The notes under the pieces are model-generated. The model was not told where the DNA came from. It searched no databases and saw only the letters and a program-made list of their open reading frames with translations. From the NCBI GenBank assembly GCA_905234765.1, contig CAJOIF010000016.1:1-64000 (forward strand): DNA of 64,000 nucleotides. The letters run 5' to 3'. Made by a program: the position numbers and the translations under genes. Positions 1 to 64,000 of the stretch are shown piece after piece. The stretch is from an uncultured Bacteroidales bacterium. GTDB lineage: Bacteria > Bacteroidota > Bacteroidia > Bacteroidales > F082. Each line of letters begins with the position of its first letter. Within the stretch, counting starts at the first letter, position 1.

Positions 1-1
1 C

Positions 2-2384
<2,383 letters not shown>

Positions 2385-2388
<4 letters not shown>

Positions 2389-2825
2389 CGTTTCTTCTTA
2401 AAGAACTCTGTCAGTAATCCCAAACATTCATCATGCATCACGCCGGTTTCTGTCTTTGTTTTTGGATGCAGCATATTGCCAAAGCGCAAAAAACCATTCT
2501 TTGGATCGTCGGCGGCCCAAACGACCTTGCCGATATGGGCGTGACATAAAGCTCCGGCGCACATGGGGCAGGGCTCCAAGGTGACGTAGAGGGTGCATTC
2601 GTCCAAATATTTGGCACCCAGGGCATTGGCGGCGGCAGTGATGGCCAGCATCTCTGCATGGGCGGTCACGTCGTTGAGGGTTTCGGTTTGGTTATGGGCG
2701 CGGGCGATGATTTTGTTGTTGCACACCACCACGGCCCCGATGGGGATTTCGTCGGCTTCAAGGGCTTTTTCGGCCTCTTGGTAGGCCTGTTTCATGTAGT
2801 ATTCGTCGGAAAAAACGGATATCAT
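2385..2825 (-). CDS. tadA: tRNA-specific adenosine deaminase
   Basis: 146 residues. Deaminates adenosine 34 of tRNA to inosine. The cytidine/deoxycytidylate deaminase-like zinc site is intact: HAE (with the proton-shuttling Glu) and PCPMCAGA. The start was placed at the ATG at 2825, which leaves a 4-base gap to the upstream amidase gene; a longer form from 2846 would overlap that gene and adds only MKLIFDV. It appears cotranscribed with the amidase from the promoter at 3641-3648. A guanine deaminase role is possible for this fold, but length and motif spacing fit TadA. Confidence 0.93.
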
Positions 2826-2829
2826 AACA

Positions 2830-3624
2830 TCAAATATTAATTTCAAACTTGTCCCAGTCCGGCCCCAATGGGAATTTCTGCCTGAAGTGTTCCAATTTTT
2901 CGTAATCTAAGGTGCAGTGCATCACAGCTTCCTGATAAGGCTCTGCCTTTGAGATGATTTCGCCGCGTGAGTTGATGACTTGCGACTCGCCGCTGTAGTG
3001 CAAGCCGTTGGCATCCTCACCGACACGGTTCACGCCGATCCAATAAGCTTGGTTTTCGATGGCGCGGGCTTGAAGGAGCGTGTGCCAAACATTCATCCGA
3101 GAATCGGGGAAATTGGCCAGATAGAAAGCCAAATCATATTCGTATTGTCCGTCTTTGTAGTGGTTTCTTGCCCAAACGGGAAAGCGGATGTCGTAGCACA
3201 CCATAGGCTTGATGCGCCAGCCGTTCAGTTCCACAATCAGCTGTTTATCACCGCGTTCCACCAATTTATCTTCCCCACCCATCGTGAAGGTGTGCCGTTT
3301 GAAATAAAGTTCGTAACTACCATCGGGGCGCATCCAGACAAGGCTGTTGTAGTAATGTCCATCTTTTTCCAAAGGACAGGTGGCGCAAATCACGGCGTTT
3401 TTCTTTCTGGCTTGGTTTTGAAGCCATTGCAGTGTAGGCCCGCCTTCTTTTTCGGCAAAGACTTTGGGTTCGACGGGAAAGCCTGTGGTGAAGGTTTCGG
3501 GTAAGAGAATCAAGTCAGTACCAACTCGCACTTGTTCGAGCAATTCGCTGAAATGCTGAAAGTTGGCTTCTTTGTCCTCCCATGCCAAATCGGCTTGGAT
3601 ATAAGCGATGTTCAAGGGGTTCAT
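2830..3624 (-). CDS. Carbon-nitrogen hydrolase, omega-amidase (YafV/Nit2) type
   Basis: 264 residues, full length for the nitrilase superfamily. The catalytic triad is visible: Glu in LLPETFTTGF, Lys in LYFKRHTF and Cys in MVCYDIRFPVW. The order and spacing match the YafV/Nit2 omega-amidase branch, which hydrolyses alpha-keto acid monoamides such as 2-oxoglutaramate in methionine salvage or metabolite repair. The substrate is inferred from the family only. It is the first gene of a two-gene unit with tadA. Confidence 0.88.
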   Translation of the reverse strand: MNPLNIAYIQADLAWEDKEANFQHFSELLEQVRVGTDLILLPETFTTGFPVEPKVFAEKEGGPTLQWLQNQARKKNAVICATCPLEKDGHYYNSLVWMRPDGSYELYFKRHTFTMGGEDKLVERGDKQLIVELNGWRIKPMVCYDIRFPVWARNHYKDGQYEYDLAFYLANFPDSRMNVWHTLLQARAIENQAYWIGVNRVGEDANGLHYSGESQVINSRGEIISKAEPYQEAVMHCTLDYEKLEHFRQKFPLGPDWDKFEINI

Positions 3625-3640
3625 TGCTTGTATTTTTTGG

Positions 3641-3648
3641 CAAAGGTA
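3641..3648 (-). promoter_or_regulatory. -7 box (TACCTTTG) for the amidase-tadA unit
   Basis: Exact match on the minus strand to the Bacteroidota TAnnTTTG consensus, 17 bases before the amidase start. It lies back-to-back with the holB promoter. Confidence 0.6.
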
Positions 3649-3720
3649 TAAAAAAGTTTTTGTCGGGGTTTTGGGGTGCGGAAAAACTGTCCCACAAGGT
3701 TTAGATTACCAAAAAAAATG

Positions 3721-3728
3721 TAATTTTG
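3721..3728 (+). promoter_or_regulatory. -7 box (TAATTTTG) for holB
   Basis: Exact TAnnTTTG match, 25 bases before the holB ATG. Confidence 0.6.
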
Positions 3729-3753
3729 CCCTCTAAAACACATAATCCGGACA

Positions 3754-4887
3754 ATGCAGTTCAAAGATGTCATCGGGCAGGAAGCAGTCAAACGGCGGCT
3801 CATATCCAGCGTGAAGGAAAACCATGTACCTCATGCGCAACTCTTTTTGGGCCCTCCTGGAAGCGGTAAACTACCTCTTGCTTTGGCATACGCACAATAT
3901 ATCCTTTGCCCGAATCGCACAGAAACTGATAGTTGTGGAGTGTGTCCTTCGTGTCAAAAGATACAGAAGTTAGTGCATCCTGACCTTCATTTCGTGGTAC
4001 CGACTGCTAGTACGAAAAAGGTGAAAAGCAATCCCGAGTCGGACTTGTTTATGGAGGAATGGCGCGAGTATGTTTCTCAGAATCAAGGTTATGTTGATAC
4101 GTCTGGTTGGTATACGTTCCTTGACGTGGAGAATAAGCAAGGCTACATGTCGGTGCGCGATGCTGCTTCGCTGTTGCACAAACTGAACATGAAGGCCTAC
4201 GAAGGCGATTATAAAATCGCCATTATCTGGATGGCCGAGAAGATGCGTGTGGATACGGCTAACAAATTGCTGAAGTTGCTTGAAGAACCACCTGAGAAGA
4301 CGGTGTTTATCCTCATCGCCGAAGACCAAGACCAACTTTTGGCCACCATCAAGTCGCGCACTGCGCTGGTTAAGATTCCGAGTATCGGGTTGAGTGCCAT
4401 TCAGTTGGCATTGAAGGAACGGTTGGGCTGTGATGAGCAGCAAGCTCACAATGCGGCTTTGATTTCGGAAGGCAACTGGCTGATGGCGTGTCATTCGGTG
4501 AATGAATCTGAAGACCGTAAGTTTTTCTTCACCACTTTCCAGCAATGGATGCGCTTGTGTTTCCGTGCTGCCTACTCCGAAATCATCGACTTCTCAAGCA
4601 ATATCAAAGGCCTTGGCCGTGAGAAACAGAAAGAATTGCTTGATTATGGTTTGCGAATTATCCGTAACGCCTTGCTTTTCAACAACAATCTTGCGGGAAT
4701 CGTAATGCTGCCCGACGATGAGAAAAAGTTCAATGCCAACTTTGCGCCTTTTGTGAAACCAACCAATCTGGCCCAAATCGCTGAGCTTTTTGAAGAAGCC
4801 ATTCGCCAAATCGAACGTAACGGCAACGCTCAAATCATCTTCACGGATGTGAGTTTCAAGATGGTTGGGCTGCTGAAAATGAAATGA
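3754..4887 (+). CDS. holB: DNA polymerase III subunit delta' (clamp loader)
   Basis: 377 residues. Part of the clamp-loader complex that places the sliding clamp on DNA. The AAA+ region has GPPGSGKLPLALAYAQ at about residue 34, followed by a four-cysteine zinc module (CPNR, then CGVCPSC), then LLKLLEEPPEKTVFILIAED and the sensor/SRC-like KSRTALVKI. The P-loop ends GKL rather than GKS/GKT, as expected for delta', which does not need ATP hydrolysis. It has its own promoter and ends about 70 bases before the polysaccharide operon. Confidence 0.9.
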   Translation: MQFKDVIGQEAVKRRLISSVKENHVPHAQLFLGPPGSGKLPLALAYAQYILCPNRTETDSCGVCPSCQKIQKLVHPDLHFVVPTASTKKVKSNPESDLFMEEWREYVSQNQGYVDTSGWYTFLDVENKQGYMSVRDAASLLHKLNMKAYEGDYKIAIIWMAEKMRVDTANKLLKLLEEPPEKTVFILIAEDQDQLLATIKSRTALVKIPSIGLSAIQLALKERLGCDEQQAHNAALISEGNWLMACHSVNESEDRKFFFTTFQQWMRLCFRAAYSEIIDFSSNIKGLGREKQKELLDYGLRIIRNALLFNNNLAGIVMLPDDEKKFNANFAPFVKPTNLAQIAELFEEAIRQIERNGNAQIIFTDVSFKMVGLLKMK

Positions 4888-4960
4888 TTAGTAAGAATGA
4901 AAAGAAATTTCTAGTGTATATGTTTTTTTCGTAATATTGCAGATTGAAAATTATTAGCCT

Positions 4961-6880
4961 ATGTATAAACTGCTTACACGCTTTTGCAACTTCATATTTG
5001 GCAAGCACAAAAGCAACACATTGCCTCGTGTTTGGATTCTTGCGGCAGACATGGTGATTGTTGTCTTCGCTTATGTAGTGGCGCTTTTCATGTTGTATTT
5101 CAAGGATTTAAGAGAATCCTTTTTTGATTTGAATCAAAGCCGCCTTTGGTTAGTGCCCTGTGCCTATCTTATTGCTTTCCTTATCACCAGAACTTACGAC
5201 GGAATGTTGCGCTACTCTGGTTTCAATGACATTAGGAAGCTTTTCTCGGCCTGCACTTTTACGATGGCGTTCCTTGTCATCAGCAAATTGGTTATCAGCA
5301 ATATCTCTCCCAGCCTGTCCACTAACATCTATCCGCGTTATGTGACCATTGTTTACCATTATCTTATCACCATGGCTTTGATGGTTATTATGCGCTTCAC
5401 AATCAGGCGTTTGTATAACGAAGTGTACAAAAACACGGCTGACAAAATGAATACGCTCATTTATGGTGCGGGCGATGGCGGCACCATGCTGTTGCGTACC
5501 TTAAGTCAAGATACCAATTCCAAATTCAAAGTTCGGGCTTTCGTTGACGATGACCCAAAACGCGCCAAATCACAAATCAACACCATCAAAGTGTATCCAC
5601 CCAAAATAGCCTTAACTCCTGAGTTCATTGAGAGATATGACATTGACGTGATGATTGTTGCCATCCCCAGTCTTACTGAGGAACGCAATAAGGCAATCAT
5701 TGAACAGGGTTTGGCACTCAACCTTATCGTTAAGTCTATTCCTTCCTTTGACAAATGGGTCGACGGCAAAATTTCGGTCAATCAGATTCAAGACATCAAA
5801 ATCGAAGATTTATTGGGACGCAAACCAATCATTTTGGGTAAACAAAACGTGATTCGCGAAATCAACAACAAAGTTGTGCTTGTGACGGGTGCCGCAGGTT
5901 CTATCGGTAGCGAAATATGCCGCCAAGTGATGCATTACAACCCTGCCAAACTCATCATGCTCGACCAGGCCGAGTCGCCGATGTACGATTTTCAGTTTGA
6001 GATGAACAACACGTCTGATTTCAAGGAAATGCGCGACAAGATGGCTTTTGTCATCACCAATGTGAAAGACCCTGTTCGCATGAGGGAGGTGTTCGAGACA
6101 TATCATCCGCAGGTGATTTTCCATGCGGCTGCTTACAAACATGTGCCGTTTATGGAGGAGAATGCCTACGAAGCCGTGTTTGTCAATGTGTTCGGCACTA
6201 AACTTGTGGCCGATTTGGCCGTGGAATACGGCGTAGAGAAGTTTGTTATGATTTCGACCGATAAGGCGGTCAACCCAACCAACGTGATGGGTGCCACCAA
6301 ACGTATCGCTGAAATATACACCCAAAGCCGCACCGGCAAGACCAAGTTCATCACCACACGTTTCGGTAATGTGTTGGGAAGCAATGGTTCCGTTGTTCCG
6401 TTGTTCCGCAAGCAGATTGAACAAGGCGGCCCCATTACCGTCACCGACCGTCGTATTACCCGTTTCTTCATGACCATTCCCGAAGCCTGTAGCCTTGTTC
6501 TTGAAGCAGGTTCCATTGGTGATGGTGGCGATATCTTCGTCTTCGACATGGGCGAGAAAGTGAAGATTTGGGACTTGGCCGAAAAGATGCGCAAACTGTC
6601 TCACCGTCCCGATATCGAAATTATAGAAACGGGTCTGCGTCCTGGCGAGAAACTCTATGAAGAAGTGCTGGCCAACGAAGAGAACACCATCAAGACCGAT
6701 AATGAGAAGATTATGCACGCCGTGGTACGCAAATATGAAGCTGCCGATGTGGATAACATGCTGGAAAAACTGCATGAAGAACTTGAAACTTGCGATCCGA
6801 TGAAGATCGTGGCTCAGATGAAGGTCATCGTTCCCGAGTTCAAGAGCAATAATAGCGTGTTTTCGAAATTAGACAAGTGA
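4961..6880 (+). CDS. Membrane-bound nucleotide-sugar dehydratase/epimerase (CapD/WbpM type)
   Basis: 639 residues. Four hydrophobic segments fill residues 20-150, then a Rossmann-like FlaA1/WbpM leader (LIYGAGDGGTMLL), then the catalytic short-chain dehydrogenase domain beginning VVLVTGAAGSIGSEICRQ. The active region contains MISTDKAVNPTNVMGATKR, where Met replaces the usual Tyr of the YxxxK motif, as in the UDP-GlcNAc 4,6-dehydratase branch. It should make a UDP-linked deoxy-sugar precursor at the inner membrane. It is the first gene of a tight five-gene glycan operon. A near-match -7 box (TAATATTG, 4932-4939) precedes it. Confidence 0.92.
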   Translation: MYKLLTRFCNFIFGKHKSNTLPRVWILAADMVIVVFAYVVALFMLYFKDLRESFFDLNQSRLWLVPCAYLIAFLITRTYDGMLRYSGFNDIRKLFSACTFTMAFLVISKLVISNISPSLSTNIYPRYVTIVYHYLITMALMVIMRFTIRRLYNEVYKNTADKMNTLIYGAGDGGTMLLRTLSQDTNSKFKVRAFVDDDPKRAKSQINTIKVYPPKIALTPEFIERYDIDVMIVAIPSLTEERNKAIIEQGLALNLIVKSIPSFDKWVDGKISVNQIQDIKIEDLLGRKPIILGKQNVIREINNKVVLVTGAAGSIGSEICRQVMHYNPAKLIMLDQAESPMYDFQFEMNNTSDFKEMRDKMAFVITNVKDPVRMREVFETYHPQVIFHAAAYKHVPFMEENAYEAVFVNVFGTKLVADLAVEYGVEKFVMISTDKAVNPTNVMGATKRIAEIYTQSRTGKTKFITTRFGNVLGSNGSVVPLFRKQIEQGGPITVTDRRITRFFMTIPEACSLVLEAGSIGDGGDIFVFDMGEKVKIWDLAEKMRKLSHRPDIEIIETGLRPGEKLYEEVLANEENTIKTDNEKIMHAVVRKYEAADVDNMLEKLHEELETCDPMKIVAQMKVIVPEFKSNNSVFSKLDK

Positions 6881-7933
6881 ATGGACAACTACTGCATCAT
6901 CATGGCGGGTGGCATAGGAAGCCGTTTTTGGCCTCTCAGCAAAGACAATTATCCCAAGCAATTCCTTGATATCCTTGGTACAGGCAAGAGCTTTATCCGC
7001 AGTACATACGAACGCTTCTGCCCCGTCATCCCCGACGAGAACTTCCTCGTGGTGACCAACAAAGCCTACAAACAACTTGTTTTGGAACACCTGCCCATGT
7101 TGCGCCCCGACCAAGTGCTCTGTGAGCCAGCCCGTCGCAACACGGCACCTTGCATTGCTTATGCAGCTTACCACATTCAAAGTCGTTGCAAAGATGCCAA
7201 TATCGTAGTTACACCGGCCGACCATTTGGTGACCAACGAAACAGAGTTCCAAAGGATCATACGTTTGGGATTCGATTTCCTTGCAAAAACTCCACAATCG
7301 CTCATGACCATAGGCATTAAGCCGAATCGTCCAGAGACAGGTTATGGCTACATACAAGTACCCAAGCAAGACTTATTGCCCAAAGTGGTGAAAGTTGAGA
7401 TGTTCAAGGAGAAGCCTGATTATGACACGGCAGTGAAATTTGTCGCCGAAGGCAACTATTTCTGGAATAGCGGCATTTTTCTCTGGACTTTGGACGGCAT
7501 CATGCAAGCCTTCAAGCAATTCCTGCCCGAAATGGTGGAAGTGTTCGACAAAGGTATCTACAATTTCGGTACGCCTGAGGAACAGGACTTCATCAACGAC
7601 CATTTCGTGGATTGTCCCAACATCAGCATTGACTACGGCGTGATGGAAAAATCGCCCAACACTTATACCATCCCTGCCGACTTCGGCTGGAGCGACATAG
7701 GCACATGGGGCTCTTTGTTCACTCACGCCAAGAAAGACGAAAGCGGTAACGCCCTGCGCGGCAAGGTAGTCTCTGTGAACAACAAGAATACCATTGTTAA
7801 TATAGAGGAAGGTACCGAGGCTGTAGTAGAAGGCTTGGAAGACTATCTCGTAGCCTACCGCGACCATTCGCTTTTGGTTTGTAAGCTCCAAGATGAGCAG
7901 CAAATCAAAGTTTGGATTGAAGGATTGAAATAA
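6881..7933 (+). CDS. manC: Mannose-1-phosphate guanylyltransferase
   Basis: 350 residues. Makes GDP-mannose from GTP and mannose-1-phosphate. The N-terminus MAGGIGSRFWPLSKDNYPKQF is the nucleotidyltransferase signature, and EPARRNTAPCIA, FKEKPD and WNSGIF follow in family order. It lacks the C-terminal phosphomannose isomerase domain of the bifunctional ManC enzymes. The ATG follows the stop of the upstream gene directly (TGA then ATG, no gap), implying translational coupling. Confidence 0.93.
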   Translation: MDNYCIIMAGGIGSRFWPLSKDNYPKQFLDILGTGKSFIRSTYERFCPVIPDENFLVVTNKAYKQLVLEHLPMLRPDQVLCEPARRNTAPCIAYAAYHIQSRCKDANIVVTPADHLVTNETEFQRIIRLGFDFLAKTPQSLMTIGIKPNRPETGYGYIQVPKQDLLPKVVKVEMFKEKPDYDTAVKFVAEGNYFWNSGIFLWTLDGIMQAFKQFLPEMVEVFDKGIYNFGTPEEQDFINDHFVDCPNISIDYGVMEKSPNTYTIPADFGWSDIGTWGSLFTHAKKDESGNALRGKVVSVNNKNTIVNIEEGTEAVVEGLEDYLVAYRDHSLLVCKLQDEQQIKVWIEGLK

Positions 7934-7944
7934 ACTCTTATCTC

Positions 7945-8700
7945 GTGGAGAATCAGCCACTTGTATCGGTCATCATGCCGTGTTACAACATGGAAAAGTT
8001 CATTTCTGATACTATCATGTCGGTGCGGCGGCAGAAGTATCCTAATTGGGAATTGCTGATTGTTGACGATGCTTCGACTGATGGAACGGTTGGTATTGTC
8101 AAAGAGCACTGCGCCCAGGAGAATAGAATCCAATTGGTCGTCAAATCCAAACATTCTGGTATTGCTGACACGCGAAACCAATGTATCAAAATGGCCAAGG
8201 GTCGATATTTGGCTTTCCTTGATGCCGACGATATTTGGCATCCTGAAAAAATCGAGCTTCAGTTAAAATTCATGACCGATAGAAACATCGGTTTCAGCTA
8301 CTCTTCCTACGAATGTGTTGACGAGAATGGCCAGCCGACAGGGAAAACCATCAAGACAGCCGGCAATTTGGACTATAACGCTTATCTTCGCAATACCATC
8401 ATAGGCTGTTCTACCGTCATGCTTGACACCGAAAAAGTAGGAAACGTAGTTGTGCCCAACTTTCGCACCAGCGAAGACGCAGCCACGTGGCTCAATATCC
8501 TCAAAAAAGGTTTTGTTGCATACGCCATCGAACAACCTCTAACGTCCTACTGCATCAGGAGCAGATCGGCCAGCTCCAATAAATTGAAAGCTTCGGTTGA
8601 CCTCTGGAAAGTGTATCGCCAAAACGAGCAACTCCCTTTTTTCAAAGCCATCATTTGCTTTGTGTGCTATGCCTTTAACGCCCTTAAAAAACGCCTTTAA
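7945..8700 (+). CDS. Glycosyltransferase family 2
   Basis: 251 residues. GT-A fold transferase: VSVIMPCYNMEKFI at the N-terminus, LLIVDDASTDGT with the nucleotide-binding Asp pair, and AFLDADDIWHPEK with the DxD-like motif. It should add one sugar to the growing lipid-linked repeat unit on the cytoplasmic face. The start is a GTG at 7945, 11 bases after manC. Its stop overlaps the next start by one base (TAATG). Confidence 0.9.
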   Translation: MENQPLVSVIMPCYNMEKFISDTIMSVRRQKYPNWELLIVDDASTDGTVGIVKEHCAQENRIQLVVKSKHSGIADTRNQCIKMAKGRYLAFLDADDIWHPEKIELQLKFMTDRNIGFSYSSYECVDENGQPTGKTIKTAGNLDYNAYLRNTIIGCSTVMLDTEKVGNVVVPNFRTSEDAATWLNILKKGFVAYAIEQPLTSYCIRSRSASSNKLKASVDLWKVYRQNEQLPFFKAIICFVCYAFNALKKRL

Positions 8701-9506
8701 TGAACGGTTACTATCTTTATCGTAAGGCTTGGCGCTTTGAAGGTGCTCCCCACAAGGAGCCAAAGCTTAACAAAGCAGAATGGCAAGCTTTGTTGAAACA
8801 AGGAGGCTTGTTGGTTAGAAACACATATAATTTTGATTGTCAAGAAAATACAGATTTTTGGAATCTTATTAAAGACCAGTTTGGAGGTTTGGAGGAATTG
8901 TCTGGCAACACGAGGAAAAAAGTAAGACGTTCATTGGAGCATTTTGAATTCAAACACATTGATGTAGATTTATTGAGAGAATTAGGCTATCCGATTTTGA
9001 AAGCTACTTACGAAGACTATGCTGTGAATGATAGGATCATGAACGCCCGGACTTTTGAAGAATATCTTCAGATGTGCGAACAATACAACTACGACTATTG
9101 GGGTGTTTTCGATTATGATAATGAAGCTTTGATAGGTTTTTGCGTGAATCGCATTTGGGAAGATTCGTGCGAGTATGGCTTGGTGGGGGTTTTGCCGGAA
9201 TACAAACGGAAGAGCACCACCTATCCCTATTACGGATTGTTCTTTTCCATGAATCGGTATTATCTGCAAGAAAGGGCTTTCCGCTATGTCACAGATGGTT
9301 CTCGAAGTGTTACGGAACATTCTCATATTCAGCAATTCTTGGAAGAAAAATTCCATTTCCGCAAATCTTATTGCCATCTCACAATTCATTACCGCTGGTG
9401 GATGAAGTTGGCCGTCACATTGTTGTATCCGTTCAGAAAAATCATAACTTTGCCGCGTGTTAAGGCAATACTCAATATGGAGGCCATGCAGCGTGGAGAA
9501 AAATAG
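8700..9506 (+). CDS. FemAB/GNAT-like acyltransferase-type protein in glycan operon
   Basis: 268 residues. I recognise only a general resemblance to the FemAB/GNAT fold. Residues 60-90 read LSGNTRKKVRRSLEHFEFKHI, like the Lys/Arg-rich helix before the acceptor region of FemAB-like proteins, and GVFDYDNEALIGFCVNR followed by EYGLVGVLPEYKRKST resembles the beta4-beta5/acyl-CoA part of a GNAT domain. The C-terminal WWMKLAVTLLYPFRKI may be membrane-associated. Coupled by a 1-base overlap to the GT2 gene, it probably acylates or aminoacylates a sugar of the repeat unit. The coding sequence is more AT-rich than its neighbours. Confidence 0.6.
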   Translation: MNGYYLYRKAWRFEGAPHKEPKLNKAEWQALLKQGGLLVRNTYNFDCQENTDFWNLIKDQFGGLEELSGNTRKKVRRSLEHFEFKHIDVDLLRELGYPILKATYEDYAVNDRIMNARTFEEYLQMCEQYNYDYWGVFDYDNEALIGFCVNRIWEDSCEYGLVGVLPEYKRKSTTYPYYGLFFSMNRYYLQERAFRYVTDGSRSVTEHSHIQQFLEEKFHFRKSYCHLTIHYRWWMKLAVTLLYPFRKIITLPRVKAILNMEAMQRGEK

Positions 9507-10095
9507 ACACAAGATAGGGTTCTTTTTCAAATGGTGCTTCGACCGAGTCGTGGCACTCATAGGACTTATTGTGCTTTTTATCCCCTTGTTTGTTATTGCC
9601 ATTCTCATCAAAATCGACTCGAAAGGCTCCGTGTTCTTCATGCAAAAACGCATTGGAAAGAATGGCAAACCTTTCAAAATCTGCAAGTTTCGCACAATGT
9701 ATGGCCAAGGTGAAGGCGATACGATCACCACAGCCAACGACCCTCGTATTACCCGCATGGGTCATTGGTTACGTCACAGCAAGGTGGATTGTCTTACAGA
9801 ACTTGTCAATGTCTTCATCGGACAGATGAGCTTCGTTGGGCCTCGCCCAGATGTCCCTGGCTATGCCGACCAGCTGCAAGGCGTCGACCGTCGTATCTTG
9901 CAACTCCGTCCTGGCATTACGGGCCCAGCCAGCATCAAGTACCGCAACGAGGAAGAACTCCTCGCCCAGCAACCTGACCCGAAAACATTCAATGACTCAG
10001 TCATTTGGCCCGACAAGGTAAAAATCAACCTAGAGTATTTGGACAACTGGTCGTTTTGGGGCGACATCAGGCTGATTTTCAAGACCGTATTTTAG
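9493..10095 (+). CDS. Undecaprenyl-phosphate sugar phosphotransferase (initiating bacterial sugar transferase)
   Basis: 200 residues from the GTG at 9493, chosen because GGAGG (9479-9483) lies 9 bases upstream; a GTG at 9457 would add 12 residues and overlap the upstream gene further. One N-terminal hydrophobic segment (VVALIGLIVLFIPLFVIAIL) is followed by the PglC/WcaJ core: KRIGKNGKPFKICKFRTM, ITRMGHWLRHSKVD, ELVNVFIGQMSFVGPRPD and LRPGITGPASI. It transfers a sugar phosphate to undecaprenyl phosphate, the first membrane step of glycan assembly. It is the last gene of the operon. Confidence 0.9.
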   Translation: MEKNRHKIGFFFKWCFDRVVALIGLIVLFIPLFVIAILIKIDSKGSVFFMQKRIGKNGKPFKICKFRTMYGQGEGDTITTANDPRITRMGHWLRHSKVDCLTELVNVFIGQMSFVGPRPDVPGYADQLQGVDRRILQLRPGITGPASIKYRNEEELLAQQPDPKTFNDSVIWPDKVKINLEYLDNWSFWGDIRLIFKTVF

Positions 10096-10100
10096 CGCAT

Positions 10101-10138
10101 AAAAAAACCCCATAGAATCGGAGAGAATCTATGAGGCC
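10101..10138 (-). terminator. Rho-independent terminator of the tRNA-Asn transcript
   Basis: On the minus strand a 9-bp stem (CCTCATAGA with TCTATGGGG, one G-U) is followed by seven T (plus-strand A-run 10101-10107). It lies about 30 bases past the tRNA 3' end. Confidence 0.75.
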
Positions 10139-10168
10139 AAAAAATTAATAACATGAAACATAAAAATG

Positions 10169-10242
10169 CGCCCCCTTCAGGACTTGAACCTGAGACCCCC
10201 TGATTAACAGTCAGATGCTCTAACCAACTGAGCTAAGGAGGC
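10169..10242 (-). tRNA. tRNA-Asn (GTT anticodon)
   Basis: The 74-base minus-strand sequence folds as a cloverleaf: acceptor GCCTCCT with AGGGGGC (one G-U) and discriminator G, D-arm AGCTCAGTTGGTTAGAGC, anticodon loop CTGTTAATC with GTT, and T-arm GGTTCAAGTCC. CCA is not encoded. It has its own -7 box and terminator, so it is a single-gene unit. Confidence 0.95.
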
Positions 10243-10262
10243 TGCACAATGTCACAGAACTG

Positions 10263-10270
10263 CAAAAATA
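10263..10270 (-). promoter_or_regulatory. -7 box (TATTTTTG) for tRNA-Asn
   Basis: Exact TAnnTTTG on the minus strand, 20 bases before the tRNA 5' end. Confidence 0.6.
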
Positions 10271-10368
10271 CGGCTTTTTTCCATACCGTCAACCCTTTTT
10301 GGAGAAAAAAATTCAAAGAAGATGCAACTTATTGATTTTGAATACAAAAAATAATCATTTCTTGGCTC

Positions 10369-11400
10369 TTATGCCAACTCAAACTGTTCCAAAAACTTCA
10401 AATCATTCTCAAAGAAAAGACGTAGGTCATTGATGCCATACTTCAGCATGGCGATACGTTCCACGCCCATACCGAAAGCAAAGCCCGTATATTTCTCTGG
10501 GTCGATACCGCTGGAAATGAGAATATTGGGGTCGCACATACCACAGCCCAAAATCTCCACCCATCCAGTATGCTTGCAGATGTTGCAGCCCTTACCACCG
10601 CAGATGTTGCAGGAGATGTCCATTTCCGCTGAGGTTTCGGTGAACGGGAAGTAGGAGGGACGGAAACGTACCTTAGTGCCTTCACCGAAAAACTCTTGTA
10701 CGAAATGATAGAGCGTCTGCTTCAGGTCGGCAAACGACACGTTTTCATCGATATACAGGCCTTCAATTTGGTGGAAGATGCAGTGAGCACGGGCTGAGAT
10801 GGCCTCATTGCGGAACACACGACCAGGGGCAATAATGCGGATGGGTGGCTGGTGGGTTTCCATCACGCGGACCTGTACACTCGAAGTATGTGTACGCAGT
10901 AGCACATCCGATGCCTTGTTGACATTGGGTTCCTTATTAATAAAGAAGGTATCCTGCATGTCGCGCGCGGGATGGTCGAGCGGGAAGTTCAAAGCCGAGA
11001 ACACGTGATAGTCGTCCTCAATCTCTGGACCTTCTGCGATGGTGAAGCCGAGGTGCGAGAAAATCTCATTGATGTCACGACGCACGATGGACAAGGGATG
11101 ACGCGCCCCTTTCATGTCGGCGGCAGGCATGCTCATGTCGAAGCCGGCATCATTGCTGTGCTGGTTCTCGAATTTTTGCAGCTGTTCCTCAACCTTGTCC
11201 TGCACAACATTCTTCAGCTCGTTGAGTTTCATGCCCATTTCCTTGCGCAGCTCAGGCGCTACGGTCTTAAAATCGGCAAACAGGGCGGGAATAACCCCTT
11301 TCTTGCTTAAATAAGTGATGCGGAAGTTTTCCAAAGCCTCTTTGCTGTCGGCTTGGAAATCACGCACTTGGGAGAGTATTTCTTCTATTCTTTCTTTCAT
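10369..11400 (-). CDS. pheS: Phenylalanyl-tRNA synthetase alpha subunit
   Basis: 343 residues. Catalytic subunit of the (alpha-beta)2 enzyme that charges tRNA-Phe. The N-terminal coiled region is followed by the class II core: HPLSIVRRDINEIFSHLGF, VLLRTHTSSVQVRVM, GRVFRNEAISARAH (motif 2) and GFAFGMGVERIAMLKYGI (motif 3). A Cys-rich insert, CNICGGKGCNICKHTGWVE, is the usual PheS segment. The gene lies 11 bases behind the cyclophilin gene, so it is probably the end of that operon. pheT is not in the window. Confidence 0.95.
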   Translation of the reverse strand: MKERIEEILSQVRDFQADSKEALENFRITYLSKKGVIPALFADFKTVAPELRKEMGMKLNELKNVVQDKVEEQLQKFENQHSNDAGFDMSMPAADMKGARHPLSIVRRDINEIFSHLGFTIAEGPEIEDDYHVFSALNFPLDHPARDMQDTFFINKEPNVNKASDVLLRTHTSSVQVRVMETHQPPIRIIAPGRVFRNEAISARAHCIFHQIEGLYIDENVSFADLKQTLYHFVQEFFGEGTKVRFRPSYFPFTETSAEMDISCNICGGKGCNICKHTGWVEILGCGMCDPNILISSGIDPEKYTGFAFGMGVERIAMLKYGINDLRLFFENDLKFLEQFELA

Positions 11401-11411
11401 GGAAGTAAAGA

Positions 11412-12101
11412 TTATTTACAGCAACTTTTTGATTTCGAGTCGCCTTTTTTCTCGCAGCCCTTTTCAATGGTGACGGAAATGATGGTGACGGGCTCGACGG
11501 GTACGTCCATATAACCTGTTTTCACGGCAGCAATCTTATCGACCACGTCAAGTCCCTCGGTTACTTCGCCAAAAACGGTGTAATCACCGTCAAGATGCGG
11601 TGAGCCACCGATAGTTTGATAGGCTTGACGTTGGCGGGCGGAAAACACCTTACCTGTTCGGTTCTCATACATATCAAGCCAGTTCTCGTCAAACTTCTTG
11701 CCTTGTACGATGTAGAACTGCGAGCCGCTAGAGGCTTTCTTTGGGTTTACTTGGTCGCCTTGACGGGCAGCGGCCAGGGCACCTTTCTTATGGAAATGGT
11801 TGCTTGTGATTTCAGCAGGAATGGTATAGCCAGGGTCAACGCGACCATCAGCGTTTTGTCCACCTTGGATCATGAAGTCCTTGATGACACGGTGGAACGG
11901 CGAGCCGTTGTACCAACCTTCGTTCACCAACTTGATAAAGTTGTCGCGATGTTGTGGCGTGTCGTTATAAAGTTTGGCCTTTATGGTTCCCATGCTGGTC
12001 TTGATGACAACCACGGTTTCCTTTTCTGCGGATTTCTGTTGAGCAAAGCAAGTAATGCTGGCAAAGACGAGAGCAGCAATAATCATTTTTTTCATTTTCA
12101 A
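11412..12101 (-). CDS. Exported cyclophilin-type peptidyl-prolyl cis-trans isomerase
   Basis: 229 residues. Begins with a signal peptide (hydrophobic MIIAALVFASITCFAQ), so it acts outside the cytoplasm, probably in the periplasm. The cyclophilin core has SPFHRVIKDFMIQGGQ, the KKASSGSQFYIVQG segment and the HLDGDYTVFGEV end. It has a Cys-rich tail (CEKKGDSKSKSCCK) that may bind metal or form disulfides, which is unusual. It sits between the DUF4270 lipoprotein and pheS on one strand. Confidence 0.92.
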   Translation of the reverse strand: MKMKKMIIAALVFASITCFAQQKSAEKETVVVIKTSMGTIKAKLYNDTPQHRDNFIKLVNEGWYNGSPFHRVIKDFMIQGGQNADGRVDPGYTIPAEITSNHFHKKGALAAARQGDQVNPKKASSGSQFYIVQGKKFDENWLDMYENRTGKVFSARQRQAYQTIGGSPHLDGDYTVFGEVTEGLDVVDKIAAVKTGYMDVPVEPVTIISVTIEKGCEKKGDSKSKSCCK

Positions 12102-12116
12102 GTATTTTGATTTAAG

Positions 12117-13502
12117 TTATTCTTGCACAATTGAGTATGATATTTCCACGCGCATGGGATTGTCTTCCACATCGGGTCCGTTGAGAATCAAACGTCTGGC
12201 GTTGTAAGCCGCACCATTGATACCTAAACTGATGCCACAATTGGGCCTGTTGCCCAAGATGACATCTTGCATATATTCTGAGATGCGGAAGAAAGCGCGA
12301 TTGGTAGTCGTGTTGAAACTGCCGCCAAAATAAGACGAGCCTTCGTAATAATCTGGAAGGATATAAGTGCTATCATTCTCATACAAACCTACCACAATCA
12401 AGGATTTTGGGGCGGAAAAAATGGTAGAATCAAAAGTGACGGCCGGCAGGATGAGTTTAGCTTCGTTGATGACGATATGGCAATCATAAAGTGTATCAGT
12501 CCCGTTGATAACAATATGGTGGCCATCAAGCGTATCGGCCCACTGAGATAGATTGGGGAACATAATTTTAGTACGCACACCGCCCATGGTTTGGAGATAA
12601 ACCTTTTGTTGTCCCAACTCTGTGGAGCCTTCCAAGAGCTGGCTGACAAATTCGGCATCACCCATTGAGTAGTCGTGGCTGATTTGGTTGAAATAGGTGT
12701 CAGCCGAAGTGATGTAGAAGTTATAGCTCATGGGTTTGTTGGGCGTTGCCGCATCGTGATAGTAAAGTTTCAGCAAGGTGTTGGTGTTGTCAGTCATGCT
12801 GATATAGTTGATGCAGCCAGTTCCGTTGGCGGGTTCGCACTTCAGGCACAGACCCGGGAAATATTGCTTAAAGAGATCGGGCTCTTTGTAGGCCGTGCTG
12901 TCGAGGGTGAGCAGGTAATTGCCAAGTTGGTCGCTCAACGGGATGCGTATCACGGCGTGGTTCACGGTATCGGTACCGATGATATGGCTGTGTGTTTTCG
13001 GGCGAGGACGAAACATAAAACTATTGGCATGGTCAACAGCCTCATTCATGGATACAACACTATAGTTTTTGTATTCTCCGCTGGAGGACAAGCTGTCAGT
13101 CAATTCGTATATATGAATGGTCTGCCATGACAAGGTATCGCCATAATAATCGGAGAGGCTAAGTTGCATCACCAAAGAGTCAAGCACGGGATTGTCGCCG
13201 AAATGTTGTCCTATGGAAGAGAGGTGTAGTTGGGTGCAGAAACCGGCTTGACTGAGGCCAAAGACGGGGTCATTCATGCTACCCAATAAGCCGTAGGAGA
13301 CATTCATCGTACCGATGGTATCAAGATAGGAATAACTTAGGATTTGCAAAGTATCGGTACGGTAAATTCCAATGACGTTGTCGTCCGAAATCAGGCCGTT
13401 ACCGATGGTTTCCGGCGATTTTTTGCAGGCCGTGACACCCATCAACAGCGTTCCGGCCAATAGTGCCAATATAAATGTGAAAGTTGAATGAAACGTTTTC
13501 AT
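12117..13502 (-). CDS. DUF4270 family outer-membrane lipoprotein
   Basis: 461 residues from the ATG at 13502. The signal peptide ends in a lipobox, TLLMGVTACKKS. The mature protein is beta-rich with repeated SxxDxxxxG and 'LDSLVMQLSLSDYYGDT' style segments typical of DUF4270, a Bacteroidota family that is surface or periplasmic and of unknown function. The family often lies beside a GT5-domain gene, as here: it starts 50 bases after that gene ends. An upstream in-frame ATG (13541) would put 13 residues before the signal peptide and is less likely. Confidence 0.8.
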   Translation of the reverse strand: MKTFHSTFTFILALLAGTLLMGVTACKKSPETIGNGLISDDNVIGIYRTDTLQILSYSYLDTIGTMNVSYGLLGSMNDPVFGLSQAGFCTQLHLSSIGQHFGDNPVLDSLVMQLSLSDYYGDTLSWQTIHIYELTDSLSSSGEYKNYSVVSMNEAVDHANSFMFRPRPKTHSHIIGTDTVNHAVIRIPLSDQLGNYLLTLDSTAYKEPDLFKQYFPGLCLKCEPANGTGCINYISMTDNTNTLLKLYYHDAATPNKPMSYNFYITSADTYFNQISHDYSMGDAEFVSQLLEGSTELGQQKVYLQTMGGVRTKIMFPNLSQWADTLDGHHIVINGTDTLYDCHIVINEAKLILPAVTFDSTIFSAPKSLIVVGLYENDSTYILPDYYEGSSYFGGSFNTTTNRAFFRISEYMQDVILGNRPNCGISLGINGAAYNARRLILNGPDVEDNPMRVEISYSIVQE

Positions 13503-13552
13503 CGTGTTGTTCACTTGTTTGGTTTGGGGAAAATAACTCAAAAAGTGTCGTC

Positions 13553-14371
13553 TTATTGTTGGTTTTTCAAGAAGCTGTCGTAAAAGTCGTTGTATGCCTG
13601 CGTGTAGTTTTCCTCACCTTGATACGGCAAAACAGGTTTCTTGCAGTCTTTCAGGTAGTCTGCAATCTCGGGATGGATGTGTTCGCTGGCTATGATGAGA
13701 CCGTCGGCATAGTCGATTGCAGCTTTGGTTAAGGTGAGGTAGTCAGCTTCCTTGAAAGGTTTGATGTCTTTGGCGTTGAGCCCGGATAGTTTCATCTTTT
13801 TGTCGAATCCTGGACGGAACTTCTCTTCAAAGGCATCGTCATAGATGGAGTAAATAACCTTTGACTCGTTATACAAAGGGTTGTCTTTTACAGAGACGGC
13901 TCGTTTCAGATAGAGCGGCATGAGCGATGAAAGCCAGCCGTGGCAGTGGATGATGTCGGGCGACCAGTTGAGTTTTTTCACAGTCTCTATGACACCGCGT
14001 GAGAAGAACACACAACGGAAATCATTGTCTTCGCAAAAAACGCCATTATCATCACGCAACAAGTACTTCTTTTTCGAAAAGAAATCATCATTGTCTATGA
14101 AATAGATTTGCATTCTCGCCTTTTGGATGGAAGCCACTTTGATAATGAGCGGGTGGTCGGTGTCGTTGATGATGAGGTTCATTCCCGATAGGCGGATGAC
14201 TTCATGCAATTGGTTGCGGCGCTCGTTGATGGTGCCATAACGGGGCATGAAAATGCGAATCTCTTTGCCATTCTCTTGTGTGGCTTGGGGCAGGTGACGC
14301 CCGATGAGGCTCATCTGGGTTTCAGGCAGATAAGGGGTGATTTCTTGATGGACGAAAAGTACTCTTGTCAT
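13553..14371 (-). CDS. GT5 N-terminal-domain protein (glycogen/starch synthase-like)
   Basis: 272 residues from the ATG at 14371. It matches the N-terminal Rossmann half of GT5 glycogen synthases: RVLFVHQEITPYLPET, IRIFMPRYGTINERR, CVFFSRGVIETVK, PDIIHCHGWLSSLMPLYLK and KVIYSIYDDAF. The C-terminal nucleotide-sugar-binding half of full-length synthases (about 480 residues) is absent, and the reading frame ends cleanly. This short form is common in Bacteroidales, so it is probably a real gene rather than a truncation; whether it is catalytic is unclear. It is first in a minus-strand unit with DUF4270, cyclophilin and pheS. Confidence 0.82.
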   Translation of the reverse strand: MTRVLFVHQEITPYLPETQMSLIGRHLPQATQENGKEIRIFMPRYGTINERRNQLHEVIRLSGMNLIINDTDHPLIIKVASIQKARMQIYFIDNDDFFSKKKYLLRDDNGVFCEDNDFRCVFFSRGVIETVKKLNWSPDIIHCHGWLSSLMPLYLKRAVSVKDNPLYNESKVIYSIYDDAFEEKFRPGFDKKMKLSGLNAKDIKPFKEADYLTLTKAAIDYADGLIIASEHIHPEIADYLKDCKKPVLPYQGEENYTQAYNDFYDSFLKNQQ

Positions 14372-14398
14372 GTCGTGTATTCTTTCGGTTTGAAAGAG

Positions 14399-14406
14399 CA
14401 AAGTTA
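14399..14406 (-). promoter_or_regulatory. -7 box (TAACTTTG) for the GT5-DUF4270 unit
   Basis: Exact TAnnTTTG on the minus strand, 28 bases before the GT5 start; divergent from the meaB promoter. Confidence 0.6.
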
Positions 14407-14465
14407 CGAAAATTTTCCGAAACAGCAATAAAAAAGTTTTTAGTTGCCGAAAAACCAAAGTTTTA

Positions 14466-14473
14466 TACCTTTG
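14466..14473 (+). promoter_or_regulatory. -7 box (TACCTTTG) for meaB
   Basis: Exact TAnnTTTG, 22 bases before the meaB ATG. Confidence 0.6.
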
Positions 14474-14495
14474 CAGATTCAAACCGCAACGCGTT

Positions 14496-15611
14496 ATGGA
14501 ATACGAACACTTTGAAAATCAGGAGCACGAATGGGAATCGAACCTCAAGGTCACCGAAGGTGTTGAAGGCCCTATTCAAGTCAACCCTAAGGCCTTGGAG
14601 CGGTTGAGACGCAATCAACTGAAACTGATGCCGTTGGAATGGTATGTCGATGGCATTCTGAAGGGCGACCGTGTTGCGCTTAGCATGGCGATTACTTTGG
14701 TGGAAAGCGCATTACCAATGCATCAGGATTTGGCGCAACAGATCATCGCAGCTTGTCTGCCTCATGCAGGTAAAGCTTTGCGGTTGGGTATCACGGGTGT
14801 GCCAGGTGCAGGCAAGAGCACTTTTATCGAGGCTTTGGGTGTGCATCTTTGCAACAAAGGACAAAAACTTGCGGTGTTGGCCATCGACCCGTCGAGCCAA
14901 CGCTCCAAGGGTAGCATTTTGGGCGACAAGACCCGCATGGAGAGCCTCTCGGTTCACCCCAATGCCTACATCCGACCTTCGGCTTCGGCAGGTACACTGG
15001 GCGGTGTGGCAAGAAAGACGAGGGAAACCATTATCCTCTGTGAAGCAGCAGGTTATGATACCATCTTTGTGGAGACTGTCGGTGTAGGTCAATCCGAGAC
15101 GGCGGTACATTCCATGGTCGATTTTTTCCTTTTGATTCTTATTAGCGGTGCTGGCGACGAGCTTCAAGGCATCAAGCGCGGCATCATGGAAATGGCCGAC
15201 GGCATCGCGGTGAACAAGGCCGACGGCGACAATGTGATGCGTGCCAACCGCGCCGCAGTGGAGTGTCGCAATGCGCTACACCTTTTCCCTTTGCCCGAAT
15301 CAGGCCAAGAAACCAAGGTAATGACTTGCTCCGCTTTGACAGGCTTCCAAATCGATGAGGTGTGGCAGATGGTCGCCGACCACGTGCAAGCCATCCGCGA
15401 CAACGGCTACCTTTATAAAAAACGCGCCCAACAAGACGTGCAGATGATGTACGACTCAATGGACAGCGCTTTAAAAAATGATTTCTACCAAAACCAATTG
15501 GTCGCCGACCTCTTACCTTTGGTCGAGAGCGATGTGCGCGGGCAAAGGATGAGCGCGTACATTGGCGCACAAAAACTGTTGGATGCGTATTTTAATATGC
15601 TGAAGAGGTAG
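14496..15611 (+). CDS. meaB: Methylmalonyl-CoA mutase-associated GTPase
   Basis: 371 residues. A G3E-family P-loop GTPase that protects or reloads adenosylcobalamin on methylmalonyl-CoA mutase. Visible motifs: Walker A GVPGAGKSTFIEALG, IDPSSQRSKGSILGDKTRM, SAGTLGGVARKTRE, VETVGVGQSE (Walker B region) and the guanine-specificity NKADGDN. The C-terminal arm (LLPLVESDVRGQRMSAYIGAQKLLDAY) fits the dimerisation region. The mutase genes are not nearby. Its 3' end overlaps the convergent small gene by 20 bases. Confidence 0.94.
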   Translation: MEYEHFENQEHEWESNLKVTEGVEGPIQVNPKALERLRRNQLKLMPLEWYVDGILKGDRVALSMAITLVESALPMHQDLAQQIIAACLPHAGKALRLGITGVPGAGKSTFIEALGVHLCNKGQKLAVLAIDPSSQRSKGSILGDKTRMESLSVHPNAYIRPSASAGTLGGVARKTRETIILCEAAGYDTIFVETVGVGQSETAVHSMVDFFLLILISGAGDELQGIKRGIMEMADGIAVNKADGDNVMRANRAAVECRNALHLFPLPESGQETKVMTCSALTGFQIDEVWQMVADHVQAIRDNGYLYKKRAQQDVQMMYDSMDSALKNDFYQNQLVADLLPLVESDVRGQRMSAYIGAQKLLDAYFNMLKR

Positions 15612-15822
15612 CGGCCTTTTCCTCGTCCCCGTTCAGCAAATACAACTCATGTAAATTCCGAAACACCTCTTCCCGAACATGCTGCTCAGCTTCGGTGAAG
15701 GGCGCCTCGCCCATTTCTTTGAGTACACGCTCGTATTCCGCTATCAATTCAGGGCCTTGCTCGCCGTTGGCTTCCATCTCCTTGGCGTTGTTGAAGGCAA
15801 TCATCCAATCTTTTAGTGCCAT
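15592..15822 (-). CDS. Small acidic protein of unknown function
   Basis: 76 residues from the ATG at 15822 (MALKDWMIAFNNAKEME). Acidic and predicted helical (LIAEYERVLKEMGEA, EQHVREEVFRNLHELY). I do not recognise the family. A perfect TACTTTTG promoter box 27 bases upstream and the good start context support a real gene. It converges on meaB with a 20-base overlap of coding ends. Confidence 0.6.
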   Translation of the reverse strand: MALKDWMIAFNNAKEMEANGEQGPELIAEYERVLKEMGEAPFTEAEQHVREEVFRNLHELYLLNGDEEKAATSSAY

Positions 15823-15849
15823 TTTTGTTTCTTTTAGGTTTAATTGCAG

Positions 15850-15857
15850 CAAAAGTA
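15850..15857 (-). promoter_or_regulatory. -7 box (TACTTTTG) for the small acidic protein
   Basis: Exact TAnnTTTG on the minus strand; divergent from the glmS box 32 bases away. Confidence 0.55.
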
Positions 15858-15888
15858 AGAAATTTATCGGGTTGATGAAATTAATTGT

Positions 15889-15896
15889 TACTTTTG
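15889..15896 (+). promoter_or_regulatory. -7 box (TACTTTTG) for glmS
   Basis: Exact TAnnTTTG, 27 bases before the glmS ATG. The leader is too short for a glmS ribozyme. Confidence 0.6.
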
Positions 15897-15923
15897 CAAA
15901 TTTGAAATAAACCTAATAAAACT

Positions 15924-17768
15924 ATGTGTGGAATAGTAGCTTACATTGGCCCACAGGATGCCTACCCTATCCTCATCGAAGGGTTAAAACGCCTGGAATA
16001 TCGCGGTTACGACAGCGCTGGAGTCGCTCTGCTGAATGAAAAAGACGAATTGAATGTCTACAAATCGAAAGGCAAAGTCTCTGATTTGGAGGATTTTGCA
16101 TCGACAAAAGATATCAGCGGACATATCGGTATCGCTCATACCCGCTGGGCCACCCATGGTGAACCGAATCAGGTAAACGCGCACCCACATTTGTCTCAAT
16201 CGGGTCACATCGCCCTGATTCACAACGGTATCATTGAGAACTACATGAGCCTGCGCAAGGAGTTGGAGAAACGCGGCTTCACTTTTAAGTCGTCGACCGA
16301 CACCGAGGTGCTGACCAACCTCATTGAGGATGTGCAGCAGAGTGAGCATGTCGACTTGTTTGAGGCCGTCCGCATCGCCTTGAATCACGTGGTAGGTGCT
16401 TACGCCATTGCCATTGTGGAAAAAAGCCATCCAGATCAATTGATAGCCGCTCGCAAAGGAAGCCCCATGGTCATTGGCATTGGTGACGGCGAGTATTTCA
16501 TTGCCTCCGACGCCACGCCTATCGTAGGTCGCACCCAAAAAGTGGTTTACCTTGAGGATGAACAAGTGGTACGCATCAAACTCGGTGAAGAGCTGCACAT
16601 CAAGACCATCCAGGACGCGGAAGCCATTCCTTACGTCCAAGAGCTGAAGATGAACCTCGACAGCATCGAAAAAGCCGGCTTCGACCACTTCATGATGAAG
16701 GAAATCTACGAGCAACCCACCATCGTGCGCGATACCATGCGCGGTCGTCTGCACCTTGAAAGCAACACCGTCCGCCTTGGTGGTATTATCCAATATGAAA
16801 AGCAGTTGCTCTATGCTGATAATATCGTCTTCGTGGCTTGCGGTACGTCTTGGCATGCTTGTCTGGTAGGGAGTTACCTCATCGAGAATCTGGCTAAGAT
16901 TCCTGTCAAGGTGGAATATGCCTCTGAGTTCCGTTACCGTAACCCGGTCATAACGCCTCATGATGTGGTGATAGCCGTGTCACAGTCGGGCGAGACTGCC
17001 GACACCTTGGCCGCCATCCAGTTGGCAAAAGAAAAAGGCGCCGTTGTGCTGGGTATCTGCAACGTTATCGGTTCGTCCATCTCACGTGCCACCGACGCGG
17101 GCATCTACACCCATGCTGGCCCGGAAATCGGTGTAGCTTCCACCAAAGCCTTTACTTCGCAGGTGACGGTGATGGTCATGTTGGCTTTGCGTCTTGCAGA
17201 ATTGAAAGGCTCGATGAAAGACGAGGAACGCGCCGCCTTCATCCAAGAACTCGACCGCATCCCCGAAAAGATGCAGTGGACCCTTGACCACAGTGGTCAT
17301 GTGAAGGACATTGCCGAGAAATATAAGGATGTGCGCAACATGCTCTACCTGGGTCGTCTGCAGAACTACCCTGTAGCCCTTGAAGGTGCCTTGAAACTGA
17401 AGGAAATTTCCTACATACACGCTGAAGGCTATCCCGCAGCCGAGATGAAACACGGCCCCATCGCTTTGATTGACAAGGATATGCCCGTGGTCTTCATCGC
17501 CACCAATCACAGCACTTACGAGAAAGTGATTAGCAACATCCAGGAAGTGAAAGCGCGTGACGGTAAAATCATCGCCATCATCAGCGAGAAGGATGTCATT
17601 GCCCGCAAGATGGCGGACTATGTCATCGAAATTCCTGAGACGGAATGTCTCTTCTCGCCGCTGTTGGCCACAATACCGCTGCAAATCTTAGCCTACCACA
17701 TCGCCGTGATGCGTGGCTGCAATGTCGACCAACCCCGCAATCTGGCTAAATCTGTCACCGTAGAATAA
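15924..17768 (+). CDS. glmS: Glutamine-fructose-6-phosphate aminotransferase
   Basis: 614 residues. Makes glucosamine-6-phosphate, the entry to UDP-GlcNAc for peptidoglycan and glycans. The N-terminus MCGIVAYIG provides the catalytic Cys2 after Met removal; HTRWATHGEPN and the NH2-terminal glutaminase domain follow. Two SIS domains carry FVACGTSWHA and SQSGETADT, then LGRLQNYPVALEGALKLKEISYIHAE and the terminal NLAKSVTVE. Length and motifs are standard. Confidence 0.97.
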   Translation: MCGIVAYIGPQDAYPILIEGLKRLEYRGYDSAGVALLNEKDELNVYKSKGKVSDLEDFASTKDISGHIGIAHTRWATHGEPNQVNAHPHLSQSGHIALIHNGIIENYMSLRKELEKRGFTFKSSTDTEVLTNLIEDVQQSEHVDLFEAVRIALNHVVGAYAIAIVEKSHPDQLIAARKGSPMVIGIGDGEYFIASDATPIVGRTQKVVYLEDEQVVRIKLGEELHIKTIQDAEAIPYVQELKMNLDSIEKAGFDHFMMKEIYEQPTIVRDTMRGRLHLESNTVRLGGIIQYEKQLLYADNIVFVACGTSWHACLVGSYLIENLAKIPVKVEYASEFRYRNPVITPHDVVIAVSQSGETADTLAAIQLAKEKGAVVLGICNVIGSSISRATDAGIYTHAGPEIGVASTKAFTSQVTVMVMLALRLAELKGSMKDEERAAFIQELDRIPEKMQWTLDHSGHVKDIAEKYKDVRNMLYLGRLQNYPVALEGALKLKEISYIHAEGYPAAEMKHGPIALIDKDMPVVFIATNHSTYEKVISNIQEVKARDGKIIAIISEKDVIARKMADYVIEIPETECLFSPLLATIPLQILAYHIAVMRGCNVDQPRNLAKSVTVE

Positions 17769-17773
17769 TAAAC

Positions 17774-17818
17774 GCCGTCAAGAGATTGCGGGTCACGCCC
17801 GCAATGAGGCTTGACGGC
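17774..17818. repeat. Two-tier hairpin between glmS and glnA
   Basis: An outer perfect 9-bp arm pair (GCCGTCAAG, 17774-17782, and CTTGACGGC, 17810-17818) encloses an inner perfect 8-bp pair (ATTGCGGG, 17785-17792, and CCCGCAAT, 17798-17805) with a TCACG loop. There is no T-run on either side, so it is not a standard terminator; it resembles intergenic REP-type palindromes. Confidence 0.7.
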
Positions 17819-17865
17819 TAACAAATTTTGAATCTTGAATTCTAAATCTTAAATAGCAAATCGTA

Positions 17866-19377
17866 ATGGACCAAAGAATTGCCATGAACCCCAATCGTCT
17901 GGTGCAGTACCTTCAGAAGCCTGCATCGGAATTCACTCGCGCTGACATTATTCGTTATTGCGAGGAAAACCAAATCGAATTCGTCAACTTCCACTATTGT
18001 GGCTGGGACGGCAAGCTGAAGACCCTCAACTTCGTGATCCACAGCTTGGAACACCTTGAAAACATCCTCACCGCCGGTGAGCGTGTTGATGGCTCCAGCC
18101 TGTTCCCCTTCATCGAAGCCGGAAAGAGCGACCTCTATGTGGTGCCGAAGTACAAGACAGCCTTCCGCAACCCCTTCACCGAGGTGCCGACCTTGGACAT
18201 CCTCTGCTCCTTCTACAACCGCGACGGCGAGCCGTTTGAAAGTTCTCCCGAACACATCCTGCACAAGGCGCACGAAGTGTTCAAGAAGACCACTGGCCTG
18301 CAAATGGAGACCATGGGCGAGTTGGAGTATTACATCATCGCCGACGACGAAGAGATTTACGAGGTGCCCGACCAAAAGGGCTACCACGAGAGCGCCCCGT
18401 TCAACAAGTTCACCGAGTACCGCGTGGAGGCCATGCGCCTCATTGCCCAAGCTGGTGGCTTGATTAAGTACGGTCACTCTGAAGTGGGTAACTTCACCTA
18501 TGACGGCAAGATTTACGAGCAGAACGAAATTGAGTTCCTGCCCACCAACATCGAGGATGCCGCCGACCAACTCGTTGTGGCCAAGTGGATCATGCGCCAA
18601 CTGGCTTACGAATACGGTGTCACTCTGACCTTCGCCCCGAAGATCACTGTGGGCAAGGCTGGCTCGGGTATGCACGTCCACTGCAAGTTCACGAAGGATG
18701 GCAAGAGCGTGATGGTGAAGAACGGCGAACTGACCGACTATGCCAAGAAAGCCATTGCCGGTTACATGGTCGCTGGTACTTCGCTGCCCGCTTTCGGCAA
18801 CCCCAATCCGCTGTCGTTCTTGCGTTTGGTGCCTCATCAGGAAGCCCCGACCTCGCTGTGCTGGTCTTACTCGAACCGCAGTGCCTTGGTGCGCGTGCCG
18901 CTGGGCTGGATCAACAACGGCAAGGATATGTCAGCCAATGCCAACCCGTTGGAGAAGAAGTCGAACAAGGACTTCAGCGAGAAGCAGACCTTCGAATGGC
19001 GTGCTTCCGACGGTTGCGCCGACATGTACCTGCTGATGGCCGCCCTCTGCGCTGCTGCTCGTCACGGATTCGAGATGCCCGATGCCCTCGAAATCGCTGA
19101 AAAGACCTACGTGGGCCTCGGCGTCAACATCCACGACGACAAGAACAAGAAGTTGCAGGAGTCGCTGGAGCAACTGCCCGACAGTTGCGTGGCCGCCGCC
19201 AAGGAACTCGACAAGGACCGCGAGATCTACACCGCCAAGGGTGTGTTCTCCGATGCCATCGTCGACTACATGATTAAGTTCCTCTCTGATTTCAAGGATG
19301 CCAACCTCCGCAAGGACCTCGGCAACGACACGAAGAAAATCTTGAAGCTGGTGAAGGACAACATCCATGTCGGTTAA
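17866..19377 (+). CDS. glnA: Glutamine synthetase type I family
   Basis: 503 residues. Makes glutamine from glutamate, ammonia and ATP. The beta-grasp part has GWDGKLKTLNFVIHS and GERVDGSSLFPFIE; the catalytic part has ETMGELEYYI, QNEIEFLPTN, GKAGSGMHVHCKF and NRSALVRVPLGW. The sequence is like the roughly 500-residue GSI-like form of Bacteroidales. Codon use is distinctly GC-rich and regular compared with neighbours, consistent with high expression. An ATG at 17884 is an alternative start. Its stop lies 11 bases inside the next ORF. Confidence 0.93.
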   Translation: MDQRIAMNPNRLVQYLQKPASEFTRADIIRYCEENQIEFVNFHYCGWDGKLKTLNFVIHSLEHLENILTAGERVDGSSLFPFIEAGKSDLYVVPKYKTAFRNPFTEVPTLDILCSFYNRDGEPFESSPEHILHKAHEVFKKTTGLQMETMGELEYYIIADDEEIYEVPDQKGYHESAPFNKFTEYRVEAMRLIAQAGGLIKYGHSEVGNFTYDGKIYEQNEIEFLPTNIEDAADQLVVAKWIMRQLAYEYGVTLTFAPKITVGKAGSGMHVHCKFTKDGKSVMVKNGELTDYAKKAIAGYMVAGTSLPAFGNPNPLSFLRLVPHQEAPTSLCWSYSNRSALVRVPLGWINNGKDMSANANPLEKKSNKDFSEKQTFEWRASDGCADMYLLMAALCAAARHGFEMPDALEIAEKTYVGLGVNIHDDKNKKLQESLEQLPDSCVAAAKELDKDREIYTAKGVFSDAIVDYMIKFLSDFKDANLRKDLGNDTKKILKLVKDNIHVG

Positions 19378-21160
19378 TCTAACCAAATCAAATCATCATT
19401 GTAGAGACGCAAGATTTTGCGTCTCTACAATTGTATTTGTTTGGTTTATAATCAATTTATTGCAAGGCCTCTTCACGGAAATCCACGAAGACGAGGCCTA
19501 TTATGCCCTCTTCGGTGAGCATCTTGCTTGGGGTTATTTCGATCACCCGCCCATGGTGGCGCTGATGACATTCTTGAGCGGCCTGCTTTTTTCAGGCACC
19601 TTGGGCGTGCGGTTCTGCACCATCGTGGTGTCGTGCATTACCATATTAATTATGTGGCATCTCCTCGGCGAGGACAAGCCCGACAAAAACAAGGTGATTT
19701 TGTTTTTTGTCTTGACCTTTTCCATCTTGATGGTCAATCTGTATGGCTTCATTACCACACCTGACGCGGCATTGCTGTTGTTTTCGGCCTTGTTTCTGTT
19801 GATGTATCAGCATTATCTCAACGAAAACTCGTGGAAAAATGCACTTTGGATGGGTTTGCTGATGGCATTGATGGTCTACAGCAAATACCACGCATTTCTT
19901 TTGTTGGGATTGATTGTGCTGTCCAACCTTAAACTACTGAAAGACGGCAAGTTTTACGTAGCTTGTCTTTTGGCTTTGGCCGTATTGATGCCACACATTC
20001 TTTGGCAAATCAATGCCGACTTCCCTAGTTTCCGTTACCATCTTTCGGGTCGCAGCGAGTCGTTCCAGTGGAGCTATTTCTTTGAGTATCTGCCCAATCA
20101 GTTGCTGGTTTTCAATCCGTTTGTCTTTGGCGCGGTGGTGTATGTGCTTTGTAAAGGTTCAGCAGGCATGTCATACCGAACCTTTCTGCCCATAGATTCG
20201 CTTCGGCAAAAGCCTCGGAATGACATGGGCAGAAAGGCGAGTGTATCTATGCCTTCTGAATTAGTCTTTGAGCGTGGATTGAAATTCATCCTTGTCGGTT
20301 TCTTTTTCTTCTTTTGGCTGATGACTTTCCGAGGGCACGTGGAGCCACATTGGACGGCTGTGTGTATTATTCCATCCGTCATACTTTTGTATCGAAAAGC
20401 TTTGGTTGACAGTAAGTTGATGAAATATACCCAGTGGGTGATTGCGCCGTCGCTGCTTTTGATGGTATTCGTTCGTATAGCCTTGCTTACACCACTTTCG
20501 ACTTCGTTTGGCTTTTACGGAAAGGAAGCGCACTATAGAGCTGTTGAGTCGGTGGCGGGTGATAGCCCTGTGGTGTTTCAAGGGTCGTTTCAAAAGCCCG
20601 CTTTGTATCATTTCTTTTCGGGCAAGGAAAGTTCTTCCTTGCGTTGCTATTACGACCGCATGACCCAGTTTGACCTATGGCAGTTTGACAAGGCTTGGAT
20701 AGGAAAACCAGTGTTTGTCTATGGTGCCTCTGGCAGTTTATCACAGGAATATCATTTTGGAAATGAACAATTTATTGGTTACAAAACGGAGCATTTCATG
20801 ACGGCAAACCGATTGGAGACCAAGTTTGAGATCACCAATTTGGGAAAAGAGATTCCGCCTGTTTTTCGCACTGACGACACGCTTCACATGGATTTTTCCA
20901 TTTACAATCCTTTTGATCAAGCAGTTGTCGTTCAATCAGAGATGGTACTAAAGTTATTGTTGGTCGATGAAAATGACGTGCGTTATTGTATCCATGACCC
21001 GATACCCGACCTGAAGCCAAACGAAACGTATAATGGTCATCTATCTGTTGTGCTGAGCGATATGGAGGCGGGGAAACACCGTGTGGTTTTATGTATCGGG
21101 GACCGAATCGCTAATTTTGCGGCAGTGGAGGACGCGGTGGAAATTGAGGTGGAGTTTTAA
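19367..21160 (+). CDS. Membrane glycosyltransferase, ArnT/PMT-like (GT39/GT83 family)
   Basis: 597 residues. The GT-C signature is present: an early acidic motif followed by EHLAWGYFDHPPMVALM, typical of ArnT-like proteins that use polyprenyl-phosphate sugars on the outer face of the inner membrane. About ten hydrophobic helices fill the first 370 residues; the remainder is a soluble beta-rich domain (DDTLHMDFSIYN). No ATG lies between 19367 and the first helix, so this start is retained although it overlaps glnA and carries a palindrome (19398-19431) in frame. A second palindromic insert (20165-20253) sits between helices, adding residues such as SYRTFLPIDSLRQKPRNDM. Confidence 0.82.
   Translation: MSVNLTKSNHHCRDARFCVSTIVFVWFIINLLQGLFTEIHEDEAYYALFGEHLAWGYFDHPPMVALMTFLSGLLFSGTLGVRFCTIVVSCITILIMWHLLGEDKPDKNKVILFFVLTFSILMVNLYGFITTPDAALLLFSALFLLMYQHYLNENSWKNALWMGLLMALMVYSKYHAFLLLGLIVLSNLKLLKDGKFYVACLLALAVLMPHILWQINADFPSFRYHLSGRSESFQWSYFFEYLPNQLLVFNPFVFGAVVYVLCKGSAGMSYRTFLPIDSLRQKPRNDMGRKASVSMPSELVFERGLKFILVGFFFFFWLMTFRGHVEPHWTAVCIIPSVILLYRKALVDSKLMKYTQWVIAPSLLLMVFVRIALLTPLSTSFGFYGKEAHYRAVESVAGDSPVVFQGSFQKPALYHFFSGKESSSLRCYYDRMTQFDLWQFDKAWIGKPVFVYGASGSLSQEYHFGNEQFIGYKTEHFMTANRLETKFEITNLGKEIPPVFRTDDTLHMDFSIYNPFDQAVVVQSEMVLKLLLVDENDVRYCIHDPIPDLKPNETYNGHLSVVLSDMEAGKHRVVLCIGDRIANFAAVEDAVEIEVEF
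19398..19431. repeat. Perfect 15-bp-arm hairpin in the 5' coding region of the glycosyltransferase
   Basis: Arms ATTGTAGAGACGCAA and TTGCGTCTCTACAAT are perfectly complementary around a 4-base GATT loop. Sequences of this TGTAGAGACGC type are known as dispersed palindromes in several phyla. Here it encodes part of HCRDARFCVSTI just before the first membrane helix. Confidence 0.85.
20165..20253. repeat. Palindromic element, CATGTCATACCGA family, in-frame copy 1
   Basis: Bounded by GGCAT and ATGCC. It contains CATGTCATACCGA (20167-20179), an inner perfect 13-bp pair CCTTTCTGCCCAT/ATGGGCAGAAAGG (20181-20193, 20225-20237) and the end motif GTGTATCTATGC. It keeps the glycosyltransferase frame open. 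Confidence 0.8.
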
Positions 21161-21675
21161 TCTTCATCCACGCCAAGAAAAGTTCTTCGCTGACGGATTT
21201 CCTCTTTGACGTATTCGACGGTGTTGCGTTGTCGGGCTTTTTTGTCGATTTCAACCTGATGTTGCTCGATGTCGTAAAGTGTAGTTTCCAGCCTTGCCTT
21301 TTGCCCATCCATAAGGAAAGCGATACCATCTACCTCTTGTAGTTTCTTCAAAATAAAGTCGATGCGCTGTTGTGACACTTCGCCTCGAATAATGAACAGG
21401 TAATCAACCCTGACCGAAAAGTCGAAAATGGATTTCTTGTCATAAGAAGTGGCCACAAAATTGTAGACCGCATCGTTTTCACCACCAAAGTAGGAATAAA
21501 AAGGATAAATGCCACCGTCTTTAATGATGTCGTTCTGCCGTTCGAGTAGTATGGAGAGTTTGTTGTTGATAAGCCACGCCAGCTTGTAATCGCGTAGGCC
21601 GGAGTTGATGCCAATGACGCAAGTGTCGTCGAACGAGGGTTGAATGATGTCCAGTTGTACTTTGGAGGTTGCCAT
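21157..21675 (-). CDS. IPExxxVDY family protein
   Basis: 172 residues. The N-terminal part NSGLRDYKLAWLINNKLSI and the later VDYLFIIRGE match the small Bacteroidota family named for its IPExxxVDY motif; the IPE part is altered here. Function unknown. It is the last gene after acpP-fabF-rnc. A TATCTTTG box lies only 5 bases before the ATG (21680-21687), which would give a leaderless message if used. It overlaps the convergent glycosyltransferase stop by 4 bases. Confidence 0.65.
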   Translation of the reverse strand: MATSKVQLDIIQPSFDDTCVIGINSGLRDYKLAWLINNKLSILLERQNDIIKDGGIYPFYSYFGGENDAVYNFVATSYDKKSIFDFSVRVDYLFIIRGEVSQQRIDFILKKLQEVDGIAFLMDGQKARLETTLYDIEQHQVEIDKKARQRNTVEYVKEEIRQRRTFLGVDED

Positions 21676-21688
21676 GCGGCAAAGATAG

Positions 21689-22408
21689 TTATTTTACCAA
21701 AACGTTAAAGGTTTTTTCGGCCGCAATCTGTTCGGCACGCTTCAACGAATAATCAGTACACTCGCCATAGCCCGTATTGTCAATGAAAATCTGGACATGA
21801 TAGGTCTTCCGACGGTCTGTCATTTTTTCTTCCAAGAGTCTGAACTCCAAATTCTTGTGTTGTTTTTGTGCCCATTCTAGCAATTTGCTCTTGAAGTTGA
21901 CATCGGTTTGTTGCAACTGTTCGAGGTCGATGTGGACGCGCAGGATGCGGTCGACGATAATGTGTTGGGAAAAACCGAAACCTCGGTCAAGGTAAATAGC
22001 ACCCATGAGGGCTTCGAAGACGTTACCACCTAACGAGCGAAAGCTATCATCGTAATGATGGTTTTCGGGGCGGTATTTGATGTAGTCTTCAAAGCCAAGT
22101 TTTTGAGCCAACTTGTTGAGTGACACACGACTGACAATGCGGGAGCGCATCTCGGTAAGGAAACCTTCGGGTTGGGTGGGGTAGGTGTGGAAGAGGTAAT
22201 CGCCCACGACAAGTTCGAGGACGGCATCACCGAGGTATTCAAGTCGTTCGTTGCTGAGACGGTAATCGCCAACGCTTTCCTCCGATTTCGATTTGTGCGT
22301 AAAGGCCAACTGGTATAAAGCGATATTTTTCGGTCGGAAGCCGAAGAGGTTGTATAAATAATCGGAAAGGGATTTTTCGTCGGGAGAGAGGTGGGAGAAA
22401 AGGGCCAT
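21689..22408 (-). CDS. rnc: Ribonuclease III
   Basis: 239 residues. Double-stranded RNA endonuclease for rRNA and mRNA processing. The signature NERLEYLGDAVLELVVGDYLF holds the catalytic acidic residues, and a second acidic cluster follows in FEALMGAIYLDRGF. The C-terminal double-stranded RNA-binding domain ends AEQIAAEKTFNVLVK. It starts 2 bases before the end of fabF, so the two are probably cotranslated. Confidence 0.94.
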   Translation of the reverse strand: MALFSHLSPDEKSLSDYLYNLFGFRPKNIALYQLAFTHKSKSEESVGDYRLSNERLEYLGDAVLELVVGDYLFHTYPTQPEGFLTEMRSRIVSRVSLNKLAQKLGFEDYIKYRPENHHYDDSFRSLGGNVFEALMGAIYLDRGFGFSQHIIVDRILRVHIDLEQLQQTDVNFKSKLLEWAQKQHKNLEFRLLEEKMTDRRKTYHVQIFIDNTGYGECTDYSLKRAEQIAAEKTFNVLVK

Positions 22409-22409
22409 C

Positions 22410-23663
22410 TTAGTTCTCGTACTTTTTGAAAATCAGGGTGGCGTTTTGTCCGCCGAAGCCGAACGAATTGGAAAGCGCGTAGTGGATATCGCGTTGGCGG
22501 GCTTGGTTGAAAGTGAAATCGAGGCGTGGGTCGATTTTGGGATCGTCGTCAAAGTGGTTGATGGTGGGCGGGATGATGCCATTTTTTAGGGCGAGGATGC
22601 TGGCGATGGCTTCAACAGCTCCGGCGCCGCCCAATAGATGGCCTGTCATGGATTTGGTGGAGTTAAGGCTGATGTTGTAAGCGTGTTCGCCAAACACTTC
22701 CTTGATGGCGATAGGCTCAGCAAGGTCGCCCGCAGGTGTTGAGGTGCCATGGGTATTGATGTGGTCGATAGCATCGGGGGTGATGTCTGCATCGGCTAAG
22801 GCACGTTTCATGCTGAGGATGCCGCCTAAGCCTTCGGGATGAGGTGCTGTAATGTGGTAGGCATCGGCCGAAGCACCGCCGCCCACAACCTCAGCATAAA
22901 TCTTAGCGCCACGCGCCACGGCATGTTCGTATTCTTCCAAGACAAGGCATCCCGCGCCTTCACCCATGACAAAACCATCGCGGTTGAGGTCGAAAGGACG
23001 TGAAGCTGTCAATGGATCGTCATTGCGGGTAGAAAGTGCATGCATGGCGTTGAAGCCGCCAATGCCGCACACACCGATGGCCGCACCAGCGCCGCCTGCA
23101 ATAATCACGGAACTTTTTCCCAAGCGGATATAATTGAAGGCTTCAATGACTGCGTGAGCCGATGAAGCGCAGGCCGATACAGTAGAGAAGTTAGGGCCGC
23201 GGAAGCCGTACTTGATGGAGACGACACCCGCTGGCATGTTGACAATCATCTTTGTGATGAGGAAGGGGCTGAAACGCGGTGTAAGGTCGGTTTTCGAATA
23301 GTCCATAACCTCATTATACATATGATTGACGCCACCAATGCCAGAAGTAATTATTATGCCTACGTCGTCATAGTCGGTGTTCTCGGGGCTGATGCCCGAA
23401 TCGACAATGGCTTCGTCGGCGGCGATGAGGTCAAACTGGGCGAAGAGGTCGTATTTGCGGGCCGTCTTCTTGTCAAAATAATTGTCGGGGTCGTACCCTT
23501 TCACCTCACAGGCGAAATGGGTCTTAAATAAAGTAGAATCGAAACGGGTGATGTCTCCTGCGCCATTCTTGCCATGTATCAAACCTTCCCAGAAATCCTT
23601 AATGGTGTTTCCGATGGGGGTAATGGCTCCGAGGCCAGTGACGACTACTCGTTTCGATTCCAT
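22410..23663 (-). CDS. fabF: Beta-ketoacyl-ACP synthase II
   Basis: 417 residues. Elongating condensing enzyme of type II fatty acid synthesis. The Cys-His-His triad is visible in VSACASSAHAV, NTHGTSTPAGD and STKSMTGHLLGGAGAVEA, and the N-terminus VVVTGLGAITPIG is typical. It follows acpP by about 30 bases on the same strand, the standard acpP-fabF-rnc order. Confidence 0.96.
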   Translation of the reverse strand: MESKRVVVTGLGAITPIGNTIKDFWEGLIHGKNGAGDITRFDSTLFKTHFACEVKGYDPDNYFDKKTARKYDLFAQFDLIAADEAIVDSGISPENTDYDDVGIIITSGIGGVNHMYNEVMDYSKTDLTPRFSPFLITKMIVNMPAGVVSIKYGFRGPNFSTVSACASSAHAVIEAFNYIRLGKSSVIIAGGAGAAIGVCGIGGFNAMHALSTRNDDPLTASRPFDLNRDGFVMGEGAGCLVLEEYEHAVARGAKIYAEVVGGGASADAYHITAPHPEGLGGILSMKRALADADITPDAIDHINTHGTSTPAGDLAEPIAIKEVFGEHAYNISLNSTKSMTGHLLGGAGAVEAIASILALKNGIIPPTINHFDDDPKIDPRLDFTFNQARQRDIHYALSNSFGFGGQNATLIFKKYEN

Positions 23664-23695
23664 TGATTGTTTAATTTTTGTTTTGGTGAAACCCG

Positions 23696-23944
23696 TTAGG
23701 CTTCGCGCATCTTTTCGATGAGGCGAACCACGTCACCCACGGTTTGGATGCTTTCCTGTTGGTCGTCCGGGATGGAGAGGTTGAAGTTCTTTTCAAATTC
23801 CATCATCAGTTCGACGGTGTCCAGTGAATCGGCGCCCAGATCGTTGGTGAAACTGGCTTCCATGGTGACTTCCGAAGGATCCACGCCAAGTTTTTCGGCG
23901 ATAATCGGAACGATTTCATTCAAAATTTCTTGCATAGTTTTCAA
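23696..23944 (-). CDS. acpP: Acyl carrier protein
   Basis: 82 residues (79 if translation starts at the internal ATG at 23935). Carries acyl chains on the phosphopantetheine attached to Ser in [15 protein letters not shown]. The protein is acidic, with the usual four-helix pattern. It heads the acpP-fabF-rnc unit with two candidate -7 boxes upstream. Confidence 0.96.
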
Positions 23945-23968
23945 TTTTTAATGTTTGTAAAAACGCCG

Positions 23969-23976
23969 CAAAGATA
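23969..23976 (-). promoter_or_regulatory. -7 box (TATCTTTG), proximal, for acpP
   Basis: Exact TAnnTTTG on the minus strand, 25 bases before acpP. Confidence 0.55.
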
Positions 23977-24084
23977 CACTATATTTTCTTTCAAAAACAA
24001 ATTTTTCTCATATTACTGAGAATCAAATGTTTATGTCTGGATAAAAAGTGGGTCTCGCGACCAAAAATTACTCGTTTTCGGCGA

Positions 24085-24092
24085 CAAAGGTA
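24085..24092 (-). promoter_or_regulatory. -7 box (TACCTTTG), distal, for acpP
   Basis: Second exact box, about 140 bases before acpP, so the unit may have tandem promoters. Confidence 0.4.
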
Positions 24093-24121
24093 CGAAATTT
24101 TTAATAACAACGGTTTTTTTC

Positions 24122-25786
24122 TCATCCGATGAGGTCGACGATGCGGTCGTACCCCGCTTTTTGGCGGATGTTGGTGCGGTATTTTGTCACTGTGTTGGGG
24201 CTCAAGTCCAAAATGTCGGCCATTTCCTTCACGCGGAAGCCGAGGAAGGAAAGCACGATGATATGGCACTCTGTGTCGTTCAGCATGGGGTATTTCTCCT
24301 TCAGCTGCTTGATGACTTTTGGGCGGTCAGTGTCAAATTCGGCGAGAATACGTTCCAAGATGTTGTCGCCCCTCGACTGGTAAATGCCCATCGCCCGCTG
24401 TTGCAGCACCTGTAGTGAGCGTTGCTCGGAGGCTTCAAGGTCTGATTGCAGCCGCAAGTATGCTTCTTGTGCCTTCAAGCTTTCAATTTCCTTTTCTTTG
24501 CGGTAACGGTAGACAAGAACCAACACGATAGCTAAAACCGCCACCAATAGTGAAAGCAATAGATAAAGTCGTAAGCGACGAGTTTGTTGTTCGGCTTGCA
24601 ACTGCTGCATTTCCAGTTTTTTGTCGTATTCGCTTTTTACTTGTTCCACGGCTTTCGGCTGGTCATCAATGGCTTGTTGCATCTTGCAATAGAGTTGGGC
24701 ATATTTCAACGCCTCTTCAGTGTGCCCCAAGGCGTTATGCGATTGATACATGAGCCTGTAAAGGTTGGCGCTCCATTTGCTGGGAATAATACCTGAGCCA
24801 TGCTCCTCCTGAAAAGCCAACAACTTTTCAGAATAGTAGATACACGAATCGTATTGCTCCAGTTGGAAATAAGAGTTGGTCAAATCGTTGTACAAGCCGT
24901 CTTTGTAACGGAACATCTGCCCTTTGTAAAGTGTCAAACCCTGAAGACATTCCGAAATGGATTGTCGCAACAATTGTTCTCCTTCCTTTTCGCTTTTATA
25001 ATCTTGGTTTTCATAGCGAAACATAAAATATGTGGACATAGAGAAATGACTATAGGCGATTTGTTCGGCTTTGCCGTATTTCTCGGCTACTTCCCTTGCT
25101 TTCCCATACCAAAGGAGGCAACTATCGTATTCCCTATTTTCCAAATAAGCATTACCCAACATAGTGGCAGACTGAAAACGCATAAAGGCATGCTTTGTGT
25201 TCTCGAAATACCAGGCAGCCTTTCTTAAATGAACGAGGCACTCCTCCGAATAGTGGTTGCCCAAATAACACTTTCCTAGTTTAATGTACAATCCGTATTT
25301 TTTGAAGTCAATCATGTCTTGTCCCGACATTGACTTGTTGGAATAGCGGACGAGTCGCTCATCGACATGACGGCATTGCTCGATGCTTTGCAAGGCCTTC
25401 AGCAACCATTCCAAATGGATTTGCTCTCCTTTACCTTTCTTGGAAGCAATATAGGAAAGAGCCTCGCAGGTTTCGGCCTCAAAGAATTTTTCGTTGCTTC
25501 CAACAAAATAATCTTCAGCGACTTGCAGAAGGGAGTCGGTCTCAACATCAAACCGGGAAAACGTCTCGCATAACTTGAATTTCAGCAGACAATAATGAGC
25601 CTGTTCCTTTTCCGAAAGCACATCAACATTTAGTGTGTCAAGGATTTGAAGGACGCTGTCGGGATTCTTTGGGAAGACGTCTTCTAGTTGATAAAGGAGG
25701 TCTTCCTGTGGAGGCACAACAGGCTGCTTTGAGCAGGCGGCCATGACCAAAAAAGGCAAGCAAAGCAACAAAAACGCTCTTTTCAT
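24122..25786 (-). CDS. Membrane-anchored TPR-LuxR type transcription regulator
   Basis: 554 residues. It starts with a signal peptide and possible lipobox (LVMAACSK, Cys18). Residues 30-370 are helical repeats of TPR type (CLLWYGKAREVAEKYGK, AQLYCKMQQAID). A membrane helix at about 407-427 is followed by a coiled coil and a C-terminal LuxR/GerE-like helix-turn-helix (LNDTECHIIVLSFLGFRVKEMADILDLSPNTVTKYR). This layout, periplasmic sensor repeats plus cytoplasmic DNA-binding domain, is common in Bacteroidota. Target genes are unknown. Confidence 0.85.
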   Translation of the reverse strand: MKRAFLLLCLPFLVMAACSKQPVVPPQEDLLYQLEDVFPKNPDSVLQILDTLNVDVLSEKEQAHYCLLKFKLCETFSRFDVETDSLLQVAEDYFVGSNEKFFEAETCEALSYIASKKGKGEQIHLEWLLKALQSIEQCRHVDERLVRYSNKSMSGQDMIDFKKYGLYIKLGKCYLGNHYSEECLVHLRKAAWYFENTKHAFMRFQSATMLGNAYLENREYDSCLLWYGKAREVAEKYGKAEQIAYSHFSMSTYFMFRYENQDYKSEKEGEQLLRQSISECLQGLTLYKGQMFRYKDGLYNDLTNSYFQLEQYDSCIYYSEKLLAFQEEHGSGIIPSKWSANLYRLMYQSHNALGHTEEALKYAQLYCKMQQAIDDQPKAVEQVKSEYDKKLEMQQLQAEQQTRRLRLYLLLSLLVAVLAIVLVLVYRYRKEKEIESLKAQEAYLRLQSDLEASEQRSLQVLQQRAMGIYQSRGDNILERILAEFDTDRPKVIKQLKEKYPMLNDTECHIIVLSFLGFRVKEMADILDLSPNTVTKYRTNIRQKAGYDRIVDLIG

Positions 25787-25817
25787 CTTTGTCTACGTTT
25801 ACATCAAAACTATGCGG

Positions 25818-25825
25818 CAAAGATA
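25818..25825 (-). promoter_or_regulatory. -7 box (TATCTTTG) for the TPR-LuxR gene
   Basis: Exact TAnnTTTG on the minus strand, 31 bases before the start. Confidence 0.55.
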
Positions 25826-25862
25826 GTAAAAATGACACAGTCAATTGCGCATGATTTCAATA

Positions 25863-25996
25863 TAAGTAGATGTTCAAATTTAGTTTACATAGAAGACGCG
25901 AGACACGAGACTGCGAGACGTTTGGCTTGTCCCGAGTCCCGAAGGCCCGCGTCCCGTGTCAAAACAATATGTAGTTTAATTTTGAACACTTACTTA
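25863..25996. repeat. MITE-like 134-bp inverted-repeat unit (GTCTCGCAGTC family, copy 1)
   Basis: Ends are inverted 16-mers with 14 matches: TAAGTAGATGTTCAAA (25863-25878) and the complement of TTTGAACACTTACTTA (25981-25996). The interior is GC-rich, with GAGACACGAGACTGCGAGACG and GGCCCGCGTCCCGTGTC in partly complementary arms. No ORF is inside. It fills the gap between two minus-strand genes. Confidence 0.65.
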
Positions 25997-26000
25997 GAAC

Positions 26001-26906
26001 TTAGTTTACCACCAGTTTTTTGGTGGTGGCTTTGCCGTTACGTTCAGTCACACGGACCAAATACATGCCCTTGTTCCAATCGGAGGCGTCGATGCTGACG
26101 GACGAGTCTTTGGTTTCGTACACTTTTTGGCCTACGAGATTATAGATTTCCACTTTGGACAAGTCTGTGCCTTCGACTGAGAAAAAGCCAACAGTCGGGT
26201 TGGGATAAACGTTAATGTCCTTATGGTCGAGTGGCACTTCTATGCCCCAAGGATCGGTGGTCACATACACGCGAATCATCCATTGGATACGATTCCATCC
26301 AGCAATTGCGACATCCATCCATTTTTCTTTCCATAATCCCCATCTTCCGTTAGGGTCAATGTGTGCAGTTTGTGGAAGTTGGCCGCAAGTGGCTGGATAG
26401 ATGTTGTGTATGGTGTCTTCAGAAAAGACGACCCAAAGATTTTTTGTGGCATCGATTTCCAGCGGATAATCCAACGCAATATCCATGAAACCTATCGGAG
26501 CTCCTGTTGTGGCAAACGTTTGTTCGCTCAATAAAGTAGTAGGCATATAACTAAGCCCGTGGTAGAATTTCAAATGGACGTCTCCCACATCGTTTTTCTT
26601 GAAATAGGACACCTTTGTTATGGTGTAGTGTTCATAAGGTTGAAGCGAATCGGCGGGAAACATCACCGCCCATGACCAAGGAGCCCCCTCTGGCGTAGGT
26701 ACATAGCCAATACTGGTATAGTAAAAGTTGTTGTCATAATAGAGCCAAGCATCGTTTTCGGCAACGGAATGTTGCGGTTGTTCCCATCCAACAGCATAGA
26801 CCGTATCAAATGGGATACTGTTTTCTGCCTCGAAACTCGATAATTGGGCTTGAAGGGTGCCTACAATGAAAACAAAAAGCATTGGAAGTAAAACAAACTT
26901 TTTCAT
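26001..26906 (-). CDS. Secreted protein with T9SS type A sorting domain
   Basis: 301 residues from the ATG at 26906 (MKKFVLLPMLFVFIVGTLQAQ, a signal peptide). The middle is a beta-rich region with aromatic residues and no family I can name. The last 75 residues are a typical T9SS C-terminal domain: VYPNPTVGFFSVEGT, VEIYNLVGQKVYET, KGMYLVRVTERNGK, ending KKLVVN. It should be exported through Sec and then T9SS to the surface or medium. A longer ORF (to 27128) only adds an AT-rich upstream extension. Confidence 0.85.
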   Translation of the reverse strand: MKKFVLLPMLFVFIVGTLQAQLSSFEAENSIPFDTVYAVGWEQPQHSVAENDAWLYYDNNFYYTSIGYVPTPEGAPWSWAVMFPADSLQPYEHYTITKVSYFKKNDVGDVHLKFYHGLSYMPTTLLSEQTFATTGAPIGFMDIALDYPLEIDATKNLWVVFSEDTIHNIYPATCGQLPQTAHIDPNGRWGLWKEKWMDVAIAGWNRIQWMIRVYVTTDPWGIEVPLDHKDINVYPNPTVGFFSVEGTDLSKVEIYNLVGQKVYETKDSSVSIDASDWNKGMYLVRVTERNGKATTKKLVVN

Positions 26907-26945
26907 AGGACAATAGGTTTTAGACGGATAATCACTTGTTTGTCG

Positions 26946-26953
26946 CAAAATTA
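26946..26953 (-). promoter_or_regulatory. -7 box (TAATTTTG) for the T9SS cargo gene
   Basis: Exact TAnnTTTG on the minus strand, 40 bases before the start at 26906; supports that start. Confidence 0.5.
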
Positions 26954-27175
26954 TAATAAAACCTCGCCGTTTTTTCAAGGGGAAAACCAAAGTATGGTTT
27001 TTTGTTCCCTTAAAAATTGTCAATTTATTGAAAAACAATAATGTATAAAATAATAATGTATTGGTTTTTACTGCTTTGACGAAGAAAAAAGCAGTGTCAA
27101 AGTTCTTCTTTTTTGATAAAAACCGCACTTAGATATTCCGAAACTTCGTATTTTTACACCTCCAAACAATACGAT

Positions 27176-30073
27176 ATGGAAAACACAGAGAAAAAACTCT
27201 TCCTCTTGGATGCCTATGCCTTGATTTACAGGGCTTTTTTTGCCTTAAGCAAGACCCCGCGCCTCAACTCGAAAGGTTTCAACACCTCGGCGGTGATGGG
27301 CTTTTTGAACTCGCTCTACGAGATTCTGAAAAACGAGAGACCTACCCATATTGGCGTGGCTTTCGACGTGGCCGGCACCGAGCAACGGCAAGCCGAATAC
27401 AGTGAATACAAGGCCAATCGAGAGAAGATGCCCGACGATCTCCGCGAATCCATACCTTATATAATAAGGCTCGTTGAGGCCTTTAACATACCTGTTTACG
27501 GCGTGGAAGGCTATGAGGCCGACGATGTCATCGGTACACTATCGAAAAAAGCAGAAAAACAAGGATTTACAACCTATATGATGACCCCCGACAAGGACTT
27601 TGGGCAACTCGTCACCGACAAAATCCTTCTATACAAACCCGCCAAATTCGGCGAGCCAGCACAGATATGGGGCCCGAAAGAGGTCTGCGAACGCTACGGT
27701 ATTCAAGAACCCAAACAACTCATAGATATTTTGGGACTATGGGGCGATGCCGCCGACAATATCCCAGGCATTCCAGGTATCGGAGAGAAAACTGCGGCGA
27801 TATTGGTTGGGAAATACGGCAGCGTGGAAAACCTCATCGCCCACGCCGACGAACTGAAAGGCAAGCAAAAGGAAAACGTTATCGAGTTTGCCGATCAAGG
27901 GTTGATGTCAAAGGCGTTGGCTACCATCAATTTGGAGGTGCCTGTGGATTTTGACGAGGAAGAACTTCGCGCCAAGGAACCCGACGTGCCCGCGCTGATG
28001 GCCTTGTTTGAGGAACTGGAGTTCAAAACCTTCGCAAAGCGATTTTTGGAGGATTACAAGAAAACGCACGAAGACGCTTCCCCGTCATTGCGAGGAACGA
28101 AGCAATCCAGGGAAGCTGCGGGGAGTCAAACACCCGACCTGTTTTCCAATGAAACATCTAGCCCATCAGGACAAATTGACCTCTTCCACCAAGGTGACGG
28201 TGGCCTTTTGGCCTTCTCCGACAAAGACTCGGCAAAGACCGTCAAACATGATTACAAACTTGTGGAAACCGATGACGATATCAAGGCGTTAGTGGAACTT
28301 CTCCATGCGCATGTCATACCGACCAACGAAGGAGGGAGTGTATCTATGCGCAAGCAGTTCGTCTTCGACACCGAAACGACCAACATCGATGTGTATTCCG
28401 CTGAATTAGTGGGCCTTTCCTTCGCCATCAAAGCACACGAGGCTTGGTATCTGCCTATGTCTGCCGACCGCGAGGAATGCCAGAAGAAACTGGAATTGTT
28501 GCGGCCTTTGTTCGAGGACGAAAGCATCCTAAAAATCGGGCAAAACCTGAAATATGACATCTCCATGCTGGCGCAATACGGCATCGAGGTCAAAGGAAAA
28601 CTGTTCGACACCATGTTGGCGCATTATCTTCTGGAACCCGAGCAACGCCATAATATGGATTATCTCGCCGAAGTCTATCTCAACTACATCACCATCCCCA
28701 TCGAGGACTTGATTGGCAAGGGACGGCAACAAAAAACCATGCGCGAAGTGCCGATGGAATTGGTCAAGGAATACGCTGCCGAGGATGCCGACATTACGCT
28801 GCAACTTTATGAAAAACTGCAGCCGCTGTTGAAGGAAAATGGCGTAGAAAAATTGTTTTACGAAATCGAGATGCCGCTCGTGCCCGTGCTGAGTCGCATG
28901 GAGGCCAACGGCGTGAAAATCGACACGGAAAACCTGCAACAAATCAGCGAGGAGTTTGGAAAAGAAATCCACAAGATTGAGGAGGAGATTTATGCGCTGG
29001 CAGGCACACCTTTTAATATAGCCTCACCAAAACAGTTAGGCGAAATTCTTTTTGAGAAATTACGCATCGACGAGAAAGCCAAGAAAACTAAGACGGGACA
29101 ATATGCCACGGGCGAGGAGGTGCTGCAAAAGCTCTTGCACAAACACCCCGTCGTCCAAAAGATTTTGGATTATCGTTCGTTTACAAAGCTAAAATCCACC
29201 TACCTTGACGCGCTGCCTGCTTTGGTCAATCCGAAAGATGGACTGATTCATACCTCTTACAATCAAGCAGTCACTGCTACAGGGCGCTTGAGTTCCAACA
29301 ACCCGAACTTGCAAAACATCCCCGTGCGCACAGCCCAAGGCCGTGAGATCCGTCGTGCCTTTGTGCCGCGCAGCCCGCAATACACGCTTTTGGCCGCCGA
29401 CTATTCCCAAATCGAGTTGCGCATCATCGCTCATTTAAGTCAAGACCCCGCCATGGTAGCCGACTTCAACCTCGGCCACGACATCCATGCGGCCACAGCT
29501 GCCAAAGTGTTCCACGTGCCGATGGAGCAAGTGACCAAGGAACAGCGCAGCCGTGCCAAGGCGGTCAACTTCGGCATCATCTATGGCATGTCGGCTTTCG
29601 GTCTGGCTGAAAGGATGGAACTCTCGCGCAGTGAGGCCGCCGACATCATCAAGAAGTACTTCGAGGAATATGCTGGCATCAAGGAATACATGAATCGCAG
29701 CATTGCCATGGCCAAGGAACGCGGCTATGCCGAGACCATCCTAGGTCGCCGTCGTTATCTTCGCGACATCAATGGTGCCAACAGCGTGGTGCGCGGTTTC
29801 GCCGAGCGCAACGCCATCAATGCGCCCATCCAAGGCAGCAGCGCCGACATGATCAAAATCGCCATGATTGGCATTCATGAGGAGCTTCAACGACTGAACA
29901 TGCAGTCCAAGATGATTTTGCAAGTGCATGACGAACTGGTTTTTGACGCGCATCTCGATGAACTCGACGAACTGAAATCTATTGTCGAGAATAAGATGGT
30001 GAACGCCTTGCCCTTATCGGTGCCGGTGGTGGTGGAGATGAACACGGGAAGCAATTGGTTGGAGGCGCATTAA
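27176..30073 (+). CDS. polA: DNA polymerase I
   Basis: 965 residues from the ATG at 27176 (MENTEKKLFLLDAYALIYRA). Order of domains: 5'-3' exonuclease (residues 1-290, EGYEADDVIGTL, DNIPGIPGIGEKTA); a linker; 3'-5' proofreading exonuclease with intact FDTETT, NLKYDIS and AAEDADITLQLYE; and the polymerase (ADYSQIELRIIAHL, RSRAKAVNFGIIYGMS, QVHDELVFDAH). The linker holds two in-frame palindromic inserts: one encoding SLRGTKQSR (28081-28123) and one of the CATGTCATACCGA family (28306-28352) directly before the proofreading domain. Neither should disturb the active sites. Confidence 0.96.
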   Translation: MENTEKKLFLLDAYALIYRAFFALSKTPRLNSKGFNTSAVMGFLNSLYEILKNERPTHIGVAFDVAGTEQRQAEYSEYKANREKMPDDLRESIPYIIRLVEAFNIPVYGVEGYEADDVIGTLSKKAEKQGFTTYMMTPDKDFGQLVTDKILLYKPAKFGEPAQIWGPKEVCERYGIQEPKQLIDILGLWGDAADNIPGIPGIGEKTAAILVGKYGSVENLIAHADELKGKQKENVIEFADQGLMSKALATINLEVPVDFDEEELRAKEPDVPALMALFEELEFKTFAKRFLEDYKKTHEDASPSLRGTKQSREAAGSQTPDLFSNETSSPSGQIDLFHQGDGGLLAFSDKDSAKTVKHDYKLVETDDDIKALVELLHAHVIPTNEGGSVSMRKQFVFDTETTNIDVYSAELVGLSFAIKAHEAWYLPMSADREECQKKLELLRPLFEDESILKIGQNLKYDISMLAQYGIEVKGKLFDTMLAHYLLEPEQRHNMDYLAEVYLNYITIPIEDLIGKGRQQKTMREVPMELVKEYAAEDADITLQLYEKLQPLLKENGVEKLFYEIEMPLVPVLSRMEANGVKIDTENLQQISEEFGKEIHKIEEEIYALAGTPFNIASPKQLGEILFEKLRIDEKAKKTKTGQYATGEEVLQKLLHKHPVVQKILDYRSFTKLKSTYLDALPALVNPKDGLIHTSYNQAVTATGRLSSNNPNLQNIPVRTAQGREIRRAFVPRSPQYTLLAADYSQIELRIIAHLSQDPAMVADFNLGHDIHAATAAKVFHVPMEQVTKEQRSRAKAVNFGIIYGMSAFGLAERMELSRSEAADIIKKYFEEYAGIKEYMNRSIAMAKERGYAETILGRRRYLRDINGANSVVRGFAERNAINAPIQGSSADMIKIAMIGIHEELQRLNMQSKMILQVHDELVFDAHLDELDELKSIVENKMVNALPLSVPVVVEMNTGSNWLEAH
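28081..28123. repeat. Palindromic insert encoding SLRGTKQSR inside polA
   Basis: CCCG...CGGG ends enclose ATTGC (28087-28091) and GCAAT (28102-28106) around GAGGAACGAA. This CATTGCGAGG...AAGCAATCC type is a widely spread palindromic repeat. Here it is translated as part of the polA linker. Confidence 0.75.
28306..28352. repeat. Palindromic element, CATGTCATACCGA family, in-frame copy 2 (polA)
   Basis: Terminal arms TGCGCAT (28306-28312) and ATGCGCA (28346-28352) are perfectly inverted. The element shares CATGTCATACCGA and GAGTGTATCTATG with the copies at 20.2 and 62.1 kb and encodes HVIPTNEGGSVSM. Confidence 0.8.
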
Positions 30074-30102
30074 AACAAAATTATCGCAAATCCATACAAG
30101 AT

Positions 30103-30121
30103 TGTAAGAAATATTCTTACA
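30103..30121. promoter_or_regulatory. Palindromic operator of the parDE operon
   Basis: Perfect inverted 8-mers TGTAAGAA and TTCTTACA separated by ATA. The right half overlaps the -7 box, the position expected for autorepression by ParD or ParDE. Confidence 0.6.
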
Positions 30122-30125
30122 TTTG
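30118..30125 (+). promoter_or_regulatory. -7 box (TACATTTG) for parDE
   Basis: Exact TAnnTTTG, 21 bases before the parD ATG and overlapping the palindrome. Confidence 0.6.
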
Positions 30126-30146
30126 CGGCGTGAATACTAAACTACC

Positions 30147-30395
30147 ATGAGCAGAACAGTAACAGCATCGTTAGGCCCTCATTATGAGGAGTTTATCCAA
30201 AACAGCATTCTTTGCGGAAGATATAACAATGCCAGCGAGGTGGTTCGGGCAGGACTTCGTCTTTTGGAAGAAAGAGAAAAGAAAATTGAGTATTTAAGAG
30301 CGGCCATTCAAGAAGGCATTGATAGCGGCATTTGTGAGAACTTTGATCCCGAGGAACACTTGAAGCAATTAAAAGCCAAATATCACAATGGCTAA
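30147..30395 (+). CDS. parD: ParD-type antitoxin
   Basis: 82 residues. The N-terminal part (RTVTASLGPHYEEFIQNSI, then GRYNNASEVVRAGLRLLEERE) is the ribbon-helix-helix DNA-binding domain of the CC2985/ParD family. The acidic C-terminal tail (ENFDPEEHLKQLKAKYHNG) would wrap the toxin. It precedes and overlaps the toxin gene by 8 bases. It should repress its own promoter at the palindrome 30103-30121. Confidence 0.9.
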   Translation: MSRTVTASLGPHYEEFIQNSILCGRYNNASEVVRAGLRLLEEREKKIEYLRAAIQEGIDSGICENFDPEEHLKQLKAKYHNG

Positions 30396-30681
30396 ATTTC
30401 ACCTATCCAACGAAGCCGTTGAAGACCTGGATTCCATCTGGTTGTACACCCTTGAGACATGGTCGGAAGACCAAGCTGATTTTTACTATCACGAGTTGGT
30501 GAAATCTTGTCAAGAGATTGCCAATCACCCTACCTATTTGGATAAGGAATACCATGAAATGATGCCAGGGCTGTATGGACACCGTATCAACAAGCATTTG
30601 ATTTTCTACATTCTTGTCGAAGATGGCATAGAAATCGTTCGCATCCTTCACGAGCGGATGGATTTTGCGCGGCATTTATAG
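30388..30681 (+). CDS. parE: ParE-type toxin
   Basis: 97 residues, RelE/ParE fold: LSNEAVEDLDSIWLYTLETW, YLDKEYHEMMPGLYGHRINKHLIFYIL, and EIVRILHERMDFARHL at the end. ParE toxins act on DNA gyrase. The toxin start overlaps the antitoxin end, so the pair is cotranslated. The pattern RxxxxxHLIFY and RILHxxMD is intact, so the toxin looks functional. Confidence 0.9.
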   Translation: MAKFHLSNEAVEDLDSIWLYTLETWSEDQADFYYHELVKSCQEIANHPTYLDKEYHEMMPGLYGHRINKHLIFYILVEDGIEIVRILHERMDFARHL

Positions 30682-30761
30682 ATTTTGTCCATTATGTAAA
30701 CGGATTACAAATTCAACTGAACAAAGATTTCCATTTTATCCTATCATCGTTCATCCAGTCA

Positions 30762-30801
30762 CCCCTACGGGGTTCCGATGGTACGCCAAGCCCCGTAGGG
30801 G
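30762..30801. repeat. CCCCTACGGGG / CCCCGTAGGGG inverted pair
   Basis: Two 11-mers (30762-30772 and 30791-30801) are perfect reverse complements, and each is also a small palindrome. Such sequences are common intergenic repeats in Bacteroidales. Confidence 0.75.
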
Positions 30802-30905
30802 CGCAGGAAAACTAGGCAGGTGGTGGAGCATGTTGAACGGACAGCTTGCTGGACGGACAACATCGCGGAATCCCTGCCGACAAACGAAAACCAATTCCGA
30901 TTTTA

Positions 30906-30918
30906 GCCCCAGCGGGGC
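30906..30918. repeat. GCCCCAGCGGGGC palindrome
   Basis: A short perfect-arm palindrome of the same general type as the pair 100 bases upstream. Confidence 0.5.
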
Positions 30919-31056
30919 GACGGGAAAAGCCATCTGCCCAACCCTTCAAGGTTCAATAAGTTATTGCTCGGTTTAGATTTACAACTCACCAAAAACGGCG
31001 GTTTTTTTAGGTTCCGCCGTTCTATAAAACTCAACACATTACAAACCAAAATAAAG

Positions 31057-31088
31057 AAGCCAGAACCTTTTGCGGCTCTGGCTTTTTT
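31057..31088. terminator. Bidirectional Rho-independent terminator
   Basis: Arms AAGCCAGAACC and GGCTCTGGCTT (11 bp; one G-U on the minus strand, one mismatch on the plus) with a 6-base loop. A T-run follows on the plus side (TTTTTT) and a weaker one on the minus side. It serves the end of the lipoprotein gene and the region behind parDE. Confidence 0.75.
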
Positions 31089-31106
31089 GGTTTGATTTAG
31101 ATATTG

Positions 31107-31946
31107 TTATTCGTATTCGAAATAAAACAAACCCCATTCATCACAATCCATCGAAATTGGGAAACCGTCGCTATCGTAAACATATCGAAAAATTTCATCA
31201 AGTTCACCACCTTCTTCTATTTTTAACCTAGTAATGTTGTTTTCAGACCAACACATGTAATATGGGAGGAATTCCTCTTCCCATCTTGGAGACCAAACCC
31301 AGAAGTGAACCATCGGCGCGAGGAAGCCCTTAAAAGGGTTCTTTTTCTCATCATAAGACATAAGCAAAGTCGTCATATCCGTCCAAGTAGACATACTTCC
31401 AGTATATTTCTCAACATTGTTGCTAGACCAAAACCAATTGACTTTAAATTCATTCACAAAATCACTATTTCTATAAACACATTCTGTCATCTTGCCATTT
31501 TGGTTTGTGAATGAAAAAGTTGCCTGCAAACCATTGGCAGAATAATCCTTAACTCTCACTAATTCATCTTCATTATATTCAAAATCCACATACCTGTTTG
31601 ATGGAGCACCCTCATAATCGATGTGTGTCAATCGGTTTTTTTCATCATAAGAGAACTTTTCTTTGTAATTCCAAATCCCATCATCATCGTAATGGTCTAT
31701 GGATTCAAGTTTGTTCCCTGTCCAATTCCAAACACTCAACAATTTCTTATTTTCGCCCCACTCCTCTTGGTATACCTTCTTTATCTTCTTTCCAGGATTG
31801 TAAACTCCCATTTGGTCACCATGATTTATCGGATTATCAGGTGTTTCTGGGTTTGTCGGGGTACTCTCTTCAGACTTCGAGCATGAGACTGTGAACGACA
31901 GCACCATCGCGCTCAATACAATGGCTAAAAGGTAACACTTTTTCAT
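31107..31946 (-). CDS. Lipoprotein with YD-repeat-like sequence
   Basis: 279 residues from the ATG at 31946. A signal peptide ends in a lipobox, LSFTVSCSKSEE. A Pro/Thr/Asn-rich spacer (TPTNPETPDNP) is followed by a beta-rich region with motifs such as YDEKNRLTHIDYEG and FSFTNQNGKMTECVYRN that recall YD/RHS-like and DUF4595-type repeats of Bacteroidota lipoproteins. The function is unknown. The gene is more AT-rich than its neighbours. Confidence 0.75.
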   Translation of the reverse strand: MKKCYLLAIVLSAMVLSFTVSCSKSEESTPTNPETPDNPINHGDQMGVYNPGKKIKKVYQEEWGENKKLLSVWNWTGNKLESIDHYDDDGIWNYKEKFSYDEKNRLTHIDYEGAPSNRYVDFEYNEDELVRVKDYSANGLQATFSFTNQNGKMTECVYRNSDFVNEFKVNWFWSSNNVEKYTGSMSTWTDMTTLLMSYDEKKNPFKGFLAPMVHFWVWSPRWEEEFLPYYMCWSENNITRLKIEEGGELDEIFRYVYDSDGFPISMDCDEWGLFYFEYE

Positions 31947-32039
31947 TTCTACCACTTAAAACCATTTTTTTGACACTACACCAAATATAACACCTTAATA
32001 ATAAGTCTACCGTTCAGTCTTTTGGTGGAACGACAAGAG

Positions 32040-32047
32040 CAAAAATA
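32040..32047 (-). promoter_or_regulatory. -7 box (TATTTTTG) candidate for the 31.1-kb lipoprotein
   Basis: Exact TAnnTTTG on the minus strand, 93 bases before the start. Confidence 0.4.
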
Positions 32048-32186
32048 GGGAAATCTTTTGATTCGACAATACAAAGTAAGTCAAAAGCTCTTTTGCGCAA
32101 GAGAAAAATGTAAAAAATGAGATAGAAATGAACATAAATGCAGATGGAGGGAAGTTGTATGAGAGCATTTGTAATAGAAAAAAGCC

Positions 32187-32194
32187 TATTTTTG
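32187..32194 (+). promoter_or_regulatory. -7 box (TATTTTTG) for the SGNH-barrel gene
   Basis: Exact TAnnTTTG, 20 bases before the ATG at 32215; supports that start over 32128. Confidence 0.6.
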
Positions 32195-32214
32195 CACGAT
32201 TAATTTATGGTATT

Positions 32215-33642
32215 ATGAAGAGAACCTTATTATTAAAAACAGTATTTGTTGCAATAGGTCTTGCTATGTTTATGATAAACGCCTCCGCGCAAATCACGGG
32301 CAAATTTGGGACTTATTATGACCAACGCGAACTGCTTTTCGAGTCTTTGCCTACCTCGGAAAACGACATCATTTTCCTTGGCAACAGCATTACCGACGGC
32401 GGCGAATGGAGCGAACTGTTCCAGAATCCCAATTGCAAGAACCGTGGTATCAGCGGCGACATCGTGCCAGGTGTACTCAACCGCCTTGAAACGGTCACCA
32501 AAGGTCAACCCGCCATGATTTTTCTGATGATTGGCACCAACGACATGAATCACGGCGCTGACAATGATAGCATTGCCCGTTCGGTGCGTACCGTGGTCCA
32601 ACGCATCAAGAGTGAGTCGCCGCGTACAAAAGTCATAGTTCAAAGTATCTTGCCTACCAATGACTGTTACGGCCTCTTCACGGGACACACCAAACGTTGG
32701 CATGACGTGGCAGTCATCAACGATATGTTGAAGACCATGGCAGAGGAAGAGGGTGTCACTTATCTTGACCTATATAGCTGCTTCTCAGACGAAGAGGGCA
32801 AAATGGACCCAAAATACTCCAACGATGGCCTTCATCTCAACGGAGAAGGTTATGATCTTTGGAAGCGGGTGGTGAAAAACGAAATCGGCAAACTGCCCCA
32901 ACCCGTGCGTAAAAGCAAACTTCCTATTTGGCTGCACTTTCAAGTACCAGCACTCCCCATTATAGTTAATTGTTACGATGAAGGTACGGCCCCCTATAGC
33001 TATCTTGGAACGGGTGCCAATATGGGAGGTGGTATTACGGTGGAGTGGAAACGTTGCCATCTCCAAAGTGAAGGAAGATTCTTCGGTAGCATCGTTAGCG
33101 ATAATGGTTTTGCTTTTTCTTATGATGCTAAAAAAGAATTCCTATATCGTTTTTACAATGGCAAGCGCGACCGTTTTCATATGTGGGCCGGAGGTTCTTA
33201 CCAAACATTCTTGGACTTCAAAGAAATGCCCGAATATATGAATGCCTCGATGGGTTTATCTATGTTCCTCAATCTCCGCTTGACAGGCATGGTGCAATAT
33301 CACATGGGCTATATTCGTGGCGGAAGCCATCCTCTCATCACTCTATATGGCAAGGCCGATTTGCCTTTTGTTGGATTGGTTGTGCGCCCCGGCTATGCTT
33401 ATATGGATAATTACACCAGCGACCTTAATATAATCAATACAATGTTGGCCGATTATGAAACCTTTGGGAAAGCATTTCCTGGCATGAGCACCGACGTGGG
33501 GCTTTACTTCAACTTGTTGAACGGCAATAAAATCGGGCTTTCTTACCGCTGGGATTATCTTACCACAGGAAAGAAAGGCATTTACCGTTACGACAACGCC
33601 ATACATTCCTTTAACATCACTTATTTGTTCAACCTCAATTGA
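32215..33642 (+). CDS. SGNH hydrolase fused to a probable outer-membrane beta-barrel
   Basis: 475 residues. After a signal peptide (AIGLAMFMINASAQ) comes an SGNH/GDSL esterase domain with block I FLGNSITDGGEW (catalytic Ser), block II RGISGDIV, block III LMIGTNDMN and block V DGLHLNGEGYDLW (Asp, His). From about residue 245 the sequence changes to alternating polar and aromatic strands (GGGITVEWKRCHLQSEGRFFG, MVQYHMGYIRGGSHP, GNKIGLSYRWDYLTTG, SFNITYLFNLN), suggesting a barrel of roughly 10-12 strands. The enzyme may thus be tethered at the outer membrane. The substrate is unknown. It is followed after 8 bases by the S41 protease. Confidence 0.72.
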   Translation: MKRTLLLKTVFVAIGLAMFMINASAQITGKFGTYYDQRELLFESLPTSENDIIFLGNSITDGGEWSELFQNPNCKNRGISGDIVPGVLNRLETVTKGQPAMIFLMIGTNDMNHGADNDSIARSVRTVVQRIKSESPRTKVIVQSILPTNDCYGLFTGHTKRWHDVAVINDMLKTMAEEEGVTYLDLYSCFSDEEGKMDPKYSNDGLHLNGEGYDLWKRVVKNEIGKLPQPVRKSKLPIWLHFQVPALPIIVNCYDEGTAPYSYLGTGANMGGGITVEWKRCHLQSEGRFFGSIVSDNGFAFSYDAKKEFLYRFYNGKRDRFHMWAGGSYQTFLDFKEMPEYMNASMGLSMFLNLRLTGMVQYHMGYIRGGSHPLITLYGKADLPFVGLVVRPGYAYMDNYTSDLNIINTMLADYETFGKAFPGMSTDVGLYFNLLNGNKIGLSYRWDYLTTGKKGIYRYDNAIHSFNITYLFNLN

Positions 33643-33650
33643 TTTCTGCC

Positions 33651-34688
33651 ATGAAAACATACACACGTTTCTTTATATTTTGCCTTGCGGCTCTTGCTTT
33701 ATCCTCCTGTGAGCGCGTCTTTATGAAAGACGATGAGCCACGCAATCCGATTAATGTGTTTGATTACCTTTGGAACAAGGTCGACCAGCAATATGCTTTC
33801 TTTGATTTGAAAGGCGTGGACTGGGATTCAGTTTACGAAGTATATCGGCCCAAGGTGAGCGATGACCTCAGCGATGACAGTCTTTTCTCGGTTTGCGCAG
33901 CCATGCTTAACACCTTAAAAGATGGTCATACCAACCTCGTCTCCGATTTCGATGTGTCGCATAACGATTCTGTGTATTATAAGATGTATGCCGAAAAGAA
34001 CATTGATCAAAAGGTTGTGATGCTCAATTATTTGACGCTCAACTATCATACTACGGGGAGTTTCTCCCATAATGCCATCCGCAACGGAGAAGTGGCTTAC
34101 ATCCGTTATTCATCCTTCATGGACGCCATTACTGAGGATGCCTTGTTGTATTTGGCCGACCGTTACAAGAACTGCCAGGGTATGATTCTCGATTTGCGTC
34201 AAAATGGGGGAGGCAGCATCGACAATATTCGTATGCTATTGAGCATCTTCGACAACCACGAGCAAATGCTTTACCGCACCCAAATCAAGTCGGGATCGGA
34301 ACACGATGCTTTCACCGAGCTCAAAACCGTGTACGCTACCGATTCATGTATCCTTGAGCAGCCCTATACCAAGCCTGTGGCCGTACTGATTGACCGCGGC
34401 TCTTTCAGCGCGACCTCTTTCTTCTCCATTTGCACGATGGCTTACGACAACATACAACTTTTTGGCGACTACAGCGGCGGCGGCCTCGGATTGCCCAATG
34501 GCGGAGCCCTGCCCAACGGCTGGACCTATCGTTTCAGTATCACCCGCACTTTCGCCATTGACGGTCAGAACTATGAAAACGGTGTGCCGCCCACACATCG
34601 AGTTCTCCTTGACCCCATTTGCACAGCGCAAGGTGTTGATAACGTGATTGAAGCCGCTGCCGATTGGATTATGGGAGGTGGCGTTTAA
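33651..34688 (+). CDS. S41 family peptidase lipoprotein (C-terminal processing type)
   Basis: 345 residues from the ATG at 33651. Lipobox LALSSCERV. An N-terminal helical part (DYLWNKVDQQYAFFDLKGVDW) and LKDGHTNLV resemble the TSP/tricorn-like N-terminal fold. The catalytic domain has GMILDLRQNGGGSIDN and VAVLIDRGSFSATSFF with the nucleophile Ser, followed by YSGGGLGLPNGGALPNG. A PDZ domain is not evident. It probably trims envelope proteins in the periplasm. Its position after the SGNH-barrel gene suggests a shared transcript. Confidence 0.85.
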   Translation: MKTYTRFFIFCLAALALSSCERVFMKDDEPRNPINVFDYLWNKVDQQYAFFDLKGVDWDSVYEVYRPKVSDDLSDDSLFSVCAAMLNTLKDGHTNLVSDFDVSHNDSVYYKMYAEKNIDQKVVMLNYLTLNYHTTGSFSHNAIRNGEVAYIRYSSFMDAITEDALLYLADRYKNCQGMILDLRQNGGGSIDNIRMLLSIFDNHEQMLYRTQIKSGSEHDAFTELKTVYATDSCILEQPYTKPVAVLIDRGSFSATSFFSICTMAYDNIQLFGDYSGGGLGLPNGGALPNGWTYRFSITRTFAIDGQNYENGVPPTHRVLLDPICTAQGVDNVIEAAADWIMGGGV

Positions 34689-34714
34689 GGTTAAATCCAG
34701 AAAATCAGAAAACG

Positions 34715-36676
34715 ATGGCTATTCCAAGGGAAACGGTAGAACAGATCCTGCAAGCCGCCCGCATTGAAGAGGTGGTTGGCGAGTTCGTCACGCTGAAAAA
34801 GCGCGGGTCGAACATGTGGGGAAACTGTCCGTTCCACAACGAGAAAACGCCGTCGTTCAGTGTCAACCCGGCCCGAAACATCTTCAAGTGCTTCGGTTGC
34901 GGCAAGGCGGGCGACTCGGCCAAGTTCCTGATGGAACACGAGCATTACACCTATCCCGAGGCCCTGCGCTACCTTGCCAAGAAATACAACATCAAAATCG
35001 AGGAGAAAGAGCAGACTGCCGAGGAAATCATGCAGCAAAGCCTCCGCGAGAAGATGTTCAACATCAACGAATTCGCGGACAAGTATTTCGTTGATACTCT
35101 TTGGAATACGGAAGAAGGCAAGACCATCGGTTTGGAGTATTTCCGTGAGCGCGGCTATTTCGACCCCATCATCCAAAAGTTCCACCTCGGCTACAACCCC
35201 GACGCTGCCCATTGGGACGCATTTACCGAACACGCCAAGAAAAACGGCTACTCTGATGAGCTTTTGGAACAGATAGGCTTGTCCATCAATGGTTCCAAAG
35301 GCCTCTATGACCGCTACCACGGCCGCGTGATGTTCCCCATCCACAACCTCACGGGGCGCGTCATCGGCTTCGGTGGCCGAATCCTCGTCAACGACAAAAA
35401 AAGCCCAAAATACCAAAACTCGCCCGAGTCGGAAATCTACGACAAAAAGCACACGCTTTACGGCATCTACTTTGCCAAGAACGCCATCGCCAAACAGGAC
35501 GAGTGCATCCTCGTGGAAGGCTACTTCGACGTGCTGCGCATGCACCAAATCGGCATCGAAAACGTGGTGGCCAGCAGTGGCACCTCACTGACGATGGAGC
35601 AGATTCGCCTCGTCAAGCGCTACACGAAGAACATCACCATGCTTTACGACGGCGACGCGGCGGGCATCCATGCGGCCTTGCGCGGCACCGACATGATTCT
35701 CTCCGAGGGCATGAACGTGCGCGTGGTGGTGCTACCGCCCGAACACGACCCCGATACTTTCGGCAAGGAGTTTTCGACCGAGTATGTCAGCAACTACCTG
35801 AAAGACAATGCTAAAGACTTTATCCGATTTAAGACAGAACTGCTGCTGAAGGATGCCGAAAACGACCCCATCAAACGCGGGCAGGTCATCCGCGACATCG
35901 TGGAAACCATCTCCGTCATCCCAGATAGCATTTTCCGCATCACTTATGTCAAGGAATGTAGCCGTCTCTTGGATATGCCAGAGCAAACGCTCACCAACGA
36001 ACTGAACAAGATTCTTCGGGCGAAGATGAAGAAAACCTTGGGCATTGAGGATAATGTGGTCACCGAGACGGACACCACGACAACGACCCCGAAACAAGAG
36101 GAAACCCTTGAAGAACAGCTACCTGCGGGCTATTATCAAGAACGTGAGTTGGTAAAACTGCTGCTGATGTATGGTCAGGACTTGATTGTAGACGAGCGCA
36201 TTGACGAGGAAGGCCAACGGGTTTTGGAGCAAGTCACGGTGGCGCAATTTATCATCGACGACCTGAAAAACGACGGCTGCCTCTTTCTCGACCCCGTCAA
36301 CCGCAAAATCTTTGACCATTTTGATAAAGCCATTGACGAGGGCCGCATTCCCGATGATCAGTTTTTCGTCTCCAACGAGGACGAATCCGTCTCACAACTT
36401 GCCGCCGACCTCCTTTCCTCGCCTTACAAACTCGACCAATGGGAGAAACACGGCATTTTCGTCAAGCGTGAAGAGGATGTGCTCCGCACCACGGTGCTGT
36501 CGTCGATTTATCGATACAAAGACCTCATTATAGAGGGTCGTCGCAAGGCCGTCGAAGAGGAACTGAAAGCCACCCCCGATCCTGATGACCAGCTGATTCT
36601 GCTCAAGCAGAAGAAAGACCTTGACGACATCCGCAAGCAGCTCAACAAAGAGTTGGGGATTGTCATCGCAAAGTAA
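34715..36676 (+). CDS. dnaG: DNA primase
   Basis: 653 residues from the ATG at 34715 (MAIPRETVEQILQAARIEEVVGEFV). The CHC2 zinc ribbon CPFHNEKTPSF ... CFGCGKAGD is followed by the RNA polymerase core with LVEGYFDVLRMHQIG and LYDGDAAGIHAALRG (Toprim). The C-terminal helicase-binding region (residues about 460-653) is long and charged. It makes RNA primers at the fork. No promoter is obvious; it may be read from the S41 unit. A palindromic repeat of the GTCTCGCAGTC family begins 3 bases past the stop. Confidence 0.95.
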   Translation: MAIPRETVEQILQAARIEEVVGEFVTLKKRGSNMWGNCPFHNEKTPSFSVNPARNIFKCFGCGKAGDSAKFLMEHEHYTYPEALRYLAKKYNIKIEEKEQTAEEIMQQSLREKMFNINEFADKYFVDTLWNTEEGKTIGLEYFRERGYFDPIIQKFHLGYNPDAAHWDAFTEHAKKNGYSDELLEQIGLSINGSKGLYDRYHGRVMFPIHNLTGRVIGFGGRILVNDKKSPKYQNSPESEIYDKKHTLYGIYFAKNAIAKQDECILVEGYFDVLRMHQIGIENVVASSGTSLTMEQIRLVKRYTKNITMLYDGDAAGIHAALRGTDMILSEGMNVRVVVLPPEHDPDTFGKEFSTEYVSNYLKDNAKDFIRFKTELLLKDAENDPIKRGQVIRDIVETISVIPDSIFRITYVKECSRLLDMPEQTLTNELNKILRAKMKKTLGIEDNVVTETDTTTTTPKQEETLEEQLPAGYYQERELVKLLLMYGQDLIVDERIDEEGQRVLEQVTVAQFIIDDLKNDGCLFLDPVNRKIFDHFDKAIDEGRIPDDQFFVSNEDESVSQLAADLLSSPYKLDQWEKHGIFVKREEDVLRTTVLSSIYRYKDLIIEGRRKAVEEELKATPDPDDQLILLKQKKDLDDIRKQLNKELGIVIAK

Positions 36677-36678
36677 AA

Positions 36679-36710
36679 GGCCCGCGTCTCGCAGTCTCGC
36701 GTCCCGTGTC
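36679..36710. repeat. GTCTCGCAGTC family repeat, copy 2, behind dnaG
   Basis: GC-rich run containing CGCGTCTCGCAGTCTCGCG and GTCCCGTGTC, closely matching the interior arms of the 25.9-kb unit and the 60.5-kb copy. It fills the space between two convergent stops. Confidence 0.65.
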
Positions 36711-36713
36711 TAA

Positions 36714-37010
36714 TTACCAAAAATAGAAGAAATCCACCACGCGGCAAAACAGTTCACGATACCAAGTCTGTTCCAATTCAAGGTCAACATCCTTTGTGCG
36801 GTTCCGAAACACATGGATGCGGTAGAAAAAATTGTGCGACCGCCATTCGCGCAACTGGGACTCCAAATCACGCTGGCAGACGGCCATATCAGGCGGAACC
36901 AACTTGCGCAACGACGTAAGATATTCACGCATGGCCGCCTTGCTCCTGACAATATAGGAGTCGCGGATGTGTGTGTTGGTTGGTGTGGTAGTGGCGTTGG
37001 AGGAGTCCAT
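36714..37010 (-). CDS. Small protein of unknown function coupled to MATE transporter
   Basis: 98 residues. The ATG at 37010 overlaps the MATE stop by one base (TAATG), giving translational coupling. After a Thr/Asn-rich start comes a charged helical part (SKAAMREYLTSLRKLVPPD) and an aromatic C-terminus (NFFYRIHVFRNRTKDVDLE, then FCRVVDFFYFW). I do not know the family, although similar small proteins seem common in Bacteroidales. Confidence 0.65.
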   Translation of the reverse strand: MDSSNATTTPTNTHIRDSYIVRSKAAMREYLTSLRKLVPPDMAVCQRDLESQLREWRSHNFFYRIHVFRNRTKDVDLELEQTWYRELFCRVVDFFYFW

Positions 37011-38380
37011 TATGATTCGGCAACTTTGAAGATATGGCGTTGTGTCAGCATAAGCAGGAATGCCAACAAGGCACCCAGGACATCGGAGATGGTCATGGAG
37101 GCCCAAACGCCGGTGAGACCGTCACCACCTGCGTTGATGAAAATGGTGGGGACGATGTAAATCATCGGGGCGAGGAAAAGCACTTGGCGCGAGAGGCTGG
37201 TGACGATGGCAATCCAAGGCTTGTCGATACTCTGGAAGAAGTTGGAGTTGGTGATGGTGAAGCCCACCAAGGGGAACATCACCATCATAAAACGCATGGC
37301 CGGGATTCCGATTTGAATGATGTTCTCGTCAGTGGTGAAGGCACGGAGCAATAGTTGTGGAAGGACTACGGCTAACAATGCCCCGACAAAACCGATGAGC
37401 ACATTGACCTTCATGGCCAACTTGTAGACCGCCTTCAATCGTAGCGGATGTCCCGCGCCGTAGTTGTAGCCCGCGATGGGCTGCATGCCTTGACAGACAC
37501 CGAAGATGAGCATGACGCTGAGGCTGGCAAAAGTGTTCACGATACCGTAAGCACCCACGGCAAAGTCGCTGCCATAATGAATAAGCTGACGGTTAAGTAA
37601 AGCCACCACAGCAGAGGCTGCCACATTCATTAAGAAGGGGCTCATGCCTATCATCAAGATGTTGCGGAAGATGTAAAGCTTCGGTGTCCAGGCGTGGCGG
37701 CGGAAGCGAATGAACGATTTGGGCTGGATGAAGTGGATGACTGCAGCGATGGCTGTTCCCGTCATAGACAGCGTTGTGGCCCATGCCGCGCCAGCAATAC
37801 CCCAGTCCAAGACATAGATGAAAAGGGCATCAAGGCCAATGTTGACGATGGCACCAGAGGCCATGATCCACATGGACTTGTGGGGATAGCCCGTGGCGCG
37901 CATCAAGCCAGTCAGGTTGAAAGTTAGGGTGGTCATGAACATGCCAGGCAGCACGATGTCCATATACTCGCGGGCGTAGGAGATGGTGTCCGTCGAGGCA
38001 CCAAACATGGTCAGGATTTTGTCCATGAAGAGGTAACCGCCTGTGACGAAGAGGAAGCCAAAGAAAAAAGTCAACAAGAGGCTGTTGCCCAAGATCTTCT
38101 CTGCCCAGTTGTAGTCTTTCTTGCCCAAAATGATGGACATTCGGGCGGCTGAGCCTGCACCCACCAACGATCCAAAGGCATGGATAATGTTCATGATAGG
38201 CATGGTAATGGCCAGGCCCGCGATGGCAAGCGCGCCCACGTACTGACCCAAAAACACACGGTCGACGATATTATAGACCGATGCAATGATATGGCTGACG
38301 ATGGACGGCAGCGCATACAACCACAAGAGACGACCGATGCTTTTGGTCTCTAGTTCCTTTGTCCTGTCAATCGGATTCAT
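37010..38380 (-). CDS. MATE family efflux transporter
   Basis: 456 residues from the ATG at 38380. About twelve membrane helices in two related halves, with the family patterns RVFLGQYVGALAIAGLAITMPI, GSLVGAGSAARMSIILGKKD and NYGAGHPLRLKAVYKLAMKVN. Exports cationic or other small compounds using Na+ or H+. The substrate cannot be told. A longer ORF start (38413) lacks support; the -7 box is 23 bases before 38380. Confidence 0.92.
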   Translation of the reverse strand: MNPIDRTKELETKSIGRLLWLYALPSIVSHIIASVYNIVDRVFLGQYVGALAIAGLAITMPIMNIIHAFGSLVGAGSAARMSIILGKKDYNWAEKILGNSLLLTFFFGFLFVTGGYLFMDKILTMFGASTDTISYAREYMDIVLPGMFMTTLTFNLTGLMRATGYPHKSMWIMASGAIVNIGLDALFIYVLDWGIAGAAWATTLSMTGTAIAAVIHFIQPKSFIRFRRHAWTPKLYIFRNILMIGMSPFLMNVAASAVVALLNRQLIHYGSDFAVGAYGIVNTFASLSVMLIFGVCQGMQPIAGYNYGAGHPLRLKAVYKLAMKVNVLIGFVGALLAVVLPQLLLRAFTTDENIIQIGIPAMRFMMVMFPLVGFTITNSNFFQSIDKPWIAIVTSLSRQVLFLAPMIYIVPTIFINAGGDGLTGVWASMTISDVLGALLAFLLMLTQRHIFKVAES

Positions 38381-38402
38381 TCCCTGCCTATTTTTGAGGG
38401 CG

Positions 38403-38410
38403 CAAAAGTA
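38403..38410 (-). promoter_or_regulatory. -7 box (TACTTTTG) for the MATE unit
   Basis: Exact TAnnTTTG on the minus strand, 23 bases before the start at 38380. Confidence 0.6.
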
Positions 38411-38428
38411 CAAAAATTCAGCGAAACT

Positions 38429-39094
38429 TTATTCCATGCGTACCGTGCGATTCAACCATTGGCAGAAATCCTTGGTTTTCTCAAACTCAGCCAACACCCA
38501 ATCAACAAGACGCGGGTCGAAAAGTTGCTTATCGCTAATCTCCTGCATGAGGAGCCAGTCGCGCTGCCTGAAGAGGTCGGCTTGAGGATGGTCTTTTGGA
38601 TAGCCGTTGGGCACCCGTTTCATGGCGCGGCTTGTGTCAAGGTCAAAGCCGCGGGCTTTGGCGATGCTCTCCGTTAAAGTCCCTCCGTTGAAGAGGATTT
38701 CGTCGCGGATGGTCTTCAGCATAGCCGTGTCGGGCATGTACATACCCGTGCACAGCATATTGTGGCCAAGGTATTCCGACTCCTTGGCCTCCACATGAAA
38801 ATAGTAGCCGCTCAACATGGATTTCTTGCCTTCGGGACAAACAAACACACCAAAATGGGTCTTGTATGGTCTTTTGTCGGGCGAGAAGCGCGTGTCGCGA
38901 TAGAAACGATAGGTGCAGTCCTTCAACGTTAGGCCTTTGCAGTTGTCGTCAAACTTTTGCACGCCGGCGATGATTTGCTCGGCAAGGGCGTTGAAGTTGG
39001 CTTGTGCTTTTTGGTATTCTTTCTTATGCTCCTGGAACCATGGACGGTTGTTGTTGCGGAGAATGTTTTCCAAAAAGGTTGTTATTTCTTCCAT
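38429..39094 (-). CDS. DUF2461 family protein
   Basis: 221 residues. Matches the family in full length: TTFLENILRNNNRPWFQEHKKEY, TYRFYRDTRFSPDKRPYKTHFGVF, SGYYFHVEAKESEYLGHNM and GYPKDHPQADLFRQRDWLL. The biochemical role of DUF2461 is not established. It follows the T9SS endonuclease-like gene by 8 bases, so it may be cotranscribed with it. Confidence 0.85.
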   Translation of the reverse strand: MEEITTFLENILRNNNRPWFQEHKKEYQKAQANFNALAEQIIAGVQKFDDNCKGLTLKDCTYRFYRDTRFSPDKRPYKTHFGVFVCPEGKKSMLSGYYFHVEAKESEYLGHNMLCTGMYMPDTAMLKTIRDEILFNGGTLTESIAKARGFDLDTSRAMKRVPNGYPKDHPQADLFRQRDWLLMQEISDKQLFDPRLVDWVLAEFEKTKDFCQWLNRTVRME

Positions 39095-39102
39095 GGGATG
39101 CT

Positions 39103-40401
39103 TTATTTCACCAATAGTTTTATCGTCTCAAAACAACCGCTACCAGTCTCTATCCGCAATAGATAGAACCCCAGGCTTAAACCGTCGAGTTGCAGTTCAA
39201 ATTGCTGTTCGCCCTCATTGAACCACGCCGTTTTTGATATAACTCTTTGGCCTTGAAGTGTATACACCGCAAAAGTAATGTCTCCTTTTTGCGGGTTGTT
39301 GAAAAAGACGGTCGTCATATTTTTGGCGGGATTGGGTGCCAAACTGACGAGGAGAGATCCAGTACTTTCTTCGGATACGCCTAAAGGTTGGTCGACGGCG
39401 ATTTTCATGGTCACGGGAATGTGGTCCGAGGCATCAAACAGCGCTTCTGCGACTTCGGCGGGAACGGATGCGTTGCCGTTGTGGTCAATGTCTTGGTTGA
39501 AATGTTGTCCATCGTTGCCGACACCCCAATAGGAGTTTTGCACATAGCGTATGTGATTGAAACCAAAAGCAATCTCGTCGGCCATAAGGATAAAATCGAA
39601 ACGGTCGTCCAAGCCGCCGCCAGAGAAACACTCTTCGGAATAACTGCGCGTGGATTGGGTATGGAATGGTGCAAATTGGCTGTTGTTGTTCCATTCCCCC
39701 ACACCGCCGAGGCTATAAAGCGGGTCGACGAAAAGCACATCAGAATTGCTGTAAGTTTGGGTCAGCAGTTGGTAACCGCTCTCGCTGGCACCATACATGT
39801 TGAAATCGCCCATAATCAGCACATTGTCATATGTATAGTGTTGGTTGACATAATCCATTGTGGTTTGCATTAAGGCGCGGCGTTGCTCTGCATAGCCCTG
39901 TCCAGCTTTTGGGTGTGCGACAATACAGATTAATTTAGTAGTGTCGCCTGCCAGCAATGTGTTGGTCTTCAGATACAACTCATAAATATCCGTGTCGCGG
40001 GGAGAGGTACGTAAAGCCACGTGTTTTTTCAGTCCGACTTTGCGCGAATCGTAAAAAATGTGGTTAACGATATTGCTTCCCGCATAGTTGATGGTGTTGT
40101 CTGTCTGCCAGTAATCTATTCCGTTGATATTCAGGTTATGGCGCATAAAATCATTCTGTAGGGCATCAGTGGCGCCAAACTCGCAGACCGTGAAAATATC
40201 GGGCTTTACATGATTGCAGATGATACGGATGCATTCGTCCTTACGCTGTGTGTTGTTGTTGGTCTCGTAGCATTCGGCCCATTGGCTGTTGTAGTTGCCG
40301 TATTCCAGAAGGTTGTACTGCATTATGGTGAGCGTGTCTTGCGCCTGGGAAGCCACGGCAAGGAGTAGGACGAATATGGATAAAAGTGGTTTTCGAAACA
40401 T
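39103..40401 (-). CDS. Secreted endonuclease/exonuclease/phosphatase-like protein with T9SS sorting domain
   Basis: 432 residues. A signal peptide (LLSIFVLLLAVASQAQ) precedes a domain of the DNase I-like superfamily: LTIMQYNLLEYG, DIFTVCEFGATD (catalytic Glu region), LICIVAHPKAGQGY, NVLIMGDFNMYGAS and DDRFDFILMADE, with a late ASDHIPVT carrying the catalytic Asp-His. The last 75 residues form a T9SS type A domain (SLAPNPAKNMTTVFFNNP ... LGFYLLRIETG ... IKLLVK). It is likely a surface or secreted nuclease or phosphodiesterase for nutrient use. Confidence 0.88.
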   Translation of the reverse strand: MFRKPLLSIFVLLLAVASQAQDTLTIMQYNLLEYGNYNSQWAECYETNNNTQRKDECIRIICNHVKPDIFTVCEFGATDALQNDFMRHNLNINGIDYWQTDNTINYAGSNIVNHIFYDSRKVGLKKHVALRTSPRDTDIYELYLKTNTLLAGDTTKLICIVAHPKAGQGYAEQRRALMQTTMDYVNQHYTYDNVLIMGDFNMYGASESGYQLLTQTYSNSDVLFVDPLYSLGGVGEWNNNSQFAPFHTQSTRSYSEECFSGGGLDDRFDFILMADEIAFGFNHIRYVQNSYWGVGNDGQHFNQDIDHNGNASVPAEVAEALFDASDHIPVTMKIAVDQPLGVSEESTGSLLVSLAPNPAKNMTTVFFNNPQKGDITFAVYTLQGQRVISKTAWFNEGEQQFELQLDGLSLGFYLLRIETGSGCFETIKLLVK

Positions 40402-40421
40402 AAAATCAAGAATTTATGCGG

Positions 40422-40429
40422 CAAAAATA
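40422..40429 (-). promoter_or_regulatory. -7 box (TATTTTTG) for the endonuclease-like gene
   Basis: Exact TAnnTTTG on the minus strand, 21 bases before the start; divergent from the lipoprotein promoter at 40460. Confidence 0.55.
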
Positions 40430-40459
40430 GAAAAAATGGCGCGATATTTGAATAAATAC

Positions 40460-40467
40460 TATTTTTG
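40460..40467 (+). promoter_or_regulatory. -7 box (TATTTTTG) for the three-lipoprotein unit
   Basis: Exact TAnnTTTG, 17 bases before the first lipoprotein ATG. Confidence 0.55.
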
Positions 40468-40484
40468 CAACATCATTTAACGTT

Positions 40485-40982
40485 ATGAAAATGAAAAGCT
40501 ATTGCCGATTTGGATTGTGGATAATAGTGGCGGCGGGGCTGTTGTTTTGCGCCTCCTGCCGTAAGAAGGATTATTCAGACTTGCCTATTGTCGGGCATTG
40601 GGGCTGTGCGGAATATGTCAGTTGCCGGACCGACGCAGAAGGGCATGAACAATGGGACACAATTCCTTATGACGTCAAGCCGGGGTGTGATTATGAAATC
40701 TATTTCTATGAAGACGGCTCGGGAAAGTTGCTGTTGAACAACAGCCCCGCGTTGTTTAAGAAGTTTTCGTGCACATATGAATACGATGCCAATTCAAACC
40801 TTGTTATTATACGCGGCGAGGAATGGTTGTATTTTCTCTATAAAAACTATACCCACGGACAAAAAGAGGCTGATTTTGATGTAGAGTCGATGGAAAAGAA
40901 CTCGTTTGTGGCTTCGTGGATGAACCGTTTTTCGGAACCCGTTCCTTTCTTTGAGAAGTTTTATTTACAACGAATTGATTAA
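40485..40982 (+). CDS. Lipoprotein, lipocalin-like, unknown function
   Basis: 165 residues. Lipobox LLFCASCRKKDY. The mature part starts DLPIVGHWGCAEYVS, a GxW motif at a beta-barrel start as in lipocalin-like Bacteroidota lipoproteins, then strands such as CDYEIYFYEDGSGKLLLNN. It resembles the next two genes in layout (KKDY, then G-x-W) but is diverged. First gene of the unit. Confidence 0.7.
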   Translation: MKMKSYCRFGLWIIVAAGLLFCASCRKKDYSDLPIVGHWGCAEYVSCRTDAEGHEQWDTIPYDVKPGCDYEIYFYEDGSGKLLLNNSPALFKKFSCTYEYDANSNLVIIRGEEWLYFLYKNYTHGQKEADFDVESMEKNSFVASWMNRFSEPVPFFEKFYLQRID

Positions 40983-40999
40983 CAGTAAATTATAAAAAT

Positions 41000-41578
41000 A
41001 TGAAAAAATTAGCTTTATGTGCGACATTAGCTATTGTCGCTTTGGCGTTTTCCTCTTGTGGAAAAAAAGACTATAAATCCTTTATCGGCACTTGGGGTGT
41101 TGAGAAGATTGAGTACTACAACACGGACTATGCAGGCAACCCGATTGCTGCTACCTTGAAGACATATAAGTACGATCCGGCGGATACAGACAATGGCATC
41201 CATTTGGTTTTCAAGGAAGATAAAACGGGTGAGATGCGTGACAGTGCTGTAGACACCGTGTGGACGGAATGGAATTCGCAGACGCAAACTTATGAATCGT
41301 ATATTGTGAACCCCGACACCATACTTATTGATAAATTCGACTATTCGTACGACAAGAGTGAGAAAATCCTCTACATGAATATGGATTATGCCCGCACCTT
41401 CAAGTTGAACATCATAGAGTTGAAAGATGACGCTTTTGTCTATGAAAACGAATATGATGCGGATTACACGGAGAAGGCCTATCTGAAACGTATTTCCGAC
41501 AAGTCGTCAAAGTCGGCAAACCGTCAAAAAGCGGCTCACCCCAACCGCCCCGGTTCGTTCTTGGGCAGCAGACATTAA
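41000..41578 (+). CDS. Lipoprotein with G-T-W-G-V-E-K domain (paralogue 1)
   Basis: 192 residues. Lipobox ALAFSSCGKKDY. The domain IGTWGVEKIEYYNTDYAGNPI ... GIHLVFKEDKTGEMRDSAVDT ... YESYIVNPDT ... RTFKLNIIELKDD is almost the same as the second half of the next gene, so the two arose by tandem duplication. The fold is probably an eight-strand lipocalin-like barrel. Ligand and role unknown. Confidence 0.72.
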   Translation: MKKLALCATLAIVALAFSSCGKKDYKSFIGTWGVEKIEYYNTDYAGNPIAATLKTYKYDPADTDNGIHLVFKEDKTGEMRDSAVDTVWTEWNSQTQTYESYIVNPDTILIDKFDYSYDKSEKILYMNMDYARTFKLNIIELKDDAFVYENEYDADYTEKAYLKRISDKSSKSANRQKAAHPNRPGSFLGSRH

Positions 41579-41595
41579 TCTCCTAGGTTATAGTT

Positions 41596-42498
41596 ATGAA
41601 AAAATTCTTGGTAGGGTTGTGCATTGCTGTTTTGGCAGCGTTGCTGTTATTAGGGTGTAAGAAGGAGAAGGATCCTATTTCTAGCGAAACGCCGACCTCT
41701 CAACTCAGCAACGCAAAGCGAATCATGACGTTCAGATTTATTGATTTGGACGTGGTGGCTGAGATTAATCACCAGAGGAAGACGGTGACCGCAACCGTGC
41801 CTTATGGTACGAACATCAGGGCCCTTGCTCCAGAGATTACGGTGTCTCCCAACGCAACGGTCAGCCCCGCTTCGGGTGTGATGGTGGATTTCACCAACCC
41901 CGTGACCTATACGGTGACCGCTGAAGATGGTTCGCAGGCTGTTTATACGGCTACCATTACCGTGGAAGAGCCCGCCGCGAGCGATCAGCCTTTTGTCGGC
42001 ACGTGGGGTGTGGAAAAGATAGAGTACTACCAAACCGATTATGCTGGCAACCCGATTGCGGCTTCGATGGAGACTTATCTATTTGATCCGTATGACACCA
42101 ATAATGGCATCCATTTGATTTTCAGGGAAAATAAAACGGGTGAAATGCGTGACAGTTCCGTGGATACTGTGTGGACAGACTGGAACGAGCAAACGCAAAT
42201 GTATGAGTCGTACATCGTAAATCCCGACACAGTTTTGGTAACGACATACACCTACTCATACGACGAGTCAGAGTATGTGCTCTACATGAACATGGTTAAT
42301 GGAAGAACTTTCCGAATGGAGATCAATGAGTTGACGCAAGAATCTTTTTATTATGTAAATGTTTATGCTGTAAGCCAATACAATGAGCAGTATGTTGAAA
42401 AGGCGTATTTGAGACGCTTCTCATACGCGCCTATTGGAACCGAAAAACCTGCAGGATCACGGACGATAAAAACAGGTTCTTTATTTGGAAAACGATAA
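41596..42498 (+). CDS. Lipoprotein with Ig-like domain plus G-T-W-G-V-E-K domain (paralogue 2)
   Basis: 300 residues. Lipobox LLLLGCKKEK. Residues 30-125 form an Ig-like Bacteroidota domain (IMTFRFIDLDVVAE, VTATVPYGTNIRALAPEITVS, VDFTNPVTYTVTAEDGS). From about residue 132 the domain VGTWGVEKIEYYQTDYAGNP repeats paralogue 1 with few changes. Ends SLFGKR where paralogue 1 ends SFLGSRH, so the whole 3' half was copied. The unit ends at a strong terminator. Confidence 0.72.
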   Translation: MKKFLVGLCIAVLAALLLLGCKKEKDPISSETPTSQLSNAKRIMTFRFIDLDVVAEINHQRKTVTATVPYGTNIRALAPEITVSPNATVSPASGVMVDFTNPVTYTVTAEDGSQAVYTATITVEEPAASDQPFVGTWGVEKIEYYQTDYAGNPIAASMETYLFDPYDTNNGIHLIFRENKTGEMRDSSVDTVWTDWNEQTQMYESYIVNPDTVLVTTYTYSYDESEYVLYMNMVNGRTFRMEINELTQESFYYVNVYAVSQYNEQYVEKAYLRRFSYAPIGTEKPAGSRTIKTGSLFGKR

Positions 42499-42504
42499 AC
42501 GATA

Positions 42505-42530
42505 AAGAGGCGCACCACGGTGCGCCTCTT
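42505..42530. terminator. Bidirectional terminator between convergent genes
   Basis: Perfect arms AAGAGGCGCA and TGCGCCTCTT with a CCACGG loop. It lies between the plus-strand lipoprotein unit and the minus-strand methyltransferase. T-rich sequence is better on the minus side. Confidence 0.7.
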
Positions 42531-42535
42531 CTGTA

Positions 42536-43741
42536 TTATTCCACTATTAACATCAGGCCTTTCAGATAAGCCCCTTCGGGGTGGAAAATGTTGATGGGAT
42601 GATCGGCGGGTTGTGACAGTTGGTCGATGATGCGAACGTTGCGCTTGGCTTCAATCGCCGCTGCGGTGACGATGCTTTGGAACGTGGCCTTGTCGACGGC
42701 TTGTGAGCAGCTGAAGGTGAAAAGCAAGCCTCCTTTCGAGATGTGTTTGATGGCTTCTGCGTTGATGAACTTATAACCTCCAAGCCCACGATGGCGGTCT
42801 TGATGGCGTTTGGCGAACGCAGGCGGGTCGAGGATGATGAGGTCGAAGGCACCGTTGCGCATCTCCGACACGTATTCTTTCATGTCAGCCACGATACACG
42901 GGTTTTCCTCTTTCGAGAATCCGTTGAGTTCGAGGTTGGCTTCAGCCATGGCCAAAGCCTTCTTCGACGTGTCGACGGTGACAGCGCGGTGGGCTCCGCC
43001 TTTCAGGGCGGCGATGGAGAAACCGCCTGTATAGCCAAAGGCGTTGAGCACGGTTCTGTCTTGGGCAAAACGGCGCACCATCTCGCGGTTCTCGCGTTGG
43101 TCGAGGAAGAAGCCGGTTTTTTGGCCTTCTTCCCAGTTGGGTAGGTAAAGGCTGTCGTTTTCGATGATGTTTTCTTCAAGTCGGTTTCCCAGCAAATAAC
43201 CGTCTGCTATGGACTCGTCCTCTTTGCCCATGCGTTGCATGGCTTCGGCGCTTTTGTTGTACACGGCCTGTACACCCAGTTCGGGTACGAGTTTGAAGGC
43301 TCTGACGATTTCTTTCAGGTGGAGCGCCATGCCTTCGGTTTGGGCCTGCACCACGGCGGTATGGCCGTAAATGTCGACGATGAGACCCGCCAGCCCGTCG
43401 CCTTCCGAGTGGACGAGACGGTAACAGTTGGTGTGAGGATTATTGGTCAGCCCCATGATTTTACGCACTTCAAAGGCGTGGTTGAGGCGGTCGAGGAAAA
43501 ACCATTCGTCAATCTTGCAATTTTCGAAAGAGAGCATCTTCACGGCAATGCTGTCTGACTCGCAGAAACCGGTACCAAGAATATGGCCGTCATAATCGGT
43601 GACGGTGACTGTGTCGCCAGCCTGAAGGCCTTCAGCGGCATCGTGGATAGCACCCGAAAACACCCAAGGATGGAAGCGGCGCAGGGCGTCGTCCTTGCCA
43701 GGGTTGAGCCGTACGACAGGATAAAGAGGAGTTTGTTCCAT
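42536..43741 (-). CDS. Class I SAM-dependent rRNA methyltransferase, RlmI-like
   Basis: 401 residues. An N-terminal PUA-like domain (VVRLNPGKDDALRRFHPWVFSGAI) is followed by the central THUMP-like segment and a methyltransferase domain with TVLNAFGYTGGFSIAALKGG (SAM site), VTVDTSKKALAMAEANLELNG and LIILDPPAFAKRH. The last motif is the RNA m5C-type DPPAF. By family it methylates a 23S rRNA cytosine. It is a single gene with its own promoter. Confidence 0.9.
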   Translation of the reverse strand: MEQTPLYPVVRLNPGKDDALRRFHPWVFSGAIHDAAEGLQAGDTVTVTDYDGHILGTGFCESDSIAVKMLSFENCKIDEWFFLDRLNHAFEVRKIMGLTNNPHTNCYRLVHSEGDGLAGLIVDIYGHTAVVQAQTEGMALHLKEIVRAFKLVPELGVQAVYNKSAEAMQRMGKEDESIADGYLLGNRLEENIIENDSLYLPNWEEGQKTGFFLDQRENREMVRRFAQDRTVLNAFGYTGGFSIAALKGGAHRAVTVDTSKKALAMAEANLELNGFSKEENPCIVADMKEYVSEMRNGAFDLIILDPPAFAKRHQDRHRGLGGYKFINAEAIKHISKGGLLFTFSCSQAVDKATFQSIVTAAAIEAKRNVRIIDQLSQPADHPINIFHPEGAYLKGLMLIVE

Positions 43742-43758
43742 TTTTTCAGATTTTGGCG

Positions 43759-43766
43759 CAAAGATA
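43759..43766 (-). promoter_or_regulatory. -7 box (TATCTTTG) for the RlmI-like gene
   Basis: Exact TAnnTTTG on the minus strand, 17 bases before the start; back-to-back with the ade promoter. Confidence 0.6.
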
Positions 43767-43789
43767 GGGAAATAATGAATGAGAATCCT

Positions 43790-43797
43790 TATTTTTG
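43790..43797 (+). promoter_or_regulatory. -7 box (TATTTTTG) for ade
   Basis: Exact TAnnTTTG, 24 bases before the ade ATG at 43822; supports that start. Confidence 0.6.
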
Positions 43798-43821
43798 CCT
43801 CGAAAAACCATTCCTAATTCC

Positions 43822-45456
43822 ATGAACAACAGCTTCACCATCGGAGGTCAGATCGTCGACCTCGTCAACTCAAGGATTTTCTCGGGCGTTGTCGTTGTTG
43901 AGAACGGCAAGATCACCAAGATAGAACAACAGCCTGTAGGCAACACACAATATATCATGCCAGGTTTCATTGATGCTCATGTGCATGTGGAAAGTTCCAT
44001 GTTGGTGCCTTCCGAGTTTGCCCGTTTGGCGGTATGTCATGGCACGGTGGCCACGGTCAGCGACCCGCATGAGATCGCAAATGTCTTAGGTATGAAAGGC
44101 ATTCGGTATATGATTGAGAACGGAAAGAAAGTGCCGTTCAAGTTCTTTTTCGGCGCGCCGAGTTGTGTGCCAGCCACAGCCTTTGAGACGGCTGGAGCTG
44201 TCGTCAATGCTAAAGATATAGAGGAGTTGATGGCCTCGCCTGACATCTATTATCTTTCTGAGATGATGAACTATCCTGGAGTCGTTTTCGGCGATGCCGA
44301 AGTCATGGCCAAGATTGCTGCTGCGAAGAGATTTGGAAAGCCTGTTGATGGCCATGCTCCCGCTTTGAAGGGAAACGACCTTCAGAAATATGTCAACGCG
44401 GGCATCACTACTGACCACGAATGTTTTACGTTGGAAGAGGCTTTGGAGAAAGTTCGTCTTGGCATGAAAATCCTTATCCGCGAAGGCAGCGCTGCCAAGA
44501 ACTTTGAGGCCTTGATACCGCTGATGGCAACCCACCCCGACAAACTGATGTTCTGCTCTGACGACAAACACCCCAACGAACTGGTGAACGGCCATATTGA
44601 TAGTTTGGTTTGTAGGTCAATCGAGTTGGGTTACGATGTGATGGATGTCCTAAAAGCGGCTTCTTTGAATGCAAAGAAACACTATAACCTCAATGTGGGT
44701 TTGCTACAGATAGGCGATGACGCCGACTTCATCGTTGTTGACGACCTGCGTCATCCTGTGGCCAAACAAACCTACATAAAAGGTGTACTTGTGGCCGAAA
44801 ACGGTGTATCATCCATCCACTACAAAGAAACCGAAACTCCGAACCATTTTGAGGCACAGTATTTGAAAGCCGCCGACATTTTTGTCCCTGACAAGAACAA
44901 ACGTGTAAAGGTTATGGAGTGCATTGACGGCCAGCTGATTACAAAAAGTTTCACCACCGAGCTTAAAGCGCAGGAAGGAGGTCTGGTTAGCGACGTGGAA
45001 CGCGATATTTTGAAGTTGGTCGTCGTCAACCGATATCAGCCCACCAAGCCTGCCGTTTGTTTTATCAAGGGCTTTGGATTGAAACGCGGTGCCTTGGCTT
45101 CGAGTGTGGCGCACGACAGCCACAACATTGTTGCCGTGGGTGTCACAGACAAGGACATTCTTCATGCTGTCAATCTGCTCATCGAGCATACGGGTGGCGT
45201 GACGGCCTATTGCAGCACCGAAATGGTGGCAGTACCCCTGCCTGTGGCCGGACTGATGAGCAACGAAGACGGCTATGAGGTAGCCCAAGCCTACCAAAAC
45301 GCTGATGCCCTCGCAAAACGCCTTGGCTCAAAACTTTACGCCCCGTTTATGACTTTGGCGTTCATGGCACTGTTGGTCATCCCTGAGATGAAACTCAGCG
45401 ACCAAGGGCTGTTTGATGTCAACCAATTCGGTTTCACTTCCTTGTACGAAGAATGA
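43822..45456 (+). CDS. ade: Adenine deaminase
   Basis: 544 residues from the ATG at 43822 (MNNSFTIGGQIVDL). Converts adenine to hypoxanthine in purine salvage. The amidohydrolase metal site shows as FIDAHVHVESSM, VSDPHEIANVLG, DGHAPALKG, TTDHECF and MFCSDDKHPNELV; the C-terminal Ade domain (SHDSHNIVAVGVTDKD, LPVAGLMS) is complete. The stop overlaps the next gene by 4 bases (ATGA). Confidence 0.94.
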   Translation: MNNSFTIGGQIVDLVNSRIFSGVVVVENGKITKIEQQPVGNTQYIMPGFIDAHVHVESSMLVPSEFARLAVCHGTVATVSDPHEIANVLGMKGIRYMIENGKKVPFKFFFGAPSCVPATAFETAGAVVNAKDIEELMASPDIYYLSEMMNYPGVVFGDAEVMAKIAAAKRFGKPVDGHAPALKGNDLQKYVNAGITTDHECFTLEEALEKVRLGMKILIREGSAAKNFEALIPLMATHPDKLMFCSDDKHPNELVNGHIDSLVCRSIELGYDVMDVLKAASLNAKKHYNLNVGLLQIGDDADFIVVDDLRHPVAKQTYIKGVLVAENGVSSIHYKETETPNHFEAQYLKAADIFVPDKNKRVKVMECIDGQLITKSFTTELKAQEGGLVSDVERDILKLVVVNRYQPTKPAVCFIKGFGLKRGALASSVAHDSHNIVAVGVTDKDILHAVNLLIEHTGGVTAYCSTEMVAVPLPVAGLMSNEDGYEVAQAYQNADALAKRLGSKLYAPFMTLAFMALLVIPEMKLSDQGLFDVNQFGFTSLYEE

Positions 45457-45950
45457 TGGATCTCCGTCGGTGTCAACTTTCTGATTTACAAGCCGTCATT
45501 GACTTGAATGAGACGGTGTATGCGGCTTTGCCCGACAAATCGGTGCTGCGGCACAATGCTCCCGAAATGATTGCTTCGTGCTTGGAAGAACCTAATGTCA
45601 CTTTAGGGTTTTGGGATGGGAACTTGTTGGTAGCCATAGGGATGCTTTATGTGCCGCAGTGTATCGAAGAAGATCATTTCCACGATTTGGGTCTGAAAGG
45701 TGATTACAAATCCGCGAATCAGAAATTGTTTCTTGTGCGTGAAGGTTATCGTGGATTGGGCTTGCAGAGGAGGCTTATCCGAGAGGTGGAAAAAATCGCC
45801 TTGATGCGGGGTTACAACCTGCTTTGTACCACCGTGGCACCGAATAACACGTTCAGCATCAATAATTTCCTGCGCGAAGGATATGTCTATGCCAAGACCG
45901 AGGAAAAATACGGTGGGTTGGTGCGGAACCTTTATTACAAAACTTTATAG
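45453..45950 (+). CDS. GNAT family N-acetyltransferase
   Basis: 165 residues. GNAT fold: LRRCQLSDLQAVIDLNETVY at the N-terminus, LFLVREGYRGLGLQRRLIREVEKIA (acetyl-CoA loop, RGxGxxxx), and CTTVAPNNTFSINNFLREGYVY near the end. The substrate is unknown. Its start lies in the ade stop (ATGA), so the two are coupled; the link to purine salvage is not known. It overlaps the convergent rodA stop by 6 bases. Confidence 0.82.
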   Translation: MMDLRRCQLSDLQAVIDLNETVYAALPDKSVLRHNAPEMIASCLEEPNVTLGFWDGNLLVAIGMLYVPQCIEEDHFHDLGLKGDYKSANQKLFLVREGYRGLGLQRRLIREVEKIALMRGYNLLCTTVAPNNTFSINNFLREGYVYAKTEEKYGGLVRNLYYKTL

Positions 45951-47225
45951 GATATTCAATCGGTTTGCATCTTGCTTGACGAAGATGGCCAGCATGATGG
46001 TGAATGCCAGCATACTGGAGCCACCATAACTCAAGAAAGGCAAGGGGATGCCGATGACAGGTACCAAACCAATGGTCATGCCAATATTGATGGCGAAATG
46101 CACGAAGAAGATACCCGCCACTCCATAACCATACACACGACTAAAAACGGAACGTTGCCGTTCGGCCATGATGACGAGCCTTACCAACAACGCCACATAC
46201 AGGAGCACCACTAAGGAAGTGCCCATAAAGCCGCCTTCCTCGCCGATGGTGCAAAAGATGAAGTCGGTGTGCTGCTCGGGGACGAAGTCGTATTTAGTCT
46301 GTGTGCCTTCCAAAAAGCCTTTACCTGCAAAGCCCCCCGAGCCTATGGCAATCTTTGATTGGTGGACGTTGTAACCGTCGCCTTTGGGGTCGTCTTTCAT
46401 GCCCAATAGGACCTCAATGCGAGAGCGTTGGTGTTCTTGCAGTACTTTGTTGAAGGCGTAGTCGACAGAAAAAACGAAGACAAACATGAAAGCAAAAACA
46501 GCTACCATCTGAATGATGCCGCGCTTTCTCGTCAAAAGATAATAGGTTGTGGTGAGCAGAAGCAGGCTGCCCAGTATGATGAACATGACTTTTTGAGTCC
46601 AGATGAGCGTGAAGATAAAAAGTAGCACAGCCACGACACCAGCCACCATCACCCATCCGGCGCCAGGCAACCCTTCGCGGTAGAAAATGAAAATGAACGA
46701 CAAGAAAACAATAGCTGAACCCGTGTCATTTTGCAATAGTACGAGTACCATTGGGATGGCGACAAGGGCAATGGCAACGATTTGGTCTTTACGCTTTTTC
46801 AAATCGACATCAAGACGGTCAAGATAACCGGCGAGTGCCAAAGCGGTGGCCATTTTTGCAAACTCGGAAGGCTGAAATTTGATGGGACCGAATTCAATCC
46901 AAGAAGTGGCGCCTTTGGTGACTTTGCCATATGCCAAAACCATGATTAACATGGTCAACACGAGGATGTAGATCCAAAGTGAAAAAGCGTTGAAAAATTT
47001 CGCGTCAATGAGCAGAATAATAAAGCCGATAAAAAACGCCGCACCAATCCATATCAACTGTTTTCCGTATTCCATCGAAAAATCGAAAATGCTAGGATGC
47101 AATTCGTTGTATTTGGCCGAGAAGATGCTGAGCCAGCCGATGAGCACCAAGGCCAAGTAAATCAGCACCGTCACCCAGTCGAGGCGGCCAATGATACGGT
47201 TTCTATTGTCGTTGTCGGTGATCAT
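45945..47225 (-). CDS. rodA: Rod-shape peptidoglycan glycosyltransferase RodA (SEDS)
   Basis: 426 residues. SEDS polymerase with about ten helices. Family motifs: FQPSEFAKMATALALAGYL with the catalytic-region segment, VLLQNDTGSAIVFL, GSGGFAGKGFLEGTQTKYDFVPEQHTDFIF split over two helices, and VPVIGIPLPFLSYGGSSML at the end. It polymerises lipid II glycan strands during cell elongation with PBP2. The start overlaps the mrdA end by 4 bases. Confidence 0.94.
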   Translation of the reverse strand: MITDNDNRNRIIGRLDWVTVLIYLALVLIGWLSIFSAKYNELHPSIFDFSMEYGKQLIWIGAAFFIGFIILLIDAKFFNAFSLWIYILVLTMLIMVLAYGKVTKGATSWIEFGPIKFQPSEFAKMATALALAGYLDRLDVDLKKRKDQIVAIALVAIPMVLVLLQNDTGSAIVFLSFIFIFYREGLPGAGWVMVAGVVAVLLFIFTLIWTQKVMFIILGSLLLLTTTYYLLTRKRGIIQMVAVFAFMFVFVFSVDYAFNKVLQEHQRSRIEVLLGMKDDPKGDGYNVHQSKIAIGSGGFAGKGFLEGTQTKYDFVPEQHTDFIFCTIGEEGGFMGTSLVVLLYVALLVRLVIMAERQRSVFSRVYGYGVAGIFFVHFAINIGMTIGLVPVIGIPLPFLSYGGSSMLAFTIMLAIFVKQDANRLNIL

Positions 47226-49075
47226 CTTTCGTTTTTGTAAGTGATGCGTCCTTCCATCATGCGTTTTTCCAGGTCTTCGCGCACGGTGTAGCCGCGGATG
47301 TATTTCTCAATCATCAGGCTGGCGATGGGGGCGGCCCAAACGGCACCGTAACCACCGTTTTCGATGATGACGGCGAGAGCAATTTTAGGGTCTTCGGCAG
47401 GGGCGAAGGCGATGAAGTTAGAGTGGTAGTTGCCATGTGGGTTTTGCGCCGTGCCGGTCTTTCCGCATTGGGCGATGTCTTTCATCTCATAACGCCGTGC
47501 CGTGCCAGCGGGTCCGCTGAAGACGGTGCGTAAACCAGCCTTCATCACCCGGACATGACGTTGCTCAATGCCTGACTCTATGCGAGTAGTCATCACCTCG
47601 GGGATGGCGGTGGTGTCGCCGAAACACTTGATAAGATGGGGCGGATAGTAGTAGCCTTCGTTGGCGATGAGGGCAGCGATGTTGGCCAATTGCAGAGGCG
47701 TCACCAAGACCTCACCTTGTCCGATACCCAACGACCTGATGGTCACAGAGTTCCATTGTCCTTTGTACATCTTGTCGTAATATTCGCATGACGGGATGTT
47801 GCCCGAGCGCTCGTAGGGGATGTCGGTGTTGAATGTGTGGCCGAGCCCCATCTTGTAGGTCATGTCTTTCCAGTATTGGTAACCTTTTTTAATGTTGCCG
47901 AACTTGGGGTTGTTGATGGTGGCCTTGAACGACTCATAAAAATAGGGGTTGCACGAGTTCATGATGGCGTTGGCGAAGTCGGGACTGGAGCCGTGCGAGT
48001 GGGTGCATTTGATGGGCAACGAGCCTTGTCCCGAGCAATGGAAACAGGTGGCGGGCGTAATGCTGCCGCTTTGCATGGCAATCATGCCGACAACGGTCTT
48101 AAAAGTGGAACCCGGTGGATAAGTTCCGCTGATGGCTCTGTTGATCAAGGGCTTCATCGGGTCTTTTTGCAGTTCTTGATAGTGTTTGCCGCGTTCGCGA
48201 CCCACAAGAAGGTTGGGATCGTAGGTGGGGCTGGAGACAAAAGCCAGAATCTGTCCCGTCTTGGGCTCGATGGCTACAATGGAGCCAATCTTGCCTACCA
48301 TGAGTTTCTCGCCATAAGCCTGCAAGTCGGCGTCCAAGCCGAGGTAAATGTCTTTGCCGGCAACGGGATCGCGGTCGAGAGCGCCGTCTTCGAAGCTGCC
48401 CATTTCGCGGTTGTGCACGTCTACCATCATCACCTTCAGTCCTTTCACGCCACGCAGTTCTTTCTCGTACGAACGTTCTATGCCCGACTTGCCGATGTAA
48501 TCGCCCTGACGATAGTAGCCTTCTTGGTCTTTCTCCAGTTCATTGGGGCTGATTTCGCCAATATCACCCAAAGTGTGGGCAGCGATGGCGTTGGGATAAT
48601 GGCGCACGGTACGTGTTTGGAAGTAAAAACCCGGATAGCGGTGCAGCACTTCGGCGACATGGGCATAATCCTCTTTTGAAATTTGGGTGAGGAAGGGCGA
48701 CGGTTTCACATACGATTCTTTCCTTGCCTTGGCCATGCGCTCAATGTAGGATTCCTTGGTGATGCGTAACAAATGGCAAAACCCGACGGTGTCCATAGGA
48801 TGCAGGGTGTCCATTTTACAGGCTTGCTTTGGAATGACCATCAGGTCGTAGACAGCCTCATTAAATACCAAAAGTTGTCCGTTGCGGTCGTAAATCTTGC
48901 CTCGGGCGGGGTATTGTGTCACAAAACGGAGGGCATTATTGTCGGCTAGTTGTTTATAGTGCTTGTCGATGACTTGGAGCGAAAAGAGCCTGACAAGATA
49001 CACAACTCCCACGGCGATGAAAACACCCATCACCAATAACTTTCTGTTTGACAAATTGTTGTATCTTCTGCTCAT
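47222..49075 (-). CDS. mrdA: Penicillin-binding protein 2 (elongation transpeptidase)
   Basis: 617 residues from the ATG at 49075 (MSRRYNNLSNRKLL). A membrane helix (LVMGVFIAVGVVYLVRLFSLQ) is followed by the dimerisation region (RGKIYDRNGQLLVFN) and the transpeptidase domain: active Ser323 in YPPGSTFKTVVG, the SCN motif in IMNSCNPYFYE and KTG in CGKTGTAQNP. It cross-links peptidoglycan in the elongasome with RodA. mreBCD are not next to it, unlike in many genomes; gldH lies divergently upstream instead. An ORF start at 49273 would put 66 AT-rich codons before the helix and is rejected. Confidence 0.95.
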   Translation of the reverse strand: MSRRYNNLSNRKLLVMGVFIAVGVVYLVRLFSLQVIDKHYKQLADNNALRFVTQYPARGKIYDRNGQLLVFNEAVYDLMVIPKQACKMDTLHPMDTVGFCHLLRITKESYIERMAKARKESYVKPSPFLTQISKEDYAHVAEVLHRYPGFYFQTRTVRHYPNAIAAHTLGDIGEISPNELEKDQEGYYRQGDYIGKSGIERSYEKELRGVKGLKVMMVDVHNREMGSFEDGALDRDPVAGKDIYLGLDADLQAYGEKLMVGKIGSIVAIEPKTGQILAFVSSPTYDPNLLVGRERGKHYQELQKDPMKPLINRAISGTYPPGSTFKTVVGMIAMQSGSITPATCFHCSGQGSLPIKCTHSHGSSPDFANAIMNSCNPYFYESFKATINNPKFGNIKKGYQYWKDMTYKMGLGHTFNTDIPYERSGNIPSCEYYDKMYKGQWNSVTIRSLGIGQGEVLVTPLQLANIAALIANEGYYYPPHLIKCFGDTTAIPEVMTTRIESGIEQRHVRVMKAGLRTVFSGPAGTARRYEMKDIAQCGKTGTAQNPHGNYHSNFIAFAPAEDPKIALAVIIENGGYGAVWAAPIASLMIEKYIRGYTVREDLEKRMMEGRITYKNER

Positions 49076-49092
49076 TGTAAAATCGCGGTTTA

Positions 49093-49100
49093 CAAAAGTA
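49093..49100 (-). promoter_or_regulatory. -7 box (TACTTTTG) for mrdA-rodA
   Basis: Exact TAnnTTTG on the minus strand, 17 bases before the mrdA start at 49075. Confidence 0.6.
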
Positions 49101-49203
49101 ATTGTTTTTCTTGGTTTGGATGCAACCTTTGAGCCTTTTTTCCAAAAGTTTTTTCTTTTCTTCAGAAATTGCGGATTTTGTGGACAGACAATATCATTTT
49201 TCG

Positions 49204-49211
49204 TATCTTTG
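49204..49211 (+). promoter_or_regulatory. -7 box (TATCTTTG) for gldH
   Basis: Exact TAnnTTTG, 21 bases before the gldH start. Confidence 0.6.
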
Positions 49212-49232
49212 CACGATTTTAGTTTGTAGAGA

Positions 49233-49712
49233 ATGATGAAAAAACTCGTCGTATACACGTTGTCAGTGGCCATCTGTTTCCTTTTGGCGGGATGTCGTCA
49301 AGAGGAAAAGAAGTCAGAATTGGTACATCGTGAGTTCTATCAAACCGTATGGGAACGTTTTGATTTTGTTGGAGAAAACATCGAAGTCACCACTCCGACT
49401 ACTTTCGACCTCATGCTTCGGCTTCGTTTTACCGACGACTATGTCTACGATTACATCTCCATGGTTTTCACCGTTTTTGATGCTTCAGGAACGCCATACA
49501 GAAGTAAAGCTTACAGGTTTAAGTTGAAAGACGAAGAAGGCCATTGGAACTCGCAACTTGTTGACGGTTGTTATACTTTTGAGTTGCCCATCAACAAGGC
49601 TTTGCAGATTACGGAAGCGGGCACTTACCTTTTCCAAATCGAACAAACCATCCCAACGACCCCATTGGTCGGCGTGAAGGAATTGTCATTAATCAACAAT
49701 AATCCGAACTGA
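49233..49712 (+). CDS. gldH: Gliding motility lipoprotein GldH
   Basis: 159 residues. Lipobox AICFLLAGCRQEE. The beta-sandwich has the family pattern: FDLMLRLRFTDDYVYDYISMVF, GTPYRSKAYRFKLKDEEGHW and the C-terminal TEAGTYLFQIEQTIPTTPLVG. GldH is needed for gliding and T9SS in Flavobacteria, but also occurs in non-motile Bacteroidales. It has its own promoter and is followed 17 bases later by the polysaccharide export gene. An ATG at 49236 is an equal alternative start. Confidence 0.85.
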   Translation: MMKKLVVYTLSVAICFLLAGCRQEEKKSELVHREFYQTVWERFDFVGENIEVTTPTTFDLMLRLRFTDDYVYDYISMVFTVFDASGTPYRSKAYRFKLKDEEGHWNSQLVDGCYTFELPINKALQITEAGTYLFQIEQTIPTTPLVGVKELSLINNNPN

Positions 49713-49729
49713 AAATAAACCTTACTACT

Positions 49730-50542
49730 ATGAAATATAAAATGAACGGAATGAAAAAAATCACCCTTGTTTTTCTTCTTTTTATCATCTTTTTTGCCTC
49801 GTGCGTACCGCAGAAAAAGATGCTTTATTTGAAAAACGCCCAGATGGCAGCCAGTGACCGGTCGAAAGAATACGTCAACGACCGTACCGTCAACTATCGC
49901 TTACAGCCAGGCGACAATCTCTACATCCGTGCCATCAACACTATTGACGAGCGAGGCTCTGCCGCCATCAACGGCGAGGGTACCGGATCGCGTTCAAACA
50001 TAATGTCTTCTGATGCTAGCATCTATCTTCAATCATACACTGTCGACGAAGGAGGCTGCATCGAGCTGCCTTTGGTAGGCAAGGTAGAGGTTAAGAACCT
50101 TACGGTCGAAGAAGCAAAAGACAAATTGCAAAAGGCAATGGGTCAGTATGTCAACCAAACAACACTCATTGTAAAGCTCTCCAATTTCAATCTTACGGTG
50201 TTGGGTGAGGTAACCAGGCCAGGAATGTATAAAGTGTACCAGTCGCAAATCAATGTGTTTGAGGCTGTTGCAATGGCTGGTAACATGACCAACTTCGCCA
50301 AAAATGATGAGGTGAAGATTATCCGCCAGACCGACAATGGTTCTGAAGTTGTGACTATCGACATGGGTTCTGCTGACATTCTCCAATCACCGTATTACTA
50401 TTTGAAACCCAACGACATTATCGTTGTGGAGCCGCTTAAGATCAAGCAATGGGGCTTCACTACCTTCCCGTATTCAACGGTCATCTCCCTTGTTTCATTG
50501 GGCGTCACTCTCTTAACTGTTTATCTGAGCTTAAAGAAATAA
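49730..50542 (+). CDS. Polysaccharide export outer-membrane lipoprotein (Wza family)
   Basis: 270 residues. Signal peptide and lipobox FLLFIIFFASCVPQ (starts at 49730 or 49751). The Poly_export domain begins YRLQPGDNLYIRAINT; the SLBB region VLGEVTRPGMYKVYQSQINVFEAVAMAGNMTNFA follows. It ends with a hydrophobic stretch (TVISLVSLGVTLLTVYLSL). It would form the outer part of the glycan export channel. The Wzc gene follows 23 bases later. Confidence 0.9.
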   Translation: MKYKMNGMKKITLVFLLFIIFFASCVPQKKMLYLKNAQMAASDRSKEYVNDRTVNYRLQPGDNLYIRAINTIDERGSAAINGEGTGSRSNIMSSDASIYLQSYTVDEGGCIELPLVGKVEVKNLTVEEAKDKLQKAMGQYVNQTTLIVKLSNFNLTVLGEVTRPGMYKVYQSQINVFEAVAMAGNMTNFAKNDEVKIIRQTDNGSEVVTIDMGSADILQSPYYYLKPNDIIVVEPLKIKQWGFTTFPYSTVISLVSLGVTLLTVYLSLKK

Positions 50543-50565
50543 CCAATAAAAAACAATCAAGCGAT

Positions 50566-53070
50566 ATGGCAGACGAAAAGCAAATTTCTCTTCCGAGACA
50601 GGTTGGCAACGACGAACAAAGTATCGACATCAAGCAGGTGATTTTTATCGCCTTGAGCCATTGGTATCTTTTCGTTATCTTTGTGGTGGCAGCCTTGGCC
50701 ATCGGTTTTGTCATCAACCGTTATTCCACTAAAGTGTATCAGACTTCTGGGACGATACTCGTCAATGACGATCGCAATAGTATCGACCCAACCGCCATTA
50801 TGACTTCGATGAGTTATGGCAACAGTCAGAATTTTGACAACGAAATGGTTATCCTTAAATCCTATACTTTGACAGAAAACGTTGTCAAGAAAATGGGACT
50901 GGAAGTCACCTATACGGAAAAAGGTCGTATAGCCACCGTGGAACTATATAAAAGCGCTCCGTTCCTTGTTGAGTTTGAGCGCAGTGTGCCGCAAGCCGTG
51001 GGGCTTACCTATGAAATAAGTTTCCTCGAGAATGGCAATATTGGACTTCGTGCTGTGGGAGAATACCTCAACAAATACGATTTCATATTGTGCCAAACCA
51101 CGGAAAGTGGTCTCGCCAACATTGATTTCAGTGGCGAATATAAACAAGGTGAATGGATAGACAATGGTTATAACCGTCTTCGCATCACGGTAACGGATAA
51201 CAGCAATCTGGCGGATTTAGCCGACCGAAACTTTTCGTTCTGGCTCAACAGCTATCCAAGCCTCGTCCGTCAGATGAGCAGCTTCAGTGTGAGTGCCACT
51301 TCCAAGACGTCCTCGGTGGCGGTTATTACGATGAGTGGTACCAATAAATTGAAAATCGTGGAGTTCGTCAACGCTTTGATGAACGAATACGTGGCCCGCG
51401 GACTGGAAAAGAAGAATATGGTGTCGGAAAACACCATTGATTTTATTGACGAGCAGTTGGAAGGCATTCAAGAAACGTTGGGTCATGCAGAGACCGAACT
51501 GAAAGACTTCCGTACCAAGAATGACCTTATGAACCTTGACCTTCAAGCCAGCCAAGTATATACTAATCTTCGCGCCTTAGAGAAGGAAAAGGCTGAAATG
51601 GCAGTCAACGTGAAGATTTATGAACGTCTTCAAGACTATATTCGAGTCCAAATTGACGACCCGGAAAACTTGGCTTCGCCTAGTACTATGGGCATCAACG
51701 ACCCGTTGCTTAACCAGTTGGCCCGCGACCTCGTGACCTTGTCACAAGTCAAGGCTACACAATTGCTCACCCAAACGGAGCAGCACCCGCAAATCATCCA
51801 ACTTAACGAACAGATTGTCACCACAAAAAAGGCCTTGCTTGAGACCATCAACAACCTCGTTGACAATGCCAAGTTGAGCCTCAGTGAAATCAATCGCCGA
51901 ATTGGTTCTCTTGAATCGGAGTCGCGGCAGTTGCCTGCCAAGCAACAGGAACTCATCAACTACCAGCGTAATTTCGAATTCACCGATGACACCTACAAGT
52001 ATTTGATGCAGCGTCGTGCCGAAGCTCAGATTCTGCGTGCTTCCAATACTCCTGATAACGAAATCCTCGACGTGGCCCGTTTGGAAAGAACCGAGAGAAT
52101 TGCACCACGCACTTCGATGAATTATCTCATCGCCATTATACTCGGTCTGATGATTCCCGCCCTTTATCTCTTCTTGAAGAACTTCTTCAACACTACGGTC
52201 ACAGAGCGTAAGGATGTGGAAAAACTGACTCGTTATCCCATCATCGGACAAGTGGCTCAGTCCAGCTCCAAGGATCCGCTGTTGGTCATTAACAACCCCA
52301 AGTCGCCGATTTCAGAGTCGTTCCGCTCAATTCGTACCAATATCGAGTTCATTACACAGAGCAAGACACCTTGTACTGTTCTCGTGACCGGTGACGTGCA
52401 GAACCTCGGTAAAACTTTTGTCAGTATCAATGTCGCTTCGGTTTATGCCTTGTATGGCAAGAAGACGGTGCTTTTGGGCTTTGACTTGCGCAAACCCAAG
52501 CTGTACCAGGAGTTTGGTCTAACCAATAGTGTGGGTTTGAGCGGTTTCCTCTCTAACAGACAGACACTTGATGAGGTCATCCAACCTTCGATTAAAATAC
52601 CGAACCTAGACCTGATTACAAGCGGTCCCATCCCACCCAACCCGGCAGAGTTGATAGCCTCCGCCAAGTGTGATGAATTGTTTGAGGAGTTGAAAAAACG
52701 TTACGAATATATCGTTATTGATACGCCTCCTATCGGTCTTGTCACTGATGCCTTGTTGCTCATGCGCCACACCGATGCCAATCTTTTCATTGTGCGTCAG
52801 GATGTGACCAACAAGAACGCTTTCGGCAGCATCATTAAAGACCTTGAAGACCGCAACACGCCGCTCTCCATCGTTGTCAATGGCCTGAAAGCAGAAAAAG
52901 GCTATGGTTATTACCGTTATGGTGGCAAGAAATACGGTTACGGCTACGGTTATGGCTATGGTTACGGCTACGGTTATGGCTATGGCAGCGACTATTATGG
53001 TGAGGCAGAAGAAGGTGGGAAAAAGAAGCACCATCACCACCATCGTTTGCATGGGAAGAAAAAGGAATAA
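50566..53070 (+). CDS. Wzc-type chain-length determinant with tyrosine autokinase domain
   Basis: 834 residues from the ATG at 50566. A first membrane helix (WYLFVIFVVAALAIGFVI), a large periplasmic coiled region (residues 200-490), a second helix (YLIAIILGLMIPALYLF) and a BY-kinase domain: TGDVQNLGKTFVSINVA (Walker A), GFDLRKPK (Walker A') and YIVIDTPP (Walker B). The C-terminus is Tyr-rich: nine Tyr-Gly repeats (52933-52986) and flanking tyrosines, followed by a His/Lys-rich end. Tyrosine phosphorylation there is expected to set oligomer state and chain length. Confidence 0.93.
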   Translation: MADEKQISLPRQVGNDEQSIDIKQVIFIALSHWYLFVIFVVAALAIGFVINRYSTKVYQTSGTILVNDDRNSIDPTAIMTSMSYGNSQNFDNEMVILKSYTLTENVVKKMGLEVTYTEKGRIATVELYKSAPFLVEFERSVPQAVGLTYEISFLENGNIGLRAVGEYLNKYDFILCQTTESGLANIDFSGEYKQGEWIDNGYNRLRITVTDNSNLADLADRNFSFWLNSYPSLVRQMSSFSVSATSKTSSVAVITMSGTNKLKIVEFVNALMNEYVARGLEKKNMVSENTIDFIDEQLEGIQETLGHAETELKDFRTKNDLMNLDLQASQVYTNLRALEKEKAEMAVNVKIYERLQDYIRVQIDDPENLASPSTMGINDPLLNQLARDLVTLSQVKATQLLTQTEQHPQIIQLNEQIVTTKKALLETINNLVDNAKLSLSEINRRIGSLESESRQLPAKQQELINYQRNFEFTDDTYKYLMQRRAEAQILRASNTPDNEILDVARLERTERIAPRTSMNYLIAIILGLMIPALYLFLKNFFNTTVTERKDVEKLTRYPIIGQVAQSSSKDPLLVINNPKSPISESFRSIRTNIEFITQSKTPCTVLVTGDVQNLGKTFVSINVASVYALYGKKTVLLGFDLRKPKLYQEFGLTNSVGLSGFLSNRQTLDEVIQPSIKIPNLDLITSGPIPPNPAELIASAKCDELFEELKKRYEYIVIDTPPIGLVTDALLLMRHTDANLFIVRQDVTNKNAFGSIIKDLEDRNTPLSIVVNGLKAEKGYGYYRYGGKKYGYGYGYGYGYGYGYGYGSDYYGEAEEGGKKKHHHHHRLHGKKKE
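52933..52986 (+). repeat. Nine tandem Tyr-Gly codon pairs at the Wzc C-terminus
   Basis: 54 bases of alternating TAC/TAT and GGC/GGT codons encode (YG)9. Third-base use is mixed, so the repeat is older than a simple polymerase slip. Confidence 0.9.
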
Positions 53071-53088
53071 ACAATAGAACTGTGCACA

Positions 53089-53607
53089 ATGGACAGTCGT
53101 AATGAGAAGTCTTGGCATGCCCTTTACGTCAGGTCGCGGTCGGAGAAAAGAGTCTTGTCGCAACTTGAGGAAATGGGCATTCAGGCTTATCTGCCGTTGA
53201 TCACCGAGGTCAAACAATGGAGCGACCGCCGCAAGAAAGTCGAGGAACCATTGTTCAAGTCGTATGTATTTGTTTGTTCCAGCAATAAGGAGTACATCTC
53301 CATTCTGAATGTTTATGGAGTGGTGCGGTTCGTCACGTTTGAAAGAAAGCCAGTAGTTGTTCCCGAGAACCAGATCCTTGCCATCAAGAAGTTTGTTGAG
53401 GACTTTGAGAAAGGCGATGAATTTAAGATGCGGAACGACGAAGACCTAAAGGATGGACAGATGGTTAGAATCATCAACGGCCCTTTGAAAGGACTTGTCG
53501 GACGGCTCGAAACCATCCTCAACAAGCGCCATCTGATTGTGTTTATCGAAGCGGTTGGACAATACATACCCGTACATATCCCAAGAGCGAAGGTAGAACC
53601 AGCTTGA
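53089..53607 (+). CDS. UpxY-like/NusG-family transcription antiterminator
   Basis: 172 residues. NusG N-terminal domain: WHALYVRSRSEKRVLSQLEEMGIQAYLPL, RRKKVEEPLFKSYVFV and VVRFVTFERKPVVVPENQI. A KOW domain follows: DGQMVRIINGPLKGLVGRLE. In Bacteroides UpxY proteins open a capsule operon and stop early termination. Here it lies 18 bases after wzc, at the end of the module, so it may act on another glycan operon or on itself. Confidence 0.88.
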   Translation: MDSRNEKSWHALYVRSRSEKRVLSQLEEMGIQAYLPLITEVKQWSDRRKKVEEPLFKSYVFVCSSNKEYISILNVYGVVRFVTFERKPVVVPENQILAIKKFVEDFEKGDEFKMRNDEDLKDGQMVRIINGPLKGLVGRLETILNKRHLIVFIEAVGQYIPVHIPRAKVEPA

Positions 53608-53648
53608 AGACACGAAAAGAAATTGGTTTCCCATACAGATATTATTTC

Positions 53649-53656
53649 TATTTTTG
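53649..53656 (+). promoter_or_regulatory. -7 box (TATTTTTG) for the coiled-coil protein
   Basis: Exact TAnnTTTG, 23 bases before the ATG; separates this gene from the export module. Confidence 0.6.
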
Positions 53657-53679
53657 CAACCAAATAAAACTACAAAATC

Positions 53680-54612
53680 ATGGATTCAGTAGAGAGAAAT
53701 AAGAAAAACGCCGCCAAGAACAAGACATTGCTCTATGCAGTTATGGTCGCCTTGTTGTTGTCTTTGGTCATTGTCGTCGTTTTGGCAGTCAGGAATGCCT
53801 CCATTAAAAGCGACTTGAAAACGCTTGAAGCGGAGAAGGAAATGCAGCGTATGGATTTCCAAGCTGAGGTGGACAGCCTGATGAAAGTACACAACGAACT
53901 GAAAGAAAGCTACGGCGAACTGAGTCAGGAACTAGCTGAAAAGGACAGTATCATTCAAGCCGATGCCATCGAGATCAAGAAGCTCCTTGACTCCCAGTGG
54001 GACTACAACCGTATCAAGAAGAAACTTGCCTCGCTGCAAAACATTGCTCAGAAATACGTGCGTCAGATGGATTCGTTGTATACGGTCAACCGCGAACTGG
54101 TGGCCGAGAATGAACGTATCCGCGAGGAATACCAAGCCGAAAAACGGCAAAACACCAACCTCACCCGCCAAAACGATGAGTTAGCTGGAAAAGTGAATAT
54201 GGCTTCAACTATCAAAATCCACAGCTTGACCGCTACGCCAGTGCGTTTCAAGGGCGGCTCTAAGGAAGCAGAGACAGATAGAGCCAACCGTGCTGAACGC
54301 ATTAGGGTTAACTTCACTTTGACGCAAAATGATTTGGTGGAGCCAGGCACCAAGGTGTTTTATCTTCGTATCGCTGACCCCAGCAAGGCAGTGATCACCA
54401 AAGGATCGGGTGACGAGTATTCGTTCTCTTCGAATGGCGAGACCTTGCAATACACCGAAAAAATACGTGTCAATTATGAAGGCAAGGATGCGCCTATCCG
54501 TGTTTATTACGTGAAGCCTTCCAACATCGAGTTCCAACCCGGACGCTATTTCATCGATGTGTATGAACAGAACGGGAGACTCATCGGGCAGACGTCCGTG
54601 GAAATGAGATAA
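53680..54612 (+). CDS. Membrane-anchored coiled-coil protein, unknown function
   Basis: 310 residues. One N-terminal helix (LLYAVMVALLLSLVIVVVLAV), then a long coiled coil (residues 45-175, heptads such as LKTLEAEKEMQRMDF and LVAENERIREEYQAE), then a beta-rich domain (VRINFTLTQ-like strands, IRVYYVKPSNIEFQPGRYFIDVYE). I do not recognise the family, but the same layout is frequent in Bacteroidota. The beta domain is probably periplasmic, with the coiled coil spanning from the inner membrane. Confidence 0.75.
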   Translation: MDSVERNKKNAAKNKTLLYAVMVALLLSLVIVVVLAVRNASIKSDLKTLEAEKEMQRMDFQAEVDSLMKVHNELKESYGELSQELAEKDSIIQADAIEIKKLLDSQWDYNRIKKKLASLQNIAQKYVRQMDSLYTVNRELVAENERIREEYQAEKRQNTNLTRQNDELAGKVNMASTIKIHSLTATPVRFKGGSKEAETDRANRAERIRVNFTLTQNDLVEPGTKVFYLRIADPSKAVITKGSGDEYSFSSNGETLQYTEKIRVNYEGKDAPIRVYYVKPSNIEFQPGRYFIDVYEQNGRLIGQTSVEMR

Positions 54613-54614
54613 GA

Positions 54615-55340
54615 TTATTCGAAAACCATTTTCAGCACTTCGTGCGACTTGAAACTTTTCATCACCGATGCGTGAAGTCGCATGAAGGTTATCAATCCGT
54701 CTAACAGTTGCCGCCGCTGGCCTACATTCATGGGCTGGCGGCAGGCTTCTTCTATGCCCGCATCAATCAGACGCGACAGAAGAACTGCGTTGTCAGCATC
54801 GAAATAGTAAGGATGCGCGGGATAATCGTGCACAAACAGCCCTTCCATCATGTCGAAACAAGAGCCTTCGCTGTAGTTCGTCTTGGGATAGAACCCGAGA
54901 TGGCGCGTCAGTTCAAGCGTGAAGTACAAAGGAAAGTTGGCATAGCCATCCGCCGCCAAGTCGAGCCAAAGCAGGCTTTGTTCGATGAAGTCGTAAAGCG
55001 GCTCGTTTCGCTCTTGCTCGGTGAGGGTCTTGGTGAGTAATTCGCCAACGTACATCATGATGGCGCTTTTGTTCATCACATGAGGCAGGCTTTGGTAGAC
55101 AACCGCCATTTGCACGTCTTTCAGGTATCCCAAACCAGTTTGTTTCGGGTTGCCGACTTCTACATATTCAATAATGTTAAGCTGTTGGAAAAATGCCGCG
55201 CGGTTTTTTGCGTTGCGGTTAAACGCGCCTTTTACCATATACGATTTTAGACCCGAATCACGTGTAAATGCCTTTACAATCAGGTTGGAGTCGCCATAGC
55301 GCAACGATTGTAAAACGATACCCCGTGTCTTGTCGCTCAT
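54615..55340 (-). CDS. recO: DNA repair protein RecO
   Basis: 241 residues from the ATG at 55340. An OB fold at the N-terminus (TRGIVLQSLRYGDSNLIVKAFTRDSG, YMVKGAF) and a helical C-terminal part with the typical GYANFPLYFTLELTRHLGFYP. It helps RecR load RecA in gap repair. The zinc cysteines of the classical form are not evident, as in some Bacteroidales RecO. It lies 2 bases behind porZ on the same strand, an unusual pairing. Confidence 0.88.
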   Translation of the reverse strand: MSDKTRGIVLQSLRYGDSNLIVKAFTRDSGLKSYMVKGAFNRNAKNRAAFFQQLNIIEYVEVGNPKQTGLGYLKDVQMAVVYQSLPHVMNKSAIMMYVGELLTKTLTEQERNEPLYDFIEQSLLWLDLAADGYANFPLYFTLELTRHLGFYPKTNYSEGSCFDMMEGLFVHDYPAHPYYFDADNAVLLSRLIDAGIEEACRQPMNVGQRRQLLDGLITFMRLHASVMKSFKSHEVLKMVFE

Positions 55341-55342
55341 TG

Positions 55343-57658
55343 TTATTGAACCAAAATTTTGGCAGCACACCGACCAGATCCATCCTTGGTGCTGGCAAAG
55401 ATAAGATAAACGCCTGGAGTGACACGTTGTCCGTCAATGGTGGTGAGGTCCCAAACGGCTTGACCACCTTCCGACATCATTTGTGTCACAAACTTGCCGT
55501 CGACGGTTGTGATTCTGACCAGAGAGTTGGCGACGAGCCCTTTGATGCCGACATAACCTTCGTATTCGGGTCTGACAGGGTTGGGATAGGCGATGACATT
55601 GTCAGGATTTTCTACTGGTTCTGAGGCTTCGGAACGGTAGGAGATCACGCCGCTTGCTGTGCCGAAAAACACCTCTCCCTCATCGGAAATAGCCATGGTT
55701 GTCACGGAGTTTTCCAGCAAGGGACTGTTGTCGGTGGTGAAGTAATGTATCTGTTCAGGTTTCTGCTCGAACGACATAAGACTCACACCCGAATCGAGGC
55801 CAAACCAAATTTGGTTGGCACCGTTGACGGCCATGGACAACACGTTGGAGCCTTTGAAGAGCGGATCCCATTGGCTGGTGCCGTCGTTGCGATCGATTTT
55901 TACCACCGAGGCCGTATAGCCTTGTTCGGTAAAGATACGTTTGGTGTCATCAAAATAACACGGCCCGTCGCTAGTGCCTACCCAAACAGCACCGTCCTTA
56001 TCGACGGCGAGGCAGTTGACGGTACCCAACAGCCCTCCGCTGGAAGTGCTTTTGTTGAGATAAGCCACTTGGTCGTCAGAGGTGATGTCAAGGGTGCCTC
56101 CGTCGTTGAAGACGATGAGTTCACCATTGCGCCTGATGATCCATTTATAGTCGTTTTTGTCAATGACCATGGTTCCAAGATCGGCACCGCTAGTAGTGCC
56201 GCCAAGGCTATAGGATTGCCATGTACCGTCGGTTTTCATCACCGAGAGGGGTTTGGCAGCTCCAGTGTTGGCCACCCAAAGGTTGTGCTTGCTGTCGAAA
56301 CCGAGGCCACTGATGTTGACGAGGTTGGGGTCCGCAATCCAGTAATCGAGCGAGCTGTTATCGGTGTTATAGACTTTTACTACTTGGTCGTCTTTGATTT
56401 GAATGAGGCCGTCGCCCCAGGTGCCGATATAAGTGATGCTTGGGTCATTGGGGTCGGTGACGGTGCATACATAGTCGGAGAAACCGGACAGTGTTTCCAT
56501 ATTGTCGTTGTAGAAAACCGTCCACATGCCGTCAAATCGGGCGACACCTTCTTTCAAATAGCGCTTCCCCCAGTTGGGCAAATGGCCTCCTGTGGCAATC
56601 CAAACTTGGTTGCCGCAGGCTTGCAGTTCAAAGACATTTTTTGACAAGGGGCCATTGGGTATGATGTCTTCATAATTCCATCCGTTGTTGGTTTTGATGA
56701 GGCCGCGTCGTGTGTCGCCAATCCAATAATCATGGTTGCTGTCGATAGCTGTCGATAGCGGCTCAATGCTGCTGCCTGGCGAATAAATGTTGAGCGTTTG
56801 GTTCAGGTTGCGGTCGTAGACCAGTACATTGTAACGAGAGGTAATGACGAACACATTGTCATAGGCGCGGAGTTCCATTTTTTGGCTTACATCGCTCTTA
56901 TCGAAATAGTCCCATCCGTTGCCGTTGTTGACGAAAAGTGTGTCTTGTTCGAAGCCGCCGTCGTAGTTGAGGAAGAGTTTGTTGTTGAAGACTTCCATTT
57001 CGGTGTAAGCCAGATGTGGATGAATCACCGAGCTGTCGAAATGCCACGAGGCGTAGTTGGCGAGGTTGGGTTCGTTTTGGGAAGCGTAATACACACCATT
57101 GTCGGTGCAGGCATAGATGCGACCATTGAAGAGCGCCACGTCGGTAACGTTTACGGAACTACCCTGGCTTCCAATATAATAGGTGTCTTTTACCTCTTCG
57201 CGGTTCAAATCGAAAACAACAATACCAAAGCTACAGGCCACGTAAGCCAAACTACCATCGAAAAATATATGGTTGATGTTTTTGTTGCCGACAATGTTTT
57301 TGTCTCGGATGTCACTCATGTTGGAAACGTTTCCGTCGGCATCAATCAGGTCGATATTGGCATTGGTGTAGGCTACCATAAGTTTGCGTTGGCTTTCGTT
57401 GTAGGCCATTGTGCTGATGCCGACATCCGACAATCCATTGATTTTATTCAGGATGTTGATGGAGTTGTCTTCCTTGTCGTAATAGAACAATTCGTGTTCT
57501 GTGGCAGCATAAACGAAGTTGCCTACAGGTTCCACGGCGATAACTTTGTGATAGGGCAGATGGGTGCGCCATTCGCCAATGGAAATGCTGTTTTGGGCAA
57601 AACCGATTGTGCCAAGGAGGGTAAATATTAATAAGGTGTAAATCTTCGGTCTGTTCAT
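55343..57658 (-). CDS. porZ: PorZ-like beta-propeller protein of the T9SS
   Basis: 771 residues. Signal peptide LLIFTLLGTIGFAQ. The body is a series of two-component-regulator propeller-like repeats (SIGEWRTHLPYHKVIAVEPVG, YYDKEDNSINILNKINGLSD, IYACTDNGVYYAS, IWFGLDSGVSLM, VFFGTASGVISYR) that would form two seven-blade propellers. The last 80 residues are a T9SS type A sorting domain (IAYPNPVRPEYEGYVGIKG, GVYLIFASTKDGSGRCAAKILVQ). PorZ is a surface part of the PorU/V/Q/Z attachment complex that handles A-LPS-modified cargo. The recO gene follows on the same strand. Confidence 0.85.
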   Translation of the reverse strand: MNRPKIYTLLIFTLLGTIGFAQNSISIGEWRTHLPYHKVIAVEPVGNFVYAATEHELFYYDKEDNSINILNKINGLSDVGISTMAYNESQRKLMVAYTNANIDLIDADGNVSNMSDIRDKNIVGNKNINHIFFDGSLAYVACSFGIVVFDLNREEVKDTYYIGSQGSSVNVTDVALFNGRIYACTDNGVYYASQNEPNLANYASWHFDSSVIHPHLAYTEMEVFNNKLFLNYDGGFEQDTLFVNNGNGWDYFDKSDVSQKMELRAYDNVFVITSRYNVLVYDRNLNQTLNIYSPGSSIEPLSTAIDSNHDYWIGDTRRGLIKTNNGWNYEDIIPNGPLSKNVFELQACGNQVWIATGGHLPNWGKRYLKEGVARFDGMWTVFYNDNMETLSGFSDYVCTVTDPNDPSITYIGTWGDGLIQIKDDQVVKVYNTDNSSLDYWIADPNLVNISGLGFDSKHNLWVANTGAAKPLSVMKTDGTWQSYSLGGTTSGADLGTMVIDKNDYKWIIRRNGELIVFNDGGTLDITSDDQVAYLNKSTSSGGLLGTVNCLAVDKDGAVWVGTSDGPCYFDDTKRIFTEQGYTASVVKIDRNDGTSQWDPLFKGSNVLSMAVNGANQIWFGLDSGVSLMSFEQKPEQIHYFTTDNSPLLENSVTTMAISDEGEVFFGTASGVISYRSEASEPVENPDNVIAYPNPVRPEYEGYVGIKGLVANSLVRITTVDGKFVTQMMSEGGQAVWDLTTIDGQRVTPGVYLIFASTKDGSGRCAAKILVQ

Positions 57659-57848
57659 AACAATGCGATTTGGGCTGTAAAGGTACGAAATTAATGAATT
57701 AAACGGGGTTTCGGGTGAATTATTGTTTTTGAAAACTTACGCTTTTCCAAAGTGTAACCTATCTGTCTACATTTCCGACAACCAATAAGGAAAATCTTTC
57801 GCGCCAAATGGATGACGCTGAAAAAGAGCATCATATAAGGCTTGTTTC

Positions 57849-57856
57849 TACCTTTG
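57849..57856 (+). promoter_or_regulatory. -7 box (TACCTTTG) for the FISUMP gene
   Basis: Exact TAnnTTTG, 60 bases before the ATG at 57917; the leader contains ACCGATGGACCGATGGGAT. Confidence 0.5.
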
Positions 57857-57916
57857 CGAGGTAATAAACTAACCTTAAAACCGATGGACCGATGGGATAG
57901 AACAGGTTGAAAAACG

Positions 57917-59140
57917 ATGAAATTTGGGAGAAATTCACTTATTGCTATGGCTGTTTTATCACTTTCCATCTTTCAGACATCGATAAGTTATGCGCAATGG
58001 CATGGTGGAATGGGATACCAAAATGGGCACGAATATGTTGATCTTGATTTGCCGAGTGGTACTTTATGGGCCACCTGTAATGTGGGCGCTACCACCCCAG
58101 TGGGCTATGGCGCACACTTTCCTTGGGGCGAAACTACTGCAATGAAATTATGTAGCTATGACACATATAAGTACATCCGAGGTATGTATACTCTTTGTCT
58201 TTCTAAATACTGCCCCGATGCAAAGTTTGGCTGTAATGATTTCGCTGATAATCTGACCGTTTTGGAGCCATGTGACGATGCCGCTTCGGCTCATTGGGGC
58301 AATGGTTGGAGAATGCCTACCAAGGAAGAGTGGGAAGAGTTGATTGCTAATACCACTCAGTCAGGCACTACCCGAAACGGTGTAAACGGTGTACAGTTCT
58401 CTGCACCCAACGGACAATCAGTTTTCTTGCCTGCTGCTGGTTGTTCTGATTGGATCAGGGAGAGTGATATGAGTGGAACAATCGGGTTGTACTGGTCAAG
58501 CTCGCTATGTCGTTTTAAACCGTTCTATGCATGGAATATGAGGATTTTGGCAAATGCGGTTGATGGTGATCCATTTGTCTATTGGGAAGGCCCCCGTAAC
58601 AATTGTTACTCTGTCAGGCCAGTATGCTCAAGGCAATATAGTAATACTAACAAGGGATTATTGAACTCTTATGAGGCAGAGATGGCTTCTATTAATGATG
58701 TCAGAGCAGGTCTGAAAGATTATAAAGAGCATAATCGTGTGACTCATATGCTTATTACAAGAGGAGATGGAGCATACTTCGTGTCTGAAAAAGGCGAAGT
58801 TATTTCTATGGATTTATCTACTATGGATAATGATCACGATCAATTATTGAGGATTCAAGGGGAATGGTGCCACCATGCTTATGAAGAAGGATATAGTTGG
58901 AATTTTATAAATGCTCAAATTCTATCTTTTGATAAAGTCTCTGTTTGGATTAAATATAAAGGCAAAAAGTGGGAAGAGGTATATTCTGGTCCATCATCGA
59001 TTTATTTGTCACCCAATACGGTGTATTCTGAAAAGCTTTCCAAAGCATTTGCTATACCCTCAAACAAATCCATATATTTAGGAGGTATTGATGACATTAG
59101 AATTCGTTTTGAAGGTGGAAAAGTGACCACAATCTATTAA
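57917..59140 (+). CDS. Secreted FISUMP-domain protein
   Basis: 407 residues. Signal peptide (LIAMAVLSLSIFQTSISYAQ). Residues 30-240 match the Fibrobacter succinogenes major paralogous domain (FISUMP/DUF1566 type): HEYVDLDLPSGTLWATCNVGA, FPWGETT, GNGWRMPTKEEWEELI, LPAAGCSDWI and GLYWSSSL. From 245 on is a separate beta-rich region without a name (AGLKDYKEHNRVTHMLITRG, YLSPNTVYSEKLSKA). The gene is AT-rich. Exported by Sec; no T9SS tail is seen. Role unknown. Confidence 0.78.
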   Translation: MKFGRNSLIAMAVLSLSIFQTSISYAQWHGGMGYQNGHEYVDLDLPSGTLWATCNVGATTPVGYGAHFPWGETTAMKLCSYDTYKYIRGMYTLCLSKYCPDAKFGCNDFADNLTVLEPCDDAASAHWGNGWRMPTKEEWEELIANTTQSGTTRNGVNGVQFSAPNGQSVFLPAAGCSDWIRESDMSGTIGLYWSSSLCRFKPFYAWNMRILANAVDGDPFVYWEGPRNNCYSVRPVCSRQYSNTNKGLLNSYEAEMASINDVRAGLKDYKEHNRVTHMLITRGDGAYFVSEKGEVISMDLSTMDNDHDQLLRIQGEWCHHAYEEGYSWNFINAQILSFDKVSVWIKYKGKKWEEVYSGPSSIYLSPNTVYSEKLSKAFAIPSNKSIYLGGIDDIRIRFEGGKVTTIY

Positions 59141-59200
59141 TAATTCAATAATAAATCAACCCCGATGCGCCCGATGGGATATAACTGGGCACCAAAGAAA

Positions 59201-59641
59201 ATGAAGAAAATATTCTTATTTGTTGTGTCATTGTTTTGTATAACAATGGCTGTGAATGCACAAGATGCAAGTGGTAGTTGCAAATTGCCTGGAACTTATG
59301 ATTATGTGAATGTTGATTTCTATAAAGGCTCTTCTAATGGGGAAGGAAACATCGTACTAAGTAACCAAACAAGCACTGGTCAGTATATTACTGAAATTAA
59401 AGTACAAGTTACGGCGGAAATCCTATATGATTATGAAGAAGAATACAAAGGTACTTATACGGGAGGTACACCTATCTATCAAAAAAACAAAAATAAACCA
59501 TTATGGAAAACCGTAACATTGTTTAATGATAAGATTCGTGGTATTAGTGCGAACGAGACCAGAAGACAAACTGTCTCAATGCCAAAATATTATGATATCA
59601 GAAATATTGAAGTTTCGGTTGGAAATCTTATCTGCAAATAA
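59201..59641 (+). CDS. Small secreted protein, unknown function
   Basis: 146 residues from the ATG at 59201 (MKKIFLFVVSLFCITMAVNAQ signal peptide). The mature part is beta-rich (YDYVNVDFYKGSSNGEGNIVLSN-like strands) with an acidic YDYEEEYKGTYTGG region. AT-rich like the gene before it, 60 bases upstream, and its leader CCCGATGCGCCCGATGGGAT resembles that of the FISUMP gene. No family recognised. It ends at a strong terminator. Confidence 0.62.
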   Translation: MKKIFLFVVSLFCITMAVNAQDASGSCKLPGTYDYVNVDFYKGSSNGEGNIVLSNQTSTGQYITEIKVQVTAEILYDYEEEYKGTYTGGTPIYQKNKNKPLWKTVTLFNDKIRGISANETRRQTVSMPKYYDIRNIEVSVGNLICK

Positions 59642-59660
59642 TTCTAAAAATAAAAGAATC

Positions 59661-59705
59661 AATAAAGGTGTCCTTATGTTCATGGACACCTTTATTCTTT
59701 TTTTT
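59661..59705 (+). terminator. Strong Rho-independent terminator
   Basis: Perfect 13-bp arms AATAAAGGTGTCC and GGACACCTTTATT with a 10-base loop, followed by C and eight T. Ends the two-gene secreted unit. Confidence 0.9.
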
Positions 59706-59739
59706 CACGACAATATGGTTAGTAATTATAAATTCTCCT

Positions 59740-59747
59740 TATCTTTG
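59740..59747 (+). promoter_or_regulatory. -7 box (TATCTTTG) for the structured leader and XRE gene
   Basis: Exact TAnnTTTG, 250 bases before the XRE-like gene, so a long untranslated leader is implied. Confidence 0.5.
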
Positions 59748-59826
59748 TCCCAACAAAAAAGAAAGGACTTATAGACAAAATTAAAATACTGACATAACCA
59801 CACCGAGCTTTACGCTCTTATTCTGA

Positions 59827-59964
59827 TACATCGAAAATCTGGTACATTTTGGAGTAAGAATAAGTTTGCGAAAAGTTCATGTCCGTTGGGCGTGAACTGT
59901 TTCGTTTTACCAGAGCCTCGATGTATGGATAAGCAAGCAAAACGGTTCCGCCCGTTTTGTTTGC
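59827..59964 (+). other. Strongly structured leader or RNA element before the XRE-like gene
   Basis: No gene in 59642-59997. Nested pairing is visible: a 9-bp outer stem (59826-59834 with 59918-59926), a 3x3 loop, a 7-bp stem TCTGGTA/TACCAGA (59838-59844 with 59908-59914), and within it a 13-bp hairpin with one bulge (59869-59881 with 59891-59904). A second 13-bp hairpin with one G-U (GCAAGCAAAACGG, 59933-59945, with 59952-59964) lies 33 bases before the ATG. There is no T-run, so this is not a terminator. Confidence 0.5.
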
Positions 59965-59997
59965 CTACCGCGCAAGGCTCCCCGCAAAGGCAAACCA

Positions 59998-60234
59998 ATG
60001 ATTGAAGAACCGCATATAGGGAAACTCATCAAAGCTGAATTGGCTCGGCAAGGACGCAGCATCACCTGGCTGGCTGTGCAACTCAACTATTCGCGGCAGT
60101 ATGTCTACAAATTGTTTCGCCGCAAATGGATTTACACAGATTTGCTGCTCAAAATCTGCGATATTCTGGATTATGATTTCTTCAAATGCTTTTCGGAATG
60201 GCGGGAGCAAAGAAACAAAATCGCTACCAAATAA
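59998..60234 (+). CDS. Small XRE-like DNA-binding protein
   Basis: 78 residues. Helix-turn-helix pattern IGKLIKAELARQGRSITWLAVQLNYSRQYVYKLFRRKWIYTD, then LLLKICDILDYDFFKCF. This is the Cro/CI-type fold of small orphan regulators in Bacteroidales. It has a long leader with strong structure and no partner gene on the same strand. Targets unknown. Confidence 0.72.
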   Translation: MIEEPHIGKLIKAELARQGRSITWLAVQLNYSRQYVYKLFRRKWIYTDLLLKICDILDYDFFKCFSEWREQRNKIATK

Positions 60235-60254
60235 CCATTTTGGAAGGAATGATT

Positions 60255-60431
60255 TTATGCACGATAACTTTTTCTAATACCGTTTCTCAACAAAGTGCCA
60301 AATTGCGAAACAGTCATGCTGCCCTCAGGTATGGTTTCGTCAACAGTCGCCAACCCAGAACTAATCAGATTTCCCAAGGCATCAAGCACCATCTGATTGT
60401 TTTCGTCGTATCTCAGAGTTATTGTCGTCAT
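60255..60431 (-). CDS. Orphan antitoxin-like small protein
   Basis: 58 residues from the ATG at 60431 (MTTITLRYDENNQMVLDALGNLI). The N-terminal part looks like the RelB-type antitoxins of Bacteroidales (MTTxTLxYDxxN...L..L..SGL). A perfect -7 box lies 21 bases upstream. No toxin gene follows; the next gene to the left runs the other way. It may be a remnant or a solitary regulator. Confidence 0.5.
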   Translation of the reverse strand: MTTITLRYDENNQMVLDALGNLISSGLATVDETIPEGSMTVSQFGTLLRNGIRKSYRA

Positions 60432-60452
60432 TTTTCCGAATGGTTTCTGTTG

Positions 60453-60460
60453 CAAAAGTA
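60453..60460 (-). promoter_or_regulatory. -7 box (TACTTTTG) for the orphan antitoxin-like gene
   Basis: Exact TAnnTTTG on the minus strand, 21 bases before the ATG. Confidence 0.5.
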
Positions 60461-60501
60461 ACAATTATTTACTAAATCGCAATAGTTTACGAAATTCTTT
60501 G

Positions 60502-60509
60502 TACTTTTG
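60502..60509 (+). promoter_or_regulatory. -7 box (TACTTTTG) for the pseudouridine synthase
   Basis: Exact TAnnTTTG, about 120 bases before the ATG at 60632; the leader contains a palindromic repeat (60519-60600). Confidence 0.55.
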
Positions 60510-60518
60510 CCGCCCATT

Positions 60519-60600
60519 ATCGGACTTTGGGACTTCAATTCTTAGAAACGGAGGGACTTGAGAGTCACGAGTCTCGCAGTCCCGCGTCCCGTAGTCCAAT
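60519..60600. repeat. GTCTCGCAGTC family repeat, copy 3, in the leader of the pseudouridine synthase
   Basis: Ends ATCGGACTTTGGGAC and the complement of GTCCCGTAGTCCAAT match at 12 of 15 positions. The interior GAGTCTCGCAGTCCCGCGTCCCG matches the copies at 25.9 and 36.7 kb. Confidence 0.6.
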
Positions 60601-60631
60601 ACCACTTATACATTATTTATATACCAACAAA

Positions 60632-62071
60632 ATGACTGACAACGAAAGATCTGGCAAGCGTCCGCGCACCAGAAGAGAGGAACCGGAAGAGTTCCAGCAG
60701 AGAAGAACCTTCAAATTCTATCACCGCGACGGTGACGAAGAAGGTGAGAGAAAGTTTGGCGACGAGCCGAGAGGTGAACGCCGCTTCAGCGACCGTGGCG
60801 ACCGCAAGTTTGGCGACCGCCGCTTCCATGACGATGACCGTCCGCGTCGCCGTTTCGAAGACAGCGACCGCCCAAGGCGCAGATTCGATGACGACAACAG
60901 TCCGCGTCGTCGTTTTGATGACGACAAACCGCGTGAACGCCGTTTCCATGACGACGATCGTCCGAGACGCAGATTTGACGATGACGACCGTCCACGTCGT
61001 AGATTCAATGACGACGACAAACCAAGAGAGCGTCGTTTCCATGACGATGACAGACCGAGACGTAGATTTGACGACGATAAACCGAGAGGCGACCGCCGTT
61101 TCCATGACGACGACCGTCCGCGTCGCCGCTTCGATGACGACAAGCCCCGTGAACGCCGTTTCAAAGATGACGACCGTCCACGCCGCAGATTTGACGATGA
61201 CCGTCCGAGACGTCGTTTCGACGACGACCGCTCACGTGGTGGCAACCGCCGTTTCGATGACCGCCCAAAACGTAATTTCGACGACGACGAAGAGCCACGC
61301 CGTGGCCGCAAGGGTTATGTTCGTGAGAAAGACCCGCAATATGACCGTCCGAAAGCGACTGGCGAGATTCGCCTCAACAAATATCTGGCCGACTGTGGCA
61401 TTTGCTCGCGCCGCGAAGCTGACGACCTCATCAAGGCTGGTTGCGTAGAGGTGAATGGAGAAGTCATTACCACCATGGGTTACAAAGTGCAGACTGAAGA
61501 TAAAGTGGTGTATGGCGGCCAAACCCTCAACCGAGAGAAGCTTCGCTATATCCTGCTCAATAAGCCCAAAGGTTACATTACCACATCCGATGACCCTTAT
61601 GAGCGCGACACCGTGATGGAGCTTGTTAAAGACGCTTGTCCCGAGCGCATCTTCCCCGTAGGTCGTCTTGATAAGGGCACTACAGGATTGTTGCTGTTCA
61701 CCAACGACGGCGACTTGACCAAGAAACTCACCCACCCAAGCAGCGAGGTGCCGAAACTTTACCACGTCACTTTGAACAAGGCCTTGACCAAAAACGATAT
61801 GCTTCGCATTGCTGATGGCATTGAGCTTGACGATGGCCCCATCGCTGCCGATGCCATCGCCTACGACGAGGATGACGACAGCAAGAAGAGCATCGGCATC
61901 GAACTCCATTCGGGCCGTAACCGTATTGTGCGCCGTATCTTCGAACATCTTGGTTACGAGGTGATTAAACTTGACCGTGTGATGTTTGCTGGTTTGGACA
62001 AATACCGTTTGCCCCGTGGCGAATGGCGCTTCCTCACCGACCTTGAGGTGATGAATCTGAAGAAGATTTAA
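60632..62071 (+). CDS. RluB/RsuA-family pseudouridine synthase with Arg/Asp repeat N-terminus
   Basis: 479 residues from the ATG at 60632 (MTDNERSGKRPR). About the first 230 residues are low-complexity repeats of RRRF-DDD-RPRR type, highly charged and disordered. Then come an S4 RNA-binding domain (IRLNKYLADCGICSRREADDLIKAGCVEVNGE) and the catalytic domain with the active Asp in VGRLDKGTTGLLLFTNDGDL and the late SGRNRIVRRIFEHLGYEV. It should modify U in 23S or 16S rRNA. The N-terminal tail is long even for Bacteroidota members, which often carry a basic extension. Confidence 0.92.
   Translation: MTDNERSGKRPRTRREEPEEFQQRRTFKFYHRDGDEEGERKFGDEPRGERRFSDRGDRKFGDRRFHDDDRPRRRFEDSDRPRRRFDDDNSPRRRFDDDKPRERRFHDDDRPRRRFDDDDRPRRRFNDDDKPRERRFHDDDRPRRRFDDDKPRGDRRFHDDDRPRRRFDDDKPRERRFKDDDRPRRRFDDDRPRRRFDDDRSRGGNRRFDDRPKRNFDDDEEPRRGRKGYVREKDPQYDRPKATGEIRLNKYLADCGICSRREADDLIKAGCVEVNGEVITTMGYKVQTEDKVVYGGQTLNREKLRYILLNKPKGYITTSDDPYERDTVMELVKDACPERIFPVGRLDKGTTGLLLFTNDGDLTKKLTHPSSEVPKLYHVTLNKALTKNDMLRIADGIELDDGPIAADAIAYDEDDDSKKSIGIELHSGRNRIVRRIFEHLGYEVIKLDRVMFAGLDKYRLPRGEWRFLTDLEVMNLKKI
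60784..61270 (+). repeat. Coding repeat of RF-DDD-RPRR units
   Basis: Roughly 15 short units with alternating Arg-rich and Asp-rich blocks separated by Phe (RRFHDDD, RPRRRFDDD, KPRERRF). Codons vary (CGT/CGC/AGA, GAC/GAT), so selection seems to keep the amino-acid pattern. Confidence 0.85.
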
Positions 62072-62073
62072 TC

Positions 62074-62165
62074 GCCCATAGATACACTCGTATTTTGCCA
62101 GCATGTCATACCGAACCTTTAGGTGAGCGTATCTATGCTGACAAAATCCTCGGTATGACATGGGC
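62074..62165. repeat. Palindromic element, CATGTCATACCGA family, copy 3 (intergenic)
   Basis: GCCCAT (62074-62079) and ATGGGC (62160-62165) bound it. CATGTCATACCGA (62102-62114) and TCGGTATGACATG (62150-62162) are perfectly inverted; GAGCGTATCTATGC lies between. It holds the upstream ATG that lengthens the next ORF artificially. Confidence 0.8.
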
Positions 62166-62172
62166 TTTGACT

Positions 62173-63342
62173 ATGAACGACACAACAAAACAATTCATCA
62201 GGGACAACCTGAACGTCGACGTGCCGACGCTCGCCTTACGCAAGGCGCCCGTCGGCATCGACTTTTCATTGGCCTTGCGACAGATTGAGGCAAGACAGTT
62301 GTTGCAGAAAAAAGTGCCCGAGTGGAGCAACAACGAAGATTTGCTTTTTCCCGCGCACCTTTCCATAGAGCAATGCTCCTCGGAAGCAACGGCCCGCTAT
62401 AAAGCCAATTTGTTGAAAGGCAACTCATTCGCTGATTTGACAGGCGGTTTGGGCATCGACACCTATTATCTCTCGCAGCGGTTCCAGAAGACGGACTATG
62501 TGGAACGACAACCCGAACTGTGCGACTTGGCTCGGCATAATTTTCCTATGCTGAATGCCGATGTTATGATGTGCAATGAAACGGCCGAAGACTATATTGA
62601 ACGTTGTGAACCTAAAGATTGCTTTTATCTTGACCCAGCCCGTCGCGACACCCATGGGCGCAAAACGGTCTCCATTTCCGATTGCACTCCCAATGTGTTG
62701 GCTTTGCAAGACTTGCTGATGCAAAAGGCGCATACCGTGATGGTCAAGTTGTCACCGATGCTTGATATCAGCAAGGCGTTGGATGAGTTGAAAGGGGTGA
62801 GCGAGGTGCATGTGCTGGCGGTCAACAACGAGTGCAAGGAGTTGGTTTTCATCATAAAAAGGGACTTTTCGGGTCAGCCGAAGCTGTTTGGTGCCAATCT
62901 GCTGACAGACCAGCCTGTGGTATGTTTCACCCTTGACGAAGAAAGGGGATGCCGTTCTCGTTTTGCTGACAGTATGATGCATTACCTTTATGAACCCAAT
63001 GCCGCATTGATGAAAGCAGGTTGCTACAAACTGCTCACAGAAATGTTTCCCGTGCTCAAGTTGCACAAAAACAGCCACTTGTACACATCAGACATCTTGG
63101 TACCTGATTTTCCAGGACGTTGTTTCGAGTTGGAAGGCTGGGCGGTCTATAATAAAAAGGTGAAAACAGGCCTTTTGTCGGGTCTTGACAAGGCCAATCT
63201 TGCCGTGCGCAACTTTCCTTTAGGAGTGGATGCGCTTCGCAAAGTATTGAAAATCAATGAGGGAGGCGAAGTCTTTCTGTTTGCCACCACTTTGCGAAAC
63301 GAGGAAAAAGTGATAGTTAAAACGAAAAAAATCCGCTCCTGA
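62173..63342 (+). CDS. Class I SAM-dependent methyltransferase with THUMP-like domain
   Basis: 389 residues from the ATG at 62173 (MNDTTKQFIRDNLN); the upstream extension from 62095 lies in a palindromic repeat. The methyltransferase core has SFADLTGGLGIDTYYLSQRF (SAM site), YVERQPELCDLARHNF and CFYLDPARRDTHGRK, and the C-terminal part fits the THUMP-like domain (FPGRCFELEGWAVYNKKV, NFPLGVDALRKVLKINEGGE). It is probably an RNA methyltransferase. The stop lies in a terminator hairpin. Confidence 0.85.
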   Translation: MNDTTKQFIRDNLNVDVPTLALRKAPVGIDFSLALRQIEARQLLQKKVPEWSNNEDLLFPAHLSIEQCSSEATARYKANLLKGNSFADLTGGLGIDTYYLSQRFQKTDYVERQPELCDLARHNFPMLNADVMMCNETAEDYIERCEPKDCFYLDPARRDTHGRKTVSISDCTPNVLALQDLLMQKAHTVMVKLSPMLDISKALDELKGVSEVHVLAVNNECKELVFIIKRDFSGQPKLFGANLLTDQPVVCFTLDEERGCRSRFADSMMHYLYEPNAALMKAGCYKLLTEMFPVLKLHKNSHLYTSDILVPDFPGRCFELEGWAVYNKKVKTGLLSGLDKANLAVRNFPLGVDALRKVLKINEGGEVFLFATTLRNEEKVIVKTKKIRS

Positions 63343-63361
63343 GGGAACGGATTTCTTTTTT
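63327..63361 (+). terminator. Terminator overlapping the methyltransferase stop
   Basis: Arms AAATCCG and CGGATTT, with additional TCC/GGA pairing, followed by TTTCTTTTTT. The stop codon (63340-63342) lies in the loop side of the stem. Confidence 0.75.
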
Positions 63362-63374
63362 CAACAGTGTGTTC

Positions 63375-63686
63375 TCATCTTTTGTCGGGAATGCCGAATT
63401 TAATCCACCAAGTTGGGTCGTATTTCATCTTGACGGCACGTTTCACTTCTTTCGTGTGTTGTTTGAGTTCGTCAAGCACGCCGTGGGCCTTGTCGCTTTT
63501 CTTGCGGTATTCTTCTTGCATGCGGTCCAATTCAGCCGACATGGCCTCCAGGCGTTTGCAGTCGTCTTCCATTTTTTGCAGTGTGGCCTCGTTGACGCCA
63601 GCATCGCGGCCCATGCGTTGGTTGCGTTTGATTCCCGAAATAATAAGCTTCGATTTCTCGAGCTGGTCTTTAAAGATTTGATACAT
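63375..63686 (-). CDS. Small coiled-coil protein, unknown function
   Basis: 103 residues. Almost entirely helical and charged (ATLQKMEDDCKRLEAMSAELDRMQEEYRKKSDKA), ending MKYDPTWWIKFGIPDKR with a conserved-looking aromatic tail. No family recognised. A perfect -7 box lies 53 bases upstream. Single gene between methyltransferase and gldF. Confidence 0.7.
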   Translation of the reverse strand: MYQIFKDQLEKSKLIISGIKRNQRMGRDAGVNEATLQKMEDDCKRLEAMSAELDRMQEEYRKKSDKAHGVLDELKQHTKEVKRAVKMKYDPTWWIKFGIPDKR

Positions 63687-63739
63687 AGTTTCTTATTTCT
63701 TTTTTGTTGGTATTCTGGATGGTTTTGTGTTTGTGGCTG

Positions 63740-63747
63740 CAAAAGTA
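63740..63747 (-). promoter_or_regulatory. -7 box (TACTTTTG) for the small coiled-coil gene
   Basis: Exact TAnnTTTG on the minus strand, 53 bases before the start. Confidence 0.5.
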
Positions 63748-63821
63748 ATAAAAAAACTTTCCTTGCCAAAGTACAAGGAGAATTATCTTAGAGAGAGGCA
63801 ATAAAATAAGGAAAAAACTCG

Positions 63822-63829
63822 TATTTTTG
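63822..63829 (+). promoter_or_regulatory. -7 box (TATTTTTG) for gldF
   Basis: Exact TAnnTTTG, 23 bases before the gldF ATG. Confidence 0.6.
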
Positions 63830-63852
63830 CAACCTTAAAACCCTGTTTGCGT

Positions 63853-64000
63853 ATGTACGCTTTGTTTAAGAAAGAAATCAGCAACTTCCTCAGCTCGCTG
63901 ATCGGCATCATGGTGATTGTGGTGTTTCTGCTTATCACCGGCCTGTTTCTTTGGGTGTTCCAAAGCGACTTTAACGTGCTGAACAACGAGTACGCCAACC
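63853..64000 (+). CDS. gldF: Gliding motility ABC transporter permease GldF (N-terminal part)
   Basis: Only 49 codons are in the window; the gene runs off the end. The visible start MYALFKKEISNFLSSLIG is followed by a membrane helix (IMVIVVFLLITGLFLWVF) and QSDFNVLNNEYAN, a close fit to the start of GldF, the ABC-2-type permease that works with GldA and GldG. With GldH and PorZ in the window it supports a gliding/T9SS-linked machinery. gldG would be expected just past the window. Confidence 0.85.
   Translation, partial: MYALFKKEISNFLSSLIGIMVIVVFLLITGLFLWVFQSDFNVLNNEYAN

Follow-up and report, generated by a model that had tools for sequence, protein, structure and literature searches.

The three palindromic elements in the window, a stretch of 64,000 nt from an uncultured Bacteroidales bacterium (F082; GCA_905234765.1, contig CAJOIF010000016.1, positions 1-64,000), probably belong to a non-autonomous, dispersed, TGTC-tagged REP that multiplied in a Bacteroidales clade and in which template switching maintains and inverts the palindromes. 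Units of this family are found between genes and, in frame, within them, and orthologous sites lacking them exist. They nest in one another, shared arms enclose different bodies and vice versa, and at some orthologous sites a whole composite or its inner part is found inverted. The source bacterium of the window is akin to rumen Bacteroidales.

The initial annotation described copies at 20165-20253, 28306-28352 and 62074-62165 (copies 1 to 3), and the sequences there match this description, with one pair of inverted ends per copy (GGCAT/ATGCC, TGCGCAT/ATGCGCA and GCCCAT/ATGGGC). The two motifs said to be shared, CATGTCATACCGA and GTATCTATGC, are real and both exact in all three copies. The former was found exactly at 20167(+), 28310(+), 62102(+) and 62150(-), and with one mismatch at 20215(-). 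The exact matches carry this observation, because up to three mismatches gave 16 matches in the window vs 15.7 in shuffles, which is not above chance. The latter was exact at 20243, 28340 and 62129, and at most one mismatch gave seven places (shuffle mean 1.7, maximum 6). The reading of the three as copies of one family held, with the refinement that copies 1 and 3 are composites, each of two nested elements in opposite orientation, and that copy 2, in polA, is the sole single element. On the basis of sequence, arm pairing and folding, copy 1 spans 20158..20260 (+). Its outer arms, TTCAGCAGG (20158-20166) and CCTTCTGAA (20252-20260), of which 9/10 pair, are followed inwards by the outer ring strands (20167-20179 and 20239-20251). 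These surround an inner element of the ATTC subfamily in reverse orientation (20181..20237, -), with arms at 20181-20190 and 20228-20237 that form a perfect 10-bp inverted repeat and a body at 20191-20227. Copy 2 (28306..28352, +) has short arms, TGCG/CGCA, and a body of 39 bp or 13 codons at 28310-28348. Copy 3 (62074..62165, -) has arms GCC/GGC and outer ring strands in reverse orientation (62077-62089 and 62150-62162) around an inner element on the plus strand (62092..62147; arms 62092-62101 and 62138-62147, body 62102-62137). In folding as single-stranded DNA, the composites are far more stable than shuffled sequences (z -4.71 for copy 1 and z -4.62 for copy 3; 0/200 shuffles as stable in each case), and the simple polA copy folds no better than shuffles (z -0.99, 36/200). 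A scan of the whole window for related hairpins gave three matches, which is chance level, and missed the three known copies because three paired bases were required.

As had been claimed, two copies lie in frame within genes and one is intergenic. Copy 1 is located in a gene for a PMT_2 (GT39-like) membrane glycosyltransferase (19367..21160, +). Copy 2 is located in polA, encoding DNA polymerase I (27113..30073, +), as a 39-bp (13 aa) in-frame insertion whose end lies directly ahead of the part aligned with the beginning of the Klenow 3'-5' exonuclease domain. Alignment with insert-free orthologues gave a clean empty site, and only 2 of the 31 aligned sequences have the insert. The polA linker also contains a second, different in-frame palindromic repeat of the CGTC type (CGTCATTGCGAGGAACGAAGCAATCCAG; 28083..28110, +). 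Copy 3 has on one side the stop codon of a gene with S4 and pseudouridine synthase domains (60527..62071, +) and on the other the likely ATG, at 62173, of a PG_1098-like gene with a THUMP-like domain (62173..63342, +). The mechanical ORF of the latter gene begins at 62095, inside copy 3.

A simple unit of the family is a hairpin body of 33-40 nt, CATGTCAT-N-CCGA...G-N'-ATCTATG, with a variable inner stem, mostly enclosed by self-complementary arms of 6-12 bp. N and N' were complementary in 29/33 cases in one genome (G006) and in 227/234 loci, many of them orthologous, with all four Watson-Crick types; a scrambled-anchor control for the body pattern gave one match. The bodies are hairpins with covarying pairs. 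Among 107 distinct flank pairs, the arms paired at 8.21 of 10 bases, compared with 3.56 for shuffled partners (sd 0.19, maximum 4.16 of 1000). The CGTC-type repeat of the same genomes has weak arms (3.27/8 vs 2.55, n=15). Between orthologues, both-sided arm changes that keep pairing make up only 7 cells, and one-sided changes keep pairing in 21 and lose or gain it in 35, a count that leaves out 2 pairs mixing neighbouring elements (L005 and L035, each paired with the second copy in L075). Complementary changes in the body, paired arms and the tight placement of copy 3 between two genes would also suit structured RNA elements conserved for a function such as transcript processing or stability, their spread being secondary. 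We regard this as unlikely: many copies lie in coding regions of unrelated genes in either orientation, empty orthologues exist, and the pairing of arms could be kept by template switching alone. Furthermore, Rfam matched nothing in the window but a tRNA, and nothing at copy 3, and a known RNA family was rejected on this result.

The units nest, with 72 composites detected by pattern when orthologues in different genomes are counted apart. Arms were shared in 181 of 2482 same-genome pairs (0.015% in the shuffled control), and the bodies were less than 0.8 alike in 130 of these. Conversely, arms differed in 52 of the 78 same-genome pairs with bodies at least 0.9 alike. Arms and bodies therefore recur in varied combinations within one genome; many arms are private to one site. 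Inversion of the element or of its inner part was found in 8/28 orthologous groups, a count that omits pairs with body identity below 0.75 or with a body exceeding 60 bases. One inversion was found between sites with 98% similar flanks. An assembly artefact is unlikely as the source of the inversions: the arms, at about 12 bp, fall below the word length that assemblers normally use, and a single read of ordinary length covers a composite of about 110 bp.

The suggestion that the repeat is mobile or amplifying is supported by its many copies and by empty orthologous sites, of which 27 distinct places were found. The best of them have flanks 98%/99% identical, and at only 4/27 are both flanks at least 90% identical. 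No target-site duplication was seen. The arms might belong to the target instead, if terminators or other palindromes already present had received the elements; T-runs follow some arms, as in intrinsic terminators (L021, L024), and many arms are site-private. However, neither arm is present at 25/27 empty places, the exceptions being one left arm and one right arm, which is as by chance (swapped-arm control 26.1), with the proviso that individual cases might be missed where flanks are below 90% identical, as in most of these comparisons. Moreover, arms seen at one copy turn up again at others of that genome, and we consider this origin of the arms highly improbable. Copying of the local flank into the other arm was also rejected as their source, since its count is at chance level despite the look of L102, L001 and L096. 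Another possibility is that the insertions are old, inherited in the clade and now only decaying, so that differences between orthologues reflect loss. G001 and G002, the two closest genomes, share 18 filled orthologous pairs, and no empty site between them was found in the parts compared, both of which speak for this possibility. It is nevertheless rather unlikely, in view of the restriction of the polA insert to two sequences, the 78 same-genome pairs with closely similar bodies and the inversion between sites with nearly identical flanks.

In public genomes, one per species, the family was found in at least 120 stretches. Among the matches listed, all genome titles are Bacteroidales, Bacteroidia or bacterium F082/P3 MAGs, and many are rumen or gut by name. 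Exact 13-mers of the 13-base core numbered 42, 44 and 35 in the three richest genomes (G001, G002 and G003), and a reversed-pattern control gave 0 in 13/13 genomes. Neither observation that would have spoken against mobility was made: orthologues do not all carry the insert, and other copies exist. Of 150 copy entries, in which nested copies are counted twice, 50 (42 ORFs) are in frame with a homologue on both sides. An exact pattern search of viral contigs gave 0 matches and a plasmid search with 381 bases around copy 1 gave none, and viral or plasmid carriage was rejected on these grounds.

Genes for Y1_Tnp (PF01797) are present in 12/13 genomes, and the repeat flanks no such gene in the eight loci read, which cover about 1.4 kb to either side. 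In L254, a single loose match to the pattern, whose sequence is unrelated, occurs some 1.3 kb away from a gene. The palindromic form, the many copies and the TGTC tag at one end would fit movement by a dedicated RAYT, as for GTAG REPs and REPINs, and RAYT-like genes occur in 8 of the 14 genomes searched. However, G001, G002 and G003, which have most copies, lack them, the tag differs from GTAG, the one RAYT-like gene inspected (in G006) is flanked by unrelated palindromes, and the repeat flanks none of the eight Y1_Tnp loci. Movement by a RAYT is thus quite unlikely, and a dedicated transposase was likewise rejected, on the lack of linkage in the eight loci read.

Template switching in a dispersed REP, the reading we prefer, can be outlined from its outcomes. 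Switching of the polymerase between arms would keep the arms matched (homogenisation) and invert the spacer. Both effects are described for template switching at inverted repeats in the available part of PMC8604942, and small inversions of this kind have been studied in yeast genes and RNA hairpins (PMC8604942, PMC8794818, as far as these sources were available). The Bacteroidales case is like these in that arms are kept identical and the spacer is inverted, coding DNA included, and unlike them in that the substrate of switching would be a dispersed family of repeats, in 8/28 orthologous groups. New bodies may enter the hairpin tips of older copies, which would give rise to the nests. In coding DNA, only insertions that keep the frame at tolerant loops would survive, and the body, with five open reading frames out of six, lends itself to such insertion. 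For distant new copies, use of a single-strand hairpin in trans by an IS200-type (Y1/HUH) transposase is the likeliest candidate, on weak grounds. A further reading, which we consider less likely than not, is that these are modular, self-reshuffling coding palindromes with interchangeable arms and bodies, entry at the tip and turnover at both levels, arising by replication through hairpins without a dedicated transposase. If so, housekeeping proteins would change by blocks of 13-30 residues with the frame kept, and a peptide block could be replaced by that read from the other strand. The mechanism is directly testable, because arms, bodies and orientation can be traced separately across related genomes.

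Among known kinds of repeat, the CGTC/TGTC REP superfamily comes nearest to the Bacteroidales family. In the available part of Di Nocera et al. 2013 (PMC3733652), these REPs have a terminal CGTC, often TGTC, complementary AT at the first two stem positions, a stem of 8-9 bp, a loop of 4-5 bases and an unpaired tail that is mostly CCA. No linked transposase is described there; inverted dimers and intragenic copies, including in DNA polymerase I, are, and Bacteroidetes are among the hosts. All Bacteroidales copies likewise have the TGTC tag (CATGTCAT...), although the search pattern itself fixes it, and AT pairs at the start of the stem, where ATNC faces GN'AT and the AT anchors are part of the pattern. 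The short tail, the inverted dimers, the copies within genes including DNA polymerase I and the lack of a linked transposase (eight Y1_Tnp loci and one RAYT-like gene inspected) are also alike. On the other hand, non-pairing positions break up the stem, which has a variable inner part rather than 8-9 bp with a loop of 4-5, the tail is CTA, as set by the search pattern, and variable self-complementary arms enclose the body, with many units nested. Concentric nests and in-place inversion are absent from the description in that part of PMC3733652. In the open-access literature searched, which leaves most subscription papers outside its scope, no account was found of this family, of concentric nesting or of repeats of this kind inverting in place. 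GTAG REPs, REPINs and BIMEs, which are mobilised by RAYTs, share the short palindromes, many copies and inverted arrangements, but the Bacteroidales tag is TGTC and no linked RAYT was found.

The comparison with the palindromic elements of Rickettsia is apt at the level of the motif (GTCAT/ATGAC core, in-frame insertions, different repeats at one orthologous site), because RPE-4 and RPE-6 have been placed within the CGTC/TGTC REP superfamily (PMC3733652, in part). RPE-4, RPE-6 and RPE-7 have the ATGAC motif, and different RPE groups occur at one orthologous site; the available part of the Rickettsia japonica paper leaves undecided whether a shared site reflects a hot spot or divergence (PMC3767692). 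As in the RPE and WPE of Rickettsia and Wolbachia, insertion in frame occurs at tolerated sites, and ATGAC equals the GTCAT of the Bacteroidales core. RPE inserts are characterised by a solvent-exposed position; the place observed for the polA insert is next to the aligned beginning of the exonuclease domain. The host phylum is different, arms are modular and units nested here, and sequence likeness is known for the ATGAC/GTCAT motif only. The family bears on how REPs and Rickettsia palindromic elements spread and on how different repeats come to lie at one gene site. Such a site is present in the window: copy 1 lies at a loop, as the initial annotation had it, and this loop is hypervariable among homologues. 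The 108 readable homologues include 14 with a short empty loop, 46 with a member of the CGTC/TGTC REP superfamily and 38 with two other repeat types. The loop is a hot spot for repeats; in this one loop of one enzyme family, an empty form and no fewer than three types of repeat are found, which shows a way for ordinary enzymes to acquire blocks of peptide. Candidate peptides encoded by the inserts are MSYRTFLPIDSLRQKPRNDMGRKASVSM and HVIPTNEGGSVSM.

The initial annotation described three copies of a palindromic repeat, and a sequence check of the window found all three, with their common motifs, at 20165-20253, 28306-28352 and 62074-62165. A check of genes and reading frames bore out that copies 1 and 2 lie in frame within genes (a GT39-like PMT_2 glycosyltransferase and polA, respectively) and that copy 3 is intergenic. 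The element has a hairpin body, 33-40 nt in its simple form, mostly inside self-complementary arms; two of the three copies (1 and 3) are composites of nested elements. The inner element of copy 1 belongs to a sister subfamily, CATAGATTC...GGAATGACATG, and lies in reverse orientation within perfect 10-bp arms, and copy 3 is a forward element enclosed by a reverse one. Between the stop codon and the probable ATG of the next gene (62071-62173), copy 3 fills nearly all the space, leaving 7 bases before that ATG, and may cover the ribosome binding site. At gathering score, Rfam matched the window only at a tRNA gene (10169-10242, minus strand).

We also found that the arms are strongly matched. 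In 153 copies, a set that counts both levels of nested elements as well as orthologues and gives 107 distinct flank pairs, a mean of 8.21 of the ten bases on each side of the body were paired, compared with 3.56 (sd 0.19, maximum 4.16) when partners were shuffled among copies in 1000 trials. The 8-mers abutting the body were of 77 different kinds. A 2.0-Mb part of genome G006 gave 7.41 versus 3.63 shuffled (32 pairs). At the third stem position (GTCAT-N ... N'-ATCTA), the facing bases were complementary in 29 of 33 G006 elements and in 227 of 234 in the loci, many of which are orthologous, so that the events are not independent; A:T, T:A, C:G and G:C were all seen. The inner stem varies on both strands (CC..GG 44, GG..CC 16, AC..GT 14 and GC..GC 13; n=103). 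Between orthologues, both arms had changed with pairing kept in 7 cells (mixed pairs removed), and one-sided changes kept pairing in 21 and lost or gained it in 35. Because coordinated changes are few, the case for arm upkeep rests mainly on matched arms of many sequences and less on compensatory change.

Composites numbered 72 by pattern, with orthologues counted apart. Arms were shared (at least 8 of 9 bases alike in some orientation) by 181 of 2482 same-genome pairs of outermost elements, versus 0.015% in the shuffled control. Bodies were less than 0.8 alike in 130 of these 181 pairs, and arms differed in 52 of the 78 same-genome pairs whose bodies matched at 0.9 or more, although some low scores compare a simple with a composite body and some pairs are local duplicates. 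Of the 28 orthologous groups that span two or more genomes, 8 include a member with its body inverted relative to the flanks. The inner part alone was inverted in four groups of loci (L057/L074, with flanks 98% alike, L019/L054, L070/L083 and L003/L101), and the whole composite in four others (L001/L109, L032/L058, L036/L079, and L047 and L072 versus L113, L118 and L090), the last within a radical SAM gene that is open in either orientation. Hairpins were also paired in inverted orientation across a 48-base spacer at L012 1141-1407 and L075 3413-3538, as two tandem units 145 bp apart in L012, and their flanking sequence is common to different genomes.

When the polymerase switches template between inverted repeats in yeast coding DNA, it is reported both to homogenise arms and to flip the spacer (PMC8604942); template switching has also been put forward as a way in which RNA hairpins arise and are maintained (PMC8794818). 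Since these are its two reported outcomes, template switching between the arms, which would keep them matched and invert the spacer, is by analogy the most likely explanation of both arm upkeep and inversion. A further step would be needed for copies to reach new sites. Y1 transposase genes occur in 12 of 13 genomes and were not linked to the element in the 8 loci read. The copy-rich genomes have no RAYT-like gene; the one in G006 (L190 10102-10722, 99% identical in G005) is flanked by its own, different palindromes.

Empty orthologous sites, which the initial annotation regarded as support for mobility, were found. The polA insert of 13 residues (39 bp) is present in the window and G001, 2 of 31 sequences, and G006, G012 and another 27 lack it (80 genomes searched; 30 loci, the best of 78 matching genomes). 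The Klenow fragment alignment begins right after it, with VFDTET in the 3'-5' exonuclease domain, and the empty G012 site reads ...TCGGCT-CAAAAACAATTC in DNA. A second in-frame palindromic repeat, of CGTC type, lies in the polA linker at 28083-28110; the G001 and G012 orthologues have it, and G006 does not in that form. Across the family, 47 of 208 outermost elements (some counted twice) have an empty counterpart, at 27 distinct places with both strands merged. The best flanks were 98% and 99% identical (F082 versus G006, net 122 bp), and both flanks reached at least 84% at only 12 of the 27 and at least 90% at only 4. Neither arm was found at 25 of the 27, where a swapped-arm control expects 26.1. 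The arms are thus absent as often as swapped arms, and from this sequence comparison they seem to come in together with the insert.

Of 150 copy entries (nested copies counted twice), 50 lie in frame within 42 ORFs whose sequence matches a homologue both before and after the insert. Pfam named 15 of the 20 of these ORFs that were submitted: GH77, GH3, Mur ligase, PIF1-type helicase, FAD oxidase, chorismate synthase, a HemN-like and another radical SAM protein, Kdo transferase, a GDP-mannose dehydratase type, alpha-amylase, biotin ligase, ABC transporter ATPase, rhamnosidase and the window's PMT_2 protein. The five without a Pfam match (L005, L011, L012, L065, L067) are perhaps not genes. A simple body is open in five of its six reading frames. 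The element in L078 lies in a biotin-protein ligase gene (2817-3761), a gene that in Rickettsia and Wolbachia is reported to carry RPE/WPE inserts as well (PMC3767692, on Rickettsia japonica).

The element is also abundant, as expected of the amplifying repeat that had been proposed. The gapped pattern CATGTCATACCGA-N(10-40)-GTATCTATG matched at least 120 stretches in one-per-species public genomes, and a 13-mer core had 42 occurrences in G001, 44 in G002, 35 in G003 and between 3 and 14 in each of ten others, with 0 for the reversed core in all 13. Among the matches listed for the gapped pattern, every record is titled Bacteroidales, Bacteroidia or bacterium F082/P3, and the names of several isolates refer to rumen, abomasum, deer, goat, buffalo or horse; the taxonomy lists F082 as Candidatus Alcium. 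A wider pattern, CATGTCATNCCGA...GNATCTATG, was present in just 2 of 296 genomes sampled from the phylum, G001 (38) and G210 (5 copies of CATGTCATTCCGAGCGNAGCGAGGAATCTATG). Therefore, the family is clade-restricted at this stringency.

The nearest known kind is the CGTC superfamily described by Di Nocera et al., which includes RPE-4 and RPE-6, is likewise reported without a linked transposase and has DNA polymerase I among its intragenic hosts (PMC3733652). The element shares its tag, A-T stem start, intragenic copies and missing transposase, but lacks its 8-9 bp stem with a 4-5 base loop. In the CGTC-type repeat of these genomes the arms are weak at most (3.27 of 8 paired at the best of 16 offsets in 15 elements; shuffled 2.55, maximum 3.53), whereas those of the element are strong, which makes strong arms look like a trait of this lineage. 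Given these likenesses and differences, the element works like the CGTC superfamily and is probably related to it.

The glycosyltransferase loop is a hot spot for repeats. With the window's protein as query, 4532 proteins matched, and the loop was readable in 108 of the best 120. By peptide motif, compared with translated DNA in only two cases (the CGTC repeat of the window and the insert in G006), it was empty (nine residues) in 14 of the 108, held peptides of the element's own superfamily in 46, a CGTC-type repeat in 12, a CCCCCTT/AAGGGGG type in 26 and something else in 10. Another palindrome, GTAGAGACGCAAGATTTTGCGTCTCTAC, lies near the start of this gene at 19401-19428. A peptide missing in other homologues, e.g. 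P0003, is found near the N-terminus as CRDARFCVST in P0002 and P0054 and as GRDARFCVST in P0011.
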